Source: Mucilaginibacter rubeus
GTDB lineage: Bacteria; Bacteroidota; Bacteroidia; Sphingobacteriales; Sphingobacteriaceae
Direction of reading: 5' to 3'
NCBI RefSeq assembly: GCF_003286415.2
Contig: NZ_CP043450.1
Span: forward strand, 3,906,001-3,970,000
Length of the DNA: 64,000 nt
The notes under the pieces are model-generated. The model was not told where the DNA came from. It saw only the letters and a list, made by a program, of their open reading frames with translations, and made no database searches. The position numbers and the translations under genes were made by a program. Shown here piece after piece: positions 1 to 64,000 of this stretch; position 1 is the stretch's first letter, and the number at the start of each line of letters is the position of its first letter.

Positions 1-2846
1 CTCACATAAAATGTAAGTCCGTTCAAATGCAGTTTATCAAGTATATTTTGCCCTACTACATAGCTCAGGGTTACATCTTTGATACGGGTATAGCTTGCAT
101 CCCTTGGATATCCGTAACCACGGGTATTGGTATAAGCCAATGATTGGAATGAATTATTGTTGTTAGTTGGTGTCCAGTAACCGATTTCGGCAGGGGTATT
201 TCTTCTGCCCGACTCATCAGCATAGTTTAAGTCAGTATTGTTACGCATCATTCCCTGCGCTGTTTGTATAAATACGCTCAGGTTAAATTGTTTGTAATGG
301 AATGTATTGGTAATACCACCTGTCCATTTTGGTGAAGTTTGACCTTGTATCACACGGTCGCCATCAGCGGTAATTTTGCCATCGCCATTAATGTCGGCGA
401 ATTTAAGATCACCAGGTTTAGCGCCCGGATCTTGTTTAGACGGATCTTCGCCTGTTTGCCAAACACCGGTCATTTTGTAATCATAAATTACGCCGATGGG
501 TTTGCCAATGAACCAGCGGTTACCCAGATCGTCCTTGCCATCGCCGTAAAGACTAACAATTTTATTACGGTTAAGCGCGTAAACGATATTTGATTCCCAG
601 CGGAAGTTTTTACCATCAATATTGCGGGTATTCAAGTTGATCTCCAAACCTTTGTTGGCTACTTTACCAATGTTATCCCAAACGTTTGAATAACCCGTTA
701 CAAGCGGGAGGCTCCTTTTTAACAACAAGCCCGACGTACGCGTATTATAAGCATCAACCGAACCATTGATACGGCTGCCTAACAAAGAAAAATCAACACC
801 AACGTTGGCGCCGGTGGTAGTTTCCCAATGCAGGTTAGCATTACCTAAGTTACTGGCTTGTACGCCTATGGTGCTAACACCATTAAATGGTGAACGTACT
901 GTTCCGTCGGTTGTAATGGTTTGATAAACGCTGATAGCTTCGTTACCGGTTTTACCGTAAGAGCCGCGAAGTTTTAAGCTGTTAACGATCCTTGAGTTTT
1001 TCAGGAAGCTTTCCTGATCGATATTCCAGCCTAATGCAGCCGAAGGGAATACGCCGTACTTGGTGGTATTTGCACCAAACACCGATGAACCGTCGCGGCG
1101 GGCGGTAACAGTAACAAGGTATTTACCTGCATATGAGTAATTAACACGGCCCATTTGCGAGTTTAACGCGTACCTGTCTGAGTATGACGATGCGGTTTGT
1201 GTGGCACCAGCACCCAGGTTATTGAATGAAAGCTCATCGTTAACAAAACCTGTAGCAGCAGCAGTTGACGTAAAATACCTGCGGCGTTGCGCACTGTACA
1301 AGCCGGTGAAATCTAAGTGGTGCTTGCCAAAATCACGGTTGTAGTACAACAGGTTTTCAATAGTGTAAGTGTTAGTTTCAGAGCTTGAAGCACTGGCCGA
1401 ACCCAGTGGAGTATTGGCCAAACGGCCGCTGTAGCTATCAACCCTTGTTGGCAGGTAGGTGTAGCCTGCATTTAAACGATATTTTAAACCTTTTAAAACA
1501 CCACCAAATTTCACTTCGGCGTAGCCGTTTCCGTTAAGGTTTACGCTGCGGTTTACCTGATCGGTAGTTAGGCCCAGTAAGGGGTTAACATATAATTGCT
1601 CAGGCGCCATTGGATAAATGGTATAAGTACCATCGGCATTATATTCATTACCGTAAGGGCTCATCGCGGTAGCGTTTAAGAGGTTAGCACGGCCTCCGTC
1701 ATAGTTATTGTTGGCGAAGTAAGATGACATGCCCACTGTTAAAAAGTTGGTTACATTAATGTCCAGGTTTGAACGGATGCTTACCCTGTTATATTGGTAG
1801 CCTTTTAGTACGCCTTTTTGTTTAAGATAATCGCCGGATACATAGTATTTGGTATCAGCGCTACCACCAGATACATTCAGGTTATGATCCTGCATAACAC
1901 CTGTTTGGGTAACTTGCTTTATCCAGTCGATAGTTTTACCTGCGGTATAATTTGGTAGTTCGGTATAGTTTGGCACAGGGCTTGTTTGTTTTTGCCCGGT
2001 TTGTGACATATAATCAGCATATTTCTGAATATATGATGCAGGGTCACGGGGCTCAAGCATATGCGCTATATTTTCAACACCCGCATAAGCATTATAACGG
2101 ATAACCGGTTTACCTGTGTTACCTCGTTTGGTGGTGATAAGGATTACACCATTTGAGCCGTTTGTACCGTAAATGGCAACAGCCGAGGCATCTTTAAGCA
2201 CCTCCATTGAAGCGATATCATTAGGGTTGATATCATTTAACGAGCCACCGCTTTTGCTAAGCGGGATACCGTCAACAACCACATACGGGCCGGTACCGGC
2301 GTTAATTGAGTTTTGGCCCCTAATCCCTGCTAAAGGCTGAGCGCCTGGCACAGACGACGAAGTTGTGATATTTACACCGGCCACAGCACCCTCTAAGGCC
2401 TGCAACACGTTGGTTACCGGTAATTGCGATAACCTGGCTTTAGGTACAGATACCACCGATCCGGTAACATCCGACCTTTTTTGCGTACCGTAACCTACTA
2501 CCACTACCTCGTTAAGTTGTTTGTTGCTGTCTTCAAGTACTATGCTCAGCGAAGTGGTATTTTTAGTAACTACGATGGTTTTGGCAACCATGCTCACAAA
2601 AGAGATCTTCAATGTAGATCCTTCGGCAACTTCAATTTTAAAGGCACCGTTAACATCTGTTGTGGTTGACTGGCTTGTTCCCTGAATGTTTACTGTTGCA
2701 CCCGGCAGTACGTTGCCGGTAGCGTCTTTTACAACGCCTTTTACATTAATTTTTGTTTGCGCATTGGCCGGTAGGGTAATGCCCATCAGCATTATTATGG
2801 CAAGCAATACGGAAAAACTGTTTAAGAGAGTAAATCTATATTTCAT
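1..2846 (-). CDS. SusC/RagA-like TonB-dependent outer-membrane receptor, C-terminus cut by window edge
   Basis: The reading frame is open from the ATG at 2844-2846 (read on the minus strand) to the left edge, about 948 residues, so the beta-barrel end and any partner susD lie outside the window. A signal peptide ends near residue 30 (ANAQ). A carboxypeptidase-regulatory-like beta-sandwich follows (about 33-115, with VKGVVKDATGNVLPGATV), then the LNEVVVVGYG stretch and a plug with the SusC hallmark NDIASMEVLKDASAVAIYG. SusC proteins import oligosaccharides or peptides through the outer membrane together with a SusD lid, powered by TonB. The HTCS gene upstream on the same strand is the likely regulator, giving a typical HTCS-susC arrangement. 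The substrate cannot be read from this fragment. Confidence 0.95.
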   Translation of the reverse strand, partial: MKYRFTLLNSFSVLLAIIMLMGITLPANAQTKINVKGVVKDATGNVLPGATVNIQGTSQSTTTDVNGAFKIEVAEGSTLKISFVSMVAKTIVVTKNTTSLSIVLEDSNKQLNEVVVVGYGTQKRSDVTGSVVSVPKARLSQLPVTNVLQALEGAVAGVNITTSSSVPGAQPLAGIRGQNSINAGTGPYVVVDGIPLSKSGGSLNDINPNDIASMEVLKDASAVAIYGTNGSNGVILITTKRGNTGKPVIRYNAYAGVENIAHMLEPRDPASYIQKYADYMSQTGQKQTSPVPNYTELPNYTAGKTIDWIKQVTQTGVMQDHNLNVSGGSADTKYYVSGDYLKQKGVLKGYQYNRVSIRSNLDINVTNFLTVGMSSYFANNNYDGGRANLLNATAMSPYGNEYNADGTYTIYPMAPEQLYVNPLLGLTTDQVNRSVNLNGNGYAEVKFGGVLKGLKYRLNAGYTYLPTRVDSYSGRLANTPLGSASASSSETNTYTIENLLYYNRDFGKHHLDFTGLYSAQRRRYFTSTAAATGFVNDELSFNNLGAGATQTASSYSDRYALNSQMGRVNYSYAGKYLVTVTARRDGSSVFGANTTKYGVFPSAALGWNIDQESFLKNSRIVNSLKLRGSYGKTGNEAISVYQTITTDGTVRSPFNGVSTIGVQASNLGNANLHWETTTGANVGVDFSLLGSRINGSVDAYNTRTSGLLLKRSLPLVTGYSNVWDNIGKVANKGLEINLNTRNIDGKNFRWESNIVYALNRNKIVSLYGDGKDDLGNRWFIGKPIGVIYDYKMTGVWQTGEDPSKQDPGAKPGDLKFADINGDGKITADGDRVIQGQTSPKWTGGITNTFHYKQFNLSVFIQTAQGMMRNNTDLNYADESGRRNTPAEIGYWTPTNNNNSFQSLAYTNTRGYGYPRDASYTRIKDVTLSYVVGQNILDKLHLNGLTFYV

Positions 2847-3222
2847 AATTTAATTGGTTTATTGGGTTCATTTATCATGTGTTTTTTTAATCATAATCCA
2901 GACTTATCCCGGGCGGTTTAATACCACAGCAGGAGCCATCCCATTGTGCGTTTTTAAAATTTTCATAGCATTGGTTATTGTTTATAATTTGCAGGCAATA
3001 AAATATCAGTGCTGATTATTGCCTGTTGGTTAAGACGAAATAAGCGGAATTTGGGATTGCGAGAGAGGGGTAAAACTATAAATTGACGGGGTCAAAATAT
3101 ATAAAAATGCCCTTTTTTGAGAGAATTTGTAGAAAACACGATAAAATAAGTGTTAAAATAACCTTTATTTTATTTCAGGTGATTTTGATGGCAATAAGCA
3201 TACAGCTTAAATAAAGAAGCGA
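2847..3222. other. Intergenic leader between HTCS gene and susC
   Basis: This 376-bp gap holds no convincing gene. A hairpin with perfect 9-bp arms lies at 2992-3000 and 3017-3025. It has no T-run on the minus strand, so it is not an obvious terminator; it could be a leader structure or part of the HTCS binding region for the susC promoter. No clear TAnnTTTG box was found on the minus strand. Confidence 0.4.
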
Positions 3223-6200
3223 TTATTTAGATGAGCTTTTTTCAAACTCGTTCATCCGGTAGGAGATTTGAAAACTGGCGCGGTGTTTTTTGATGAAATC
3301 GGAAGGGTTAGATCCGTATTGTTTGAAGAACTGCTCGCGGAAGTATTTTACATCGCTAAAGCCCACCTGGAACGCGGCCTCATTAACGTTGCAATTGGTT
3401 TGGATGAGCAATTCAGCTGCTTTACGCAGGCGCACAAAGCGGACAAAATTATTTACAGATTGGCCGGTGATGCTTTTCAGGCGTTTAAATAAGGTTGGAT
3501 AGCTGATGCCTATCTCTTTGGCCAGCACATACACGTCAAATTTATCATCGGTAAAATAATGTTCTATTACCGAAATACAGTTATTCAGGAAGTCCTTGTT
3601 TTCCTGTGAGATGCTACGGCCGGTGCTTTTTTTGGTAACCTCTTTGTAGAAATAATTTTGGAGTTCAATCTTATTGCGCAATACGCTTTTTACCCTTGCG
3701 ATAAGTAACTCCTTGTCAAAAGGCTTACGCAGAAAGTCAATAGCACCTTCTTCCATGCTTTTCAGCATGATATCGGGCGTTGTATCGCCGGTTAGCAGGA
3801 TAACAGGAATATGACTTATAGCCTGATCCTCCTTTATGATCCGGCAAAGATCAAGGCCGCTCAAGCCATCCATCACAATATCGCTTACAACCACATCGGG
3901 CATGTGTTTCTTGATCAGTTCGAGGCCGATGCTGCCATTTTGAGCTTCAATTACATTATACCCCGGCGTGAAGATCTTTTTGATGTATGCACGGATCTGG
4001 TCATTATCGTCAATCACGATAAGCGTATGCCTGGCCGAACTGAACAGCTCTAAGACGCTTAGCTCCTCCTCTTCTTCTATAATCTCCTTATTATCTCCGT
4101 CGATAAGCTCGTTTACGTAAGTATAATCAGGCACAACATCATCCACAATGATATCGTCTGTAAAATGAACTTTACCTTTTGGCAGTTCAAGTACAAAGGT
4201 AGTGCCGCCATCAGGGTTATTGGAGTAACTGATATTGCCTTTATGGCTCTCAATAAAAACCTTAACCAGGTATAAGCCTATACCAAACCCTTTCCGGAAG
4301 TAGTTTTTGTCCTTGGCCTGATAAAACTTATCAAATAACCTGTCACCTACTTCGGCGTTTATACCTATGCCATTATCAATTATCTTGAAGTATACTTTGT
4401 TATCATCCTGCTCAATGATGATACGAATGGCGCCATTGTCGGGAGTAAACTTTATAGCGTTTGAAATGAGATTAAACAGGGCTATCTCTATTTTCTCCAG
4501 GTCGCCGTATACTTCTATACTTTCCCCGGCTCCTTCAATGCAATAGCTTATATGCTTGATTTTAGCTTGTTGAATAAAGCAGGAATAAACTTCATTGCAA
4601 AGGCTCGCAAAATTCAGCTTACTCACTTTCAGTGATGCATTTTCGCTTTCTGTTTTTCTGAACAGCAATAAATGATCAACCAAACCAAGCAGGCGGCGTG
4701 CGTTACGGTAAATAGTGCTTAACTCCTCCGTATTGCCTTTACTTTGATTCAGCAGGTCTTTTATCGGGTTAATGATGAGCGTTAGCGGCGTCCGGAACTC
4801 ATGCGATACATTGGTGAAGAAGGTCAGTTTCTTTTCATTAAGCTCTTTTTCCTTTTCAACCTGCAGGTTTGCCAGTTTCACTTTAAACCTGAGCCTTGCC
4901 TGGTTTACCCTGTAGTTATAAAAAATATAGCCTATAGCAAACGCGACGGTTCCATAAATGATATAAGCCCACCACGTACGGTACCATGGCGGTAATACGA
5001 TGATTTTTATGGCGATAGGTGGTGCAGCCCAGCGTCCCTCTGTATTGGTGGCCTTAATCCGGAGGGTGTACGTACCTTCATTAAGTCGTGAAAAATACGC
5101 CGACTTTAATTTACCTACATAGTTCCACCCATGATCCCAGCCTTCCAGGTAATAGGCATATGATATTTTATCAGGAAATGAGTATTCAAGCGCCGTATAG
5201 CTGATATTCAAGGTAGCCTCACTAAAGGGGATGGTTATTTTTTTAAGCTCATTTAGTGGCTGCTTTTGTGCGTACGCACAATCCTGCTCAATGGATACAT
5301 TGTTTATTTTAAAATCTGACAGCATCAGGCGCGGCTGGTGCGCGTAGGGAGCAATGCTATCCGGCGAAAAAAGGTTAAACCCTTTTATACCGCCAAAAAG
5401 CATTTTACCTGATGACAATTTAAGGGCCGCATTGTAATTGAACTGGTTGCTTTGCAAGCCGTCAGAAGCATTGTAATTGGTGATCTTTTTAGTAGTGACA
5501 TTAAAATTGGAAAGCCCGTTGTAGGTACTGCACCATAAGTTGCCGCTGTTATCTACCAGTATATTCAGTACCGTATTGCTCGGTAGGCCTGCCGATTCTG
5601 TGTATCGTTTATACTGATGGGCATTAGTATCATACTGAAGTAACCCGCCGCCTTCGGTACCTACCCAAAAGTTATACTTAGTATCTTCGGTAATGGCCCT
5701 TATAGCCTGACCTATAAAATAAACCTGGTGCTTTTTATGCTCAACATCAATTTTAATAAGACTGGTATAATTTCCGGCCCATAAGTTACCGGCATGATCT
5801 TCAAAAAGCGCGTGAATATTTACCAAACTGTTATCAAAAAGTTCAAACTGATCTTTAGCCCGGTTATACAAAAACAAAGCCCCACCCCAGGTACTGCCTG
5901 CCCAGAGACGGTGCTGCGAGTCCTGGTACAATTTCCAGAAATTCCGCTCTTCCTTTTTTTCTATTGGGTTGTAGCAACTGTAATGCTTAAACCGCTTTGT
6001 AGCATTATCAAAAGCATCAATACCACCGTTAAAGGTTGCTACCCATATTTTGTTGGTATAATCATTTAATATACTAACCACAAAATTACTGCTGATGCTT
6101 CCGCTACCGTTTTGATGCTCGTAGGCCGTAAACGTGTTCGTTTTAGTATCCCAATAATTTAAGCCACCACCATCGGTACCAACCCATACATTATGCTGTT

Positions 6201-7308
6201 TATCTTCACAAAAGGATAAAATGAAGTTATTGATGACGCTGTTTTTATTAAACACATCATGCGCAAACAAATGGAATGATGTTGGTTTGCGGTCGATAAT
6301 GTTTACCCCGCCCCGCAACGTGGCTATCCAGATGCGGGATTCATCATCTTCATAAACAGCATCTACAGCACCGCTGCGCAAGCTATTGGGCGTTTCACCC
6401 GCCGTAATATAGGTGATCTGATTTTTGGCCGGATCCCATACTTTGATGCCACCGCCGTTTGTGGTAACCCAGATATCGCCATTTTTTGTTGTGGCGAGGC
6501 TGAAGATATTGTTATTAGTTAATTTATTAAGTCCTATATCAAGTTTGGTAGTTTTCAGCGTTGCAGGATCGAACATATACAGCTCATTACCCCAGCCTGC
6601 TATTACTTTACCTTTTCCGTCAATGGTCATGCAACCCGAGTTAGCAAGTTCAGGCGCTACTATTTTTATTCTTTCAGTTGCTACGTCATATTTACCCAGC
6701 CCTGCACCACTCACCAGCACCCAAATGGTGCCCTGTTTATCCATCCGGGCAGCGAGCGTATTAAACCGCTGTTTATTAACATCGTACAGGATCTCTTTTC
6801 CGATGGTGTCAGTTTTCCCAAATTTCAGAAAGCCGTAAGTACCATTAGTTACAAAGATATTCCCCTGTCTGTCTGCTACTATTTCATTGATGTTAAACCC
6901 AATTTTTACCGGTTCATGCTTTTCATTGTAACAATACATGGGATGAAAGCGCGAATCGGCATAATCAAAATACATCAGGCCTTTTTCTGTGCCCACGTAT
7001 ATTCGTGCACCGCAGGCATTAATGGATTTAATGTGATTGTTAACCAGCGAATTTTTATCGTCCCAGATATTCCTGAAAACTTTAAATGAGTAGCCATCAT
7101 AGCGGTTAAGGCCATCATAGGTGCCCATCCACATAAAACCATATTGATCCTGCGTTATACAAGTTACCGCGTTATTCGAAAGACCATCTTCAATACCTAA
7201 ATATCTAACCGGAAAACCAGGACCTTTTGCTAAGGCTACCAAAGAAGAGCATAAAAAACAAATAAGCAAAAAGGCCTTTAATCGCTGAAACATTCGCCGC
7301 AAAATCAA
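3223..7308 (-). CDS. Hybrid two-component system regulator (HTCS): periplasmic propeller sensor, histidine kinase, receiver, AraC-type DNA-binding domain
   Basis: This 1361-residue one-polypeptide signalling protein has a signal sequence (1-27), about 14 two-component propeller repeats with W-GT-GGL-type motifs (about 30-700), and a Y_Y_Y domain (about 705-770). A single membrane helix (about 780-800) precedes a HisKA box with the phospho-accepting His836 in FFTNVSHEFRTPL and an HATPase with DNGIGI and GFGIGL motifs. A receiver follows with phospho-acceptor Asp1143 in VVSDIVMDG, then an AraC double helix-turn-helix (about 1240-1345). HTCS proteins sense a glycan fragment in the periplasm and switch on the neighbouring susCD locus, here presumably the truncated susC downstream. 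All catalytic residues expected for kinase and receiver are present. The gene is divergent from the 7TM sensor at 7628. Confidence 0.95.
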   Translation of the reverse strand: MILRRMFQRLKAFLLICFLCSSLVALAKGPGFPVRYLGIEDGLSNNAVTCITQDQYGFMWMGTYDGLNRYDGYSFKVFRNIWDDKNSLVNNHIKSINACGARIYVGTEKGLMYFDYADSRFHPMYCYNEKHEPVKIGFNINEIVADRQGNIFVTNGTYGFLKFGKTDTIGKEILYDVNKQRFNTLAARMDKQGTIWVLVSGAGLGKYDVATERIKIVAPELANSGCMTIDGKGKVIAGWGNELYMFDPATLKTTKLDIGLNKLTNNNIFSLATTKNGDIWVTTNGGGIKVWDPAKNQITYITAGETPNSLRSGAVDAVYEDDESRIWIATLRGGVNIIDRKPTSFHLFAHDVFNKNSVINNFILSFCEDKQHNVWVGTDGGGLNYWDTKTNTFTAYEHQNGSGSISSNFVVSILNDYTNKIWVATFNGGIDAFDNATKRFKHYSCYNPIEKKEERNFWKLYQDSQHRLWAGSTWGGALFLYNRAKDQFELFDNSLVNIHALFEDHAGNLWAGNYTSLIKIDVEHKKHQVYFIGQAIRAITEDTKYNFWVGTEGGGLLQYDTNAHQYKRYTESAGLPSNTVLNILVDNSGNLWCSTYNGLSNFNVTTKKITNYNASDGLQSNQFNYNAALKLSSGKMLFGGIKGFNLFSPDSIAPYAHQPRLMLSDFKINNVSIEQDCAYAQKQPLNELKKITIPFSEATLNISYTALEYSFPDKISYAYYLEGWDHGWNYVGKLKSAYFSRLNEGTYTLRIKATNTEGRWAAPPIAIKIIVLPPWYRTWWAYIIYGTVAFAIGYIFYNYRVNQARLRFKVKLANLQVEKEKELNEKKLTFFTNVSHEFRTPLTLIINPIKDLLNQSKGNTEELSTIYRNARRLLGLVDHLLLFRKTESENASLKVSKLNFASLCNEVYSCFIQQAKIKHISYCIEGAGESIEVYGDLEKIEIALFNLISNAIKFTPDNGAIRIIIEQDDNKVYFKIIDNGIGINAEVGDRLFDKFYQAKDKNYFRKGFGIGLYLVKVFIESHKGNISYSNNPDGGTTFVLELPKGKVHFTDDIIVDDVVPDYTYVNELIDGDNKEIIEEEEELSVLELFSSARHTLIVIDDNDQIRAYIKKIFTPGYNVIEAQNGSIGLELIKKHMPDVVVSDIVMDGLSGLDLCRIIKEDQAISHIPVILLTGDTTPDIMLKSMEEGAIDFLRKPFDKELLIARVKSVLRNKIELQNYFYKEVTKKSTGRSISQENKDFLNNCISVIEHYFTDDKFDVYVLAKEIGISYPTLFKRLKSITGQSVNNFVRFVRLRKAAELLIQTNCNVNEAAFQVGFSDVKYFREQFFKQYGSNPSDFIKKHRASFQISYRMNEFEKSSSK

Positions 7309-7322
7309 TAACTGGTTACCTC

Positions 7323-7330
7323 CAAAGATA
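7323..7330 (-). promoter_or_regulatory. Possible -7 box for the HTCS gene
   Basis: The minus strand reads TATCTTTG, an exact TAnnTTTG match, only 15 nt before the HTCS start. This would give a very short 5' leader. No matching -33 TTTG was found at the usual spacing, so confidence is low. Confidence 0.25.
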
Positions 7331-7489
7331 TCAAAATGCGGCTTGCTTTAATTAGCGAATTTTATCCTGTTTGAACGCTGCAGAGGATACAATATAACAA
7401 AAGCATAAAAACAAAATCGTGGTTCGACACCTCATCAAAATGTGCGGAGAAAATACCCATTCAATAACGACATATAATTAACAAATAAT

Positions 7490-7497
7490 TATATTTG
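7490..7497 (+). promoter_or_regulatory. Possible -7 box for the 7TM/zinc-ribbon gene
   Basis: TATATTTG matches the Bacteroidetes -7 consensus exactly, 130 nt upstream of the TTG start at 7628. No good -33 box is visible at 19-20 nt. The 7309-7627 divergent region shows nothing else that looks coding. Confidence 0.35.
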
Positions 7498-7627
7498 GGC
7501 ATATTATAAACCGGTTCTTAATAAACATCTATTGTACCATGACCCGCCCTTAAAAGGCAGCGGAGGCTTTAAATTATACATTTAACATCTGTGTATTTAA
7601 CGGCGCCATACTATTTATTAAAAGCTT

Positions 7628-9541
7628 TTGATTAAACGTTTACCAAAGTTGACTAAGTATTTATTCGTTTTTTATTTGTGCCTGTGGGCGCTTAACCTGC
7701 ATGCGCAAAACATACTCAGGATTGACAAAAATGTTCAGCAACATAAGTTTACCCTTAACGAGGTAAAATACCTTCAGGATAGCTCAGGAAAGCTAAGCTT
7801 CCAGGATATCCAGGAAATGGGCTCATCTTTTACCGAAAACAGCTCCTATTATCCCAGCAATCACCATAAAAATTCAACCTACTGGTTCCGGGTGCGTATG
7901 TACTTTACCGAACCTATAAGCGGTAACAGCATTATTGAGCTGTTTGATCAAACAACCGACGAAGTAACCGCTTACATGCCCGATAAATCAGGCAGCTATA
8001 CTAAAAGTGAATCCGGGGCAAACCTTGATTTCAGTAGCAGGCTCTTTCACCATAAAAACTTCGAGTTTTTGATTGGCGATACGCAGCCCGGTTACCATAC
8101 CTATTATTTCAGGGTAAAATCGCATAACGCGGTAAATGTTATCATAGTTTACCGTACCATCAATTACTTTATTCATTACGCGCTTAATGAGTATTTAACC
8201 TATGGGCTGTTTTATGGGATGATCCTTATTTTCTGTTTCCATAACCTGCTTATGTTCCTGGCGGTAAAGAAGAGACAATATCTATACTACGTATTTTACA
8301 TTTTAAGTGTAGGCCTGTACGAAATGAGTGCCGATGGCATTGCCTTCCAATATTTATGGCCCGAAACACCGGGCCTAAATCATTATGGTAATGGTATTTC
8401 CCTATACTTTATCAGTATTTGCGCGCTGGTATTCAGCAAAGAATTATTACAAGTTAAAGCAAAAGCACCTCAGTTTAATAGGGCCATCAATTATGTAATC
8501 CTGCTGCGCTCTGTTTACTTTTTGTATTGCCTGTTTTTCAACAAATCATTGTTTGTATACAAGTTTGTTGAGGTGATCCCGTTGTCGCTGGCCTTTGCTA
8601 CCGGCGTTTATATCTACAAAAACGGTTACAAGCCGGCTCGCTTTTTTGTGCTGGCCTATCTGGTATTATTTATAGGCTTTATTGTTAAAGCCCTTAGCGC
8701 GCTGGGGTATGCCTACTTTTTACCCGCCCCGATAAGCTATTATAGTCTCAGTTTCTGTTTTATTATTGAGATGGTGCTGTTGTCATTTGCCATTGGCGAT
8801 CAGGTACGTATTCTCCGGAAAGAAAAGGATGCCGCCCATGAAGAAACCATAAGACAAATGCACCTGAACAGCCAGTTACAGGATTCGATTAACGAAGAAC
8901 TGGAGCGACAGGTACGGGCCCGCACACATGAACTGGTTGCAAAATCAGACGAGGTAAGGCAGCAAAGCCTGATCATCGAAAACCAGAACAAGGAATTGCT
9001 GGAGGCTAACCTGCAACTGGAAAAACAAGCAGGCGAAATATTGCGCATGAATGTTTTGCTTGAAAAGGACAACGTTCAGCTTAAAACAAACATTGAAAAG
9101 GTTACCGAATCGCGGGCTTTATCCACCGAACTGGACTATGAAGAATTTAGCGCCAAATACCCCGATCAGGAAACCTGTTTTAAATTCCTGTCTGCTTTAA
9201 AATGGAAAGATGGTTTTGTTTGTACCCGTTGCTCAAACACTACCTATTGCGCGGGAAGACTGCCGCACAGTCGCCGGTGTACCAAGTGCAGCTATGAAGA
9301 ATCGGCCTTACATAATACCATATTTCAAAACAGCAGGATCCCTATTAATAAGGCCTTTTATCTTACCTATCTCATTTACAGCACCAACGGCACCATCTCA
9401 TCGCACCAACTATCCGAAAAGCTTGATATCCGTCAAAGTACCTGCTGGACTTACGCCATCCGCATAAAAAAGGTACTACAGGAAAAGAAAAAATCACGAA
9501 AGAAGAATGACCAGCAAGGTTGGACGATGTTGGTGATGTAA
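7628..9541 (+). CDS. 7TMR-DISM-type membrane sensor fused to an IS1595-family transposase zinc-ribbon/HTH domain
   Basis: This 637-residue protein has four parts. A signal peptide (LNLHAQN at about 22-28) leads into an extracellular DISMED2-like beta-sandwich (about 30-165). A seven-helix membrane region spans about 180-400, and a long charged coiled coil about 405-510. The C-terminus has a zinc ribbon with Cys532, Cys535, Cys551 and Cys554, followed by a segment typical of IS1595 transposase N-termini (LHNTIFQNSRIPINKAF, then SSHQLSEKLDI). The DDE-type transposase core is absent, so the tail is probably a domesticated DNA-binding domain. The start is TTG: an in-frame stop at 7619-7621 rules out a longer form, and the signal peptide requires this start. 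It may be a membrane-tethered transcription regulator for the susCD pair at 10405; that link is inference. Confidence 0.85.
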   Translation: MIKRLPKLTKYLFVFYLCLWALNLHAQNILRIDKNVQQHKFTLNEVKYLQDSSGKLSFQDIQEMGSSFTENSSYYPSNHHKNSTYWFRVRMYFTEPISGNSIIELFDQTTDEVTAYMPDKSGSYTKSESGANLDFSSRLFHHKNFEFLIGDTQPGYHTYYFRVKSHNAVNVIIVYRTINYFIHYALNEYLTYGLFYGMILIFCFHNLLMFLAVKKRQYLYYVFYILSVGLYEMSADGIAFQYLWPETPGLNHYGNGISLYFISICALVFSKELLQVKAKAPQFNRAINYVILLRSVYFLYCLFFNKSLFVYKFVEVIPLSLAFATGVYIYKNGYKPARFFVLAYLVLFIGFIVKALSALGYAYFLPAPISYYSLSFCFIIEMVLLSFAIGDQVRILRKEKDAAHEETIRQMHLNSQLQDSINEELERQVRARTHELVAKSDEVRQQSLIIENQNKELLEANLQLEKQAGEILRMNVLLEKDNVQLKTNIEKVTESRALSTELDYEEFSAKYPDQETCFKFLSALKWKDGFVCTRCSNTTYCAGRLPHSRRCTKCSYEESALHNTIFQNSRIPINKAFYLTYLIYSTNGTISSHQLSEKLDIRQSTCWTYAIRIKKVLQEKKKSRKKNDQQGWTMLVM

Positions 9542-9570
9542 TAGGTTGTACTTCATCTGTGGAAATTCGC

Positions 9571-9595
9571 TGTCCGTAGAGTCTTACTTCGGACA
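9571..9595. repeat. Short imperfect palindrome of the GTCCGTAGA type
   Basis: TGTCCG and CGGACA arms flank a 13-nt centre. It appears to be a degenerate copy of the palindromes at 9756-9778 and 9870-9890. Confidence 0.5.
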
Positions 9596-9630
9596 ACGAC
9601 ACAGAATCTATGGGCAGCTTTATAAAACTA

Positions 9631-9724
9631 TGTCATTGCGAGCGCAGCGTGGCAATCTCGTAGCCAATGCATGTTCGCCTTGTAGAGCTACGAGATTGCT
9701 TCGTCGTTCCTCCTCGCAATGACA
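9631..9724. repeat. Interspersed palindromic repeat, copy 1 (94 bp)
   Basis: The outer arms TGTCATTGCGAG (9631-9642) and CTCGCAATGACA (9713-9724) are perfect complements. Inner arms GCAATCTCGTAG and CTACGAGATTGC (about 9652-9663 and 9688-9699) enclose a 24-nt loop. A second full copy lies at 52815-52910 and a short relative at 17977-18008. This looks like a REP/MITE-type non-coding repeat with no open reading frame. Confidence 0.85.
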
Positions 9725-9755
9725 TATTTGTTTACCGTTGCTTGCGTTCTTCGCT

Positions 9756-9890
9756 GTCCGTAGACTCTGTCTACGGACTCTTTATGCCTGTAGTCTCTGA
9801 CTACAGGATCAGGTATTGTCAGAAATTCACGCATTCATGACTGTAGTTGCAAACTACAGTCATAGTGCATCCGTAGACAGAGTCTACGGA
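9756..9890. repeat. Cluster of four short palindromes
   Basis: Near-perfect hairpins lie at 9756-9778 (GTCCGTAGA core), 9787-9807 (CCTGTAGTC core), 9838-9862 (TGACTGTAGTT core) and 9870-9890. The last one repeats the first. All contain a CTGTAG or CCGTAGA-like arm and could fold as individual stem-loops. No gene fits here. Confidence 0.8.
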
Positions 9891-10404
9891 CAGCAGTAAC
9901 CTCTCGCTTTTACTTTCTAAAGCAATGAATCGCGATACCAAAACGAGATAATCGCAATACCCTCTTCCCTACCAAAACCCCATTTCCGGCATAAAAAAGC
10001 AGATTACAACCGTCTACCACTCCCTTCATTTGTCATTTTTTAAAATATTTTCATTTTTTTTTCTTGTTCACAAAGCGTATCAGCTACAAAACCGAAGCAG
10101 GTGTAACCCGCTGTAAATACGCCACTTCAACGTTTGAGTTCTTCGTTATCAAAACGTATCAAAATTGATTTAATTATCTTAAAATCAATAACTTACATAA
10201 GTTCACCCTGTTGCATTATTGGTTTATTCCACTTTAAATTTACCCCACCAATTACCAATTAGTAATACGCTTAACCAACAAATCACCTATATGAAGTAAA
10301 GATCGCGCTACGGCATTTACCTGCATCGCTATTGTGTAAACCAGGTTTTCCTTTAGCTCATTCTGGCAGCTATGGCTGCTTAACCAACTAAACAGCAATA
10401 AATT
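9891..10404 (+). other. AT-rich leader of the susCD pair
   Basis: About 510 bp without a gene lies before the susC start at 10405. A weak promoter-like pair exists (TTG at 10211-10213 and TAAATTTA at 10235-10242), but the last base and the 21-nt spacing deviate from the consensus. The related motifs AAAGCGTATCA and AAAACGTATCA (near 10072 and 10151) could be regulator sites; nothing firm can be said. Confidence 0.3.
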
Positions 10405-13400
10405 ATGAAGAAAAAAATTACGCTAATTTTTGTTTTACTTATTACAATACTAACACGGACGTTTGCACAGGACGTTACCGTGAAAGGTATTGTTAAAGAC
10501 AGCCAGGGTCTGCCAATACCTGGCGCCACTGTAAAAAACAAATCAACAGGTGCCGTAACAGTTACGGATGTAAAAGGTGGCTATTCAATTACCGCAAACA
10601 GCAACGCGACGCTGGTGTTTAGCTTCGTGGGTTCGGCCACACAGGAACAACAAATTAAAGGCCGCACAACAATTGATGTAACACTGGCCGATGCCAACAA
10701 ACAATTGGAAGAGGTTGTGGTGATAGGTTACGGTACACGGGCCGTTAAAGACGTTACCGGAGCCATCAGCAGTGTTAAGGCCGAGAAACTGGAGAACGAA
10801 CACCCAGCCAGCGCTACTGACATTATCAGGGGCAATATCCCAGGCATTTCGGTTGCACTGAATACCTCGGCCAAAGGCGGCGGTACAGGCGATCTGCAGA
10901 TCAGGGGTAAAGCTTCCCTTTCGGGCAACGTTCAGCCTGTTATCGTATTGGATGGTGTTATTTATCCTGGTCAGCTGGCTGATATCAACCCTAATGATAT
11001 CGACCGCGTTGACGTACTCCGCGACCCAAGCGCGCTTGCCGTATACGGTGCGCAATCGGCCGGTGGCGTTGTAGCTATTACTACAAAAAAAGGTAAAAAA
11101 GGCGGCACGCAAATCACCTTAAATGCCAACTTCGGTATTGCGCAACTATTGCAAAATCAAAAATACTACACCGGCGACGGCTTCCTGAACTGGCGTGCCG
11201 ATGGGGCCCGCAGTTCTAACACTTCAAACCCCTATTACTATTATAGCAATCCTAACAAGCTGCCGGATGGTGTAACGCTTGCCCAATTCCTTAACGGTGC
11301 TACAGGCGACCCAACTACCATCTGGCTGCAACGTTTAGGTTTATTCCCTAATGAAATTGCCAATTACCAGGCCGGTAAAATGACAGATTGGTCAAAACTG
11401 ATATTCCGCAATGGTTTCCGCCAGGATTATACCGGTAGCTTCTCCGGTAGTTCAGAAACAGTTAAGTACTACGTATCGGGCAACTATACCAAAAACCAAA
11501 ACCTGATACAGGGCGGACAGTATACCGATGGCCGTTTCCGTGTAAACCTGGAAGGTAAAGCCGCCAAATTTTTGACGCTTGGTGTAAACGCCCAATTCGC
11601 AAGCCGCGATGAAGGCGCAGCCAGCACGCCACTTAGCGGACAAGCCATAGACGCCACTGAAGCCGACTGGACGCAGATCATCAACTCATCACCTTATGGC
11701 GATATGTACAATGCTGATGGCTCTTTGCGTCGTATTGATACTGATGACAGTGGTTTGAACCAGCGTAACCCTTTCCTGGGCAATCGCTACAATCAAAACG
11801 TGGCTGTGCAAAACACCCTGTTCTCGGTACTTTTTGCCCGTTTAGATCTTCCATTTGGTATCAAGTATACGGTGAACTATGCACCAACTATTGAATCATA
11901 CAGGAACTTCTTCTTCCGTCCGGTAGCTAACCCTAATGAGCTTTCGGGTGGTACTGCTATCCGTACACAGGAGAACCGTTACAGGTACAACCTCGATAAC
12001 ATTTTAAGCTGGAATAAAACGTTCGGCATCCACAGCTTTGATGCAACCTTCCTGCTTAACAAAGAAAAATACCAAACCTGGTATACCAATGCTTCAAACA
12101 CACAGTTAACCCCTACCGACATTTTGGGTTACCACAACATTGGTGCAGGGACCTTACCTGTTGAAAGCAGCGACGACCGCATCTATAACGCCGACGCTAT
12201 CATGGGCAGGATCAATTACACCCTGTTAGGCCGCTATATCCTGACTGCAACTGTACGCCGTGACGGTTTCTCGGCATTCGGTTTAGAACACCCACGTGAA
12301 GTATACCCCTCAGCAGCAGTAGCATGGGTATTTAGTGATGAAAGTTTCATGAAGGGCGATGCCTTTAAATGGCTTGATTATGGTAAATTACGCTTCAGCT
12401 ATGGTGCTAACGGTAACCGTACATCTACCACCACTGCCGATCCTTCTATCTCATTAGCCGTATTAGGCGGTATTAAATATCCCACCGCAAACAACTCCGG
12501 TACAGTTACCAATAACAGTGGTATTTATGTAAGTACCCTGCAAAACGCGCAGCTGAAATGGGAACGCACCGTAGGACCAAACATCGGTCTTGACTTCACC
12601 ATACTGCACAACAGGCTTAGCGGTTCGATAGACGTTTACGACCGTAAAACTACCGACCTGCTTGTTAAACGCAGTATCCTTGACGTTCAGGGTTATAACT
12701 CGTCTGGTGATTTACCGGGTGGTGCTAACAACTCAAACCCGTATACCAACATCGGCCAGGTTAATAACAAAGGCTTCGAAATTTCATTGGATGGCAAGAT
12801 CATGAAAAGTGAAAACTTTAACTGGAATGCCAGCGGTACTTTCTTCCTTAACCGCAATAAGATTGTTCACCTGTATGGCGCATTCCCGGTTACTGATGCC
12901 AACGGCGTTACTACTAACGTAGAAAAAGATGATATCGGTAACGGCTGGTTCATCGGTCATGATATCAACGCCGTTTGGGATTACAAGATCCAGGGCGTTT
13001 GGAAAACAACCGAAGCCGATCAGGCTGCAAAATATGGCGCAAAACCAGGCGATTTTAAACTGCAGGATGTAAACGGCGACTTTAAGTTTACCAACGATGA
13101 CAAACAATTCTTAGGCTCACAAAACCCGAGCTTTAGCTGGTCGTTACGTAACGATTTCAACATCTTCAAACATTTTGATGTATCGTTCCTGCTGGTATCA
13201 AGCATTGGCGCACTAAAACAATATAATCAAGCCTTAAACAATCCGGGCAGCGTAGGCTTTGCACGTATGAATTCATACGTGTTGCCTTACTGGACACCAG
13301 ATAACCAGATTGATGATTACGCCCGCTTAAACTCAGGTTCATCTGGCACTACCATCAACGTTTGGCGCAAAGCTTCATTTGTGAGGTTGCAAACGGCCTC

Positions 13401-13572
13401 TATAGGTTATACTTTCAGTCCACAGCTAATCAAACGCCTGGGTATCTCAAGCGCCAAATTATTCGTGAATGCCAGCAATGCTGCTGTGTTTTCAAGCTGG
13501 CCGCTTTGGGATCCGCAAAACGGCGGTCCTACGCCAAGATATTTATCAGCCGGGTTTAACGTAGTTTTTTAA
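10405..13572 (+). CDS. SusC/RagA-like TonB-dependent outer-membrane receptor
   Basis: This full-length SusC-family protein has 1055 residues. A 22-residue signal peptide ends at TRTFAQ. A carboxypeptidase-regulatory-like domain (about 24-107, VKGIVKDSQGLPIPGATV) is followed by the LEEVVVIGYGT segment, a plug (about 118-225, with NDIDRVDVLRDPSALAVYG), and a long beta-barrel ending in a terminal Phe. No STN domain is present, so it is not wired to a FecR/sigma pair. The susD partner starts 17 bp downstream. No glycoside hydrolase, lyase or other degradative gene accompanies the pair, so its substrate is unknown. The nearby 7TM/zinc-ribbon gene is the only candidate regulator in reach. Confidence 0.95.
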   Translation: MKKKITLIFVLLITILTRTFAQDVTVKGIVKDSQGLPIPGATVKNKSTGAVTVTDVKGGYSITANSNATLVFSFVGSATQEQQIKGRTTIDVTLADANKQLEEVVVIGYGTRAVKDVTGAISSVKAEKLENEHPASATDIIRGNIPGISVALNTSAKGGGTGDLQIRGKASLSGNVQPVIVLDGVIYPGQLADINPNDIDRVDVLRDPSALAVYGAQSAGGVVAITTKKGKKGGTQITLNANFGIAQLLQNQKYYTGDGFLNWRADGARSSNTSNPYYYYSNPNKLPDGVTLAQFLNGATGDPTTIWLQRLGLFPNEIANYQAGKMTDWSKLIFRNGFRQDYTGSFSGSSETVKYYVSGNYTKNQNLIQGGQYTDGRFRVNLEGKAAKFLTLGVNAQFASRDEGAASTPLSGQAIDATEADWTQIINSSPYGDMYNADGSLRRIDTDDSGLNQRNPFLGNRYNQNVAVQNTLFSVLFARLDLPFGIKYTVNYAPTIESYRNFFFRPVANPNELSGGTAIRTQENRYRYNLDNILSWNKTFGIHSFDATFLLNKEKYQTWYTNASNTQLTPTDILGYHNIGAGTLPVESSDDRIYNADAIMGRINYTLLGRYILTATVRRDGFSAFGLEHPREVYPSAAVAWVFSDESFMKGDAFKWLDYGKLRFSYGANGNRTSTTTADPSISLAVLGGIKYPTANNSGTVTNNSGIYVSTLQNAQLKWERTVGPNIGLDFTILHNRLSGSIDVYDRKTTDLLVKRSILDVQGYNSSGDLPGGANNSNPYTNIGQVNNKGFEISLDGKIMKSENFNWNASGTFFLNRNKIVHLYGAFPVTDANGVTTNVEKDDIGNGWFIGHDINAVWDYKIQGVWKTTEADQAAKYGAKPGDFKLQDVNGDFKFTNDDKQFLGSQNPSFSWSLRNDFNIFKHFDVSFLLVSSIGALKQYNQALNNPGSVGFARMNSYVLPYWTPDNQIDDYARLNSGSSGTTINVWRKASFVRLQTASIGYTFSPQLIKRLGISSAKLFVNASNAAVFSSWPLWDPQNGGPTPRYLSAGFNVVF

Positions 13573-13589
13573 AGAAGGGATTTTAATAC

Positions 13590-15464
13590 ATGAACAAGAT
13601 AAACAAAAACATCATGGCTGCGGCTTTAACAGCGGCAACCATATTTATAACCGGAGGCTGTACCAAGCGGGCTGATCTGTATCCGCAGGCGCCTTCAAAA
13701 TTCACGCCCGACGTAACTTATACCTCACCTGCCGCATTTAAAGCAGCTTTGGCTACCCTGAACGTAAGCGTTAGGTTTGAGTATTTCGGTGATTCGGCAC
13801 CCTTACTTACCGAATCAATATTTACTGATGCAGCGGTTGAAGGCACCACGGATAAAACCACACCGGCGCAGGATTTGAACGCCCGTATCACCCCTACCGC
13901 CAACCTAAACAGCGACGACTATAACAAAATAGGCCGGTATTGGAGCGCATGGTACCAGGGGATCCATGATTGTAACGTAATTTTATCAAGAATAGATAAT
14001 ATCAAATGGCCCTCTGATGCCGATAAAAACCTGGTAAAAGCTACGGCTTTATTTCACCGCGCTTATCGTTACTATCGTTTAGTACATGAGTTTGGCGATG
14101 TGCCTCTGCTGCTTAAAGAAGAAACTGCCGTAAACACAGGCTACTTCAGTACCCAACGTATCGTTATCCTAAAACAAATGAAAACCGACCTGGAATTTGC
14201 CGTAGCTAACCTTACGGATGCAAATGCTAAAGGCGATATTTCAAAAGGCGGTGCCGCCCACCTTTTGGCCAAGGTTGACCTTGCGCTTGGTTTATTTGAT
14301 GACGCTATCGCGGCAGCTAATGTAGCTATCAATGGCCCGTATCACTTAATGACCAGCCGCTTTGGTATTGTTGCGGGCGATGCCTCGAAAAACATCATCT
14401 GGGACCTTCACAGGCCGGAAAACAAAGCATTGGGAACCAATGCCGAGGCTTTGTACGTAGTGCTTGACCGCGAAACCCTTGACGGTGCAACACCAAACGG
14501 ATCGCAGGTGATGAGGAACTGCGTGCCGATGTGGCATAACGGCACCATCCTTACGCCAGGAGCGCTTAAACCGGGTATCTCGGATAAAGTGACCGAGGAA
14601 TTCCCGCTTACCTTATGGTATGGTCGTGGTATTGGCCGTTTACGCGGTACGCCATATGCTACCAAATATATCTGGACAGATAATACCGATTTAAGGCATG
14701 CTCCCGGCAACTGGATGAACATGACCGATCTTGTATTCAACAGCCCTGCCCTTAAAACTTCCGACCCTACCTGGTATGGCAAACACCTGGAGCAATATAC
14801 CGATGCCAACGTAAGCAAACGCTTCCTGAACGGGGCCAAAGATACCATCCGTGCATGGTTTGGCTGGCCGCATTACAAAGTGTTTATTGGCTCAGGCCCT
14901 ATCGCGCTTGATAAATGGTGGAGTCCGCCGCGCGGTACCAACACCGACTGGTACGTTTTCCGCTTAGCCGAAACCTACCTGTTACGTGCCGAAGCTTATG
15001 TATGGAAAGGACAAACAGGCCTTGCTATGGATGATATCAACAAAGTAAGGACCCGTGCAAACGCTCAACCGTTAACTGATGCCGGCAGTGTAAATATCGG
15101 TACCATTCTTGACGAGCGTCAAAGAGAACTGTATTGGGAAGAACCACGCAAAACCGAGCTTACCCGTATAGCGTTCATCTTTGCGCAAACCGGTATCCCT
15201 GCTTACAATGGCAAAACTTACAATGTGGCCAATTTTTCAACAAGCAACTTCTTCTACGACAGGATCATGGAGAAGAACGACTTTTATAAAAACCCTAACG
15301 TTGTAACTAACTCGGGTAACCACTTCACCATTTCGCCATACCACGTGCTTTGGCCTATCCCGCAAAGCGAGATCGACCTGAACGTAAATGGTCATATTAA
15401 CCAAAGCAAAGGTTACGCAGGTGCCGAAACCAACATACCAGCACTTGATAAGGTAGTTCCATAA
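13590..15464 (+). CDS. SusD/RagB-like substrate-binding lipoprotein
   Basis: This 624-residue surface lipoprotein has a signal ending in TGGC, with the lipidated Cys at residue 24. The N-terminal helical TPR scaffold includes YRYYRLVHEFGDVPLL, a segment typical of SusD proteins. The C-terminal SusD/RagB region contains RLAETYLLRAEAYVW and DERQRELYWEEPRKTEL. SusD covers its SusC transporter and captures the ligand. It is translated just after susC (17-bp gap) and is followed by a strong terminator, so the operon is just these two genes. At 624 residues it is longer than many SusD proteins. ATG at 13590 is used; a second in-frame Met at residue 9 is possible. Confidence 0.95.
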   Translation: MNKINKNIMAAALTAATIFITGGCTKRADLYPQAPSKFTPDVTYTSPAAFKAALATLNVSVRFEYFGDSAPLLTESIFTDAAVEGTTDKTTPAQDLNARITPTANLNSDDYNKIGRYWSAWYQGIHDCNVILSRIDNIKWPSDADKNLVKATALFHRAYRYYRLVHEFGDVPLLLKEETAVNTGYFSTQRIVILKQMKTDLEFAVANLTDANAKGDISKGGAAHLLAKVDLALGLFDDAIAAANVAINGPYHLMTSRFGIVAGDASKNIIWDLHRPENKALGTNAEALYVVLDRETLDGATPNGSQVMRNCVPMWHNGTILTPGALKPGISDKVTEEFPLTLWYGRGIGRLRGTPYATKYIWTDNTDLRHAPGNWMNMTDLVFNSPALKTSDPTWYGKHLEQYTDANVSKRFLNGAKDTIRAWFGWPHYKVFIGSGPIALDKWWSPPRGTNTDWYVFRLAETYLLRAEAYVWKGQTGLAMDDINKVRTRANAQPLTDAGSVNIGTILDERQRELYWEEPRKTELTRIAFIFAQTGIPAYNGKTYNVANFSTSNFFYDRIMEKNDFYKNPNVVTNSGNHFTISPYHVLWPIPQSEIDLNVNGHINQSKGYAGAETNIPALDKVVP

Positions 15465-15488
15465 TTTAGTTGATTGTGTAACATTTGG

Positions 15489-15530
15489 ACCGGGCATTAG
15501 TCAATTGATTAATGTCCGGTTTTTTGTTTT
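15489..15530 (+). terminator. Intrinsic terminator after the susCD pair
   Basis: Eleven-bp arms (15489-15499 and 15510-15520, one G-T pair) are followed directly by a run of T residues to 15530, 25 bp after the susD stop. Confidence 0.85.
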
Positions 15531-15628
15531 ATGCAGATTTTAAAGAATAAAATAATTAACCGCGGGCGCATTTATGTATTTGTTTTTTTCACATATTTAA
15601 TCATTATTTAAACCTGATATCGAAAAAC

Positions 15629-16744
15629 ATGGGCCTGTTCAATATTCTTCGTAACGAATTTATAGATGTAATAGAGTGGGTTGATACCACTCAGAATACG
15701 CTTGTATGGAAATTCCCCCGCCATGATAACGCTATTAAAATGGGGGCGAAACTCATTGTGCGCGAGTCGCAAGCGGCTGTTTTCATGAACGAGGGGCGCA
15801 TAGCCGACGTATATACTCCGGGTACTTACGAGCTTCAAACACAGAACATGCCCCTGTTAACAACCTTAATGAGCTGGAAATATGGCTTTGAAAGTCCCTT
15901 TAAGGTTGATATATTCTTCGTGAGCCTGCGCCAGTTCACAAACCAAAAATGGGGAACAAAAAATCCGGTTATGATCCGCGATGCAGAGTTTGGCCCGGTA
16001 CGCTTGAGGGCATTTGGCTCATTTAACTTTAAGGTTCAGGACCCGAAGAAATTCATTACTGAGATCTCCGCCACCAATCCGGATTTTGTTATCGAAGATA
16101 TCAATGAGCAACTGCGCAACACTGTGGTATCGCGTGGTATGGATGCCGTAGCCGAGTCGAAGATAAACGTACTCGACCTGGCAGCCAACTACAACGAAAT
16201 GGGCAAATTCATCACAGAATCTATCCAGCCCGATTTTACCGAGCTTGGCCTTAACCTGACCAAGTTACTGGTTGAAAATATTTCCCTCCCCCCTGAAGTT
16301 GAGCAAATACTTGATAAACGCAGTGAAATGGGCATACTGGGCAATCTTGGTGCTTACGCTCAATTCCAGGCTGCCAATGCTATTGAAAAATCTGCCGAGA
16401 ACACTATAGGTGGCAACCTGGGCGCTGCCGGTATGGGTTTGGGTGTTGGCGCAGCCATGATGGGCCAGGTAGGCAACATCTTTCAGCAAAACCAGGTTAC
16501 TCCTAATAACACCGATAGTAGTGTGCCCCCACCTCCCCCTGCGCCTGCTGTTCAATACCATATTGTAAAAGATGGCAAATCTGACGGGCCACACTCGTTC
16601 AACGACATCAATGCCATGATTTCCAGCGGAGCGTTAAGCAGGGAGAGTATGATCTGGAAAAAAGGTATGGCTGCATGGGCCGCCGCATCGTCTGTTGAAG
16701 AAATTGCAGAACTGTTTAGTAATGTTCCTCCGCCGATAGCTTAA
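15629..16744 (+). CDS. SPFH-domain protein (YdjI/virion-core-like) with C-terminal GYF_2 domain
   Basis: This 371-residue cytosolic protein has no signal peptide. The N-terminal two thirds (about 20-250) resemble the YdjI branch of SPFH proteins, with WKFPRHDNAIKMGAKLIVRESQ and the internal VRLRAFGSFNFKVQDP strand. A glycine/alanine-rich linker (about 260-290) and a proline run (about 302-308) precede a GYF_2 domain (about 311-360, YHIVKDGKSDGPHSFNDI). The family is known for scaffolding membrane-stress assemblies in Bacillus next to a zinc-ribbon partner, and such a partner follows here 30 bp downstream. Its precise role in Bacteroidetes is not established. Confidence 0.85.
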   Translation: MGLFNILRNEFIDVIEWVDTTQNTLVWKFPRHDNAIKMGAKLIVRESQAAVFMNEGRIADVYTPGTYELQTQNMPLLTTLMSWKYGFESPFKVDIFFVSLRQFTNQKWGTKNPVMIRDAEFGPVRLRAFGSFNFKVQDPKKFITEISATNPDFVIEDINEQLRNTVVSRGMDAVAESKINVLDLAANYNEMGKFITESIQPDFTELGLNLTKLLVENISLPPEVEQILDKRSEMGILGNLGAYAQFQAANAIEKSAENTIGGNLGAAGMGLGVGAAMMGQVGNIFQQNQVTPNNTDSSVPPPPPAPAVQYHIVKDGKSDGPHSFNDINAMISSGALSRESMIWKKGMAAWAAASSVEEIAELFSNVPPPIA

Positions 16745-16774
16745 CCTTCATCCGTTCCTAAATCTATTTCTGAA

Positions 16775-17902
16775 ATGAACAACGAGGTTAACCCATCGGC
16801 TATAAACAATTCGTTAAACTGTTCGGGCTGCGGTGCCTTATTGCACTTTAATCCGGGTACCCATAACCTACTGTGCGATTATTGCGGCGTGAGCAATACA
16901 ATTGAAAGCGCTCCCGACAGTCGCGATATTTTACCTTACGACTATGAAGAGTTTATTGCCGGTATCGATAGCAATAAACAAGGTGCAGATCTTAAAGTAG
17001 TTAATTGTAAAAACTGCGGTTCGCAAACTATTCTTGATCAGTTTGTAACATCAGATAAATGCCCCTTTTGCACAGCTCCACTGGTGCTTGACCTGGAAAG
17101 CGGGCAGCAATACGTACTTCCGCACTATATTTTACCCTTTGCCATTACTCAGCAACAGGGTATCGAATTTTTCAAAAAATGGTTAAAAAGCCTTTGGTGG
17201 GCGCCAAATGACCTGGCTAAAAAAGTAAGCGATGCTTCATCGGCACTAAAAGGCGTATACCTTCCCCATTGGACATACGATACCTACACCATAACGGATT
17301 ACAACGGCGAACGCGGCGATTACTACTACACCACTGAAACCTATACCGAAACCGTTAACGGACGCGAAGAAACCAGAACCAGGCAAGTACGCCATACCGA
17401 TTGGTCATACGCCTCAGGAAGAGTGGAATGCGATTTTAGGGATTTAATGGTCCCCGCCAGTAAATCATTACCCGAAAAAACACTGAATAAGCTTGGCCCC
17501 TGGAATTTTAACATGCTGGTTAAGTTTGATGAACGGTACATGAGCGGTTTCCGTTCCGAAACCTACCAGCTAAACCCGGAACAAGGCTTTGTTAAAGCAG
17601 CTGAGCAAACCGTTGGAGCGATTGACTCGGCCATAAGAGATGATATTGGTGGCGATGAGCAAAGGATAGATAGCACTGACACCCAATACCTTGATAAAGC
17701 GATCAAATACCTGATGCTGCCGGTTTGGGTAAGCGCCTATAACTACAATAACAAGATCTATCAATTTACAGTTAATGCCAGCACCGGCGAAGTTATTGGC
17801 CAACGACCCGTAAGTGCCCTCAAGATCATACTTGCGGTGTTGTTTGTAATAGCGCTGATAATAATTGGTGTAGTATTATATCAGAATGGGCATTCAGCGT
17901 AA
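16775..17902 (+). CDS. YdjG-like protein: two N-terminal zinc ribbons and a C-terminal membrane anchor
   Basis: This 375-residue protein begins with a TFIIB-type ribbon (CSGCG and CDYCG, about residues 16-40) and a second ribbon (CKNCG and CPFC, about 75-97). A middle domain has paired aromatic strands (YLPHWTYDTYTITDYNGERG). One transmembrane helix lies near the C-terminus (about 347-370). This layout resembles Bacillus YdjG, which works with SPFH protein YdjI at the membrane; such proteins are often mislabelled as PriA-like because of the zinc ribbons. The gene follows the SPFH gene at 30 bp and is surely in its operon. No PspA-like or YdjH-like partner is present in the window. Confidence 0.75.
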   Translation: MNNEVNPSAINNSLNCSGCGALLHFNPGTHNLLCDYCGVSNTIESAPDSRDILPYDYEEFIAGIDSNKQGADLKVVNCKNCGSQTILDQFVTSDKCPFCTAPLVLDLESGQQYVLPHYILPFAITQQQGIEFFKKWLKSLWWAPNDLAKKVSDASSALKGVYLPHWTYDTYTITDYNGERGDYYYTTETYTETVNGREETRTRQVRHTDWSYASGRVECDFRDLMVPASKSLPEKTLNKLGPWNFNMLVKFDERYMSGFRSETYQLNPEQGFVKAAEQTVGAIDSAIRDDIGGDEQRIDSTDTQYLDKAIKYLMLPVWVSAYNYNNKIYQFTVNASTGEVIGQRPVSALKIILAVLFVIALIIIGVVLYQNGHSA

Positions 17903-17927
17903 AAGAACGTTATTGTACTACGCTTAA

Positions 17928-17960
17928 AGACTTACGAAGTTTTGAAAACTTCGTAAGTCT
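17928..17960. repeat. 33-bp palindrome, likely bidirectional terminator (family A, copy 1)
   Basis: The arms AGACTTACGAAGTTTT and AAAACTTCGTAAGTCT are perfectly complementary, enclosing a single G. It lies between convergent genes ending at 17902 and 18031. A sister copy at 25280-25312 differs by paired changes that keep the stem. Confidence 0.8.
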
Positions 17961-17976
17961 GGGCTTCATTAAAAAA

Positions 17977-18008
17977 AGCGTCATTGCGAAGTACGAAGCA
18001 ATGACGCT
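17977..18008. repeat. Short palindrome related to the 94-bp repeat family
   Basis: AGCGTCATTGC and GCAATGACGCT arms flank a 10-nt centre. The TCATTGCGA and GAAGCAATGAC portions match the ends of the larger repeats at 9631 and 52815, so it may be an internally deleted derivative. It could also serve as a terminator for the minus-strand PepSY gene. Confidence 0.7.
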
Positions 18009-18030
18009 TTATGGAGTATCTCGATCCCTT

Positions 18031-19275
18031 TTATTGAATAACAAGTTCCGGCTGCACCTTCTTAGGTCGCTGCTGCTTTACAGCCGGCTTTTTATTACGT
18101 TTCCCCCACCAAATATAAAAACCGGTAATAGGCAAACTGGCAGATACCATAGCCAGGAAAAACGCCACCACCTTACCTGGAATGCCTAAAATAGCACCTA
18201 CATGGATATCGTAATTCATGCGGCGCAATTTATCGGCAGCACCGGCATCTGCATAACGCCCGGAGTATGGCCCTGCAGATTTAATCGGCTTCAGTGTGTA
18301 CTGATCAAAATTGTAAATATTGGTTTTGTAGTAAGTGCCCGAACGCAGGTAAGCTATTACCTCAACTAAATCGGCCTTTTGGCGGGGTAAATTAATATAA
18401 AAGCCCTCTGGCTTATCTTGTATAGCAATCTGGTTCCATAATTTATCTACCGATGCCATATTAAAGGAAAGCCTTGTGGTAGTATCCGATACCATGGCGG
18501 TTTCTTCGGTTAATGATTTGCCGCCAGATGTAGCCCAATATACCGATTTGCTTACCCATTGAAAACTCCATACCAGGCCGGTTAACGCTATGATGAGCAG
18601 CAATAACATGCTGTAAAAACCAAACACATTATGCAGGTCGTAATTTACACGTTTAAAGCTGGCGTTCCATTTCACTTTAAAGCTTTTGTCACGAGTGGCT
18701 TTAGTCCACTTTTTGGGCCACCATAATACCAGGCCCGATAGCAAAAGCACTACAAAAATCAGTATGGCTACCCCAATTATAGGCCGGCCAATGGGGTATG
18801 GCAACCATAAGGCACGGTGCCCGTGCAGTATAAACCTAAAGAAATCAAAGTCGCCCTTATTCCCCACAAAGTCTGTAGTTGTTTTTTTCAATACGCGCCC
18901 GCTATACGGATCAATAAAAACGGTTATCAGCAAACCTGTTTTACGGCTGTAAGAAACCGCCGCGGCAGACTGATCTGGCAGTCCGTAATTTAGCGCGGTA
19001 GGTTTCATACCTGACACAGTTTTAACAGCGATGTCTGTTAACGCCGAAGGAGGCAGCATTTTTTTATTTTGCGGCTGTACGTGCGTCCAGGGTTCGGTTA
19101 CACTACGAATCTCTTTTTCAAAAACATAAATGGCGCCTGTAATACTTACAATCACCACGATAATTCCCGAAAAAAGCCCAAGCCACAGGTGCAGCCACGC
19201 GGAGATCCTTTTAAACATCGAATCGCCTTTCTTTTTGGGTTTAACGGCTTTGGCCGGAGTAGCAGTTTTAAGCAT
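18031..19275 (-). CDS. PepSY-associated transmembrane protein (iron-regulated membrane protein)
   Basis: This 414-residue inner-membrane protein has four hydrophobic helices, at about residues 27-55, 155-180, 205-235 and 360-390. It shows the family pattern of an early WLHLWLGLFSG helix and a periplasmic PepSY-like part before HGHRALWLPYPIGRPIIG. Members of this family often accompany siderophore receptors and are thought to take part in ferric-siderophore reduction or processing; that role is not proven here. It sits 51 bp after a siderophore-type receptor on the same strand, with a perfect hairpin in the gap. ATG at 19275 gives a basic 19-residue N-tail; Met20 (MFKRISAW) is an equally plausible start. 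Confidence 0.85.
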   Translation of the reverse strand: MLKTATPAKAVKPKKKGDSMFKRISAWLHLWLGLFSGIIVVIVSITGAIYVFEKEIRSVTEPWTHVQPQNKKMLPPSALTDIAVKTVSGMKPTALNYGLPDQSAAAVSYSRKTGLLITVFIDPYSGRVLKKTTTDFVGNKGDFDFFRFILHGHRALWLPYPIGRPIIGVAILIFVVLLLSGLVLWWPKKWTKATRDKSFKVKWNASFKRVNYDLHNVFGFYSMLLLLIIALTGLVWSFQWVSKSVYWATSGGKSLTEETAMVSDTTTRLSFNMASVDKLWNQIAIQDKPEGFYINLPRQKADLVEVIAYLRSGTYYKTNIYNFDQYTLKPIKSAGPYSGRYADAGAADKLRRMNYDIHVGAILGIPGKVVAFFLAMVSASLPITGFYIWWGKRNKKPAVKQQRPKKVQPELVIQ

Positions 19276-19289
19276 ACTAAACTAAAAAG

Positions 19290-19311
19290 GCAGGCCGGGA
19301 TCCCGGCCTGC
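19290..19311 (-). terminator. Perfect 22-bp GC-rich hairpin between receptor and PepSY genes
   Basis: GCAGGCCGGGA followed by its exact complement forms an 11-bp stem with no forced loop. On the minus strand it is followed by CTTTTTAG. It would terminate or attenuate transcription after the receptor gene, reducing PepSY expression. Confidence 0.65.
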
Positions 19312-19326
19312 AGGTGAATAATTTTT

Positions 19327-21765
19327 TTAGAAACGATAGCTGATGCCAAGGCGGTAGTTACGTCCCGCTTCGGCCTGCCAGTAGTAATAAGTGGCATAAG
19401 CCGCGCCGCTGTACAGGTATTTGTCAAGCAGATTGTACACGTTAGCGCTTATCTTGATATGATCTTTACCCCAGAACAGGCCGCCATCAAACTTGTAATA
19501 ATCTGGCAATTGCAGCTGGCCGCTGCTGGCGTTCCAGGTCCAGGTGGTACGGTCACCCTGGTAGGTTGCGCCGGCATAAATACCACTGTTTTTCAAGGGG
19601 CCGTTCTGTATGGTATAAGTTAATGACGCATTGATGTTATGTTTGGCATATCCCGGAACTTTGGCACCAACAACAGCCGTAGCAGGCAGGTTAGCCGCGC
19701 CCCCGGTTTTAGAGATCTTTGAATCGGTATAAGCATAGTTGGCTACTAACGAAAGACCACTGAAGATCTGTCCGCGGGTATCAAACTCAATACCCTGGGT
19801 TTTGGTTTGGCCAACATCTATCACAAAACCTTCTGAACCTTTGTTATCAGGGTCGGCGGTAAGGGTGTTGTTTTTAAGGATACGGTAAGCAGATAAAGTA
19901 GTGCTCCAGCTACCATCAAACCAGTCGCGTTTAATACCGGCTTCAAGGTTGTTACCTGTGATAGGTTTTGGCAGGCTACCATCACGGATCAGGGCGCTTT
20001 GCGGCACAAATGATTGGTCATACAGGCCATAAACGGATGTCATTCTGTCGATATTTACACTTACACCAAAACGAGGGGTAAATTTCTTCTGGTTACGGCC
20101 AGCAAGGTAATTGATCTCTTTTACATAAGTATAACGACCCGCAATGGTTACACGCAGTACGTTATCAAAAAAGCCCAGCTCGTCCTGGCCGTACACACCT
20201 GTGTATGATTGGCTTGAAAGGTTGCCCGCGCCACGTTGTGCCAATGGTTTCGACCTGTCAAATACCGGTAAACCTAAAGCAGGCTGATTGTAAACCGGGT
20301 TATTGATATTAAAAGGTTTAGCATCGCTGTCAATAGCTCCGCCTTGCCCCCAATCGGCAATATATTGTTTGTTGCCCAGGTCAAGGCCACCCAATATCCG
20401 GTGACGCACTACGCCGGTTTGTACATCGCCATTTAAAAATACCTGGCCAAATTTCATCACGTTTGATGCATCCCAGATACTAACGCTCCTGATCAGATCG
20501 CCATTGGCTTTTACACTGTTTACCCAGGCCGAGCTTCCCTGCTGCTGGTAGTTAAAATAACCCAGCTGGCCGGTTAATTTCCAGTGCTCATCAATCTGGT
20601 GGTTAAGGTAAATAAAGGCGCTGTTATCTTTAATATAAGTAGGTGCTATACCGGGTTCTGTTATGGTAAAATCACGAGGTTTTATAGCATAGCCCTGGGT
20701 TGCAAAAACATAGTACGAACCAAGGTTTGATAATTTAGCGTGCTGATAGGTATACTCAAAGGTAAGCGAGGTTTTATCATCAACTTTCCAGGTAAGTACA
20801 GGAGCTATGCTGAAACGATCATTAAACTCGTAATTGCGGAACGAGTTTTTGGTTTGATCCATTAAGTTTAAACGATAAGAGAGGCTACCCGATTTAGTGG
20901 CTTTACCATCCAGATCTAAAGTGGCACGATACAAGTCATAGCTGCCCATGGTCATCGTGGCCTCGCCGTTAAAATCACGGCCGGTAGGCTTTTTGGTAAC
21001 TACGTTGTAGATACCGCTTGGCTCGCCATTGCTCATCATAAAGCCGGCCGGACCTTTTACAAATTCAATACGGTCAACAAAGCTCATATCTTCGCTAAGC
21101 GGCCCCCAGTTTGAGGTTACGTTCATGCCATTACGGAATGCTGCTGCACGGCTACCGCGCATATTTACACGGGTGCACAGGTCGCCCCAGTGCTCCAAAC
21201 GGGTTGCACCACTCACGTTACGGGTAACACCATCGCTCATGGAAATCACCTGCTGATCAGACAGCGTTTGAGAGGTAATTACCTGGATGTTTTGAGGAGC
21301 CTCCAGCAAAGGTTCATTTAGGCGGATAGAGTTGGAGGGCACATCAGCTTTATAGCGGCTTTTAGCGCCGGTGATAGCAACCTCTTTTAATAAGCTGGCA
21401 TTTTCTTTCAGCATAAAATCAAGCGTTTGCGTACTGCCGGATGCTACAGTTACAGATTGCTCTTCGGGTGCAAGGCCAACGGCAGATACACGGATAGTGT
21501 AGCTTCCGGGCTTGATTTTACCAATGGCATAACGACCATCGGCATCCGTAAGGGCACCATAAGTTGTGTTTTTTAAGGCAACGGTAATGCCGATTGCAGG
21601 CTGGCCGTCGGCTGTGGTAACCTTACCTTTTATGCTACCGGTTGCACCATCATCAGCCTTAGCTGTGAAAGTTGAAAAAGACAGGATGATTAAGAGAAAG
21701 TAAAAATGTTGAAATAATAGTGAAGTAAAGTTTGACCGTTTACTGCAGAGTAAAACAGATTTCAT
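19327..21765 (-). CDS. TonB-dependent siderophore receptor with N-terminal carboxypeptidase-like domain
   Basis: This protein of about 812 residues has a signal peptide, then a regulatory beta-sandwich (about 40-125, GSIKGKVTTADGQPAIGITV) and a plug (about 140-250, containing PQNIQVITSQTLSDQQ and VDRIEFVKGPAGFM). The 22-strand barrel contains siderophore-receptor motifs (DGSWSTTLSAYRILKNN, VGQTKTQGIEFD) and a terminal Phe. The sequence resembles ferrichrome/coprogen-type receptors rather than SusC. The start is placed at 21765 (MKSVLLC); the frame extends 45 bp further to another Met, but that adds a run poorly suited to a signal peptide. It pairs with the PepSY protein downstream. No Fur-like box could be assigned. 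Confidence 0.9.
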   Translation of the reverse strand: MKSVLLCSKRSNFTSLLFQHFYFLLIILSFSTFTAKADDGATGSIKGKVTTADGQPAIGITVALKNTTYGALTDADGRYAIGKIKPGSYTIRVSAVGLAPEEQSVTVASGSTQTLDFMLKENASLLKEVAITGAKSRYKADVPSNSIRLNEPLLEAPQNIQVITSQTLSDQQVISMSDGVTRNVSGATRLEHWGDLCTRVNMRGSRAAAFRNGMNVTSNWGPLSEDMSFVDRIEFVKGPAGFMMSNGEPSGIYNVVTKKPTGRDFNGEATMTMGSYDLYRATLDLDGKATKSGSLSYRLNLMDQTKNSFRNYEFNDRFSIAPVLTWKVDDKTSLTFEYTYQHAKLSNLGSYYVFATQGYAIKPRDFTITEPGIAPTYIKDNSAFIYLNHQIDEHWKLTGQLGYFNYQQQGSSAWVNSVKANGDLIRSVSIWDASNVMKFGQVFLNGDVQTGVVRHRILGGLDLGNKQYIADWGQGGAIDSDAKPFNINNPVYNQPALGLPVFDRSKPLAQRGAGNLSSQSYTGVYGQDELGFFDNVLRVTIAGRYTYVKEINYLAGRNQKKFTPRFGVSVNIDRMTSVYGLYDQSFVPQSALIRDGSLPKPITGNNLEAGIKRDWFDGSWSTTLSAYRILKNNTLTADPDNKGSEGFVIDVGQTKTQGIEFDTRGQIFSGLSLVANYAYTDSKISKTGGAANLPATAVVGAKVPGYAKHNINASLTYTIQNGPLKNSGIYAGATYQGDRTTWTWNASSGQLQLPDYYKFDGGLFWGKDHIKISANVYNLLDKYLYSGAAYATYYYWQAEAGRNYRLGISYRF

Positions 21766-21974
21766 AATTTTGAGTGAAATGATTAATGGATTAAAAGGAT
21801 CGGTTAACATTAACCCGATGTAAAGTTTGGCGACGGAGCATCGGGATTTTTGTTTTTATAAGAACCTTCAAGGGGGTGCGTTGATGTTCATTGCTAACAG
21901 GATTTAGTGCAAAGAAACAACTTATTTAGAATCAGTCCAAATAAAATTAAGATTACTACTGGTATTAATCAGAT

Positions 21975-22766
21975 TTACAAAGCCTTATGAACAATTTTAC
22001 TTACATGACTTTCGTCTGTTAATCCAAACTCGGCGGCTATTTGTTTAAGATTATACCTACCACTGGCAATTCGCTGTTTAATTAATTCATTGCGATAATC
22101 GCGGATGTAATCGCGTAGCGTAACACCGGTATTCCTTTTAAAATAAGGCCCCATATATTCGCCGGCGATATTGAAGCTGGCAGCCATCACCGGCAGTTTA
22201 AGCAACCTGGGTTCGTAAATGTGTTTATGAATATAGCAAAAGATGGCCTGCATATCTTTACTGCCGTTAGCGGGCTTCTTTAACTCAGGCATATTTCTTT
22301 GCAACACAGCCGATAGCGCAATGATCTGCATCCAAATAAGCTGCTCATTTAAAAACATATCATGCTTTAAAGAAACTATTACATTAAAGATCATCTCAAT
22401 AGTGTGCCTGTCAGCGTTATTTAATGCAAAGCCCGATAAATGGGTTTCCCTGCTTTTGATGAGGTATTCAAGGTTTTGGACACCATGGCTGGTCTTGTCG
22501 CCCGCCTGATGAATATACAGATCGGTAAATTTCAGGTAGATAAACCGGGTGGTCTCTTCTATCTCAAAATAATGAGATTCTTCCGGCCCCAGTAAAAACA
22601 CATCCCCGGCATTGTAACTAACAGTTAAGCTGTTTATGATGTGCGAACCTGTCCCCTTTTTGATATAGATCAATTCATAATGGTTATGATTATGTTCGGG
22701 ATGAGACCATTTTTCCGTTTCAAAATCAGAAATCAGCACAGGTTCAAATTGCCGGTAACGTTCCAT
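21975..22766 (-). CDS. AraC-family transcriptional regulator
   Basis: This regulator of about 263 residues has an N-terminal cupin-like ligand-binding half (HPEHNHNHYELIYIKKGTG, then YNAGDVFLLGPEESHYF) and a C-terminal double helix-turn-helix (about 165-260, ending in LKQIAAEFGLTDESHVSKIVHKA). The usual FSSQSYF-type second recognition helix is altered to ESHVSKIV. The start at 22766 (MERYRQFEP) is preferred; an in-frame Met 24 bp upstream is possible. It is divergent from the PRISE-like reductase at 22864, with a palindrome in between, so it may control that gene. It also lies 209 bp upstream of the siderophore receptor on the same strand and could respond to iron or siderophore. Confidence 0.85.
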   Translation of the reverse strand: MERYRQFEPVLISDFETEKWSHPEHNHNHYELIYIKKGTGSHIINSLTVSYNAGDVFLLGPEESHYFEIEETTRFIYLKFTDLYIHQAGDKTSHGVQNLEYLIKSRETHLSGFALNNADRHTIEMIFNVIVSLKHDMFLNEQLIWMQIIALSAVLQRNMPELKKPANGSKDMQAIFCYIHKHIYEPRLLKLPVMAASFNIAGEYMGPYFKRNTGVTLRDYIRDYRNELIKQRIASGRYNLKQIAAEFGLTDESHVSKIVHKAL

Positions 22767-22834
22767 AGCGGAAATATACCATATTATCACAGATAATTAC
22801 AATTTCGACTTACAGCTTTTACCCAATTTTGATC

Positions 22835-22848
22835 AACAAATATTTGTT
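22835..22848. promoter_or_regulatory. Palindromic operator candidate between divergent araC-type and reductase genes
   Basis: AACAAATATTTGTT is a perfect 14-bp palindrome framed by GAT and ATC, ending 15 bp before the reductase start. This is a good place for a repressor site, although AraC proteins more often use direct repeats. Confidence 0.4.
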
Positions 22849-22863
22849 ATCAAACACAAAAAA

Positions 22864-23922
22864 ATGGAAACTATAAAAAACACAGCGCTTGTTGTTGGTG
22901 CCAACGGGGTGATAGGTACTAATTTGATAAATTACCTTGAAGGACTTAATAATTGGAACATTATAGCGCTATCCCGCCGCGGCGGCTCAAACAACGGGAA
23001 TATCCGCTACATAGCCGTGGATTTGCTGGATGAAAACGACTATAAGCAAAAACTAAGTGTATTAACTGACGTTACACACATATTTTACGCCGCCTATCAA
23101 GACAAACCCACATGGGCCGAACTGGTACAACCCAACCTTGCTATGCTAATGAATGTTGTTTTAGCAATTGAGCCCATTGCCTACAATTTGCAGCACATCA
23201 GTCTTATGCAAGGATACAAGGTATATGGCGCGCACCTTGGCCCATTTAAAACACCTGCAAAGGAAAGTGATGCAGGACACATGCCGCCCGAATTTAATGT
23301 AGATCAGCAAATTTTTCTGGAGAAACAGCAGCAAGGTAAAAAATGGTCGTGGTCGGCCATTCGCCCATCAGTGGTCGGCGGTACTGCTATAGGTAACCCT
23401 ATGAACCTGGCTCTGGTGATTGCGCTATACGCGACAATTTCAAAAGAACTTGGCCTACCTCTTCGTTTTCCGGGTAAACTGGGCGCTTATGATAAATTGT
23501 TGGAAATGACAGATGCCACCTTATTAGCTAAGGCTACTGTGTGGGCTGCCACTACTCAAGCCGCAGCAAACCAGGCTTTTAATATCAACAATGGCGATTT
23601 ATTTAGATGGACTGAGCTTTGGCCTAAAATTGCGGCTTACTTTAAAATGGAAACAGCACCGCCACTTCAAATGCCACTGCAAACTATTATGGCCGATAAA
23701 GAACCGCAATGGGAAGCTATTCGCGAAAAATACACCCTTGCACCGCATAGTTACCGCCAGCTGTCATCATGGGCGTTCGGCGAATTTGTATTTTCATGGG
23801 ATTATGATTTTTTTGCCGATGGCACCAAGGCAAGGCGCATGGGCTTTCATGAATTTATTGATACCGAACAGATGTTCTATAACCTGTTTAACGAACTCCG
23901 GGTAGAAAAGATTATACCCTGA
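22864..23922 (+). CDS. PRISE-like short-chain reductase (progesterone 5-beta-reductase/iridoid synthase superfamily)
   Basis: This 352-residue cytosolic NAD(P)-binding protein has its Rossmann glycine motif GANGVIG at residues 12-18. Family landmarks are visible: HISLMQGYKVYGAHLGP (about 111-127, containing the conserved Lys119), WSWSAIRPSVVGG (about 161-173), and a late NINNGDLFRW segment. PRISE enzymes reduce enone carbon-carbon double bonds. The motif that carries the catalytic tyrosine in the family (N-F-Y-Y-D) reads EFNVDQ here (143-148), with no tyrosine. It may therefore be catalytically altered or belong to a divergent branch. It is a single gene with its own promoter region. Confidence 0.75.
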   Translation: METIKNTALVVGANGVIGTNLINYLEGLNNWNIIALSRRGGSNNGNIRYIAVDLLDENDYKQKLSVLTDVTHIFYAAYQDKPTWAELVQPNLAMLMNVVLAIEPIAYNLQHISLMQGYKVYGAHLGPFKTPAKESDAGHMPPEFNVDQQIFLEKQQQGKKWSWSAIRPSVVGGTAIGNPMNLALVIALYATISKELGLPLRFPGKLGAYDKLLEMTDATLLAKATVWAATTQAAANQAFNINNGDLFRWTELWPKIAAYFKMETAPPLQMPLQTIMADKEPQWEAIREKYTLAPHSYRQLSSWAFGEFVFSWDYDFFADGTKARRMGFHEFIDTEQMFYNLFNELRVEKIIP

Positions 23923-24003
23923 ACCATCATGCCCCGGTATTTTAAAGAAATAGCTTCTGCCAGAGCAATAGTATGCTATGAGAGGTAAAAAAATGAAAAT
24001 AAG

Positions 24004-24052
24004 TTTGCGTAACTCACAAGTTACATATAAATTTGAGTAACCTAAAAGTTAC
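24004..24052 (+). promoter_or_regulatory. Promoter with two GTAAC-N6-GTTAC operators for the SRPBCC-ArsR operon
   Basis: TTTG at 24004-24007 and TAAATTTG at 24028-24035 are separated by 20 nt, a textbook Bacteroidetes promoter. Two inverted repeats GTAAC-N6-GTTAC lie at 24009-24024 (between the boxes) and 24037-24052 (just after the -7 box), 28 bp centre to centre. Binding there would block RNA polymerase, as expected for autorepression by the ArsR protein encoded in the same operon. Confidence 0.75.
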
Positions 24053-24057
24053 CTATT

Positions 24058-24507
24058 ATGGCAAAAATCATTCAACACCAATTATTCTACCCTCACCCAC
24101 CTGAGGTGGTTTGGGAGTACATTACAAACCAGGAGCTGATAAGCCAGTGGCTAATGCCCGGCGATCTGAAGCCTGTATTAGGTCATGAATTTCAATTGAG
24201 GGCCAAACCCATGCCTGAAATGGATTTTGACGGAATTTTTTATTGCAAGATCCTGGAAGTTATCCCACACAAAAAACTTTCGTATTCATGGAAATTTGGC
24301 CCCGGCAATGGCGAACTGTGCGACTCGACAGTGAACTGGACGCTTACTGAAAAAGATAATGGTACCGAACTTTTGCTGGTACACCGTGACTTTGCCGGCG
24401 CAGTAAGTCCGTTGATACTTACTTCCATGGAAAAAGGCTGGTTAAGCAATATGCATAAAATACTGAATGCTATAAACGCTGAAAAAGATGGAGCAGCACA
24501 GGCTTGA
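24058..24507 (+). CDS. SRPBCC (AHSA1-like) domain protein
   Basis: This 149-residue protein consists of a single START/Bet v1-like domain with the AHSA1 signature: HPPEVVWEYITNQELISQW near the N-terminus and a C-terminal helix GWLSNMHKILNAI. Proteins of this family have a hydrophobic pocket for small ligands. It is the first gene of a three-gene operon whose ArsR gene overlaps its last 20 bases, so translation is coupled. The pairing of SRPBCC proteins with ArsR regulators is very common, but the ligand is generally unknown. It begins 6 bp after the downstream operator. Confidence 0.85.
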   Translation: MAKIIQHQLFYPHPPEVVWEYITNQELISQWLMPGDLKPVLGHEFQLRAKPMPEMDFDGIFYCKILEVIPHKKLSYSWKFGPGNGELCDSTVNWTLTEKDNGTELLLVHRDFAGAVSPLILTSMEKGWLSNMHKILNAINAEKDGAAQA

Positions 24508-24814
24508 TGTATTCCAGGTAATTGCAGACCCCAGCAGAAGACAAATATTGCACCTGCTTTCAAAAGACAGCCGCACAATTAACTCGCTGGCCGAAAATTT
24601 TGATATGAGCCGTCCCGCTGTTTCAAAGCACATCAAAGTGCTTTACCATGCCGGCTTTATTGAAATTCAGGACATTGGCCGGGAAAGACATTGTATTTTA
24701 AAACAAGATGGCTTTAAAGAACTTAATGAGTGGCTTGCTTACTATGATAAGTTCTGGGGCGATAAACTGGATAAGCTGGGAGCATTAATGAACGATAATT
24801 TAAATAAGAAATGA
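24488..24814 (+). CDS. ArsR-family winged-helix repressor
   Basis: This 108-residue protein is almost entirely one winged helix: DPSRRQILHLLSK (about 13-25), then the recognition-helix region NMSRPAVSKHIKVLYHAGF and the wing GRERHCILKQDGF. No metal-binding cysteine motif of the arsenic/cadmium sensors is present, which fits the SRPBCC-associated ArsR group. The ATG lies inside the end of the preceding gene, and its stop overlaps the start of the next (ATGA). It probably represses its own operon through the two GTAAC-N6-GTTAC sites at 24009-24052; that is inferred from position and symmetry. Confidence 0.9.
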   Translation: MEQHRLDVFQVIADPSRRQILHLLSKDSRTINSLAENFDMSRPAVSKHIKVLYHAGFIEIQDIGRERHCILKQDGFKELNEWLAYYDKFWGDKLDKLGALMNDNLNKK

Positions 24815-25260
24815 AAGATCAGGATTTAACTGTAACTATAGCGGTAGACAAATCGCCGAAAGAGGCATTTGACGCTATCAATAACGTTCGCGGATGGTGG
24901 TCGGAAGAAGTTAAAGGCGGTACGGAAAACCTCAACGATGAGTTTACCTATAAAGCCCGTGACCTCCATCGCTGCACCATGAAGCTCATAGAAGTTGTCC
25001 CCAACCAAAAAGTAGTTTGGCTTGTGCTGGACAACTATTTCAGCTTCACCAAAGATCAAACCGAATGGAAAGGCACAAAAGTAATTTTTGAAATTTCTGA
25101 AAAGGACGGCAAAACGCAAATCCAATTCACGCATCAGGGTTTAGTCCCTCAACATGAGTGCTATGAGGTTTGTTCAGACGCATGGACTGGTTACATTACA
25201 GGCAGCCTGTATAACCTGATCACCACCGGCAAGGGCGAACCCAATCCAAAAGAAAGTTAG
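24811..25260 (+). CDS. SRPBCC (AHSA1-like) domain protein, second copy in operon
   Basis: This 149-residue protein has the same fold as the first gene of the operon but is clearly divergent from it. Motifs include DKSPKEAFDAINNVRGWWSE near the N-terminus, the strand TQIQFTHQGLVPQHECYE, and a closing helix AWTGYITGSLYNLITTG. The WW-S/T-E and H-x-G-L-V-P features are typical of the AHSA1-like proteins found next to ArsR regulators. Its start overlaps the ArsR stop by 4 bp. The operon is closed by the palindrome at 25280-25312. Confidence 0.85.
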   Translation: MKDQDLTVTIAVDKSPKEAFDAINNVRGWWSEEVKGGTENLNDEFTYKARDLHRCTMKLIEVVPNQKVVWLVLDNYFSFTKDQTEWKGTKVIFEISEKDGKTQIQFTHQGLVPQHECYEVCSDAWTGYITGSLYNLITTGKGEPNPKES

Positions 25261-25279
25261 TTACTATATCGGATAATCC

Positions 25280-25312
25280 AGACTTCCGAAGTTTTAAAAA
25301 CTTCGGAAGTCT
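25280..25312. repeat. 33-bp palindrome, likely terminator (family A, copy 2)
   Basis: The arms AGACTTCCGAAGTTTT and AAAACTTCGGAAGTCT form a perfect stem 20 bp after the operon. It matches the palindrome at 17928-17960 except for one base per arm, and these two changes are compensatory. Confidence 0.8.
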
Positions 25313-25396
25313 TCTTATGGGCGATTGATCAGAAACGGCACCTGTATTTACCCGGTCAATTCATTTATATGTTATCTTTAGGCTAAAACATATAAC

Positions 25397-25897
25397 ATGA
25401 AAAAGTTTCTGCTCCTCGGGCTGTTTTGTGTAGCCTTTTTACTGGGCTATAGTTTCAATCGTTTAACCAATCCCGTAAACAAAGGCCCGCGGGTAACGGG
25501 CCTCGGCGGCATTTTCTTTAAGGCCAAAGATCCCAAGGGCTTGGAAGCCTGGTACAGCAAGAACCTCGGAATCCGGGTTGGCGATTACGGTGCAAATTTT
25601 GAATGGCACCAGGGCATGGACAGCACAAAAAAGGGATTTACTGTATGGGCGCCATTTAAGGAAACCACCAAATATTTTCAGCCTTCTGAAAAGCAATTCA
25701 TGATCAATTACCGTGTAGAAGGCTTAACCCAACTTTTAGCCCAAATGAAAGCGGCAGGTATCCTACCGACCGACAGCGTAGAAAAAACAAGCTATGGTGA
25801 TTTTGTACACCTGATGGACCCCGAGGGCAATAAAATTGAACTATGGGAACCCAATGATGTAGGGTATGCAAAAATGGGTTCTAACACCACCAAATAA
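25397..25897 (+). CDS. Membrane-anchored or secreted VOC (glyoxalase/bleomycin-resistance fold) protein
   Basis: This 166-residue protein begins with a hydrophobic segment (about 3-20) that acts as a signal or anchor. A VOC module follows (about 34-160: GGIFFKAKDPKGLEAWYSKNLGI at the first strand-helix, and DFVHLMDPEGNKIELWEP at the end). VOC proteins are usually cytosolic; export is the odd feature here. The first metal-ligand position seems to be Phe or Lys rather than His, while Glu in IELWEP is kept, so metal binding is uncertain. It lies 18 bp before the FAD oxidoreductase gene and is probably co-transcribed with it. The substrate is unknown. Confidence 0.75.
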   Translation: MKKFLLLGLFCVAFLLGYSFNRLTNPVNKGPRVTGLGGIFFKAKDPKGLEAWYSKNLGIRVGDYGANFEWHQGMDSTKKGFTVWAPFKETTKYFQPSEKQFMINYRVEGLTQLLAQMKAAGILPTDSVEKTSYGDFVHLMDPEGNKIELWEPNDVGYAKMGSNTTK

Positions 25898-25915
25898 AAC
25901 CCGCCAAACACTACC

Positions 25916-27931
25916 ATGAAAAACCTGTTCAAAACCACCTGGCTTTGCCTGCCCATATTGTTCATAACAGTTAACACCTCCATAGCATCGACATCTGTAC
26001 TTAACACCGAGGTATGCATTTATGGCGGAACTTCTGCCGGAGTTATAGCCGCTTATACCGCTAAAAAGATGGGGAAACAAGTGCTGCTGATTGAGCCAGG
26101 GCTACACCTGGGCGGCATGTCAAGCGGAGGCCTCGGGTTTACCGATATTGGGAATAAATATGTGGTGACCGGCCTGGCTCGCGATTTTTATCGCCGGATT
26201 GGGGCCAATTACGGCAGGTTTGAGCAATGGATATTTGAGCCTAAAGTGGCCGAAAAAATATTTGATGATTATGTAAACCGCGCCGGTTTCAAAGTTTTAA
26301 AAAGCACCCGCATTGTATCGGCACAAAAACAAGGCAGCAAGATCATTAGTATTACCACTGAAGACTCTGTACATCCCGGCAAAATATCCTACCGCACCAT
26401 TAAAGCAACTATGTTTATCGACTGCTCCTATGAGGGCGACCTGATGGCGAGGGCCGGCGTATCCTATTCTGCCGGTCGCGAGGCCAATAGTGAGTATAAC
26501 GAAACCATCGACGGCGTCCAGGTAATGGAAGGCCATCAAATGCCCGACGGAATTGATCCATATAAGACACCAGGCGATGCTAACAGTGGTCTGTTATGGG
26601 GCATCAACCAGGGTGACGTACGTCCCAGTGGCAGCGGTGACAAAAAAATCCAGGCCTATAACTATCGTATAACCTTAACCAACGTTCCCGAAAACAGGAT
26701 CCCCATAACCAGGCCGGACAATTATGCCCCCGAACGGTACGAGCTGCTGAAGCGGTTAAAGCAATTGAAACCCTGGAAATCATTTACCGATATCCTCTTT
26801 TTGAGCAACATGCCTAACGGAAAAACAGATATCAATAATCTGGGCGGTTTTTCTACCGATATGATCGGGATGAACTGGGATTATCCTGATGCTGACTATG
26901 CTAAACGTGCGCAGATCATCAAAGCACATGAGGATTACACCAAAGGTTTACTCTACTTTGTTGGCCACGATGCTTCTGTACCCGAACAGGTGAGGGAGCA
27001 GATGCTGCAATGGGGCTATCCTAAAGATGAGTTTACAGATCATCAACACTTTAGTCCTCAACTTTACATTCGCGAGGCCCGCCGAATGAAGGGAGAACTG
27101 ATCATGACCCAGCACCACTGCCAGGGTCGGGAAACCGTAACAGACGGCGTGGGCATGGCCGCCTATACCATGGATTCGCACAATTGCGACCGCCAGGTTA
27201 TCAACGGCATGGCAAAAAATGAAGGCAACGTAGAAGTAGGTGGCTTCGGCCCCTACCCGGTATCTTACCGTGCCATTACTCCTAAAAAGGCGGAGGCAAC
27301 TAACCTCCTGGTACCGGTTTGCCTGTCAGCAACCCATATCGCATATGGCTCTATCCGCATGGAACCCGTTTTCATGGTACTCGGACAGTCGGCCGCGGTT
27401 GCCGCTTGTATAGCTATAGACAAAGGTAAAACTGTACAACAGCTTGATGCAGGGTTGATCCGTCAGCAATTGCGTGATAACCCACTTGCTGATGGCAGCA
27501 TACCCGAAGTTTTGGTTGATAATGACGACACCACGCACTGCCAGATTACAGGCAACTGGCAAAAAGAAAAATCAGGAGGTTATGGCCCGTCATATTTGCT
27601 CGATACCCTGAATTCCGGCGAAGGCAAATCGATAAAATACCTACCCGAAATAAAGGCGAGTGGAAGCTACAGCGTTTATGCCTATTTCCCAAAAGTCAAG
27701 AAAGCGTCGACTAAAACGATGATTAAGATTTTTGATGGTAAACAGCTGAATGAAAAAACGATCAACGTGGCCTCTCTTGAAGTTGCCGGGCAAACCTCGG
27801 GCGAATGGATTGCACTGGGCAGCTTTACTCTATCCAAAGGACAACAACCTTATGTAGAAATCAGCACTAAGGACGCTAACGGAGCTACTGCCGCAGATGC
27901 TATTCTATTCGTGCCGCAAAAAAAGCTTTAG
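25916..27931 (+). CDS. Secreted FAD-dependent oxidoreductase with C-terminal golvesin/xanthan-lyase-like domain
   Basis: This 671-residue protein has a signal peptide (about 1-25) followed by a dinucleotide-binding motif of the FAD_oxidored family (YGGTSAGVIAAY, about 36-47, with an acidic residue near 60 after LLIE) and the LGGMSSGGLG segment. The family-typical RREARRMKGE-like region (here YIREARRMKGELIMTQ) and a C-terminal FAD contact (YGSIRMEPVFMVLGQSAAVAA) are also present. The last 130 residues (about 540-671) resemble the golvesin/xanthan-lyase carbohydrate-binding-like domain. Such proteins occur in Bacteroidetes polysaccharide loci and have no assigned reaction. The gene is in one unit with the VOC protein and closes with a terminator at 27967. 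Confidence 0.85.
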   Translation: MKNLFKTTWLCLPILFITVNTSIASTSVLNTEVCIYGGTSAGVIAAYTAKKMGKQVLLIEPGLHLGGMSSGGLGFTDIGNKYVVTGLARDFYRRIGANYGRFEQWIFEPKVAEKIFDDYVNRAGFKVLKSTRIVSAQKQGSKIISITTEDSVHPGKISYRTIKATMFIDCSYEGDLMARAGVSYSAGREANSEYNETIDGVQVMEGHQMPDGIDPYKTPGDANSGLLWGINQGDVRPSGSGDKKIQAYNYRITLTNVPENRIPITRPDNYAPERYELLKRLKQLKPWKSFTDILFLSNMPNGKTDINNLGGFSTDMIGMNWDYPDADYAKRAQIIKAHEDYTKGLLYFVGHDASVPEQVREQMLQWGYPKDEFTDHQHFSPQLYIREARRMKGELIMTQHHCQGRETVTDGVGMAAYTMDSHNCDRQVINGMAKNEGNVEVGGFGPYPVSYRAITPKKAEATNLLVPVCLSATHIAYGSIRMEPVFMVLGQSAAVAACIAIDKGKTVQQLDAGLIRQQLRDNPLADGSIPEVLVDNDDTTHCQITGNWQKEKSGGYGPSYLLDTLNSGEGKSIKYLPEIKASGSYSVYAYFPKVKKASTKTMIKIFDGKQLNEKTINVASLEVAGQTSGEWIALGSFTLSKGQQPYVEISTKDANGATAADAILFVPQKKL

Positions 27932-27966
27932 TTAGCTGACAACAACTTGTCCTCAAAAACAAAAAA

Positions 27967-27998
27967 GCACCCAGATCATGCATATGTAGTCTGGGTGC
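27967..27998 (-). terminator. Intrinsic terminator between convergent genes, strongest for the M16 peptidase
   Basis: GCACCCAGA (27967-27975) pairs with TCTGGGTGC (27990-27998). On the minus strand the stem is followed by a run of T residues (the A tract at about 27959-27966 on the plus strand), which fits termination of the gene at 28048. On the plus strand it is followed by AGTTTT and may also act for the oxidoreductase. Confidence 0.75.
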
Positions 27999-28047
27999 AG
28001 TTTTAGGCCGTCTCCTTAGTAGATGGCCCTGTTTAAATAGCTTTTTA

Positions 28048-30903
28048 TTATTTACCGGCAGTTGCCTCTGGAAGCAATTGCATACGGATGTAGTTTTTGC
28101 CGCTCAGGTATTTTTGCGCGGTAGCTTTTACGCTTTCTACAGTTACGCTATTCAAATCCTTAACATAGGTATCTAACTGGTGCAGGTCTTCCTTATCGTT
28201 GATCTGCCCGCCAATGTAGCCCAACCAGAAACCATTTGTACGTACCGCGGTTTCGCGGCTGCGGATACTCTCGGCACGCCATTTGTCAATGTTTACCTGT
28301 GCAGGGCCATTGGTTTTGATCTTGTTGATCTCATCCAGTGTTGAAGCTACCAGCTTGTCGGCATTTTTAGGATCACAACCAAAGTAAACGAATATAGAAT
28401 AACGTTGCGTAGGGAACTTGCTGTTATTGGCAAACGCGCCCGGCGAGTAAACACCGCTTTCATCTTCCCTTAAACGCTCAATCAGCCTGATCTCTAAACA
28501 CTCTTTCAAAGCATCCAGCTGGATCTTTTCGGCAGCGCTATATTCAAACGCACCTGACCAAATCAAATCAACAGAAGCTTTAGGTTCCGAGCCTTTGTAT
28601 ACGTTTTTAGCTATCTGCCCTTCCGGGATGTGAATTCCTAAGTCTTTAGCTTGTTCGCCCAGGTTTTTGGCCGGTAACGAGGCTATGTATTTTTCAAGCA
28701 GCGGTTTAATTTTTTCAATGTCGATATTACCAACAAAAGTGAAGGTCATGCCTGATGCATCGGCAAAACGCTCTTTATAAATAGCATACTCACGGTCAAG
28801 GTTAATCTGATCGATCTTGGCAATGCTCGGACCGGTACGACGAACGTTATGATTACCCAATACCGCGCTTAAAGTATCCTGGAACACAGCATTAGGATCG
28901 TTCAGCCTGTTTGCAAGCCCGGCTTTTGAGCTGGTGATAATACCCTGAAAAAGATCGGCATCTTTACGTGGCTCGGTTAAGTATCCGTAAATAAGCTCAA
29001 AGGCCGTTTCCAGGTCTTTAGGGGTTGAGCTTCCGCTAACGCCTTGTGTACGCTCGCTAATGTACGGGCTAACGCTTAGCTGCTTACCCGAAAGGTATTT
29101 CTCTAATTGTGTAGGATTATAATTACCCACGCCAAATGACTCAACCATACCCGACGCGTTTTTAGCCGACTCAAAATCAGCATCGCTGTAAAGCGATGTA
29201 CCACCCGGTGCCGAGGCACTGAACAGGATCTCGTTATCTTTAAAGTCGGTTGGTTTTAATACTACCTTGATACCATTGCTTAGCGTAAGGGTTGTTGTGC
29301 CCAGTGCGGCATCTTTGGTTTCGGCTGTGATTTTGCCGGCTACAGGCGCATTGGCTAACAACGCTTGTTTGCTCACCTCATCATTATAAGGTTTCAGATC
29401 TTCTGCTTCAACATCCTTTATCCAGGTGTTAACCACTGTTTCTGATGGCAGAGTGGCTTTATCCTTTTCAGGCGCAAGCAGCATCACATCACGATTGCTG
29501 TTTTTGATAGATGTTTTGGTAACAGCATTCACCTCGCTTAACGCAATACCAGGCAGGTCATTTTTTACCAGGTCATACTCGTAGCTGATACCCGGAGCTG
29601 CAGTACCCTTTAAAAAGTATTGCAGGTATTCGTTCACGTAGCTATCGGAATTGGTTTTGTTTTTCTCTTTCAGCGCCGATTCCATATCGCTCAGGAAGCT
29701 TTGTTTGGCACGGTCAAGTTCGGTTTGGGTAAATCCAAAACGCTTGATTCTTTCTGTTTCGCGCCAGGCAGTTTTGAAACCTTTTTCAAGCTCGCCGGGT
29801 TTAGCTACAGCGTATACGCTATAGGTATCTAATCCTCCTAAAAATCCGCTCAGGTCGGCACCACCTTGTAAATATGGAGGATTAGCCTGACGCATTATTT
29901 CAGCATAACGGGCACCAGACATCCTGTTGAATAAACCACGGATAATGCTTTGACGGTATTGAGAAGCGGTATGCAGATCAAGCGCCGGTTGTTTCATAAA
30001 CACCTGAGCCACAGTTACCGTCATTTCCTTATCGGTAATGGCAATAAACTGATTTTGCCCGGTCAATGGTACTGTATATTTAGTGCGGGGCTTTTCAGGA
30101 GATGGTTTCTTCAGATCGCTAAACTTGGCTTTAACGGTTTTCTCCATCTCATTAACATCGATGTCACCTACTACTATCAAGGCCTGCAAATCCGGACGGT
30201 ACCAATCGTGGTAAAAACGTTTGATGGTTTCGGGCTTAAAGTTATTCAATACTTCATCTGTACCGATAGGCAGGCGCAGCGAATAACGCGAGTGGTTAAG
30301 GATTACCGGCAGGTAAGCCCTTTGCATACGCTCCTGTGCACCTTTACCCAAACGTTTTTCTTCCAGCACAACACCGCGCTCTTTATCAATCTCAGTAGGA
30401 TCTAAAGTAGCATCCTGGGCCCAGTCGCGCATGATCTGGATGCCATTTTTCAGGATTTCAGGATTATCCGACGGGATAGGCAACTGATATACCGTTTCAT
30501 CAAATGAGGTATAAGCATTTAAATCGGCCCCGAAACGCACGCCAGATTTTTGCAGGTAACTCACCAGCTCATTTTTAGGAAAATGCTTAGTACCATTAAA
30601 GCTCATATGTTCCATAAAGTGAGCAAGGCCGCGCTGGCTGTCATCTTCCAATACCGAGCCAATCTTGTTGGCCAGGTAAAATGTAACACGTTTTTTGGGC
30701 TCTTCATTGTGGCGGATATAGTAGGTAAAACCGTTTGGCAGTTTGCCCGTACGCACCGCAGGATCAAGAGGCAGGTTCTTCTCTGCTGCTGCCTTTGTTA
30801 TTTTAGGTTTACTTACCTGCGCCCAAGTAGGGGCTGCCTGAAACGACCAACTGAGGGCAAGCCCCGCGCTGGCCAATAAAATAGTACTTTTTATGTTTTT
30901 CAT
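28048..30903 (-). CDS. M16 family zinc metallopeptidase, two-repeat pitrilysin/insulinase type
   Basis: This 951-residue exported protein has a signal peptide (about 1-28). The active N-terminal M16 domain carries the inverted zinc motif HxxEH as His95-Phe-Met-Glu98-His99, with a further Glu in ERGVVLEE. A second M16 module (about 530-930) lacks the zinc motif, as usual for the inactive half. Such periplasmic peptidases cleave short peptides in a closed chamber. It follows the redox genes on the same strand, but a strong terminator at 30939-30967 lies in between, so it is probably its own transcription unit. Its closeness to the metalloprotease-rich operon suggests a shared task in peptide breakdown, which is inference. 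Confidence 0.9.
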   Translation of the reverse strand: MKNIKSTILLASAGLALSWSFQAAPTWAQVSKPKITKAAAEKNLPLDPAVRTGKLPNGFTYYIRHNEEPKKRVTFYLANKIGSVLEDDSQRGLAHFMEHMSFNGTKHFPKNELVSYLQKSGVRFGADLNAYTSFDETVYQLPIPSDNPEILKNGIQIMRDWAQDATLDPTEIDKERGVVLEEKRLGKGAQERMQRAYLPVILNHSRYSLRLPIGTDEVLNNFKPETIKRFYHDWYRPDLQALIVVGDIDVNEMEKTVKAKFSDLKKPSPEKPRTKYTVPLTGQNQFIAITDKEMTVTVAQVFMKQPALDLHTASQYRQSIIRGLFNRMSGARYAEIMRQANPPYLQGGADLSGFLGGLDTYSVYAVAKPGELEKGFKTAWRETERIKRFGFTQTELDRAKQSFLSDMESALKEKNKTNSDSYVNEYLQYFLKGTAAPGISYEYDLVKNDLPGIALSEVNAVTKTSIKNSNRDVMLLAPEKDKATLPSETVVNTWIKDVEAEDLKPYNDEVSKQALLANAPVAGKITAETKDAALGTTTLTLSNGIKVVLKPTDFKDNEILFSASAPGGTSLYSDADFESAKNASGMVESFGVGNYNPTQLEKYLSGKQLSVSPYISERTQGVSGSSTPKDLETAFELIYGYLTEPRKDADLFQGIITSSKAGLANRLNDPNAVFQDTLSAVLGNHNVRRTGPSIAKIDQINLDREYAIYKERFADASGMTFTFVGNIDIEKIKPLLEKYIASLPAKNLGEQAKDLGIHIPEGQIAKNVYKGSEPKASVDLIWSGAFEYSAAEKIQLDALKECLEIRLIERLREDESGVYSPGAFANNSKFPTQRYSIFVYFGCDPKNADKLVASTLDEINKIKTNGPAQVNIDKWRAESIRSRETAVRTNGFWLGYIGGQINDKEDLHQLDTYVKDLNSVTVESVKATAQKYLSGKNYIRMQLLPEATAGK

Positions 30904-30938
30904 ATTTTGTTTATCGGATTAGGATTCAGCGCTAATTT

Positions 30939-30967
30939 AAAAAAGAGCCGGTATTAAAACCGGCTCT
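30939..30967 (-). terminator. Intrinsic terminator closing the sigma/SusCD/redox locus
   Basis: On the minus strand the 9-bp arms AGAGCCGGT and ACCGGCTCT (30944-30967) are followed by six T residues (30939-30944). It lies 83 bp past the short TlpA gene and 36 bp before the M16 start. Confidence 0.85.
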
Positions 30968-31049
30968 CCGGAAAATTAAACTAACTAAACTGATGAAAAC
31001 GCCCGAAAGCTTCTTTAAGGTTTGCTAAATGCTATCCTGTTAATGTCTT

Positions 31050-31604
31050 TTATTTAGTAAATGTATCTTTCAGATACCCGTCCATATCGGTAGCAGCCGG
31101 GTTAACCAGTATCACCTTCCCTCCTGCATCAAGCATAATAGCAAATGGTACAGACTGGATCCCTAAGGCCGTCATCATTATTGAGGCGTCTTTGCCTTCC
31201 TCATACCTATCAATTCCCTGCTGCCATGGCATAGCTTCTTTAAGCATAGCGTTTTTCCAGGCTTTGCTGTTCTGATCTATCGAAACGCTTAAAATCTCAA
31301 ATCCTTTGCCGTGATATTTTTGGTAGAGTTCCTTGAGATGCGGGATGGCAGCCCGGCAGGGCATACACCACGACGCCCAAAAATCAACAAGTACCGCATG
31401 CCCCTTTAACGATGATAATTTGATGGTTTTACCATCGGCAGTTTGTAACTCAAAAACCGGCAATGGTTTTCCAACAGTCAGGTTTTGACTGGCGTCAGCG
31501 GTATCTTGTTTTGATGATGACGCTTTTCCATCTGCCTTCCATCCTGTGCTTAAGGCAAGTGCTACCGGTGTTACCAACAACAACCTTTTAAAATTTATTT
31601 TCAT
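31050..31604 (-). CDS. TlpA-like periplasmic thiol-disulfide oxidoreductase
   Basis: This 184-residue protein has a signal sequence (about 1-26) and a thioredoxin-fold TlpA domain (about 42-183). The redox pair is Cys80-Met-Pro-Cys83 in FWASWCMPC, with the family cis-Pro region near SVPFAIMLDAGGK. It is likely to reduce or isomerise disulfides in exported proteins or substrates. It is the last gene before the terminator at 30939 and starts 9 bp after the preceding gene. Its neighbour also carries a DsbD-alpha-like domain, which could supply electrons to a thioredoxin-like protein such as this one. It is shorter than the DUF4369-TlpA protein of the same locus. Confidence 0.9.
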   Translation of the reverse strand: MKINFKRLLLVTPVALALSTGWKADGKASSSKQDTADASQNLTVGKPLPVFELQTADGKTIKLSSLKGHAVLVDFWASWCMPCRAAIPHLKELYQKYHGKGFEILSVSIDQNSKAWKNAMLKEAMPWQQGIDRYEEGKDASIMMTALGIQSVPFAIMLDAGGKVILVNPAATDMDGYLKDTFTK

Positions 31605-31613
31605 TGAGCTGGA

Positions 31614-33494
31614 TTATAAAACCTGTATTTCAATTATTTTTCTTTTTGGCGGGAAACATTTGTTGTTATCACAAACCTGGTAGTAAAGGCCGCATTTAAT
31701 CACCATTCCGGGCTTTAATGAGGCCGTGCTGATTTCCGTTTTAAATGTTGCCTTGTCTTCCCAAACAAACATGCCTTCGCCACCGGTAAATGGTACGCCG
31801 GCTGATGTTTGCCATTCGGTGTTTGTTATGCCTTTGGGCAACTCAATGATAGGTTGTGTGGTAATAAAAGGACTGTCCTTTGGCACATACGCATAAATAT
31901 GCCAGCCTTGTAAAATATCGGCCTTAACAACCACCTGTTTTTTCCCGTTTGCCTCATCAACTAATTTGGCGCTCACTATCACCGGGTCGGTACGGGTTGG
32001 CATTATTGCCGCATTTGCAGTTTTCATGTCGCCGGTTGGTGCCGGTACAACTGCTGTTGTTTCAGCTTTATAAATATTCACCATGAATTTGAAACCGCCC
32101 GATTCAGTGTAATAAAGGTTCGCTTTGTTCCTGGTCAACCAATCACGCCACTCTTTAGCCGACGCGAATTTTTCGGTGGTATACCTTTCCAGTACCCGTT
32201 GCGCCAGGGCAGGCTCCTCCCCTTTTTCAAGCATTTTGATACATTTTTCCAGCAACTCAACTTTACGATTGGAGATACCCAGTTTTTTGGCATCCTCATC
32301 AACCTGTAATGAGTAAGCATCAAGCGGGTAAAAGTATTCGAGGTTGGCAAGGTAGTACTTATGATAAGCTGAGGTATTGGTACCAAACATATCATACATA
32401 CCACTACCAGCCCAGCTTTTAAGGTAATCATCAAAGCTTTGTGTATCATCGGTAACGGGCATTTTCAAAAACATCTCGTTTCCACGGCCAATATCTTCGC
32501 CTTTGGCTTTGCGGTCTTTAAGTTCCTGCTGCATTTTCAGCAAACGGGCGTTGCCTTCTTTCCGGGCAATCAGCGCTTTTTCATACAGGCCCTTATCTGT
32601 GCGATAGATCATTTCGTTAACCCATTCACGATTCTCGATCTGCACTTTTTTCATGATGGGTTTCTGATGGTCAAACTTTTTGATGTAGCAAACGGTATTC
32701 ACCAATACGTCCTTAGCCTCATCAGTCATGTGATTGGGCGAACCCGAAAATCCCCACATAAAATAATTACCCTGACGCCCCAATGCCACAGCCTCGGCAT
32801 TTTTAAGACAAACGCCACCACTTATCGCTTCCGCATCGGGCGAATCATTGAAGCCCTCGCCGTGGGCTACCATGCCGATAATGTATTTATCCTTAGCAGC
32901 CGGATCTTCTTTGATCACCTTCCACATAGGTAGTTCCTTTGGCGCTGTACCCCCCTGAAAACCGTTAAAAAAAGAACCCGGCGTAGGCCTGTTAACCAAA
33001 GTTAAATTCACTTTGATAGGCGTATTAAATATAGCATGACTGGTTTTAATGTTCAGCGCGTCATCCTCCAGACACTGGCAATACCAATCGAATTTCAGGC
33101 CAATAGGCAAGCCTACGTTTGGGGCCATTTCATGCATCAGAATTATAGGACGATCAAAACCGGCAGGCAATTTTACTGGCCCGGCATCAAGGATGGTAAC
33201 ATCTACCTTCTCCGACATCGCAGCATCGTAATCCCTTACATCCACAACATCAGCCTTTTCAAATCTTTGCTCTAAAAATGCCTTAAAATCGGCCATGCGG
33301 GTTTTCCATGCCTCATCAATGGCACCTGTAGCCGTACTATAATAATTTACATGCTCCGGCTTGGGTTTTGCAGGGTCATAACCTACATATAAAACATGGA
33401 GCGTTATTTTACCTGCTCCATGTTTCATTACGTCACCAAAAGTGGCCGCACCAAACACAAGGCAAAGCAGCAAAGCCAAACTGATCTTTTTCAT
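31614..33494 (-). CDS. Exported protein of unknown function with C-terminal DsbD-alpha-like (DsbD_N) domain
   Basis: This protein of about 626 residues has a signal peptide (MKKISLALLLCLVFGAATF; the frame also allows a Met 27 bp earlier, inside the preceding gene). Residues about 25-280 look like a ThuA-type, glutamine-amidotransferase-like alpha/beta domain (VDVTILDAGPVKL, then RPIILMHEMAPNVGL), but this is tentative. A charged helical middle (about 290-470) precedes a C-terminal immunoglobulin-like DsbD N-terminal domain (about 500-626). That domain keeps the paired cysteines in YQVCDNNKCFPPK (about Cys608 and Cys613), which in DsbD pass electrons to periplasmic partners. No membrane DsbD part is present. 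It is flanked by two TlpA genes with 7-9 bp gaps, pointing to one redox unit. Confidence 0.7.
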   Translation of the reverse strand: MKKISLALLLCLVFGAATFGDVMKHGAGKITLHVLYVGYDPAKPKPEHVNYYSTATGAIDEAWKTRMADFKAFLEQRFEKADVVDVRDYDAAMSEKVDVTILDAGPVKLPAGFDRPIILMHEMAPNVGLPIGLKFDWYCQCLEDDALNIKTSHAIFNTPIKVNLTLVNRPTPGSFFNGFQGGTAPKELPMWKVIKEDPAAKDKYIIGMVAHGEGFNDSPDAEAISGGVCLKNAEAVALGRQGNYFMWGFSGSPNHMTDEAKDVLVNTVCYIKKFDHQKPIMKKVQIENREWVNEMIYRTDKGLYEKALIARKEGNARLLKMQQELKDRKAKGEDIGRGNEMFLKMPVTDDTQSFDDYLKSWAGSGMYDMFGTNTSAYHKYYLANLEYFYPLDAYSLQVDEDAKKLGISNRKVELLEKCIKMLEKGEEPALAQRVLERYTTEKFASAKEWRDWLTRNKANLYYTESGGFKFMVNIYKAETTAVVPAPTGDMKTANAAIMPTRTDPVIVSAKLVDEANGKKQVVVKADILQGWHIYAYVPKDSPFITTQPIIELPKGITNTEWQTSAGVPFTGGEGMFVWEDKATFKTEISTASLKPGMVIKCGLYYQVCDNNKCFPPKRKIIEIQVL

Positions 33495-33501
33495 ATCCGT
33501 A

Positions 33502-34638
33502 TTAATTAAAAATTTCGGCAAGTTTGGTATTCAGGGATTCATCGCGCAGGGTGTTACCGATGATCTTACCGTCTTTATCAAGCAAAAAGCTTTGCGGTAC
33601 AGCCCTCACGCCGTATAAACGTCCAACAGCATTATTCCATCCTTTTAAATCAGACACATGGATCCATGGCAAGCCATCTTTGGCAATGGCGTCAACCCAT
33701 TTTTCCTTTACATTATCAAGCGAAACCGAAATAATCTCGAAGCCTTTATCCTTATAAAGCTCATATTGCTTTTTAAGGTTAGGATTACCGGCACGGCATG
33801 GCGCGCACCAGCTTGCCCAAAACTCAACCAAAACATATTTGCCTTTTAAATCGCTTAGCGAAACTGGCTTTCCGTTTACATCATTTTGGATGAACATTGG
33901 CGCGGCTTTGCCAATTGCGGTGATGCCGGCTGCCTGTATCCGCTGCTCAAGTTCCTTACCTACATCTGTACTCCGCAACTGTGCGTTAAGCGCTTTAAAT
34001 ACCGGGCCAACTTTATCTGCATCAACCTTAATACCGGCCGACTCAGACAGGCCTACCAAACCAAAGTATGAGTTGGGATTGTTTTTGGCGAAGAGAAATT
34101 GTTTTTCATTTCTATCGGCGATGCTTTTGCGATAACGTGCATCAATAGCTTTTACAAAAGCGGTATCTTTTTGCTGCTCAGGAGTAGCACGTGAAAATTC
34201 GGCATTAACGGCTTTGGTTAAATCCATAATGGTACCGCCTATCTGCTTGTTATATGCCTGAAACTCGTCGTAAACTTTTGAGCCCGTAACTTTAGCATTT
34301 ACCAGTGAATCGGCCGAGGTATATACCATATTCTCTTTACCGAAATAGATATAAACCACATCGGCATTTGGGGCATAAATAGCGTGTTGTTTGCCCTGCC
34401 CGGTATGATCAAATGCCATGCGGCTGGTAGTTATACCTGATACATTGCCTGTAAATTTAAACGTACCATTGGTAACCACGCATGAATCTTCATGACTGTT
34501 ACCATTATCCATATAATCGATATAGGCTTTGGCAGGTTTATCCAGTTTACCGATGTATCCGGTAATGCTGAAGTTAGCTTTCTGAGCCGAAGCCATGAGC
34601 GGCAACAAGGCAGCCAGAATTGATAATTTTAATTTCAT
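33502..34638 (-). CDS. DUF4369-TlpA type thiol-disulfide oxidoreductase
   Basis: This 378-residue exported protein has a signal peptide (1-18, LMASAQ) and an N-terminal DUF4369 beta domain (about 22-115: FSITGYIGKLDKPAKAYIDY). A helical linker leads to a C-terminal TlpA/AhpC-like thioredoxin fold (about 240-378) with the redox pair Cys278-Ala-Pro-Cys281 in FWASWCAPC. This architecture is common in Bacteroidetes and often sits beside SusCD loci. The gene starts 26 bp after the first zincin gene and is followed 7 bp later by the DsbD-alpha-like protein. It is likely co-transcribed in the sigma/FecR-linked locus. Confidence 0.9.
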   Translation of the reverse strand: MKLKLSILAALLPLMASAQKANFSITGYIGKLDKPAKAYIDYMDNGNSHEDSCVVTNGTFKFTGNVSGITTSRMAFDHTGQGKQHAIYAPNADVVYIYFGKENMVYTSADSLVNAKVTGSKVYDEFQAYNKQIGGTIMDLTKAVNAEFSRATPEQQKDTAFVKAIDARYRKSIADRNEKQFLFAKNNPNSYFGLVGLSESAGIKVDADKVGPVFKALNAQLRSTDVGKELEQRIQAAGITAIGKAAPMFIQNDVNGKPVSLSDLKGKYVLVEFWASWCAPCRAGNPNLKKQYELYKDKGFEIISVSLDNVKEKWVDAIAKDGLPWIHVSDLKGWNNAVGRLYGVRAVPQSFLLDKDGKIIGNTLRDESLNTKLAEIFN

Positions 34639-34664
34639 TTTATGTTGTGAGAGTTAAAAAAATG

Positions 34665-35597
34665 TTATTTGTATTTCAATTTAGGGAACTCCTTGCGGGC
34701 CGCGTTGTACTGTGCTTCCCATTCGTCTGTCCAGCCGAAGGCTTGTTTGGCCTGTTCTTTAAGGTTTACACCTGCGGCCCCGCTCCAGAAATGGACAAAC
34801 TCACCCCAATTCATATCGCGGGTATATTCGCGCCCCTGTTGGTTTTTCTGTTGAGGAAAGTTGGCCGCCAGTAAGGCAAAATATTTATTGAGCACCTTTG
34901 CTTTGCCATAGTTACTGTAAATAGGATAAAACCAGTTTTTAAACCAAAGACTTTTTGGCCGGGGGAAATCATCATACTGGGTTTGCATTTGCTGGTATAT
35001 TTTTTCAGCCTCATCTTCGCGACCGATATGCAGCATCACATCGTAATTGAAGATCTCCATGAACTTACTGTCGCCCCAAAGCGCATCTGATGGTGAGCCT
35101 TTTACGCCATGACTTGCTCCGCTTACTATATGCCCCATTTCATGGATTGGCATCGCGAGCTGTTCGCCGTTTGGCTTTTGCCAGGTACCTAAACCACAGT
35201 CGATGGTGTTGCGGTAGTCATGACTATCATCAAAATAAGTAGCAGGATGACCACCGCCATAAATACCCTGGTGAAAAACTGTATACAGCCTGGTTGAATC
35301 GCCGAAACTGCCGTAAGTACTTTTAACATATTCCCAGGCGGCCGACATAGTTTTGTAGGGCCAGGTAACCGACTTATCCATTCCTTTATCATAGTAAACA
35401 GCCACATTTTTATCCTGGTAAACCAATGATAATGCCTGGTCATGCTCAAACCAATGCTCATGCCAAGTTGATGGTGGCAGGCCCTGTTTGTGATTTGCTT
35501 TTAACTCATCAATTGTTAAACATTTACCATAAAAAAAGGAAAATGATGCAATGATGATCCCTCCTACAAGGAGTTTAGCCGGTGTACTCTTTTTCAT
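34665..35597 (-). CDS. Exported HExxH metalloprotease-like protein (zincin), paralog 1
   Basis: This 310-residue protein has an N-terminal hydrophobic export segment (about 8-24) and no classical lipobox. The zinc-binding motif is His152-Glu153-Met-Gly-His156, and Glu181 in DSKFMEIF lies 24 residues later, a spacing that fits a gluzincin third ligand. Conserved landmarks shared with its neighbour include GGGHPA, HDYRNTID, NYGK-VL-KYF and NWGEFVHFWSGAAGVNL. I do not recognise a named family. It is followed 26 bp later by the DUF4369-TlpA gene. A gap of 131 bp separates it from paralog 2. A role in proteolysis of a captured substrate is plausible but untested. Confidence 0.75.
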   Translation of the reverse strand: MKKSTPAKLLVGGIIIASFSFFYGKCLTIDELKANHKQGLPPSTWHEHWFEHDQALSLVYQDKNVAVYYDKGMDKSVTWPYKTMSAAWEYVKSTYGSFGDSTRLYTVFHQGIYGGGHPATYFDDSHDYRNTIDCGLGTWQKPNGEQLAMPIHEMGHIVSGASHGVKGSPSDALWGDSKFMEIFNYDVMLHIGREDEAEKIYQQMQTQYDDFPRPKSLWFKNWFYPIYSNYGKAKVLNKYFALLAANFPQQKNQQGREYTRDMNWGEFVHFWSGAAGVNLKEQAKQAFGWTDEWEAQYNAARKEFPKLKYK

Positions 35598-35728
35598 TAT
35601 TTAATATCAGTTAACATATGCAGAACCGGGAACGGCACCCCTACTCTTAAATGAGCGCCGCCCGGCCTGCAAAAACTTTGTGTTATATTCCAGTTCGATG
35701 TAATGCGTACCTGCATTAAAAAGGACTA

Positions 35729-36646
35729 TTAATCTTTGTATTTAATATCCGGAAAATCTATCCGAGCCTGGTTAAACTCCTCTTCCCATTCATCGCTCCA
35801 GCCAAAAGCGATAGTTGCCTGAAACTTGAGGTTTACCCCTGCTGCTCCACTCCAAAAATGGATCCATTCGCCCCAGTTGAGATCGCGGTTAGACGGAACA
35901 TATTTGGCATACAACTGGAAATATTTACTAAGCACCGGCCCTTTGCCGTAATTATTCCAAACGGGGTAAAACCAACCTGCAAACCAATTTGACTCCGGGT
36001 TCGGAAAAACCTCGCGCAGATCCTTGAGCTGGTAGTAAAGTCGGGAAGCTTCGTCCTGCCTACCGATGTTCATGAGTACATCGTAAATGAAAATCTCAGC
36101 AAATTTGCTGTCGTGCCAGATGTTTTGGTCTTCATGTGCGTGTCCCCATGAAGCATTGGCTACAATATGTCCCATTTCATGAATAGGGATAGCGATCTGC
36201 GTACCTGTTGGATATGTCCAGTTATCCAGCCCGTCGTCGATAGTATTGTGATAATCGTGTGTCGAATCGCGCCAGGATGCGGGGTGGCCGCCGCCTAATT
36301 CGCCGGTGGTATCAACCGTTGAATGGAAAATGCAATACAGGCGTGGATCTTTGCCAAAGTCGCCATAGTTTTTCTTAACATAAGCCCAGGAGTCAGACAT
36401 GGCCTTAAAGGTCCACGTAACTGATGGATCCATGTTGGCATCATAGTAAATGGCTACATTATCATCATAATAAACGCGTTTCAACAACTGGTGATGCAAG
36501 CCCCAATGCTCCTGCCATGTTTTGGCCGGCGCACCCGGCGGATCAACCTCTTCCTTAACTGTATCTTTTGTTTTTTTGCATGACGCAATGGTTAATACGG
36601 CCATGAGCAAGCCTATTAAGAATGTTGTTATCCTTATCAATTTCAT
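35729..36646 (-). CDS. HExxH metalloprotease-like lipoprotein (zincin), paralog 2
   Basis: This 305-residue lipoprotein has a lipobox ending at Cys23 (TIASC). The zinc motif is His156-Glu157-Met-Gly-His160, and Glu184 in DSKFAEIFIYDV lies 23 residues later. It aligns with the next gene over its whole length, including GGGHPA, HDYHNTID, NYGKGPVLSKYF and NWGEWIHFWSGAAGVNL, so the pair arose by tandem duplication. The two copies differ in anchoring: this one is lipidated, the other is not. It starts 18 bp after the PKD-like gene, in the same run as susCD. It does not resemble the Peptidase_Mx1 family often seen with DUF4843 and PKD-like partners. Confidence 0.8.
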   Translation of the reverse strand: MKLIRITTFLIGLLMAVLTIASCKKTKDTVKEEVDPPGAPAKTWQEHWGLHHQLLKRVYYDDNVAIYYDANMDPSVTWTFKAMSDSWAYVKKNYGDFGKDPRLYCIFHSTVDTTGELGGGHPASWRDSTHDYHNTIDDGLDNWTYPTGTQIAIPIHEMGHIVANASWGHAHEDQNIWHDSKFAEIFIYDVLMNIGRQDEASRLYYQLKDLREVFPNPESNWFAGWFYPVWNNYGKGPVLSKYFQLYAKYVPSNRDLNWGEWIHFWSGAAGVNLKFQATIAFGWSDEWEEEFNQARIDFPDIKYKD

Positions 36647-36664
36647 GTCGATTTTAATAAATGG

Positions 36665-38086
36665 TTAATTTTTAGACACTTCATCAACCGGCGCGCCCGG
36701 GATGCCTGTAACTGTTCTTTTTATGGTTCCGTTAACGCCAACACTGATATCAAGGAACATCAAAGCTCCATCAACCCCAACAATGAGTTTATTATCATTA
36801 TCATCCAGCTTGAGCATGGTTACTTTTTTGCCGCCAAAATTGGCGTCAAGCGTCCGCAGGTCCTGGTTAATAGGGTTGTAGCGATAAATCTTATCATTTG
36901 ATGTAAAGTAAAATACATCCAGGTATGAGCGCTGCCATTTGGTATCGGCGTTTACTAATGCTGCACCTTTAAAAATGCGCTTATCATCGGCGCTGATAAT
37001 GCGGGTATTTGAATAATCGTCCATATCAACATTGAACGAAAATTCATAAATCTGTCCGTCGTTACTTTTCATGAAAGCATAGTTGCGGCCCGATACTGGT
37101 TTCATGAACAGCAAATCTTTCATACCCAATTTTTGTGGGTTAAATGCAGTCCCGGTTACGGTATAAAGTGTATCCAGATAAGCACCCGATGGGCTGAAAG
37201 ACACAAAAGCCGACCGTTTTTTATCGTATCCAAAAAAGAAATTGCTGGTATTTGAAAAATATGGCGACAATTCATAATTGCCGGCAACCGGATTGGCAAA
37301 CTTACCCCAGTCTTCGGCAAAAGGAGCGGTTGATGTTACACTCAGATATAATTTATCATTAATAACACCCGATACCCAGCCTTTTGTTGCTTCAAATGCC
37401 TCTGGTTTTATTGTTGCCGGCGGAGAAAAGAACTGACCGGGAAAATCCCTTTTCTTTAGCATAGTACTGCCGTCAATAATAACGCTACTCTTATTGGCAT
37501 CTGCACAAATTACCCAGTAGTCTTGTACGGTGCCGGGCTGATAAAATACAGGCCTCGCAAACAGCTGCAAAGGGGTTTCGGGTAAATTTTCGTGATGCAG
37601 AGCAAAATATAGGTCGGGCAGTACACCAATGGTATCAGCCTTAACAAATGATAGTTTTGTTATGCCGTCCTGCACACTTAAAACCGCTAAACCTTTTGAA
37701 AACTGCGTTTTGCCCGATATTTTAAAATCGTAAAAGTATTTCATGCTGTTACGTTTATCGGTGACGGTAAGCTTTGCCGCACGCACACCGGGGGCAAGGC
37801 TGTACACCACTTTCAGGGGATAACCTGTGTAATGAATATCACGGGCTTCTTCCTGGATGCTTATCCGCCAGTCAAAATCCAGGTCTTTAGTCGGGTCCGC
37901 ATCTTTAAAACTGATGTATGGTTGTAGTACAAGGGTATCGCCAATGGTGGCATCAACCGTAGCGTCCTGCAGGTTAACAACAATGGGCTCGGTAGGCGGC
38001 GAATATTTATAGTTACCCAAATCCTTTTTGCATGAGCAAAAGGCAAGGATAAGAAGAACACAAATAGTTATAGGATTAAATTTCAT
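36665..38086 (-). CDS. PKD-like family surface lipoprotein
   Basis: This 473-residue lipoprotein has a signal ending in AFCSC (lipid Cys at residue 19). It opens with the LGNYKYSPPTEPIVVN element typical of the PKD-like (PF16407-type) proteins. Beta-sandwich repeats follow, with FDWRISIQEEARDIHYTG and later propeller-like strands. Such proteins are encoded with SusCD and DUF4843 proteins in Bacteroidetes and are thought to be surface ligand-binding components, in the role of SusE/F. It lies 19 bp after the DUF4843 gene. The substrate is unknown. Confidence 0.85.
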   Translation of the reverse strand: MKFNPITICVLLILAFCSCKKDLGNYKYSPPTEPIVVNLQDATVDATIGDTLVLQPYISFKDADPTKDLDFDWRISIQEEARDIHYTGYPLKVVYSLAPGVRAAKLTVTDKRNSMKYFYDFKISGKTQFSKGLAVLSVQDGITKLSFVKADTIGVLPDLYFALHHENLPETPLQLFARPVFYQPGTVQDYWVICADANKSSVIIDGSTMLKKRDFPGQFFSPPATIKPEAFEATKGWVSGVINDKLYLSVTSTAPFAEDWGKFANPVAGNYELSPYFSNTSNFFFGYDKKRSAFVSFSPSGAYLDTLYTVTGTAFNPQKLGMKDLLFMKPVSGRNYAFMKSNDGQIYEFSFNVDMDDYSNTRIISADDKRIFKGAALVNADTKWQRSYLDVFYFTSNDKIYRYNPINQDLRTLDANFGGKKVTMLKLDDNDNKLIVGVDGALMFLDISVGVNGTIKRTVTGIPGAPVDEVSKN

Positions 38087-38105
38087 GATACGCTGGTTTT
38101 ATCAA

Positions 38106-38945
38106 TTATTCCATTGTTACTTTTGCCCCTGTTTCGCTGTCAATAAAATAGGATTTATCTACCTCGGGGAAATATTTGTACAGGAACCGTTTGGTTGGCG
38201 AATTGATATAGTAAAACTCGTAATCCCTGGTGCCTGCTTTTGGTGTTATAACGTAGCCCTTTTCAGGGTGCTCCTGAACCCAGCCAATAGGATCTCTTAA
38301 AAAAGTTCGGGTGTTTTCTATGTAGTACAGGCAACGCGGAATCTGGAAATTAGGATCGCCATAGGTTTTATAGTCAATCAGATCGCGTGTGCCCGAAGTA
38401 ATTAAAAACAACTGGTGCTTTGTACGGCCGTATTCCTTCACCTCATCAAGCCATGAATTCCACCAGAAAGGTTTTTCAAGCCGGTTCGAGAACAAAATGG
38501 TTTTAGTACGCAAACTATCGGGCATGTTATTGGTAAAATCACCGGTACCCGAAACACGGATAGTTAATATCACAGATTTGTTCTCAAGCGCAGCGTCCGT
38601 ATTTTTAAGAATAACTGGAACCTTTACCACACCAGAATCGGCAGGCATAGTATAAGTTGGTTTCAGTGCTTCGTAATGCAGCGGGCTGATTGCTGTGGTA
38701 GCAGTATCAACCAGGCTAATTGAAAAACTCCTGGCCTGATGGCTCCGTTTACCCGAAATTATTACTGGGATCCAAACCGTATCCTGTACAAGGGTAGGAT
38801 CGTAAGCAAAAGAATAGGTAAGCGTATCCTTTTTGGGGTAATTGAAATAAATATTATCGGTTGAATTGTAGAAAAACTTTGCATCTTTCTTACATCCAAA
38901 TAAAATGGTGCCCGCAAGCAGTATAAAAAGTATTTGCTTTTTCAT
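38106..38945 (-). CDS. DUF4843 domain surface lipoprotein
   Basis: This protein of about 279 residues has a lipoprotein signal (LFGCKKD, lipid Cys near residue 18). The DUF4843 fold is shown by YFNYPKKDTLTYSFAYD, a VTIPVIISG-like strand (here VWIPVIISGKRSHQ) and SLVDTATTAISPLHY. The C-terminal part (FWWNSWLDEVKEYGRTKHQLFL) is usual for the family. It sits between susD and the PKD-like gene with gaps of under 25 bp. The start at 38945 is preferred; another Met lies 9 bp upstream. Its function is unknown beyond association with SusCD complexes. Confidence 0.85.
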   Translation of the reverse strand: MKKQILFILLAGTILFGCKKDAKFFYNSTDNIYFNYPKKDTLTYSFAYDPTLVQDTVWIPVIISGKRSHQARSFSISLVDTATTAISPLHYEALKPTYTMPADSGVVKVPVILKNTDAALENKSVILTIRVSGTGDFTNNMPDSLRTKTILFSNRLEKPFWWNSWLDEVKEYGRTKHQLFLITSGTRDLIDYKTYGDPNFQIPRCLYYIENTRTFLRDPIGWVQEHPEKGYVITPKAGTRDYEFYYINSPTKRFLYKYFPEVDKSYFIDSETGAKVTME

Positions 38946-38959
38946 CGTCATCATTATTA

Positions 38960-40435
38960 TTAGTTATTTCTGAAAGCTTCCTCATCTGGCGGCAGCGGGA
39001 ACACAAATATTTTATCGGTAGCCGGATAGCTAATCCCCGAAGTTGCTTTAACAGGTACGTTAAGCCTTTTATACATGTAAAAGATCTGGCTTTCCCCATA
39101 AAACTCCTTCCGGGCTTCTTTCAGCAGCAAATCAATAAAATCAGCTTTAGCTGGAACTTCGGTTAAATCGTTCCCTATGCCACGGCTTCTCCTTACGGTG
39201 TTATAGTAATTCATAGCTTTAAACGGGTCGGTATCAAAGCTGGCCTCAGCGGCTATATAGTACATTTCGCTAAGCCTTAATGCCGGTGCAACCAAAGGGT
39301 GCAAGTTTTTTACCGGTGCTGTATTGGTGAGGTATTTTTGCAGCAAAGCTCGTTCAATACTGCTTGACCCAATTTTAGTTTTGAAAAACCATTGCCTGTA
39401 TCGCCAATCGTCGGCGCCATCCGCACCTGATTCATAGATATCATCTATCTGTGTGCTGGTTGGCGAAAAAAGAGGCGCATCGCCTGCAAAAGCAGCCAAC
39501 AGGTAGTTTTTAATGTCTTTGTTATCATTAATATACCAGCAGCTAATAAGTTCTTTGTAAAAAATACGGTCTTTTTTAGTGTTATCGCTTTGGTTAAAAT
39601 CGGTACCGTTTGTTGCCGGGAAACGTTTTGAATTAATTACCTCATTGGCCATGGCCAGGCTATTAACCATATCGTTTTTATACAGGTATGCCCTTGCAAG
39701 CTCGCCGCAGGCGGTAAAATAGTTCATGCGCTGGCGGCGGTTTTGCATAAATAAATCAGGATCAGAAACTTCGGGGCTACCGTCATCGCCAGGATACCCA
39801 ACGGTATAATTTGAAACGATGGGATCTGAAGAGCGGAACAATGTTCTTGCGGTTTTCAAATCGGTGATAACACTATCAAGCGCCTGGCTCACTGTCGAGA
39901 ACTTAGTGCTTTTGATAGTGACCGATGTTACATAAGGGATACCGCTTGCATTAGGCTTGCTTTTGTATGATGGCGCAAACATCCTGAGCATATCAAAATG
40001 CAGGTAAGCCCTTAGCGCCAACGCTTCGCCTTTTATCAGCTCATAATTGTGCCCGGTAAACAGGTTTTTCTTTTTCTCAATATTATTTAAAATGTAGTTG
40101 CAATTGGCAATGGCGCGGTAACCTGAATTCCAGATGTCTGTATTGCGGTTAATAAGATCAACATAAGTATAGTTGAAGCTGGCGATATTGGAATAACCAA
40201 CATCAGTAAAATCATAGTTTTGAGCCATAACATCCAGGTAGCCGAACGTAAGACTTTCGCCATATAGTGACGGGCCTGCACACAGGGTGTACACCCCATT
40301 AAGGGCCTCTTTAAAACCCTGCTCGTTTTCAAACAGCTGATCCTGCTCAATTTGCGAGGTAGGCTTTACATCCAGAAACTTTTTACATGATGTAAAGGCC
40401 ATCAGCACGGTTAGTATATATAAATATTTCTTCAT
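38960..40435 (-). CDS. SusD/RagB-like substrate-binding lipoprotein
   Basis: This protein of 491 residues, counted from MKKYLYIL at 40435, has a lipobox TSC with Cys17 followed by KKFLDVKPTSQIEQDQLF, the classic SusD N-terminus. TPR helices (AYLHFDMLRMFAPSY) and a C-terminal RagB region (YYNTVRRSRGIGNDL and KEARKEFYGESQIFYMYKRLN) complete the family pattern. It starts 11 bp after the STN-type susC and forms its lid and ligand-binding partner. An upstream in-frame Met at 40471 lies inside the end of susC and is less likely. Confidence 0.95.
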   Translation of the reverse strand: MKKYLYILTVLMAFTSCKKFLDVKPTSQIEQDQLFENEQGFKEALNGVYTLCAGPSLYGESLTFGYLDVMAQNYDFTDVGYSNIASFNYTYVDLINRNTDIWNSGYRAIANCNYILNNIEKKKNLFTGHNYELIKGEALALRAYLHFDMLRMFAPSYKSKPNASGIPYVTSVTIKSTKFSTVSQALDSVITDLKTARTLFRSSDPIVSNYTVGYPGDDGSPEVSDPDLFMQNRRQRMNYFTACGELARAYLYKNDMVNSLAMANEVINSKRFPATNGTDFNQSDNTKKDRIFYKELISCWYINDNKDIKNYLLAAFAGDAPLFSPTSTQIDDIYESGADGADDWRYRQWFFKTKIGSSSIERALLQKYLTNTAPVKNLHPLVAPALRLSEMYYIAAEASFDTDPFKAMNYYNTVRRSRGIGNDLTEVPAKADFIDLLLKEARKEFYGESQIFYMYKRLNVPVKATSGISYPATDKIFVFPLPPDEEAFRNN

Positions 40436-40446
40436 TGCTGTATTTG

Positions 40447-43400
40447 TTAAAATGTAGCCTGTAATGAACATGTTAAACTGCGGGCAAACGGATAATCGAT
40501 ACCCCGCTCCACGCCCGCGCTTGCCGAACGGAAAATATCATTGGCCGTGAACGCTATCCTGAGCAGTTGCAGCCCGAGTCTTTTAGTCACTGCACGGTTC
40601 AAATCGTATGATAAATAAACCGACTTAAGCTCAACCAGGTTATCCTTTTGTACAAAGCGCGATGTGGCGTAAGTAGTGCCCAAATCGGCTATATTTTTGT
40701 AAAAGGAGATATCGCCAGGCTTTTTCCAGCGCTCTTCAAGGGCACGGCTGTCAACGTTAAACCGCGGATCGGCATTCTCTACCCTATCAACTAAAGTTTG
40801 GTTATACAACTGGCCACCAAACTGGTAGTGAAAATTAAAACTTAACAAAAACTGCTTGTAGGTAACATTGCCGCCAAAGTAACCTTCGGCCTTTGGTGTT
40901 ATATCGCCCACGGGCTGGGTATCTTTTACATCGTAAACGTAAGTGAGCGTGCCATCCCTTTTAACGTAGATCTCCTTTCCTGTTTCCGGGTCAATCCCCA
41001 TTGACTTTACGGCCCAGATAGTGTTTAATGATAAACCTTCCCGGTACCTGAGCAAAGGTGTACCCTGCAGGTTATTTTTGGTGTTGGCCTGCATGGTATC
41101 GACCATGTTGTTGTATGACTTTAAAGCATTGGAGATTTTAACAATTGTGTTTTTATTATGCGCCAGGTTGGCAGTAAGGTTAACATTAATATCCTTTGCC
41201 CGGTAAGCATTTACAGTTACGGCAAGCTCATAACCTTTATTGGTCATATCGCCCAGGTTGGCTTTGTAAGTTGTAAAACCGGTTGATGGGGCTATGTTAA
41301 TATCATTAACCAGGCCATGTGTAAGCTTATAATAGTAATGCGGAATAAGGGTAACCTTGTCATTAAACAAACCCAGATCAAGCCCTACATCATAGTTATC
41401 GGTTTTTTGCCATTTCAAGCTTTCGTTACCATAATTATTTACGGTAGCACCTATGCCTGTTGAGTACCAATTGGCACTTTGATAACTATAGGTAGTTTTT
41501 GACAGGTACGCCGGAAAATCTACCGAACCAACCATACCTGCGGTTACGGTTAATTTCATCCTGTTAATAACCGGCGAAAGGTTTTTCATAAAATTCTCGC
41601 GGTGGATGTTCCAGCCCAAACCGCCCGAATAAAACGGCGCATACCTGCTATTTGAACCAAAAGCCGATGAACCATCAAGGCGGAATGTAGCATCAACCAG
41701 GTACCTGTTTTTGTACGAATAGTTGGTTGAGAAAAGCGTACCCACCAGCCTTGTCAGGGTAATATCCCCATTGGGGTGGCCATCGGGCTCGTAGCTGCGG
41801 GCAAAGCCTACATTGGTAAACTTATCATTTGAAAAGCCTCTTGCTACAAATGATTTAGCATCGTTTCTGTCTGATGTGATATTGGCGCCTAAAACCGCGT
41901 TAATGGCATGATCGCCCATTATTTTGTTGTAGCTAAGCCTGGCGTTACCATCAATATTGAGCATATTATTGCTGCCATAGGTGTAACTGCCACGGTTTTG
42001 AATTTCGCTGGCAGGGGTTAAATAAAATACGTTGCTATATGGCGAAATAAATTGATCGGCAGTAGCTTTATTATCAATCAGGCTAACCAGGCCTAAAAAT
42101 CGTAAAGACGGCGTAATCCTCCAATCGATTGAAAGGTTATCCAAAACCTCAAGGTAAGCGTTCTTATCAAAATTACCCAGGCTGGCTTCATAAAGCGGGT
42201 TTAACACAGGTACGTTCTTAAACTGATCCTGCCCTTCGCCATGGGTGTCAACACGCCAGTTGGCAATTTCCCTGATCAGGTTACCGCTTGCATCGCTGAT
42301 GGGATAATAAGGATTCATGCGTACATAGGTGCTAAAATCACCATATTTAGAGTTAGCAGCGTTAACCTGCGTAACCGTAAGCTCATTCTTAAAAAGCAAA
42401 TTGCGCGTAGGGTTATAGTTAAACACCATACCACCACTGTACCGGGTACGACCCGAACCTTTCATTACCCCCGGAGTGTTCTGATAACGCAGATCAACAC
42501 CATACCTGAATGTTGTATCGCCACCCTCGGCATATAAAGTATGCTTATGGCCAAAGGTGTTTTGCAGGGGCTGCGACAGCCAATAGGTATTTACACCGCT
42601 TACCACATTTTTAAGCCTACTATAATACATTTCATCAAGCTGATCTTGCGTATAGGCCGCCGAATTTCCTGTAACATATAAACCCGCCAGCTTTTCATAT
42701 TCCAGCTTTTGCGATGCGTTAAGTACGTGATAATCGGTTAAATCGGGTGCGGTAACGGTTAGTTCATAGTTATAGGTAAGCTGTAATTTACCGGGCTTGG
42801 GCACTTTAGTGGTTATCACAATAACGCCGTTTGCAGCGCGCGAGCCATAAACCGCCGTAGCTGCAGCATCTTTTAAAATGGTGATACTGGCTATACGATT
42901 GATATCAAGGTCGGTTACTTTTTGCAGGGTTGCCTCAAAGCCGTCCAATATAAAAGCAGGTAAATTGTACGAGCTTGAAAGATTGTTGCGGTCAAGCACA
43001 CCGCCGTTTAATGATGGTAGCGTGGTTGATCCCCTAACGTTAATTTTGGGCAACGCGTTAGGGTCCGAGCCTAAAAGATTATTTTGATCTATCCTGAAAG
43101 AGGGATCAAACGATGCCAAACTTTCAATTATATTATTAGGGTTAACGCGTTTAAGATCATCCCCCTTTATAGTGATGGCGCTACCCGTATAATTATCTCT
43201 TTTGATAACCTGGTAGCCGGTTACCACCACATCATTGATATTATTCATTTTTTGCCCAAGCTTTATTAGCATTGGTTTACCTGCAACTGCCTTAATTTCC
43301 TTTGTGTTGTAGCCTATATAGGTAAATACCAGCATATCACCTTCATCAACAGTTACTTTAAACTCACCGTTACCGTTGGTTTGCCCTAAAAAGGTTTTAG

Positions 43401-43875
43401 TTTTTTTAAGCGTGATGCTTACCCCCGGCAGGGTTGTTTTATTATTTGCGGAGTCGATAACTGTGCCGCTTATTTCTATCTTTTTTGCAGCTTCTGCCGG
43501 CCCCTCCTCGGGCACCTTATTCCTGATCACGATCGTTTTATTTACTATGGTATAGGTGAGTTCATAGTTTTTGAGCAGGATACCAAGAGCATCGGTTAAA
43601 GGCACATTCTTAAGCTCAACATTTTGAGTTTTGCCACCTGTATTTATTTTTTCGCTGTAAAAAAACAAATACCCGGTTTGCAGCTTTATATCCCTGAAAA
43701 GAACTTCAAGCGTGGCGTTCTTACGCGATATGGTTACCGTTTGCGAATAACTCGCAGCAGATAAGTGCAATGCGCCAATAAGCAGCAGGATAGTGGTGAG
43801 TTTCAATACTAATAAGAATTTGCACTTTACCCCCCGCATTGCGCATACGGCGTTGTAAAGAAAAGTTAATTTCAT
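40447..43875 (-). CDS. SusC-like TonB-dependent receptor/transducer with N-terminal STN domain
   Basis: This 1142-residue receptor has a long signal region (about 1-45, HLSAASYSQ) and a secretin/TonB short N-terminal (STN) domain (about 46-115: LEVLFRDIKLQTGYLFFYSEK, then LTYTIVNKTIVIRNK). A carboxypeptidase-regulatory-like domain (about 132-215) leads to a plug (about 225-330) and a barrel ending in a terminal Phe. The STN domain is the module that contacts a FecR anti-sigma factor in the periplasm. Genes for such a FecR and an ECF sigma factor lie directly upstream, so this is a cell-surface-signalling transducer as well as a transporter. The gap to fecR is 224 bp and could hold a promoter. 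Confidence 0.95.
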   Translation of the reverse strand: MKLTFLYNAVCAMRGVKCKFLLVLKLTTILLLIGALHLSAASYSQTVTISRKNATLEVLFRDIKLQTGYLFFYSEKINTGGKTQNVELKNVPLTDALGILLKNYELTYTIVNKTIVIRNKVPEEGPAEAAKKIEISGTVIDSANNKTTLPGVSITLKKTKTFLGQTNGNGEFKVTVDEGDMLVFTYIGYNTKEIKAVAGKPMLIKLGQKMNNINDVVVTGYQVIKRDNYTGSAITIKGDDLKRVNPNNIIESLASFDPSFRIDQNNLLGSDPNALPKINVRGSTTLPSLNGGVLDRNNLSSSYNLPAFILDGFEATLQKVTDLDINRIASITILKDAAATAVYGSRAANGVIVITTKVPKPGKLQLTYNYELTVTAPDLTDYHVLNASQKLEYEKLAGLYVTGNSAAYTQDQLDEMYYSRLKNVVSGVNTYWLSQPLQNTFGHKHTLYAEGGDTTFRYGVDLRYQNTPGVMKGSGRTRYSGGMVFNYNPTRNLLFKNELTVTQVNAANSKYGDFSTYVRMNPYYPISDASGNLIREIANWRVDTHGEGQDQFKNVPVLNPLYEASLGNFDKNAYLEVLDNLSIDWRITPSLRFLGLVSLIDNKATADQFISPYSNVFYLTPASEIQNRGSYTYGSNNMLNIDGNARLSYNKIMGDHAINAVLGANITSDRNDAKSFVARGFSNDKFTNVGFARSYEPDGHPNGDITLTRLVGTLFSTNYSYKNRYLVDATFRLDGSSAFGSNSRYAPFYSGGLGWNIHRENFMKNLSPVINRMKLTVTAGMVGSVDFPAYLSKTTYSYQSANWYSTGIGATVNNYGNESLKWQKTDNYDVGLDLGLFNDKVTLIPHYYYKLTHGLVNDINIAPSTGFTTYKANLGDMTNKGYELAVTVNAYRAKDINVNLTANLAHNKNTIVKISNALKSYNNMVDTMQANTKNNLQGTPLLRYREGLSLNTIWAVKSMGIDPETGKEIYVKRDGTLTYVYDVKDTQPVGDITPKAEGYFGGNVTYKQFLLSFNFHYQFGGQLYNQTLVDRVENADPRFNVDSRALEERWKKPGDISFYKNIADLGTTYATSRFVQKDNLVELKSVYLSYDLNRAVTKRLGLQLLRIAFTANDIFRSASAGVERGIDYPFARSLTCSLQATF

Positions 43876-44099
43876 ATTTTTGAATAAGATTGGGTTAATA
43901 AAATGCAGCCCAGGGCTTCGACATCTTGTGCTGCCTGACCTATTTTAAACCGGAAGCGGTGAGAGGCTTCCGGTTAATTTTTGGTCTGTTAATAGGAGAT
44001 ATGGCTGAGATTTATCGTAGTTGTTTATCCATCAAGCATTGTTTTAGTGATTAGCATTTAGTTTTGTTTAGTTGTTAGTATAAAGTTTAAGGTTAAATA

Positions 44100-45266
44100 T
44101 TATTTACTGTACGATACCGTCACCGTTTTACCCTCCACCCTAAATTTCATGTTGTTAAGTTCCAGGATCTTGAAAACATCAGCCAGGTTGCTGCTTCTTG
44201 AAATTTCGCCGAAGAATTTTTCAGTCGGCATATCACCCTCATAAACCACATCGATATCATACCAGCGGCTTACCTGGCGCATTACCTCACGGATATCCTC
44301 ATCTGCAAATGAGAATACGCCGTTTTTCCAGGCCACTTCCGCATCAAGATTTACTTGTTGCTTACTGATAACACCATTACCCTGACGGCTTATTACAGCC
44401 TGCTCACCGGGAACAATAAGCGTTGAGTTGGTTTCTGATATCACCTTCACCGAACCTTCCAGCAGCGTTGTTTTGACAACTGCTTCATCTGCATAAGCAT
44501 TGATATTAAAATGCGTACCTAATACTTCAATAGTTTGCAATGCTGATTTTACTCTGAAAGGCATCGCTTTATTTTTAGTAACTTCAAAGTACCCTTCACC
44601 ATTAAGTGTTACCACCCGCTCTGCTCCCTTAAAAACTGTTGGATAGCTTATTGAGGATGACGCGTTAAGCCATACGTTGGTACCATCGGGCAGGATCACT
44701 TTATATTGCCCCCCTTTGGGTGTGGCCACTGTATTTTGAACTGCCTGATCCTGTCCTGTCGCGTCGGCCTGATAAACTATCTGCCCGTCTGCAGTTTTGG
44801 TAATTTTCACACCAGCCTGTTTAGCTATCTGCCCCTTAGCGGCATCATCAAGCGATATGGTTGTGCCGTTAGCCAAAGTAAGCGTAGCCTTGTTTGTTCC
44901 CGGCACTATTCCCTTATAGTTATCTGCTGTGAAATTATTGGCCGTATGATTACCACGAATCAAAAAGTAAGCGCCAACCGAAATAAACAACATAATTGAT
45001 GCCGCCACAGCGTACCTGATCCAGCCAGATCTTGAAGGCATGGTAATCGGCTTTTTTTCGAATTGCGCTATCCGCTCGTCAACGTTAGCTTTAATGGCAT
45101 GTTTCAGATATAGATAGTCGGCCTCATTCTCGTCGGTAATCAGATCATCATTTAAATCAAACAGGTTATAATACGACTCCAGGAATTTAATTTCTTCCTG
45201 GGTAGCCTCACCAAGCCTGTATTTTGTTAGTATTTGTATAAAATATTGTTTGTTCGCCTCGTCCAT
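44100..45266 (-). CDS. FecR-family anti-sigma factor with DUF4974 C-terminus
   Basis: This 388-residue membrane protein has a cytoplasmic N-terminus (about 1-83) that would bind the sigma factor, and one transmembrane helix (about 84-105, AVAASIMLFISVGAYFLI). A periplasmic FecR domain (about 180-285: YKVILPDGTNVWLNASSSISYP, GEGYFEVTKNKAMPF) and a DUF4974 domain (about 315-388: IREVMRQVSRWYDIDVVYEG) complete it. The family receives the signal from an STN-type receptor and releases the ECF sigma factor. The three genes sigma, fecR and STN-susC are in order on one strand. It lies 177 bp after the sigma gene. Confidence 0.95.
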   Translation of the reverse strand: MDEANKQYFIQILTKYRLGEATQEEIKFLESYYNLFDLNDDLITDENEADYLYLKHAIKANVDERIAQFEKKPITMPSRSGWIRYAVAASIMLFISVGAYFLIRGNHTANNFTADNYKGIVPGTNKATLTLANGTTISLDDAAKGQIAKQAGVKITKTADGQIVYQADATGQDQAVQNTVATPKGGQYKVILPDGTNVWLNASSSISYPTVFKGAERVVTLNGEGYFEVTKNKAMPFRVKSALQTIEVLGTHFNINAYADEAVVKTTLLEGSVKVISETNSTLIVPGEQAVISRQGNGVISKQQVNLDAEVAWKNGVFSFADEDIREVMRQVSRWYDIDVVYEGDMPTEKFFGEISRSSNLADVFKILELNNMKFRVEGKTVTVSYSK

Positions 45267-45443
45267 TTACATCCTTTATATATACATGAGTCGGCAAAAT
45301 GAAAATAGCCCATGTTAATTGAAAATATTTTTAATGTTTTATTTAAAAATAGCACATATTACCAATCAAACTGATAAAATTAAACCAACAAAGCTGCATT
45401 ATTAATAAAAAAACAACATCAACTTTAGAGAAAAAACGTTTTA

Positions 45444-46022
45444 TCAGCCCTTTTGATAAAAATAAAGCAACACATAAAATAAAAAAAGCGACTTGCGAAG
45501 CGTGGCAAGGGCCTTTCCCATTTGGTTACGGACTGTTTTTGGTGAGATTTGCAGCTGATCTGCAATTTGCTGGCTTGAGAGGCCTTCATTAAAGCGCAAA
45601 TTGAATATAACACGCTGTTGGGGTGGCAAAGTATCTACAAGCTCGTTAAAAGCTTTTAAAAACTCATCATGGAGTACATTGGCATCGGCACGACCAAGGG
45701 GGCTTTCAATTTCCTGCACGGTATCCGGCAATGCCGCATAGCGCGATTCCTTCTCCATGTATTTGAAAACGCCGTTACGGGCGGCAACGAGCAAATAAGC
45801 CGATAGGTTTTCAATAGGCGATTTTGATCCGCGCACCCACAATTGCACAAATACATCCTGGGCAATATCCTGTGCCCGCTCAATATCATTAACCCGTTTG
45901 TATGCCGTGTTATAAACCTGTTTCCAATATTTGTTATACAACGCGTCGAAGGCAGGTTTGTAGCCTTCGCTGATAAGTTTCAGAAGTTCAGCATCGTCGG
46001 CTGATAAGTCAAGGGGGGCCAT
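45444..46022 (-). CDS. ECF-type RNA polymerase sigma-70 factor
   Basis: This 192-residue protein has region 2 (about 25-90: FDALYNKYWKQVYNTAYKRV, then AQDIAQDVFVQLWVR) and region 4 (about 125-180: PPQQRVIFNLRFNEGLSSQQIADQLQISPKTVRNQMGKAL). It is of the Bacteroidetes type that works with FecR anti-sigma factors and SusC transducers. It probably transcribes the susCD operon downstream and perhaps itself. The leading M-A-P-L start at 46022 fits; no earlier Met is in frame nearby. A TATATTTG box on this strand (46106-46113) may be its housekeeping promoter. Confidence 0.95.
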   Translation of the reverse strand: MAPLDLSADDAELLKLISEGYKPAFDALYNKYWKQVYNTAYKRVNDIERAQDIAQDVFVQLWVRGSKSPIENLSAYLLVAARNGVFKYMEKESRYAALPDTVQEIESPLGRADANVLHDEFLKAFNELVDTLPPQQRVIFNLRFNEGLSSQQIADQLQISPKTVRNQMGKALATLRKSLFLFYVLLYFYQKG

Positions 46023-46105
46023 GTGTTATTTCAATTTCCTATAGCAATCAGGTTAATTACACAAACATCATGGTGGTTCAATGCTTCTTGTTTATGCGTC
46101 AAATC

Positions 46106-46113
46106 CAAATATA
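46106..46113 (-). promoter_or_regulatory. Possible -7 box for the ECF sigma gene
   Basis: The minus strand reads TATATTTG, an exact match, 84 nt before the sigma start. No -33 TTTG is visible at the standard spacing. Confidence 0.35.
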
Positions 46114-46263
46114 GAAATTATCTTATAAAATAGATTTTATAGATTGACATTGGTTGAAGAAATGATCTCGCTTCGCCAGGACGCTATAAAATCAGCTAAT
46201 TATATCATCTACTCCCCTGCCAAAAGCCTTGTAATGTCATACAATTATAAAAGAATTAAATTA

Positions 46264-46298
46264 AAACATCAGATGTTTAAATAAACATCATACATTTG
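46264..46298 (+). promoter_or_regulatory. Operator palindrome and -7 box upstream of the GntR/FCD gene
   Basis: AAACATC-A-GATGTTT (46264-46278) is a perfect palindrome, and a further half site AAACATCA starts at 46283. A -7 box TACATTTG lies at 46291-46298, 20 nt before the start. The -33 region is replaced by the palindrome, as expected for autoregulation by the GntR protein. Confidence 0.5.
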
Positions 46299-46317
46299 TA
46301 CAGTTTAATAGCTTAAC

Positions 46318-46965
46318 ATGGCAGAGAAACTTAGTAATAAAATTATCCGGCTTATCAAAAACGATATTGTTGCCGGAAAATGGAACGAAGGCGATAAGAT
46401 GCCTTCGGAGTTTGAATTGATGGATTTATATAATGTTGGCCGTTCAACAGTACGCGAAGCCATCAAATCACTCGCAGATGCAGGCGTGCTACGCGTACAG
46501 CAGGGATCAGGAACATTTGTAAACGCAATATCAGATTCAGACAATATTGACCAGCGATTAAAACTTGCCGCCTTTGATGAGATCAATGCAGTGCGCCAGA
46601 TGCTTGAACTGGAAATTGTTACCCTTGCTTCAAAACACCGTACTGAAAATAACCTCCAGGAAATTAAACTCAGGTTGCAACAGCGTAAGGATGCGATAAT
46701 GGCCGGGCAGCGCTTAGCCTGTATCGATGCCGATTTATCTTTTCACTCCGCAGTGGCAAAGGCATCATCAAACAGCGTATTGGCCGATCTGTACCATAGT
46801 TTCACGGTAATCATCCGCGATTTTTTTGAAAAACGCGAAAAACAGGGCGTAAACCATTTTGCGATGAGCCACCATTTACATGAGGCACTTTATAACGCTA
46901 TAGCAAAAGGCGATGCCGAAGTCGCACGACAGATTACCACCGAAATTTTAAAAAACAATTATTAA
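46318..46965 (+). CDS. GntR-family regulator, FadR/FCD subfamily
   Basis: This 215-residue protein has an N-terminal winged helix (about 5-70: WNEGDKMPSEFELMDLYNVGRSTVREAIKSLADAGVL) and an all-helical FCD ligand-binding domain (about 80-210). The FCD metal-binding pattern is present: an Asp in the DADLSFHSAVAKAS helix and His residues in SHHLHEALYNAI. FCD proteins usually bind small carboxylic acids. The gene lies 3 bp before a TauE/SafE exporter gene, so it likely controls that transport operon. The ligand could be an organic or sulfonated acid; this is inferred only from the neighbours. Confidence 0.9.
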   Translation: MAEKLSNKIIRLIKNDIVAGKWNEGDKMPSEFELMDLYNVGRSTVREAIKSLADAGVLRVQQGSGTFVNAISDSDNIDQRLKLAAFDEINAVRQMLELEIVTLASKHRTENNLQEIKLRLQQRKDAIMAGQRLACIDADLSFHSAVAKASSNSVLADLYHSFTVIIRDFFEKREKQGVNHFAMSHHLHEALYNAIAKGDAEVARQITTEILKNNY

Positions 46966-46968
46966 ATC

Positions 46969-47802
46969 ATGACCATTTTAACTTTCACCATCATACTATT
47001 GGTCGGCGCCTATCTGGCCGGCCTTGTAGGTTCATTAACCGGCCTCGGCGGCGGGGTAGTTGTTATCCCTTTGTTAACCCTGGTTTTCCATGTGGATATT
47101 CGCTACGCCATTGGCGCAGCCCTGCTGGCTTCTATCGCCAACTCATCAGGCGCAGCAAGCGCGTATGTAAAGGAAGGCATCACCAATATCCGCTTAGGCA
47201 TGTTCCTGGAAATTGCTACCACCGTTGGGGCAGTCATAGGCGCTTTACTTGCTGTTTACACTCCTACTAATACTATCGCAATACTTTTTGGTTGCATCCT
47301 GCTTTTTTCGGCAGCTATGACTTTGAGAAAGAAAAATCAAGTTGCGCTTACAGAAGGGAGCAAAACATCGGAATTTTTGAAGCTTAACGGCAGTTACCCA
47401 ACCCCGGCAGGGCCGGTTGACTACAAACTTAAAAATGTAGGGGCCGGATTTTCTATCATGACCTTAGCCGGTATACTTTCGGGCTTGCTGGGCATAGGCT
47501 CAGGGGCACTCAAGGTACTGGCCATGGATTCAACCATGCACATACCATTTAAAGTAAGCACTACCACAAGTAATTTCATGATTGGCGTTACTGCCGCAGC
47601 CAGCGCGGTGGTTTACCTGCAACGGGGCTATATGGACCCGGCAATCGCCTTTCCGGTTGTACTGGGCGTATTAGGAGGGGCATTTACCGGAGCCAGATTA
47701 CTTAAAAAACTTGATCCGAAAGTGCTGCGCTATATTTTTTGTGCAGCTATAGTTTTTGTAGCTGCCGAAATGATGTATAACGGATTTCAACACAAATTTT
47801 AA
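46969..47802 (+). CDS. TauE/SafE-family membrane permease (probable sulfite/organosulfur anion exporter)
   Basis: This 277-residue protein has about eight hydrophobic helices. The two TauE/SafE half motifs are visible: LAGLVGSLTGLGGGVVVIPLL near the N-terminus and LAGILSGLLGIGSGALKVLAM in the middle. The gene follows the FCD regulator by 3 bp and precedes the DUF1634 gene by 10 bp. TauE/SafE with DUF1634 is a recurring pair, which suggests a two-protein exporter. The precise anion cannot be told from sequence. Confidence 0.9.
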   Translation: MTILTFTIILLVGAYLAGLVGSLTGLGGGVVVIPLLTLVFHVDIRYAIGAALLASIANSSGAASAYVKEGITNIRLGMFLEIATTVGAVIGALLAVYTPTNTIAILFGCILLFSAAMTLRKKNQVALTEGSKTSEFLKLNGSYPTPAGPVDYKLKNVGAGFSIMTLAGILSGLLGIGSGALKVLAMDSTMHIPFKVSTTTSNFMIGVTAAASAVVYLQRGYMDPAIAFPVVLGVLGGAFTGARLLKKLDPKVLRYIFCAAIVFVAAEMMYNGFQHKF

Positions 47803-47812
47803 TTGAAAATAT

Positions 47813-48214
47813 ATGAACGCAAATAACAATGGCAAAAACCTGAGCGACCGCGATATTGAGCTCCTTGTAGGGCGATTGCTACGTACCGGTGTAATAACTG
47901 CAAGCTGTATAGTACTGCTCGGGGGCATCTTATTCCTCATTCAGCATGGTTCGGCACCCATGCCTTCTTATCATCACTTTAACGGCGAGGACAGCAGTTT
48001 CACCACTTTTGGTGGCATTATTTCAAGCACACTGCAGTTCAATGCAAAAGGCATTGTGCAATTTGGCGTAATGGTGCTTATTGCCACGCCGGTTTTGCGG
48101 ATAGCATTGTCGCTATTAGGTTTTGCATTAGAAAAAGATAAGCTTTATGTGATTATTACCACAATAGTACTTTGCGTAATGCTATTCAGTACTATAGGTG
48201 GCTTGAAATTATAA
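47813..48214 (+). CDS. DUF1634 membrane protein
   Basis: This 133-residue protein has three hydrophobic helices (about 23-45, 72-98 and 108-130) and a cytosolic start with LSDRDIELLVGRLLRTGVI, the usual DUF1634 opening. It belongs to a family found next to TauE/SafE permeases and presumably assists them. It is the last gene of the operon and is closed by the hairpin at 48227-48259. Confidence 0.9.
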   Translation: MNANNNGKNLSDRDIELLVGRLLRTGVITASCIVLLGGILFLIQHGSAPMPSYHHFNGEDSSFTTFGGIISSTLQFNAKGIVQFGVMVLIATPVLRIALSLLGFALEKDKLYVIITTIVLCVMLFSTIGGLKL

Positions 48215-48226
48215 AACGGCCCAAAG

Positions 48227-48259
48227 CAGAGGTGATAGCTGCTTTAAAGCTCACCTCTG
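48227..48259. terminator. Hairpin between convergent genes
   Basis: CAGAGGTGA (48227-48235) and TCACCTCTG (48251-48259) form a 9-bp stem. T-runs are poor on both sides, so it is a likely but weak bidirectional terminator. Confidence 0.5.
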
Positions 48260-48292
48260 TCAATAAAATCAGACAACCTGCGTAAAGCTGAC

Positions 48293-51200
48293 TCACTCTG
48301 TTCTCAAATTTTTTACCGGGTTAGTAATAGCCGCTTTGACTGATTGAAAGCTTATAGTGATCAGGGCGATGAGTATCACTAATATGGCACCTGACGCAAA
48401 TAGCCACCAGTTAAGTGCTATCCGGTAGGGATAATACTGCAGCCACTTGCTTGTCGCTATCCACGCAAACGGGATGGATATAGCGAGTGCGATCAGGATA
48501 AGTTTTAAGAAACCAGCCGATAAAAGTATAACGATCCTGTCTGCCGAAGCGCCGAGTATTTTGCGTACGCCGATCTCTTTAACACGTTTTTCAACGGCTA
48601 AAACGGATAGCCCGAATAAACCAATGCACGAGATAAAAATGGTTAACGCAGCACTAAACAAAATAATGCCTTTCCACCTGGCTTCGGCGGTATAACTCTG
48701 CTGGTTCTGGTCTTGTTTAAAATTGTAACTAAACGGACTTAGCGGAAAGATCTCTTTAAATATTTTAGAAATGTGTTGCAGGCTTGCTATTTCGGTACCG
48801 GGCCTGATCCTGATGTACATCATTCCATAATTATTTGCAGGGTTAGCGGTAAAAAATTGGGGAAGGATCTTTTCTGTTAAAGGCCGGTAATGATAGTCTT
48901 TTACTACGCCTATAACCTGGTAGGTTTCGTTTTCAAAGCTTGATATTTGCTGTCCTATGGCCTGCTTCCACCCTGCCTGTTGCACAAATGCTTCGTTCAC
49001 CAGTACAGAACGTGTGCGATCTGAGGAGTATTCGGCAGAAAAGTTCCGGCCTGCCAGTAATGGTATTTTAAGGAGCGGCACGTAAGCTGCATCAACCGTT
49101 TCAACAGACACATTGATCGACTGGTCGCCGTTTACTTTCACTGTGTTATTATTGTAACCGCCGTTCCGGGGTGCCACATCAATAATATCCGGATCCTTTA
49201 TCAACTCCTGTCTGAACAAAGCAGCCTGATCGGCGCTTAACGGCATTTGATCAATAGTTATCAAATGACTGTCGTCGTAACCCAGCTTTTGAGTCGTCAG
49301 ATAATCGAACTGGCGATAAATAGCCATAGCACCAATAATTAAAAACGATGCCAGTGCAAACTGAAAGATAACAAGTGCTTTCTGCAGGCCATTTTTTCCG
49401 GCCAGGTTAAACCGACTGTACAATGTTTCAACAGGCCGGTAGCCAGATAAAATCATTGACGGATAAGCGCCGGCCAATAAGCCGGTGACTATAAAAAGTA
49501 CGATATAATCAATGATCAGTTTCGGGCTAAATAAGTAAGAAAGCGATAAGGCTTTATTGGCCAGACTGTTGAAGAAAGGCAATACGATAACGACAATTGC
49601 AAAGGCGAAGATGAAAGCGATGAAACAAAGCACAAAGGACTCGCTTAAGAATTGAAACCGCAACTGCCGGCTTGTACCCCCAATCACCTTACGGATGCCA
49701 ATCTCCTTCGCCCTTTTTACAGAGCGTGCCACCGTTAGGTTAATGAAATTGATACAGGCAATCAGCAGGACAAAAACGGCTATAGCCGAAAGGATATACG
49801 AAAATTCGGGATTGCTTTTATCACTCAATATCTCATCTTCGTTGGGGATGATCTTACCGAGATGGATCCCAGTTAGCGGCTCCAGCATATACGACTGGCC
49901 AATATGCTGAACATGATATTTGTTTTTGATCTCGCTAATGGCCTTACTGGCATCTGATTCAAATACCTGGTTCATTTTATCCTGAACTGCTTTGATATTG
50001 GCACCGGGCGAAAGCACCACAAAAGTACTTAAAAAGGAGTTGAACCAATTACCGTTGTTGCTTTCATCTGCCGCCGAAACGCTCAACCGGAGCAGCACCT
50101 GGAATTTAATGGATGAATTCTCCGGGCAATTTCTGGCGACTCCGGTGATCATAAAAGGTTTAAAATCACCATCGTTTTTTACAGAGATGATCTTGCCCAG
50201 GGCATCCGCGCTGCCAAAATATTTTTTAGCGATATCTTCTGTAATTACTGCCGAATTAGGTTCAATTAATGCAGATCTGGCATCGCCGGTAAGTAGCGGA
50301 AAATTAAATACTGACAAGAAGTTTGCATCGACCAGGCAAATAGCCTGCGACCGAATGTCGGTTCCTGTTTTGATATCCGCCTGCGATGGCTGAAACCGGA
50401 CGAAGCTTTGTATTTCGGGAATCTTGGCGGTAAAACGAGGTCCGGGAAAATAGCCTGTATAACTGCCATTATTAATACTTCCATCATCCCTTTTCATTTG
50501 CTTATCTATCCGGTAGATCTGGCCGGCGTTCTGATGAAAACGATCGAAGCTTACCTCGTCCTGAACATAAAGCAGGATCAGCATAGCACAGGCGAGACCA
50601 ATGCTCAGCCCTGCAATGTTAATGAAAGAATATACCTTACTATGCAGCAGGTTTCTGATTGCCGTTTTGAAATAATTCCTGAACATATAATTGCGTTTTA
50701 ATGTGTTACCTGTCCAAGTAGACAGTGTTTCCTGACGCAATATTACAGGCCGAATTCCTGGCGGGATAGCCAATTTATGAGTTGGCCACTCTTTTTCCAG
50801 GCTCTTTTTATATTCGGCAGGTGTTTTACCGGTCATTTCCTTGAAAACACGATTGAACGTTCTTTGAGAGTTAAACCCGGATTCATAAGCGATACCCAGC
50901 AACGTGAAATGATTATAACTCGGGTCCTGCATTTTACGGGCTATTTCCCGAACGCGGAGTTCATTAATAAAATCGTTGAAGCTCCTGTTCAATCCTGTAT
51001 TGATAATGCGGGATAAATCATGTGGATGCACATTCAATTTCACGGCCAGGGAGCTCAGGGTTAATTCAGCGTCCGCATATAGACGATTGGCAACAACGGT
51101 CTCTTTCAGCCGCCTGCCCTTCTCCCTCACATCCGAACGATATGCTAAAGATGCTGCTGGTTGGCCATTACTATCTGGTTGCAATATCGTGCCGGCCGCC

Positions 51201-51721
51201 ACACCAAACAACACATAAGTAACAGCGAAAGAGAAAAGATCATTAAAGAACCAGCACAGGCAGAGCAAAGCCAGCAGAATGTGAACTTTTTTCAGCCGCC
51301 TGAAAGTAAAACGCGGTTTATCCATCAGTACTGGCTTCAGGCGGCTATAAAAACCCTGGATCAAACGGTATGATAAATAAAGATAGCTTATGTTCGAGAT
51401 CAAGGCCAGCCATGGCAATGCAATCAAACAGGCAGCCGGCAGGGGCCAGAAATGCATGCTATCCCGCCAGCGAAATTGCCTGTCGGGACCTGTTTGCCGG
51501 CGAACAAAAAAATACCATAAAGGCCCCACCAGTGGTAAGCAGAACGCTATAAGGCCTCCAACCTTTAATATAATGGCAACTATAGCCAAACTCAAAAACA
51601 GGTTTGCCCATTGGTCTCCCCGTTTTGAAAGCAGTAAAAGAACCACAAGCGGTATTCCTGAAAACAAGGTTCCGAGAGATGCCAGTTCGTAAAAGCCAAT
51701 ATGAAAGGTTATAAATTCCAA
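48293..51721 (-). CDS. Fusion of a membrane AraC-type regulator with a MacB/FtsX-type ABC permease
   Basis: This 1142-residue protein has two parts. Residues 1-345 are a membrane-bound regulator: about six hydrophobic helices (1-180), then an AraC helix-turn-helix (about 205-320, LSSLAVKLNVHPHDLSRIINTGLN and LGIAYESGFNSQRTFNRVFKEMTGKTPAEYK). Residues 346-1142 are a complete MacB_PCD/FtsX double permease beginning MFRNYFKTAIRNLLHSKVYS, with periplasmic core domains (about 370-600 and 800-1000) and the two FtsX segments (SIAIRKVIGG-like EIGIRKVIGGTSRQL and EIGVRKILGAS). The frame is continuous across the junction; Met346 at 50686 would be the usual permease start. No ATP-binding subunit is adjacent. 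Such permeases usually export or transmit force in stress-response systems. Confidence 0.85.
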   Translation of the reverse strand: MEFITFHIGFYELASLGTLFSGIPLVVLLLLSKRGDQWANLFLSLAIVAIILKVGGLIAFCLPLVGPLWYFFVRRQTGPDRQFRWRDSMHFWPLPAACLIALPWLALISNISYLYLSYRLIQGFYSRLKPVLMDKPRFTFRRLKKVHILLALLCLCWFFNDLFSFAVTYVLFGVAAGTILQPDSNGQPAASLAYRSDVREKGRRLKETVVANRLYADAELTLSSLAVKLNVHPHDLSRIINTGLNRSFNDFINELRVREIARKMQDPSYNHFTLLGIAYESGFNSQRTFNRVFKEMTGKTPAEYKKSLEKEWPTHKLAIPPGIRPVILRQETLSTWTGNTLKRNYMFRNYFKTAIRNLLHSKVYSFINIAGLSIGLACAMLILLYVQDEVSFDRFHQNAGQIYRIDKQMKRDDGSINNGSYTGYFPGPRFTAKIPEIQSFVRFQPSQADIKTGTDIRSQAICLVDANFLSVFNFPLLTGDARSALIEPNSAVITEDIAKKYFGSADALGKIISVKNDGDFKPFMITGVARNCPENSSIKFQVLLRLSVSAADESNNGNWFNSFLSTFVVLSPGANIKAVQDKMNQVFESDASKAISEIKNKYHVQHIGQSYMLEPLTGIHLGKIIPNEDEILSDKSNPEFSYILSAIAVFVLLIACINFINLTVARSVKRAKEIGIRKVIGGTSRQLRFQFLSESFVLCFIAFIFAFAIVVIVLPFFNSLANKALSLSYLFSPKLIIDYIVLFIVTGLLAGAYPSMILSGYRPVETLYSRFNLAGKNGLQKALVIFQFALASFLIIGAMAIYRQFDYLTTQKLGYDDSHLITIDQMPLSADQAALFRQELIKDPDIIDVAPRNGGYNNNTVKVNGDQSINVSVETVDAAYVPLLKIPLLAGRNFSAEYSSDRTRSVLVNEAFVQQAGWKQAIGQQISSFENETYQVIGVVKDYHYRPLTEKILPQFFTANPANNYGMMYIRIRPGTEIASLQHISKIFKEIFPLSPFSYNFKQDQNQQSYTAEARWKGIILFSAALTIFISCIGLFGLSVLAVEKRVKEIGVRKILGASADRIVILLSAGFLKLILIALAISIPFAWIATSKWLQYYPYRIALNWWLFASGAILVILIALITISFQSVKAAITNPVKNLRTE

Positions 51722-52103
51722 GTGAATAAGACCGAGACAACCATCATTCCAAAGTTACAAACAACTCACTAACAATAAATTACATTAAAAAAGCCTCAGT
51801 AAAAGCGTACCGAAAGCGGACGGTATGATGTACGGTTTCAAAAAGAACCCTCCCTGGAATTAATCTCAACTATAAGACTATACTGCTTTTGACATCGTTC
51901 AGTATCGCTTTCCTAAAAAGAGCCTATAAAATATTGAGCACATCGTCCTTTCCCATTCAACTAAAGTTTTGAAGTCGGGTCATAACGTGTTAAATTAGTT
52001 CAGTCTTTAATTCGCGTTTCCCATGTCAACTTTAACCGCAACATAAACGTAGAATCAGATTCTGAATCAATCGCCTCACAACTCTATAATTTAAATATTA
52101 CAA
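51722..52103. other. Intergenic region, with a possible -7 box for the fusion gene
   Basis: This is about 380 bp with no gene. On the minus strand TAACTTTG (51750-51757) matches the -7 consensus 29 nt before the fusion start; the -33 box is not clear. Nothing persuasive is seen for the plus-strand DUF1003 gene. Confidence 0.35.
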
Positions 52104-52541
52104 ATGAAACTAAAGCTAAATCATTTAAAGGCAGAAAAAACCTGGCATCAATTACACAAGGAATCATTAGATTTTGGTCAGCGATTAGCCGACTCAGTTG
52201 CGACAGGCATGGGTTCATGGCGCTTTATCATTATCCAGACTATTATTGTAGCCCTTTGGATGATCTTGAATGCCGTTGCATATATCTATCATTGGGACCC
52301 ATATCCTTATATATTACTAAACCTTCTTTTTTCAACACAGGCGGCCTATGCTGCACCCATCATCATGATGGCACAAAACCGTCAGAACGAACGCGACAGG
52401 GCACAGGCCGACGCTGACTATAAGACAAACTGCGATGCTAAAGAAGAAATTGAGGCATTAACAAAAAAACTAAACTCCATTGAAGTTGATAAGCTGGACC
52501 GCATATTGGAACTTCTTGAAAAGATGGAAAATAAGAAGTAG
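52104..52541 (+). CDS. DUF1003 family membrane protein
   Basis: This 145-residue protein opens with a helix bearing ADSVATGMGSWRFIIIQTII, the usual DUF1003 start. Two transmembrane helices follow (about 37-60 and 68-90, with PYILLNLLFSTQAAYAAPIIMMAQNRQ), then a charged coiled-coil tail. The NLLFSTQAAYAAPIIMMAQNRQ-type segment and its NERDRAQAD continuation are family hallmarks. The function is unknown. It stands alone, with no operon partner. Confidence 0.9.
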   Translation: MKLKLNHLKAEKTWHQLHKESLDFGQRLADSVATGMGSWRFIIIQTIIVALWMILNAVAYIYHWDPYPYILLNLLFSTQAAYAAPIIMMAQNRQNERDRAQADADYKTNCDAKEEIEALTKKLNSIEVDKLDRILELLEKMENKK

Positions 52542-53173
52542 TGCCCGTAACGAGCCTGCCAAAATTTTCAGCAAGGAAAGAAAAGATTTTAAGCAGACTT
52601 ATGCTCTTTATTCAAACACAAGCAAATACGTCAAATTCCGTGGAATAGCCTGTTCAAGATTCCCGGAATTTCTAACCATTACCTTCTTGTATTGAAATCT
52701 TTCTGATACTCCCCTCCTTTTATTGTCCCATTTTTTCTGGGCCTAAAAACTTCCCACCAGATTGGTGAATAGACCACAAGTGTTCAGAGGATAAAATTAC
52801 ATCTTAAAAAAAGGATGTCATTGCGAGCGTAGCGCGACAATCTCGTAGCTATACGGGGCGAACAAACATTAGCTACGAGATTGCTTCGTCGTGCCTCCTC
52901 GCAATGACATGGCATTTTAAACCAGCTTCATTACCAACGGAAATTTAAAGCGCGAATTACAATGTTTTAACTAAAAATGTAATTCTTACATTTTATGACA
53001 GATTTTTAATGCGCTAAGAAGATTTTTTAGCGCTTTATTGAAATTTAGCAGGCCCGTTTCAATGATAAAATATCAAAAAAGACAAACATTCTGCCAATTT
53101 TGTTAACATTTTTTCAATTGTGATCGATTGTTATTGCCTGAAATAGCAAAAATTTAATATTTCATCAATATCT
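52542..53173. other. Intergenic region carrying the second palindromic repeat
   Basis: No gene is evident. It is AT-rich apart from the 96-bp repeat listed separately at 52815-52910. Confidence 0.5.
52815..52910. repeat. Interspersed palindromic repeat, copy 2 (96 bp)
   Basis: The outer arms ATGTCATTGCGAG (52815-52827) and CTCGCAATGACAT (52898-52910) are exact complements. The inner arms and their asymmetric bulges match copy 1 at 9631-9724 in the same orientation. The 24-nt central loop is instead closest to the reverse complement of copy 1's loop (18 of 24 positions by eye). Confidence 0.85.
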
Positions 53174-53204
53174 CTTGGTAAAACGTTTTTGTTAATTATA
53201 TTTG
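53174..53204 (+). promoter_or_regulatory. Promoter for the susCD/fasciclin operon
   Basis: CTTG (53174-53177) and TATATTTG (53197-53204) are 19 nt apart, fitting the Bacteroidetes sigma-A consensus. Transcription would begin near 53211, giving a leader of about 470 nt before the start at 53681. Confidence 0.6.
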
Positions 53205-53365
53205 TTAAAACCAGTTATAAAAATACGTTTACCACTTAATCGTTTAAGCCACCTGACCTGCTTTTTTCGAGATTTACGTAACAAATATATTAACCAATAT
53301 CACTGACATGAAAAACCTGATTTACCTGTACCTCGTCCTTCAGAAACCAATCATCTGACAAGGCA

Positions 53366-53386
53366 AAAATCTCTTGCCGAGATTTT
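53366..53386 (+). other. Leader hairpin
   Basis: AAAATCTC (53366-53373) and GAGATTTT (53379-53386) form a perfect 8-bp stem with a 5-nt loop, inside the predicted leader of the susC operon. Confidence 0.5.
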
Positions 53387-53424
53387 AGGCATCAAAGACT
53401 TTTATTAATTAACCTAATCACCAA

Positions 53425-53541
53425 AAGTGAAAAGAACGCTTAGGCATTGCCTTTTTGATGGCAAACCTGAGGGGGCATAACTATGCGCCGCTGTCGAGAG
53501 TATTCCTGCAGACTACTCCTGACTTCTTGTTCTTTTCACTT
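53425..53541 (+). ncRNA. Candidate structured RNA (four-way junction) in the susC leader
   Basis: A perfect 13-bp closing stem joins 53425-53437 (AAGTGAAAAGAAC) to 53529-53541. Inside are three hairpins. P2 pairs 53439-53444 with 53466-53471 and continues as 53447-53451 with 53460-53464. P3 pairs 53472-53478 with 53483-53489, with one G-G mismatch. P4 pairs 53493-53502 with 53514-53523, with one wobble and one mismatch. Together they make a compact four-way junction of 117 nt. I do not recognise a known riboswitch class. It could be a leader sensor, a small RNA, or a small mobile palindromic element. Confidence 0.5.
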
Positions 53542-53680
53542 GAAAATCAACACTATGGAAAAAGAATTACACGCTACTTAATGTAAGGGCGCATGTTATC
53601 TGCATAACTCTTTTGCAGGCATAGCAACACATGGCCGTTAAATCAAAATTTTATTTCACAAACTAAAAGATCCATTCATT

Positions 53681-56600
53681 ATGCGATACTTATGGCTGTG
53701 CTTTGTGGTTTTCGCAGCAATTACCACGAATGCACTTACGGGCTTAGCTAAGGGGAATGAGGGTAAAAAAAGCAAAGTAAAACGTCCTTTTTATGGTAAG
53801 ACTTATGTCCGTCGGGATACAACGGCAAAAGACTCATTATTAAAAGATAGTATAAATATTATTATCAGGCATACCTTATATAATAAGCTTGCAGATAGTG
53901 TTACCAAAAAGCCCTATGACCTATCCAAATTCCCGGCTGTTTCCCTTCAACAACTGTTAAAAGGGCAATTTGCGGGGCTTTATGTGCAGGAACCTTCGGG
54001 CGAACCCGGCAGCGTTCAAAATATGTTTATAAGGGGTGTGCCTATGCCGCTTCTTTCGCCGAGGGATGTTTACCAATCGCAGCCACTGGTTGTGCTGGAT
54101 GGTATTCCACTGGTAACAGAACACCCTTTTGCATTTGACATACAACTGTATGACTACAACAGGATGGGTACTGCCACCAACCCGTTTGCTGCTATCGATA
54201 TGAATAATATCGCCTCGGTCGAGGTATTAAAAGATCTGTCGGCTACAGCAATTTATGGGCCCCGTGCGGTTAATGGCGTTATCGTGTTAACCTCTAAAAC
54301 CCCGGTGGCTGCTAAAAGCATCACCTTTGATTCGTATATAGGCTTAGCGCAGCGCCCTCATGTAACTACCATAAACGGCAAGTATGAAAACGCTTTCAGA
54401 CAGCGCTTTTATGACCTGTATACCACCAATGGCAGGTACTCAGATGATGAGAACTACCCTATCTACCTGAGCGACTCATTGAACAATGTTTATAGCGGAA
54501 AATCTGATTGGAGCGATCTTTACTATCGTAACGCGGTAGTTTACGGTATAAACTTTGGCATCTCCGGTGGCACTGATCGTGCTAACTTCCGTTTTTCGTT
54601 GGGGGATCTGAAGAACAATGGCATTGCTGATGGAACTGTGCTAAACCGTTATAGCGCCATGTTCAATATCAATATGAAGCCGCTCAAATGGTTGCTTTTC
54701 TCGACTATGGTAAATGCCAACCGACTGGACAGGCAACGAAACAAATATCTCCGGGACAGATTTTCCCAGATCAATTACTTCCCCGATCTCAGTGCTCCGC
54801 TGCCACCCAACAAAGAATATTATGCCGATTATCTGGCACAATACAAAAAGGGCTTTGATAACAACAAGACAAATATTGTTGATGGTTATGCCAAAATAGG
54901 CCTCGATCTTGGAAAATTTAAATTCACTACCACCTTTAATGTAGATTATAATGAAGGTTACCGTGACGTGTTTTATGCGCGTACCCTTTTGCAGGGCAAC
55001 AGTTATGCTTCCAATTACTTTGGGTTTAGCCAAAGAATAATGGCAGATAACAGGGCAACTTATGATCTGACAATCAACAAGGTAAACGATTTCCATTTTG
55101 AGCTGGGGCAATCAACGCAATGGGATATTTACAAGTACAGCAATGCCTATGCGTACAAAGGCGTAAACGACTACATTAAGATAGACCTCCTGGATTCAAA
55201 CCCGAAAAATCCTGACGGGTCTGACAATCCTAACTATCTTAATCCTACGGCATTTCCGCGCGAGTTAACCTTCCGTTTTCTGGATAAGATCAAGCATAAC
55301 CTGGTTTCGTTTTATGCAAAAACCGACTATTCGTTCAAACAAAAATATTTCCTTTCTGCAACCGTGCGTGCCGATGGCTCATCAAACGCTCAGCCTACCA
55401 GCCGATGGTTCTATTCGCCTGTGGTATCTGCAGCCTGGAATATTAAGAAAGAGTTATTAGCCAACAACACTATCATCAACGATCTTATTTTACGTGCAAG
55501 CGCGGGCAGAATAGGCCGCCTTAACGCGTTTGATAATTACGCACAGGGGCCTCAATACACAGCTTCTGTAGGTTATACCGGTAACTTAACTGTACCCGGA
55601 TATAACGCGTTTGGCGTGCTTACCCGGCCCTACTCTACCGGCTGGATTGGTTATGGTATACCATGGTCATATTCCAATCAGCTTAACATAGGAACCGATG
55701 CCGGCTTCCTTAATAACCGCCTGCACCTTTCGGTTGACTGGTACCTGAAACAGGAAAAGAATTTGCTGATAGGTATCCCGGCCTTTGCCGAGTACGGTTA
55801 TAAACAGTCTATCGAGAGCGGTATGGCTGTAAATAATACCGGTGTAGATGTATCTGTATCTGCCAATATCATCCAGAATACAAAATTTGGCTGGTCTTCA
55901 TCCCTAAACCTAAATCATAATATCAATAAGCTAAAAGCTTTGCCAAGAGGCTTAAACCAGATCACCATTGATAACAAGCTTTTAAAGGTTGGCAGCCCGG
56001 TTGATCAGTATTGGTTGCTGATAAACGATGGCATTTATAAATCAGAAAGTGAGATACCTGTTGTAAACGGGCAGCCGCTCAAATACAATGGCATTGCCAT
56101 GCATGCCGGCGATCCAAAATGGCGGGATATCAATGGCGACAACGTAATTGATAATAATGATAAGGTATTAAAAGGCCATTCGTTACCTAAAATATCAGGT
56201 GGATACGATAACAATTTCAGGTACGGCAACTGGAATTTAAATATCAACCTGTATTTCAATCTCGGGCGCGACCTTATACACCAGGAAATGGCCAACCGGT
56301 TTGATTTTATTAACCGCGAAGGCAACAGCGATGTAAATTCTGTTAAAGAGATCACCTTTTGGGAAAAACGCGGCGACTATAGCAAATATCCCCTTTATAA
56401 CCCCTGGAGTACAGTTATCCCTTACCGTGTAGATCAGGACCTGTTTCTTGAAAATGCTTCATTCCTGAAATTAAGAACAGTTTCTATCGGGTATGATCTC
56501 ACCAAAGCCATGCGCTTAAAGAAAATCAAGCTAACCCGATTCTACGTGTACGCCACTGCAAATAATGTGTTCACCATAACGCCTTACACAGGCCAGGATC

Positions 56601-56689
56601 CCGAATTGGTGAACTATGATGGTTACGACACCGGCTATGGCCTGCCCATACCAAGAACATACACGCTGGGTGTAAAAATGGAATTATGA
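53681..56689 (+). CDS. SusC-like TonB-dependent receptor lacking the N-terminal carboxypeptidase-like domain
   Basis: This 1002-residue protein has a signal peptide (about 1-24) and then a charged, lysine-rich stretch (about 25-105) in place of the usual beta-sandwich and LEEVVVVGYG segment. A plug (about 90-205: LLKGQFAGLYVQEPSGEPGSVQ, MNNIASVEVLKDLSATAIYGPRAVNG) and a barrel ending in LGVKMEL follow. The plug and barrel are clearly SusC. It begins an operon: susD starts 1 bp after its stop, followed by fasciclin and DUF5007-like genes and a second susC. A leader with RNA-like structures lies upstream. Confidence 0.95.
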   Translation: MRYLWLCFVVFAAITTNALTGLAKGNEGKKSKVKRPFYGKTYVRRDTTAKDSLLKDSINIIIRHTLYNKLADSVTKKPYDLSKFPAVSLQQLLKGQFAGLYVQEPSGEPGSVQNMFIRGVPMPLLSPRDVYQSQPLVVLDGIPLVTEHPFAFDIQLYDYNRMGTATNPFAAIDMNNIASVEVLKDLSATAIYGPRAVNGVIVLTSKTPVAAKSITFDSYIGLAQRPHVTTINGKYENAFRQRFYDLYTTNGRYSDDENYPIYLSDSLNNVYSGKSDWSDLYYRNAVVYGINFGISGGTDRANFRFSLGDLKNNGIADGTVLNRYSAMFNINMKPLKWLLFSTMVNANRLDRQRNKYLRDRFSQINYFPDLSAPLPPNKEYYADYLAQYKKGFDNNKTNIVDGYAKIGLDLGKFKFTTTFNVDYNEGYRDVFYARTLLQGNSYASNYFGFSQRIMADNRATYDLTINKVNDFHFELGQSTQWDIYKYSNAYAYKGVNDYIKIDLLDSNPKNPDGSDNPNYLNPTAFPRELTFRFLDKIKHNLVSFYAKTDYSFKQKYFLSATVRADGSSNAQPTSRWFYSPVVSAAWNIKKELLANNTIINDLILRASAGRIGRLNAFDNYAQGPQYTASVGYTGNLTVPGYNAFGVLTRPYSTGWIGYGIPWSYSNQLNIGTDAGFLNNRLHLSVDWYLKQEKNLLIGIPAFAEYGYKQSIESGMAVNNTGVDVSVSANIIQNTKFGWSSSLNLNHNINKLKALPRGLNQITIDNKLLKVGSPVDQYWLLINDGIYKSESEIPVVNGQPLKYNGIAMHAGDPKWRDINGDNVIDNNDKVLKGHSLPKISGGYDNNFRYGNWNLNINLYFNLGRDLIHQEMANRFDFINREGNSDVNSVKEITFWEKRGDYSKYPLYNPWSTVIPYRVDQDLFLENASFLKLRTVSIGYDLTKAMRLKKIKLTRFYVYATANNVFTITPYTGQDPELVNYDGYDTGYGLPIPRTYTLGVKMEL

Positions 56690-56690
56690 T

Positions 56691-58232
56691 ATGAAAAACG
56701 ATCACAAAAATCATGTTGTAAAAATGAAAAAGACATTATGTATCGTCCTGATCCTGTTTACTGCAGCAATTACAAGCTGTAATAAAACACTGGATATTGA
56801 TTCGACGAGGGTTGTGGGCGAAAAAAATATGTGGAATAAGCTTGAAGATGCCCGTGCAGGCTTATTAGGTGTTTATGCACTTACACGTGCCGGCTTATCC
56901 GATAACGATGGTCACTGGCTTTATGGCGATGTACGTACCGGCGAATTTATTAGTCCCAACCGTCAGGACCTGAAAGCAATTTCAACCAATCAGCTCAACG
57001 CCTCATACCCAACTGTTGATGCTTTGTCGGACTGGACAAGGTTTTACGCTATCATTAATGCTGCAAACATTTTTCTTGAGCGCATTGGTGATGTAAAAGC
57101 AGCCGATAAGCGCTATACAGAAAATTATTTGATAGTTGATGTTGCCCAGGTTCGTTTTTTAAGGGCCTTTACCTATTTCTATATGGTAAGGATCTGGGGA
57201 GATGTGCCATTCATCACTGCATCGCACGATGGTAAGTTTGAAAATCAGGCCCGCGAAAGCGGCAGCAAAATATTAGTATGGGCACAGCAGGAAATGCTTA
57301 AGGCCGCTGCAGATCTGCCGTTTGTATACAGCAATAACGATGTACAGCAGCCCGGCAATTATTATAATGAAGATGCTACCCGCTGGGGCGGAGCTTTAGC
57401 TACAAAAAACTCGGCATACGCGGTGCTGGCCCATTTAGCGGCATGGCAGGGCAACTATACCGATGTTGCTACCTACGCCAAGTTTGTTGAAGATAATTAT
57501 GGCAAAAGCGGTATCAATTTTCAAAGCACAGAAGATTTGACCAAGTCAAACGGATTCTTTTTTAATAAGAACACCAGCCAGATGTTTGGCTTTAACTCTG
57601 ATTGGGGGCATGTTGATGGTTCGGTAACGGGCCATCTCGAGGAGTTAACCCTGGCCGAACCTGTGGTGAATAAAAAAGTGCCTGACATTTATATGCCCAA
57701 GGATACCATCCTTAAAATATTTGATATGCCTAAAGACGAACGCTTTAGCATAGATACGCTTGGCCAGCCCCGTACCGAGCGATACTTCACCAATATTAAC
57801 GGCAAGTACCCCATTTTCAGCAAAGTGAAAGTAATACTGGGGGGCGTTTCTGATCCCACATTCCGGTACTTCACCAGCGCCCTGATTTTTACAAGGATAG
57901 AAGATGTCGTATTACTCCGGGCCGAAGCGCTGGCTGTTTTAGGAGATGTGAACGGTGCAGTAAATGAAGTGTTTAATATCATGACCCGCCGGGGGATGAC
58001 AGATCTTACGATAGACAGCAACCAGGATATTATCGATGTGATATTCAAAGAGCGGCACCGCGAGCTTATGGGCGAGGGACACCGCTGGTATGATCTGGTA
58101 CGATACAACAAGATCAAGCAAAACAACCCGGCATTCCTCAAACTCATCAATTCAGGGGGAATTTACTGGCCTGTATCACGCAAACTCATCGCACAAAATA
58201 ACCTGCTAACTCAAAACCCATTTTGGAAATAA
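56691..58232 (+). CDS. SusD/RagB-like substrate-binding lipoprotein
   Basis: This protein of up to 513 residues has two possible starts: 56691, directly after susC, or 56724 (MKKTLCIVL). The second gives a regular lipoprotein signal with AITSC, and is favoured for the mature protein. SusD features include FLRAFTYFYMVRIWGDVPF, RIEDVVLLRAEALAVLGD and KERHRELMGEGHRWYDLVRYNK. The partner is the upstream SusC. It is followed 11 bp later by the fasciclin lipoprotein. Confidence 0.95.
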   Translation: MKNDHKNHVVKMKKTLCIVLILFTAAITSCNKTLDIDSTRVVGEKNMWNKLEDARAGLLGVYALTRAGLSDNDGHWLYGDVRTGEFISPNRQDLKAISTNQLNASYPTVDALSDWTRFYAIINAANIFLERIGDVKAADKRYTENYLIVDVAQVRFLRAFTYFYMVRIWGDVPFITASHDGKFENQARESGSKILVWAQQEMLKAAADLPFVYSNNDVQQPGNYYNEDATRWGGALATKNSAYAVLAHLAAWQGNYTDVATYAKFVEDNYGKSGINFQSTEDLTKSNGFFFNKNTSQMFGFNSDWGHVDGSVTGHLEELTLAEPVVNKKVPDIYMPKDTILKIFDMPKDERFSIDTLGQPRTERYFTNINGKYPIFSKVKVILGGVSDPTFRYFTSALIFTRIEDVVLLRAEALAVLGDVNGAVNEVFNIMTRRGMTDLTIDSNQDIIDVIFKERHRELMGEGHRWYDLVRYNKIKQNNPAFLKLINSGGIYWPVSRKLIAQNNLLTQNPFWK

Positions 58233-58243
58233 ACTGACCATAT

Positions 58244-59353
58244 ATGAAAAAGTTGATAAAATATATGAGTGCCTTAACGCCGGTGTTGATTGCAGCCCTG
58301 TTGCAAACCTCTTGCAAAAAGGATGGCGGTTATCATGACGCTACAGGCACCAACTCAAAATTTGCGGGGAATACTTATGAGTATTTGAAAAGCAAGCCCG
58401 GTGTATATGATTCATTACTGGCGGTAATAAACCGGATGGGTCTGCAACAAACGCTTATGGATAGTAACGTTACCCTTTTTGCGGTTACCAACCCAAGCTT
58501 TCAACTGGCAATCAGAAACCTGAATACACTAAGGAGACAAAGCGACAAAGACCCTTTGTTTTTGGCAAAGGTTGATGGCGTGCAGCTGGACACCATGGTT
58601 TCGTACTACATTATCAGGGGTAACCGTACTACTGATTCCCTACTGCTGCAGGACGGCCTTGACCTTTCCAGCGTACGTTTCGGATACCCTATGCATGGCA
58701 AGGTTTCCAAGATCTCGGCTTCCGGGCTTACAGGCGGTGGCCCCGATGTTATTGAATTTAGCAATACTAAACGCAGCAAGTTTATCAGAAACTGGGCAAC
58801 CACTACAACAGGTTCTAATAATATCAGCACCAAAAACGGCATTGTTCATGTGCTAAGCCCCGATCACATTTTTGGTTTTGATGAATTTGTATCGCGCTTA
58901 ACTTTTGTTCCGCCACCGCCCAATCTCATGACCCTGATAGGTGGTAAGCTTACCGTTTTAAGGGATAACAACGGCGGTCCGGATAATGGCGAAGGCTCTA
59001 AAAAAGTAATAGACGGCGACGACCATACTAAGTTCCTGGCCGACCTCCAGGGACGCCTGTGGATGCAGTTTGAGCTAAATGAACCCGCCGTATCAGGGGT
59101 TTACACCCTCACATCTGCCAATGACGCGCCTGAGCGCGACCCAAGGGCATGGACCTACGAAGGCTCAAATGACGGCAAAACCTGGACAGAGTTAGATAGA
59201 CGGAGCAACTTCTTCTTTGAAGAACGATACCAGACCAAAGTTTTCAGATGCCCCAATACCACAGCTTATAAATTCTACAGGGTAGATATTTCTGAGCTGC
59301 GCGATGGCGGCCTTTTCCAACTGGCCGAGTGGACCATCAATAAAGTAAAGTAA
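58244..59353 (+). CDS. Fasciclin (FAS1) lipoprotein with C-terminal F5/8C-like domain
   Basis: This 369-residue lipoprotein has a lipobox at LLQTSC (Cys24). A FAS1 domain spans about 40-210, shown by TLFAVTNPSFQLAIRNLN and the closing KNGIVHVLSPDHIF. A discoidin/F5-8C-like module follows (about 230-369), with SKKVIDGDDHTKFLADLQGRLWMQFELNEP and WTYEGSNDGKTWTELD. Both domains are adhesion or ligand-binding folds. Set between two susCD pairs, it probably acts as a surface binding subunit of the same uptake system. It precedes the next gene by 3 bp. Confidence 0.85.
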   Translation: MKKLIKYMSALTPVLIAALLQTSCKKDGGYHDATGTNSKFAGNTYEYLKSKPGVYDSLLAVINRMGLQQTLMDSNVTLFAVTNPSFQLAIRNLNTLRRQSDKDPLFLAKVDGVQLDTMVSYYIIRGNRTTDSLLLQDGLDLSSVRFGYPMHGKVSKISASGLTGGGPDVIEFSNTKRSKFIRNWATTTTGSNNISTKNGIVHVLSPDHIFGFDEFVSRLTFVPPPPNLMTLIGGKLTVLRDNNGGPDNGEGSKKVIDGDDHTKFLADLQGRLWMQFELNEPAVSGVYTLTSANDAPERDPRAWTYEGSNDGKTWTELDRRSNFFFEERYQTKVFRCPNTTAYKFYRVDISELRDGGLFQLAEWTINKVK

Positions 59354-59356
59354 GGT

Positions 59357-60487
59357 ATGGAAGATCAAAATATCAATGCATTAAAAAAACGAAAAGAGAT
59401 GCAAACATTCATAAAAATGGGATCTGTAGCGCTGCTGTTTGCTGCAATCGCGCTCAGTAGTTGCAAAAAGATGTACGGCATTCCGGATGAAAAAGATTAT
59501 CTGAGTTCGAATGTAAATTACAGCAATAAAGTTTTTGAACCGATTTTAGGCCGAACCACTTTAATGGGCGGGTTTAATGGCGATAATTCAACCCAGCCGC
59601 TAAAGTTTGAGATCATCAACGCGCGTTTTGGTGATGGCCGGCCGGTAACCGATCTTTTTCAAAAAAGGCCAACCTACGTATGGACAGCGCCCTACAACGG
59701 GCTTGAAAAGAGCCTGGCCGAAATAGAGGCAAAACGTAAACTGGAAGATCACCCCTTATTTGAAGTGCGCTCATCTGGCGAGTTCATCATGTGGGCCTCT
59801 TCCAGCAATGACCTGATCAAGCCGAGACCGTCTGACAGTACCAATTTCCCGCAGGATACGCGTTATTTCGACATAAAAATAACCAATACGGGCGGAAGCA
59901 CCATAATTCGTGACCTGCAGGTACGGCCATTCCGCGAACGCCCTTATGAGCCTTCTGACGACTTTAACATTTATTCGGGCGGACCTGCGCCTCACCCGAA
60001 AACGCCATATAACCCGGCCAGCCGTAACTATATCAGGCCATTTTTAAATGGAGTAATTGGTGACGCAACTGACATTCCGCTGCAGAGTAATGACGATAAA
60101 AAAGATGTGGTGGTTTATATCCGTCCGTTTACCGGCGGTACCGGAAACTCGTTAAGGTTTAAATTTTTGAACAAGGATTCGGTAGAGATGAACCCGGCTT
60201 TGCTTAACGAAACAGCCTGGGACAAAATAGTACATGGCTTTAACATGCAAAAAACTGCCACCTATGTACAATATGATGTTGCCTATCCCATCCCTTTAGT
60301 GGAGGTATCAACTGCTTATGCCCCCGGCGGAACCAGGGACCATGCCGAATTCAAATATTCGCGAATTGGTTTTGGCGGCGGCCGCACAGTGGCAAGTTTC
60401 GGGATAGATTTCGCCATATATAAAAAAGGCGACTGGGAGATAGTGTTCCATTTTTTGAAGGACAATCCAAAGTTTAAAGACGAATAA
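59357..60487 (+). CDS. DUF5007-like surface lipoprotein
   Basis: This protein of up to 376 residues would have an unusually long N-tail before the lipobox (LSSC, Cys36) if it begins at 59357. A start at 59399 (MQTFIKMGS) gives a normal 22-residue lipoprotein signal. The mature part opens KKMYGIPDEKDYLSSNVNYSNKVFEP and is beta-rich. Proteins of this kind accompany SusCD and fasciclin lipoproteins in Sphingobacteriaceae; the DUF5007 label is from memory and moderately certain. It is followed 20 bp later by the second susC. The function is unknown. Confidence 0.65.
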   Translation: MEDQNINALKKRKEMQTFIKMGSVALLFAAIALSSCKKMYGIPDEKDYLSSNVNYSNKVFEPILGRTTLMGGFNGDNSTQPLKFEIINARFGDGRPVTDLFQKRPTYVWTAPYNGLEKSLAEIEAKRKLEDHPLFEVRSSGEFIMWASSSNDLIKPRPSDSTNFPQDTRYFDIKITNTGGSTIIRDLQVRPFRERPYEPSDDFNIYSGGPAPHPKTPYNPASRNYIRPFLNGVIGDATDIPLQSNDDKKDVVVYIRPFTGGTGNSLRFKFLNKDSVEMNPALLNETAWDKIVHGFNMQKTATYVQYDVAYPIPLVEVSTAYAPGGTRDHAEFKYSRIGFGGGRTVASFGIDFAIYKKGDWEIVFHFLKDNPKFKDE

Positions 60488-60507
60488 CCGATTTAAAACT
60501 TATCACG

Positions 60508-63500
60508 ATGAGAAAACACATACTATTTTATATAGTGCTTGTTGTTTGCACAATCTTCTGCTGCACAGAGGTTGATGCACAGGCACAAAATATAACGGTT
60601 ACCGGTACGGTGGTTGAAAAGGCAACCAATAAAATTTTGCCCGGCGTAAATATTTATATGGGCAGTAAAGGCTTAACGCAAACCGATTATAAAGGAAAGT
60701 TTACCATTAGCGTACCAGCTAACAGCACACTTACTTTCACCTTTGTTGGTTTTGTTACGGAAAAAGTAAAGCTTGAACCCGGACAAAAAAATATAACTGT
60801 AACGTTAACCGAGGATAAGAAAGGGCTTAATGAGGTAATCATTGTAGCCTACCAGAACAGGAATAAAGAATCAACCCCGGGTGCCTCTGTTACTATAACA
60901 GCCAAAGATATCCAGGACGTACCAACATCAAACGTTGAAAGCTTGCTGCAAGGTAAAGTAGCCGGCTTAAATATTCAAAATAATACCGGTGCACCAGGTT
61001 TCAGGGGCTCGGTTCAGGTACGTGGTTTATCAACCCTTAGTGTATCCGGCAGCGGCAGCGAATCATTCCTGCAACCTACATCTCCGCTGTATATTATTGA
61101 TGGGGTACCGCTGGATGCGGATAAGGCGGCTGAGTTTGGTTTTCAAACGCAGGGGCCGGGTGTGAGTCCTTTATCATTGATACCGGTAGAGGATATCCAG
61201 AGCATACAGATCATGAAGGATGCCCAGGCCACCTCTATGTACGGGTCAAGAGGTGCTTATGGTGTAATCATCATCACCACCAAACGCGGAAACTCCAAAG
61301 TACCACGGGTACGTTATACCGGTAACTTCTTTGTTAACGCTACCCCACAACTACGTGCAACAATTGGAGGTAATGCCGAACGCAGGGCAAAAATCCAGCA
61401 AATATTATCAAACGCTACCGTTATTGATGAGCTTAGAAAATTAGGACAAACCGGCTTCCTGGCCGATAGTTTGAACGCCTATTGGAACAACTCAACAAAC
61501 TGGCAGTCCATTTTTTATGGCACAACACATAACCAGAGCCACAACGTAGCCCTGGATGGTGGCAACGATCGCTTTAACTATAAAGTGAACATGGGCTACT
61601 ATTCGGAAAAAGGGGTTATCAAAAACACCGGTTTCGACAGGTATAACCTGAACATGAACATGGAGTTTAAACCCAATGACAAATTCAGGTTCTTCGGCTC
61701 ATTATTCGGCTCATTAGGAAGTCAGGCCAAGGGTAACGGTGTGGGCTTGCTACAACAGGGCGTGGCGCAAAATGGCCAGGCTTCTACCCTGCTGCCGCCT
61801 CCGTCCTTTTATCTTTCGCCCGATGGTGTAACATCGGCCCTGCAAACTCAAAACAGCAACAGCACAAGGAACATCCGTACCAATATTGATGGCCGTTATG
61901 AGTTTATTCGGGGGTTGGCGCTATCCTCAAGCATCAGTTACGATTATACATCGGATGCAGAATCAACATTTACACCGGCAGCTGCAAATGCCCAGTTTGC
62001 ACAGATGTATGATTATGAGGGGCGCAACTTTACATTATACAACCGTAACGCGCTTACTTACGCTAAAACATTCAGCGCCGATCATACCATATTCATTAAT
62101 ACCTTTAATGAGATATATAAGCAAGGCGGCCAGAGCGGTATCATCCGCCAAAGCCGTATCCCAAATGATCAGTTACAGGGGCCGGTTGGGTCCGACTCCT
62201 ATAATTCAAGAGGCGGTGGCGTATTATCAAACTTTAAAAATGCTACTATCGCGTCGTTTGCAGGTTCCTTTAACTACGATTATAAAAAGAAGTACGTACT
62301 GGAGCTATCTTACCGCTTGGATGGTACATCCTCAAACGGCCTGGAGAATCCGTATTCCAAAAACCCTGCAGCCGGTTTAAGGTGGAATTACTACAAGGAA
62401 AACTGGTTTAAAAACTGGGATTGGCTCACTTCAGGTGGGTTAAGATTAACCTGGGGCCAGAATATCGTGCCAACCGGCAGTTTGCAAAGTATCTATGGTT
62501 TGTACAACCTGAATGGCAATTTTAATAACAATCCAACTATCGGCATTAATTATGAGTTTGTACCTAATCCTGCGCTAAAGCCAACTACAACAACGCAATA
62601 TAACCTTGGGTTTGACATGACGATTTTGCAAGGTAAGGTTGACCTGAGTTTTGATACTTATTACAAAAAGGTTGATAATTTATTGTTTGACAGGTTTTTA
62701 CCTAATAGTACAGGCTTTCAGAAAAAATCAAGTAATGATGTATCCATTGCCGATTACGGGTATGAGCTGATGGTAACCGTAAGGCCGCTAACTGCTAAGG
62801 ATTTTAACTGGACGGTATCATTTAATGGCGCCATTAATCGCGATTACCTGCTGAGGTTACCAGCCGAATACAACGGACAATACATCAAATTTGATTATAA
62901 CAACTACCAGCACATTGTTTTCAGGGTGGGTAAAAATACCTTGTCTAACTATCTGCTGGTTAACCAGGGTGTTTATCCAACAGATGCTAATGTGCCTGTA
63001 GATCCGGTAACAGGTAAAAAATATCAAACCAATGGGCTTGCCTTCAAAGGCGGTGACCCGATTTTTAAAGACGTGAACGGCGACTATATCCTTGACGACC
63101 GGGATTATGAAATAACCGGCAACTCACAACCTTTAATTACGGGTGGTGTATCTACAAATATAAACTACAAGAATTTCGGATTAAATATTTATGCCAGTTA
63201 TACAGCCAAGAGAACAATATTGAATAATGCACTGTCAGACAGGTTGTCAATCATGAAGGATCCTTATGCCCTACTGGCCGCGGTTCCATTGGATGACATG
63301 GACATTTGGCGAAAACCGGGTGACCATGCCAAGTATCCTAATCCCTATTCGTTTTCAAGGTTTAACCAGATAAGGCCGCTTCGCTCCGATCAGAGTTTAT
63401 GGCAGGAAGAAGGGTCATACCTCAAGATCAACACGGTTACGCTATCCTACATGTTTGACCGGAAATTTGTACGGCGCTTTGGGTTTAACAACGTAAGGGT

Positions 63501-63654
63501 TTATTTCTCAACCAATAACCTGATCACATTTTCAGGATATAATGGTCCCAACCCCGAAAACGTAACCTCCCTGGGCCGCGATATATCAAGCGGATACCCG
63601 GTACCACGTACTTACAACTTAGGTTTAAATATTGAACTCAATACAAGTAAATAA
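60508..63654 (+). CDS. SusC/RagA-like TonB-dependent receptor, second in the operon
   Basis: This 1048-residue receptor has a signal peptide (about 1-26, EVDAQAQ) and a carboxypeptidase-regulatory-like domain (about 28-112, VTGTVVEKATNKILPGVNIYMG). A LNEVIIVAYQ segment leads to a plug (about 125-245, with VEDIQSIQIMKDAQATSMYGSRGAYG) and a barrel. Unlike the first susC of this operon it keeps the N-terminal domain, and the two are far from identical. It starts 20 bp after the DUF5007-like gene and is followed by its own susD. No STN domain is present. Confidence 0.95.
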   Translation: MRKHILFYIVLVVCTIFCCTEVDAQAQNITVTGTVVEKATNKILPGVNIYMGSKGLTQTDYKGKFTISVPANSTLTFTFVGFVTEKVKLEPGQKNITVTLTEDKKGLNEVIIVAYQNRNKESTPGASVTITAKDIQDVPTSNVESLLQGKVAGLNIQNNTGAPGFRGSVQVRGLSTLSVSGSGSESFLQPTSPLYIIDGVPLDADKAAEFGFQTQGPGVSPLSLIPVEDIQSIQIMKDAQATSMYGSRGAYGVIIITTKRGNSKVPRVRYTGNFFVNATPQLRATIGGNAERRAKIQQILSNATVIDELRKLGQTGFLADSLNAYWNNSTNWQSIFYGTTHNQSHNVALDGGNDRFNYKVNMGYYSEKGVIKNTGFDRYNLNMNMEFKPNDKFRFFGSLFGSLGSQAKGNGVGLLQQGVAQNGQASTLLPPPSFYLSPDGVTSALQTQNSNSTRNIRTNIDGRYEFIRGLALSSSISYDYTSDAESTFTPAAANAQFAQMYDYEGRNFTLYNRNALTYAKTFSADHTIFINTFNEIYKQGGQSGIIRQSRIPNDQLQGPVGSDSYNSRGGGVLSNFKNATIASFAGSFNYDYKKKYVLELSYRLDGTSSNGLENPYSKNPAAGLRWNYYKENWFKNWDWLTSGGLRLTWGQNIVPTGSLQSIYGLYNLNGNFNNNPTIGINYEFVPNPALKPTTTTQYNLGFDMTILQGKVDLSFDTYYKKVDNLLFDRFLPNSTGFQKKSSNDVSIADYGYELMVTVRPLTAKDFNWTVSFNGAINRDYLLRLPAEYNGQYIKFDYNNYQHIVFRVGKNTLSNYLLVNQGVYPTDANVPVDPVTGKKYQTNGLAFKGGDPIFKDVNGDYILDDRDYEITGNSQPLITGGVSTNINYKNFGLNIYASYTAKRTILNNALSDRLSIMKDPYALLAAVPLDDMDIWRKPGDHAKYPNPYSFSRFNQIRPLRSDQSLWQEEGSYLKINTVTLSYMFDRKFVRRFGFNNVRVYFSTNNLITFSGYNGPNPENVTSLGRDISSGYPVPRTYNLGLNIELNTSK

Positions 63655-63665
63655 AACTCAAGATC

Positions 63666-64000
63666 ATGAAAAAAAGTGTTATATACATTTTAGCAGCGGC
63701 AGCAAGCTTGTGTTTACCATCCTGTAAAAAGTTTCTGAATGTACAACCCATTGATAAACTAACAGGGAATAACTTTTACCAATCGAAAGATGACGTTGTG
63801 GCCAATATTTATGATATGTCAAGAACATTTTTTGGCAAGATCAACGAAACACATTTTATTGGCGCAACCGGCGAATACCGTTCAGGAGAGGTTTTATATG
63901 AGCCCCAATCAGACCTGGGGCCGGCACGTGCATTTGTGGAGGTGCTGGGCAGGAACGACCTGCTTGGCCTTATCAACGGAAACCCGCCCTGGAATTTCTA
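63666..64000 (+). CDS. SusD/RagB-like lipoprotein, cut by right window edge
   Basis: The first 111 codons are visible, starting 11 bp after the second susC. The signal ends in LPSC followed by KKFLNVQPIDKLTGNNFYQSKDD, the usual SusD N-terminus, and the first helices follow. It is the partner of the SusC at 60508. The rest lies outside the window. Confidence 0.9.
   Translation, partial: MKKSVIYILAAAASLCLPSCKKFLNVQPIDKLTGNNFYQSKDDVVANIYDMSRTFFGKINETHFIGATGEYRSGEVLYEPQSDLGPARAFVEVLGRNDLLGLINGNPPWNF

Follow-up and report, generated by a model that had tools for sequence, protein, structure and literature searches.

A SusCD locus of Mucilaginibacter rubeus with conserved thiol-redox genes and exchangeable surface peptidases as a candidate protein import system

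Across the Bacteroidota, SusCD genes recur with those for an ECF sigma factor, FecR, TlpA and a fusion of a ThuA-like domain to DsbD-alpha. This sigma-FecR-SusCD-TlpA-(ThuA-DsbD-alpha) set is the conserved core of a class of loci with swappable parts, which is undescribed in the open-licence literature searched. The locus analysed here lies in a window of 64,000 nucleotides from Mucilaginibacter rubeus, a host of the Mucilaginibacter soil type. We suggest, giving the idea about an even chance, that it is a ligand-induced, SusCD-based, protease-associated import system analogous to the Fus/PqqL systems, with disulfide-containing peptides or glycopeptides as the proposed substrate.

The locus occupies positions 46022–28048 of the window as a single minus-strand gene run (Table 1). 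Genes for the sigma factor and FecR are followed by those for an STN-type SusC, SusD, DUF4843 and PKD_2 lipoproteins, two tandem HExxH proteins (zincins A and B), DUF4369-TlpA, ThuA-DsbD-alpha and TlpA, with an M16 peptidase beyond a likely terminator. All genes named in the preliminary description were found at their place and strand, including the twin HExxH, SusCD, sigma, FecR and three thiol-redox genes of the run and the M16 gene just past it. Its remark that carbohydrate-active enzymes are lacking also holds: no CAZyme family occurs among the Pfam matches in the run, which does not qualify as a polysaccharide utilisation locus. The receptor exceeds the TIGR04056 cut-off of 368 bits and, with its adjacent SusD, constitutes a SusC/RagA TonB-linked pair; its STN domain, FecR and the sigma factor make up a transducing receptor/FecR/ECF sigma set. 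The true start of the fusion gene is likely the ATG at 33494. Since DUF4843 is present once in the 7.6-Mb genome, the fusion gene has no other full-length copy there, and linkage to SusC recurs across the phylum, the grouping is more than chance.

Table 1. Features of the locus (window coordinates)
Feature	Position	Strand	Evidence
ECF sigma factor	45444..46022	-	PF08281, PF04542
FecR anti-sigma / transducer	44100..45266	-	PF04773, PF16344
SusC, N-terminal STN signalling domain at residues 69-119	40447..43875	-	PF07660, PF13715, PF07715; TIGR04056 587 bits
SusD lipoprotein	38960..40471	-	PF14322, PF07980
DUF4843 lipoprotein	38106..38954	-	PF16132, 151 bits
PKD_2 lipoprotein	36665..38086	-	PF16407, 62 bits
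Zincin A, lipoprotein, uncharacterised gluzincin-like putative metallopeptidase	35729..36646	-	Invariant HExxH; AlphaFold pLDDT 90.5; gluzincin folds
Zincin B, same family as zincin A	34665..35597	-	53% identity to zincin A; tree
DUF4369-TlpA thiol-disulfide oxidoreductase, CAPC motif	33502..34638	-	PF14289, PF08534
ThuA-like domain (invariant CxC) fused to DsbD-alpha (CX4C)	31614..33521	-	PF11412; alignment of 27; fold matches to nDsbD and ThuA-like 4jqs
TlpA-like thioredoxin, CMPC motif	31050..31604	-	PF00578, PF13905
Putative intrinsic terminator between tlpA and M16	30942..30969	-	11-pair hairpin and T tract; consensus match only
M16 peptidase, PqqL/FusC-like, full length	28048..30903	-	PF00675, PF05193; PqqL 5.4e-69, FusC entries 2.5e-48
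Cassette left edge, about codon 83 of susC, within STN	43628	.	M. endophyticus DNA identity 91.8% upstream, <70% downstream
Cassette right edge, near DUF4369-tlpA start	34588	.	M. endophyticus DNA identity 94.5% from here through M16

Within the order, 39 loci carry the fusion gene, and the same-strand run holds SusC in 38 of them, SusD in 38, TlpA in 37, FecR in 36 and the sigma factor in 34. Beyond this set, in Flavobacterium, Bacteroides, Odoribacter and others, SusC lies near the fusion gene at 52 of 61 loci. The association of redox genes with SusCD in other genomes, for which the preliminary description had proposed a synteny check, is thus strongly supported. Some relatives' loci also encode full DsbD, an enzyme resembling cysteine desulfurase, M16, or proteases of a trypsin/HtrA-like type; the additions in Flavobacterium are DsbD, M16 and a SufS-like desulfurase, and DsbD is the electron source in these versions. 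Peptidases recur in the loci while their families interchange (zincin, BSP, M16, trypsin/HtrA-like), as would suit a substrate of protein nature. SusC was not detected in Planctomycetota that carry a ThuA-DsbD-alpha protein, an observation that counts against the import model. No directly matching account of the gene combination, or of DUF4843 alongside SusCD, turned up in searches of open-licence papers.

The zincins, about 53% identical and not sister sequences in the tree, matched no Pfam or NCBIfam model. All 38 homologues keep H156, E157 and H160, and D179-S180-K181-x-x-E184 is invariant or nearly so. The AlphaFold model adopts a gluzincin-type fold, with M1, M30 and M60-like matches tied at Z 12–13.5. 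Given this modelled fold, the HExxH helix and a downstream acidic third ligand, the zincins belong with the gluzincins (clan MA) and are predicted to bind metal and to be catalytic. Assignment to M60, M30 or M1 was rejected, as the fold scores tie and a Pfam comparison of 38 family members, taken up to E 1, brought up no M60 model. PDB sequence searches with the zincins (single-sequence and profile) and with PKD_2 gave no meaningful relative. The family is usually SusCD-linked. The preliminary description placed the twin zincins in the proposed system, but they are not part of its conserved core: zincins are in the run at just 4 of the 39 fusion-gene loci of the order and lie inside an exchangeable cassette. 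Twin zincins were also rejected as a locus signature, with counts of 3 in 395 genomes across the phylum and 93 in 400 within the order.

Neighbours of zincin relatives bear on the nature of the substrate. Among 41 zincin loci, the same run contains GH92 in 12, GH29 in 10 and a BSP peptidase in 15, and two type-A loci (L120, L168) combine the fusion gene, GH29, a trypsin-like protease and GH92. To conclude from the lack of CAZymes that the locus does not target glycans is therefore too simple; GH92 mannosidase and GH29 fucosidase beside zincin relatives point to glycoproteins. N-glycan could even be the main nutrient, with proteases and thiol enzymes opening the protein for glycosidases of relatives or encoded elsewhere in the genome, and the F5/8 C domain at the C-terminus of long zincins agrees with such use. 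We consider this unlikely, since the window locus and most fusion-gene loci are without a glycosidase and thiol genes follow SusCD at such loci too. The glycosidases of zincin-locus relatives nevertheless count against the import model, in that the glycan may be the real prize.

A surface cassette of about 9 kb, running from the SusC body to the zincins, is exchanged in one block among species, while the flanking sensor and periplasmic genes are 92–99% identical. Such exchange would allow substrate specificity to change with sensing and periplasmic processing kept constant. The cassette resembles specificity alleles, and certain Bacteroidota RiPP clusters frequently co-occur with SusCD genes (PMC12636315); both would suit uptake of a self- or neighbour-made, sulfur-rich modified peptide as signal or metallophore. 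This reading is highly improbable: no gene near the locus was recognised as encoding a precursor peptide or modifying enzyme, and degradation better fits the proteolytic families.

The ThuA-like CxC and DsbD-alpha CX4C cysteines of the fusion protein are invariant in an alignment of 27 sequences. Its C-terminal domain has the nDsbD fold (Z 10.9, rmsd 2.4, 109 aligned) and, like DsbD, a cysteine pair. Unlike DsbD, the 635-aa protein, with PF11412 as sole match, is without the transmembrane and C-terminal thioredoxin (gamma) domains, carrying a ThuA-like CxC domain and a helical region instead. The N-terminal domain shares a class I amidotransferase-like fold with ThuA-like proteins such as 4jqs of Bacteroides uniformis (Z 10.5, rmsd 5.0, 188 aligned). 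This match came from a second fold comparison (VIA), plain Foldseek having given none for this half among the matches listed; no ThuA Pfam match was found up to E 1, and the likeness is one of fold only. The invariant CxC and the DsbD-alpha partner domain set the fusion apart from ThuA-like proteins. In nine divergent loci the two parts are encoded by adjacent genes.

Relatives of TlpA and DsbD-alpha generally have roles in folding in the periplasm or in the maturation of cytochromes. Accordingly, the thiol genes might keep the envelope proteins of an ordinary nutrient uptake locus folded or repaired. One cysteine pair of SusD may be conserved (80%), which leaves room for a folding role and counts against the import model. 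Mature SusC, DUF4843, PKD_2 and the zincins, however, have almost no conserved cysteines, so that these uptake proteins are improbable clients of the thiol enzymes. Moreover, the whole genome has nine DUF4369 matches versus about 140 Plug-domain matches, so DUF4369-type thiol genes are not general SusC companions. We regard envelope maintenance as very unlikely; judging from the sequences, cargo is the most likely target of the thiol enzymes.

Among characterised enzymes found, the M16 peptidase is closest to PqqL and FusC over its full length, and its nearest solved structure is PDB 9ldy. The strong hairpin with T-tract ahead of it, found by consensus scan only, suggests that M16 is probably a separate transcript. 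PqqL-like M16 genes stand alone in 9 of 14 non-window anchors, and M16 was rejected as an invariable member of the unit, only about one-third of M16 anchors lying in such loci. Both the frequent stand-alone occurrence and the hairpin count against the import model. The same genome has a paralogous sigma-FecR-SusCD-TlpA-Trx-M16 locus, and a search anchored on M16 found sigma-FecR-SusCD-TlpA-DsbD-M16 loci in distant genomes (L242, L246).

FecR-sigma systems, of the type present here, are classically iron-linked. Another reading is iron or metal piracy, in which SusCD would import a metalloprotein or metallopeptide, and reduction and M16 cleavage would free the metal. The FusC/PqqL-like M16, the SufS-like desulfurase of Flavobacterium loci and the invariant CxC of the ThuA-like domain all agree with this, as does the Fus precedent, where plant ferredoxin is imported and cleaved by FusC (PMC6071955, PMC6793856). 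It is distinctly unlikely, in that genes for a metal carrier, heme or a siderophore were not seen in the window locus, its SusC is a SusC/RagA member (TIGR04056), and the glycosidase neighbours in relatives fit poorly.

Overall, we favour import of disulfide-containing peptides or glycopeptides by the following route. The surface lipoproteins SusD, DUF4843 and PKD_2 would bind a protein or glycoprotein, which the zincins (a BSP peptidase in other alleles) would nick. Fragments would enter the periplasm via SusC while STN signals through FecR to sigma, as is established for the family and in keeping with the domains found. TlpA, DUF4369-TlpA and ThuA-DsbD-alpha, with electrons from DsbD, may then reduce cargo disulfides and so unfold the cargo; this step draws on the redox motifs, the conservation of the linkage, and the DsbD genes of relatives. 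The reduced peptide would be digested by the chambered M16 here, and by a trypsin/HtrA-like protease in relatives. The preliminary description proposed that a disulfide-rich protein or peptide is captured, reduced, cleaved and then imported. Redox-SusCD synteny and recurrent peptidases support the idea in part; the zincins are not core, and import first is the likelier order, given that TlpA, the fusion and M16 should be periplasmic, having ordinary signal peptides as read by eye. The substrate may be disulfide-rich. More tentatively, and with the balance somewhat against it, the loci might represent a phylum-wide, undescribed reductive protein uptake: SusCD capture and FecR-sigma signalling, a dedicated periplasmic relay for disulfide reduction, from DsbD to ThuA-DsbD-alpha and TlpA, unfolding disulfide-bonded imports for chambered proteases, possible recovery of cysteine sulfur, and a species-traded surface cassette that changes the prey protein.

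SusCD systems are by default read as glycan loci. A conserved class joining SusCD, disulfide reduction and interchangeable peptidases would be a Bacteroidota counterpart of Fus protein import, would account for some of the SusCD pairs that lack CAZymes, and could give the widespread ThuA-DsbD-alpha protein a first function. Cassette exchange offers a natural experiment for mapping specificity, with sensor and processing the same and the capture module different.

The Fus systems (FusA-FusC of Pectobacterium, YddB-PqqL of E. coli; PMC6793856) likewise link a TonB-dependent transporter to a full-length periplasmic M16 of the same type, a linkage also seen in relatives of our locus, and import precedes cleavage, the order proposed here. 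Our locus has SusC/RagA with adjacent SusD rather than a FusA-family transporter, judged from the family match and from that paper, which sets SusC apart as a family of its own with high divergence; it also has sigma/FecR regulation and dedicated thiol-redox proteins. Fus systems are described for Proteobacteria, and the main text of PMC6793856 mentions neither SusD, thioredoxin nor disulfides. The BT4240-50 mucin O-glycoprotein PUL, with M60-like BT4244 (PMC11992087), shares SusCD, ECF sigma/anti-sigma, a gluzincin-fold zinc peptidase at the surface (a predicted one in our locus), and a protease-plus-glycan logic. It has CAZymes, whereas our locus has none; our zincins, unlike the BT4244 type, match no M60 Pfam model, and the word 'disulfide' is absent from the main text of PMC11992087. 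RagAB of P. gingivalis and BT2263-2264 of B. theta share the SusC/SusD architecture and are precedents for peptide import (PMC7782687, PMC10132118); linked thiol-redox or M16 genes, as in our locus, are undescribed for them in the available portions of the sources. RagAB exists as four alleles (PMC11817032), an allelic variation that resembles that of our locus, where, in distinction from RagAB and BT2263-2264, lipoproteins and surface peptidase are exchanged along with SusCD.

Order-level synteny was assessed from the same-strand run around the ThuA-DsbD-alpha gene at 39 loci of the order. SusC and SusD each occur in 38 of these runs and TlpA in 37; the regulators FecR and sigma are present in 36 and 34. 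The chance of a same-strand SusC ≤12 kb upstream of a random gene is below ~10%, a rough estimate from the genome's Plug matches that carries no formal probability, as the relatives share ancestry. SusC was also detected at 52 of 61 further ThuA-DsbD-alpha loci (L171-L231), which span Chitinophagales, Flavobacterium, Odoribacter, Bacteroides, Phocaeicola, Prevotella, Muribaculaceae and others, a few being from genomes also in the order set; the SusC-less loci are mostly Planctomycetota or contig edges. The core idea of the preliminary description survives, supported by this synteny of redox genes with SusCD. M16 is present in 15 of the 61 loci and a DsbD cluster in 11 (tested representative, a full-length DsbD, PF02683). 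Five Flavobacteriaceae loci (L212, L228, L230, L231, L184) carry a divergent SufS-like cysteine desulfurase, under the family's curated cut-off, which suggests cysteine sulfur use or an iron-sulfur link.

The source genome is a single 7.63-Mb contig, and close relatives of the locus are found in Mucilaginibacter. The minus-strand order is sigma, FecR, SusC (STN), SusD, DUF4843, PKD_2, two HExxH proteins (zincins), DUF4369-TlpA, a DsbD_N-containing 635-aa protein (ThuA-DsbD-alpha), TlpA and M16 peptidase. Because gaps from SusC to TlpA are short, ranging from overlaps to spacers of 131 bases, these genes are likely co-transcribed. A hairpin and T tract lie 5' of M16, which may thus be separate from the rest of the run. 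Beside the locus, the GntR/FCD regulator is also present in a close relative (L038); a sulfur connection of the TauE/SafE neighbourhood is tempting. The 1142-aa frame, if real, would be an unusual regulator-permease fusion.

Coordinates of the locus, its components and related regions (plain numbers, window; C1, contig of the source genome)
Feature	Position	Strand	Content
SusCD locus	46022-28048	-	
Zincin A	35729-36646	-	
Zincin B	34665-35597	-	
ThuA-DsbD-alpha	31614-33521	-	
TauE/SafE neighbourhood	46318-48214	+	GntR/FCD regulator, TauE/SafE sulfite-exporter-like protein, DUF1634; divergent, adjoining locus
Single open frame	48293-51721	-	1142 aa; AraC-type HTH (residues 225-306), MacB_PCD and FtsX permease domains; TTG start, mechanically called
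Paralogous locus	C1:4462500-4474400		sigma, FecR, SusC, SusD (SusD-like gene assigned by position and sequence reading), DUF4369-TlpA, thioredoxin-like protein, M16
Third zincin gene (L037)	G000:C1:112000-131000		another SusCD locus; zincin, then gene of BSP-peptidase cluster

In the 635-aa protein, Pfam matched the C-terminal DsbD_N domain alone. Four cysteines, an N-terminal CxC and the DsbD-alpha CX4C, are invariant among 27 relatives with identity down to 34%. In the AlphaFold model (mean pLDDT 81), residues 500-626 match nDsbD (Z 10.9, rmsd 2.4, 109 aligned) and residues 17-277 the ThuA-like class I amidotransferase fold 4jqs (Z 10.5, rmsd 5.0, 188 aligned); the latter is the weaker match because its region is partly low-confidence. 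The two halves are adjacent genes in nine divergent loci, and this fusion/fission pattern argues for a joint function. In L186, L226 and L227, a second reading frame encodes the N-terminal part. Planctomycetota relatives (L186, L218, L222, L227) have no SusC detected nearby, and Pedobacter metabolipauper (L043/L181) holds the sole order-level gene without SusCD or TlpA neighbours.

Conserved cysteines are nearly absent from SusC, DUF4843, PKD_2 and the zincins, the lipid-attachment cysteine aside; zincin B C134 is 69% conserved and unpaired, and SusD has one possible pair. The thiol enzymes would therefore have few clients inside the locus, and the imported substrate would be the most economical one.

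The zincins matched no family in a Pfam/NCBIfam scan. Among 38 homologues HExxH is invariant and a D-S-K-x-x-E ~20 residues downstream nearly so. The AlphaFold model (pLDDT 90.5) resembles gluzincins (M1, M30 and M60-like enzymes, tied Z 12 to 13.5). C23 of zincin A, 81% conserved across the family, is a lipobox-like cysteine, and an F5/8 C domain is present in four long members. Within the order, 93 of 400 genomes have a member of the family; phylum-wide, only 3 of 395 do. The tandem pairs of L113/L116 cluster together in the tree, as do two copies in L118, whereas window zincins A and B are not sisters; tandem pairs thus have more than one independent origin.

Less frequent in the ThuA-DsbD-alpha runs are DUF4843 (17/39), trypsin-like protease (13/39), zincin (4/39) and M16 (3/39). 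Given this zincin count and a BSP peptidase in place of the zincins in M. endophyticus (L152), the twin zincins, previously taken as a signature, are better regarded as an exchangeable accessory. Window and L152 DNA are 91.8% identical across FecR up to about codon 83 of susC, below about 72% or unalignable from there to the DUF4369-tlpA start, and 94.5% identical onward through M16. Protein identities are 97% for ThuA-DsbD-alpha, 99% for M16 and 62% for SusC. L152 SusC is 94-95% identical to that of L154, L155 and L156, whose ThuA-DsbD-alpha proteins are just 87-88% identical to L152's. These incongruent identities and DNA breakpoints indicate that a 9-kb surface module was exchanged as a unit.

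A Pfam scan of one representative per cluster found SusC in 35 of 41 zincin-anchored runs, BSP peptidase in 15, GH92 in 12, TlpA in 11, GH29 in 10 and trypsin-like protease in 7. Type-A loci L120 and L168 combine zincin, TlpA, ThuA-DsbD-alpha, GH29, trypsin-like protease and GH92. Such neighbours suggest that the wider family targets proteins and glycoproteins. The protein or peptide target proposed earlier fits these peptidase-bearing contexts and gains a glycoprotein element from GH92 and GH29 in related loci.

M16 genes in distant genomes often stand alone. Loci L242 and L246 read sigma-FecR-SusC-SusD-TlpA-DsbD-M16, L244 SusCD-M16 and L245 DsbD-M16-TlpA; the M16 of the source-genome paralogue is 49% identical to that of the window. 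The SusCD/redox/M16 combination therefore recurs even without ThuA-DsbD-alpha.

Neither ThuA-DsbD-alpha nor any SusCD locus with a dedicated disulfide-reduction relay was found described in the open-licence literature. There are precedents for peptide import by SusCD pairs (BT2263-64, RagAB) and for SusCD loci that contain several peptidases (PMC7782687, PMC10132118), and BT4240-50 joins SusCD, a zinc glycopeptidase and ECF regulation (PMC11992087). Fus/PAIS (protease-associated import systems) perform M16-linked protein import in Proteobacteria (PMC6793856, PMC6071955). The window locus is like them in also encoding an M16, which is closest, among characterised enzymes found, to PqqL (5.4e-69) and FusC (2.5e-48), with pitrilysin and insulysin far below.
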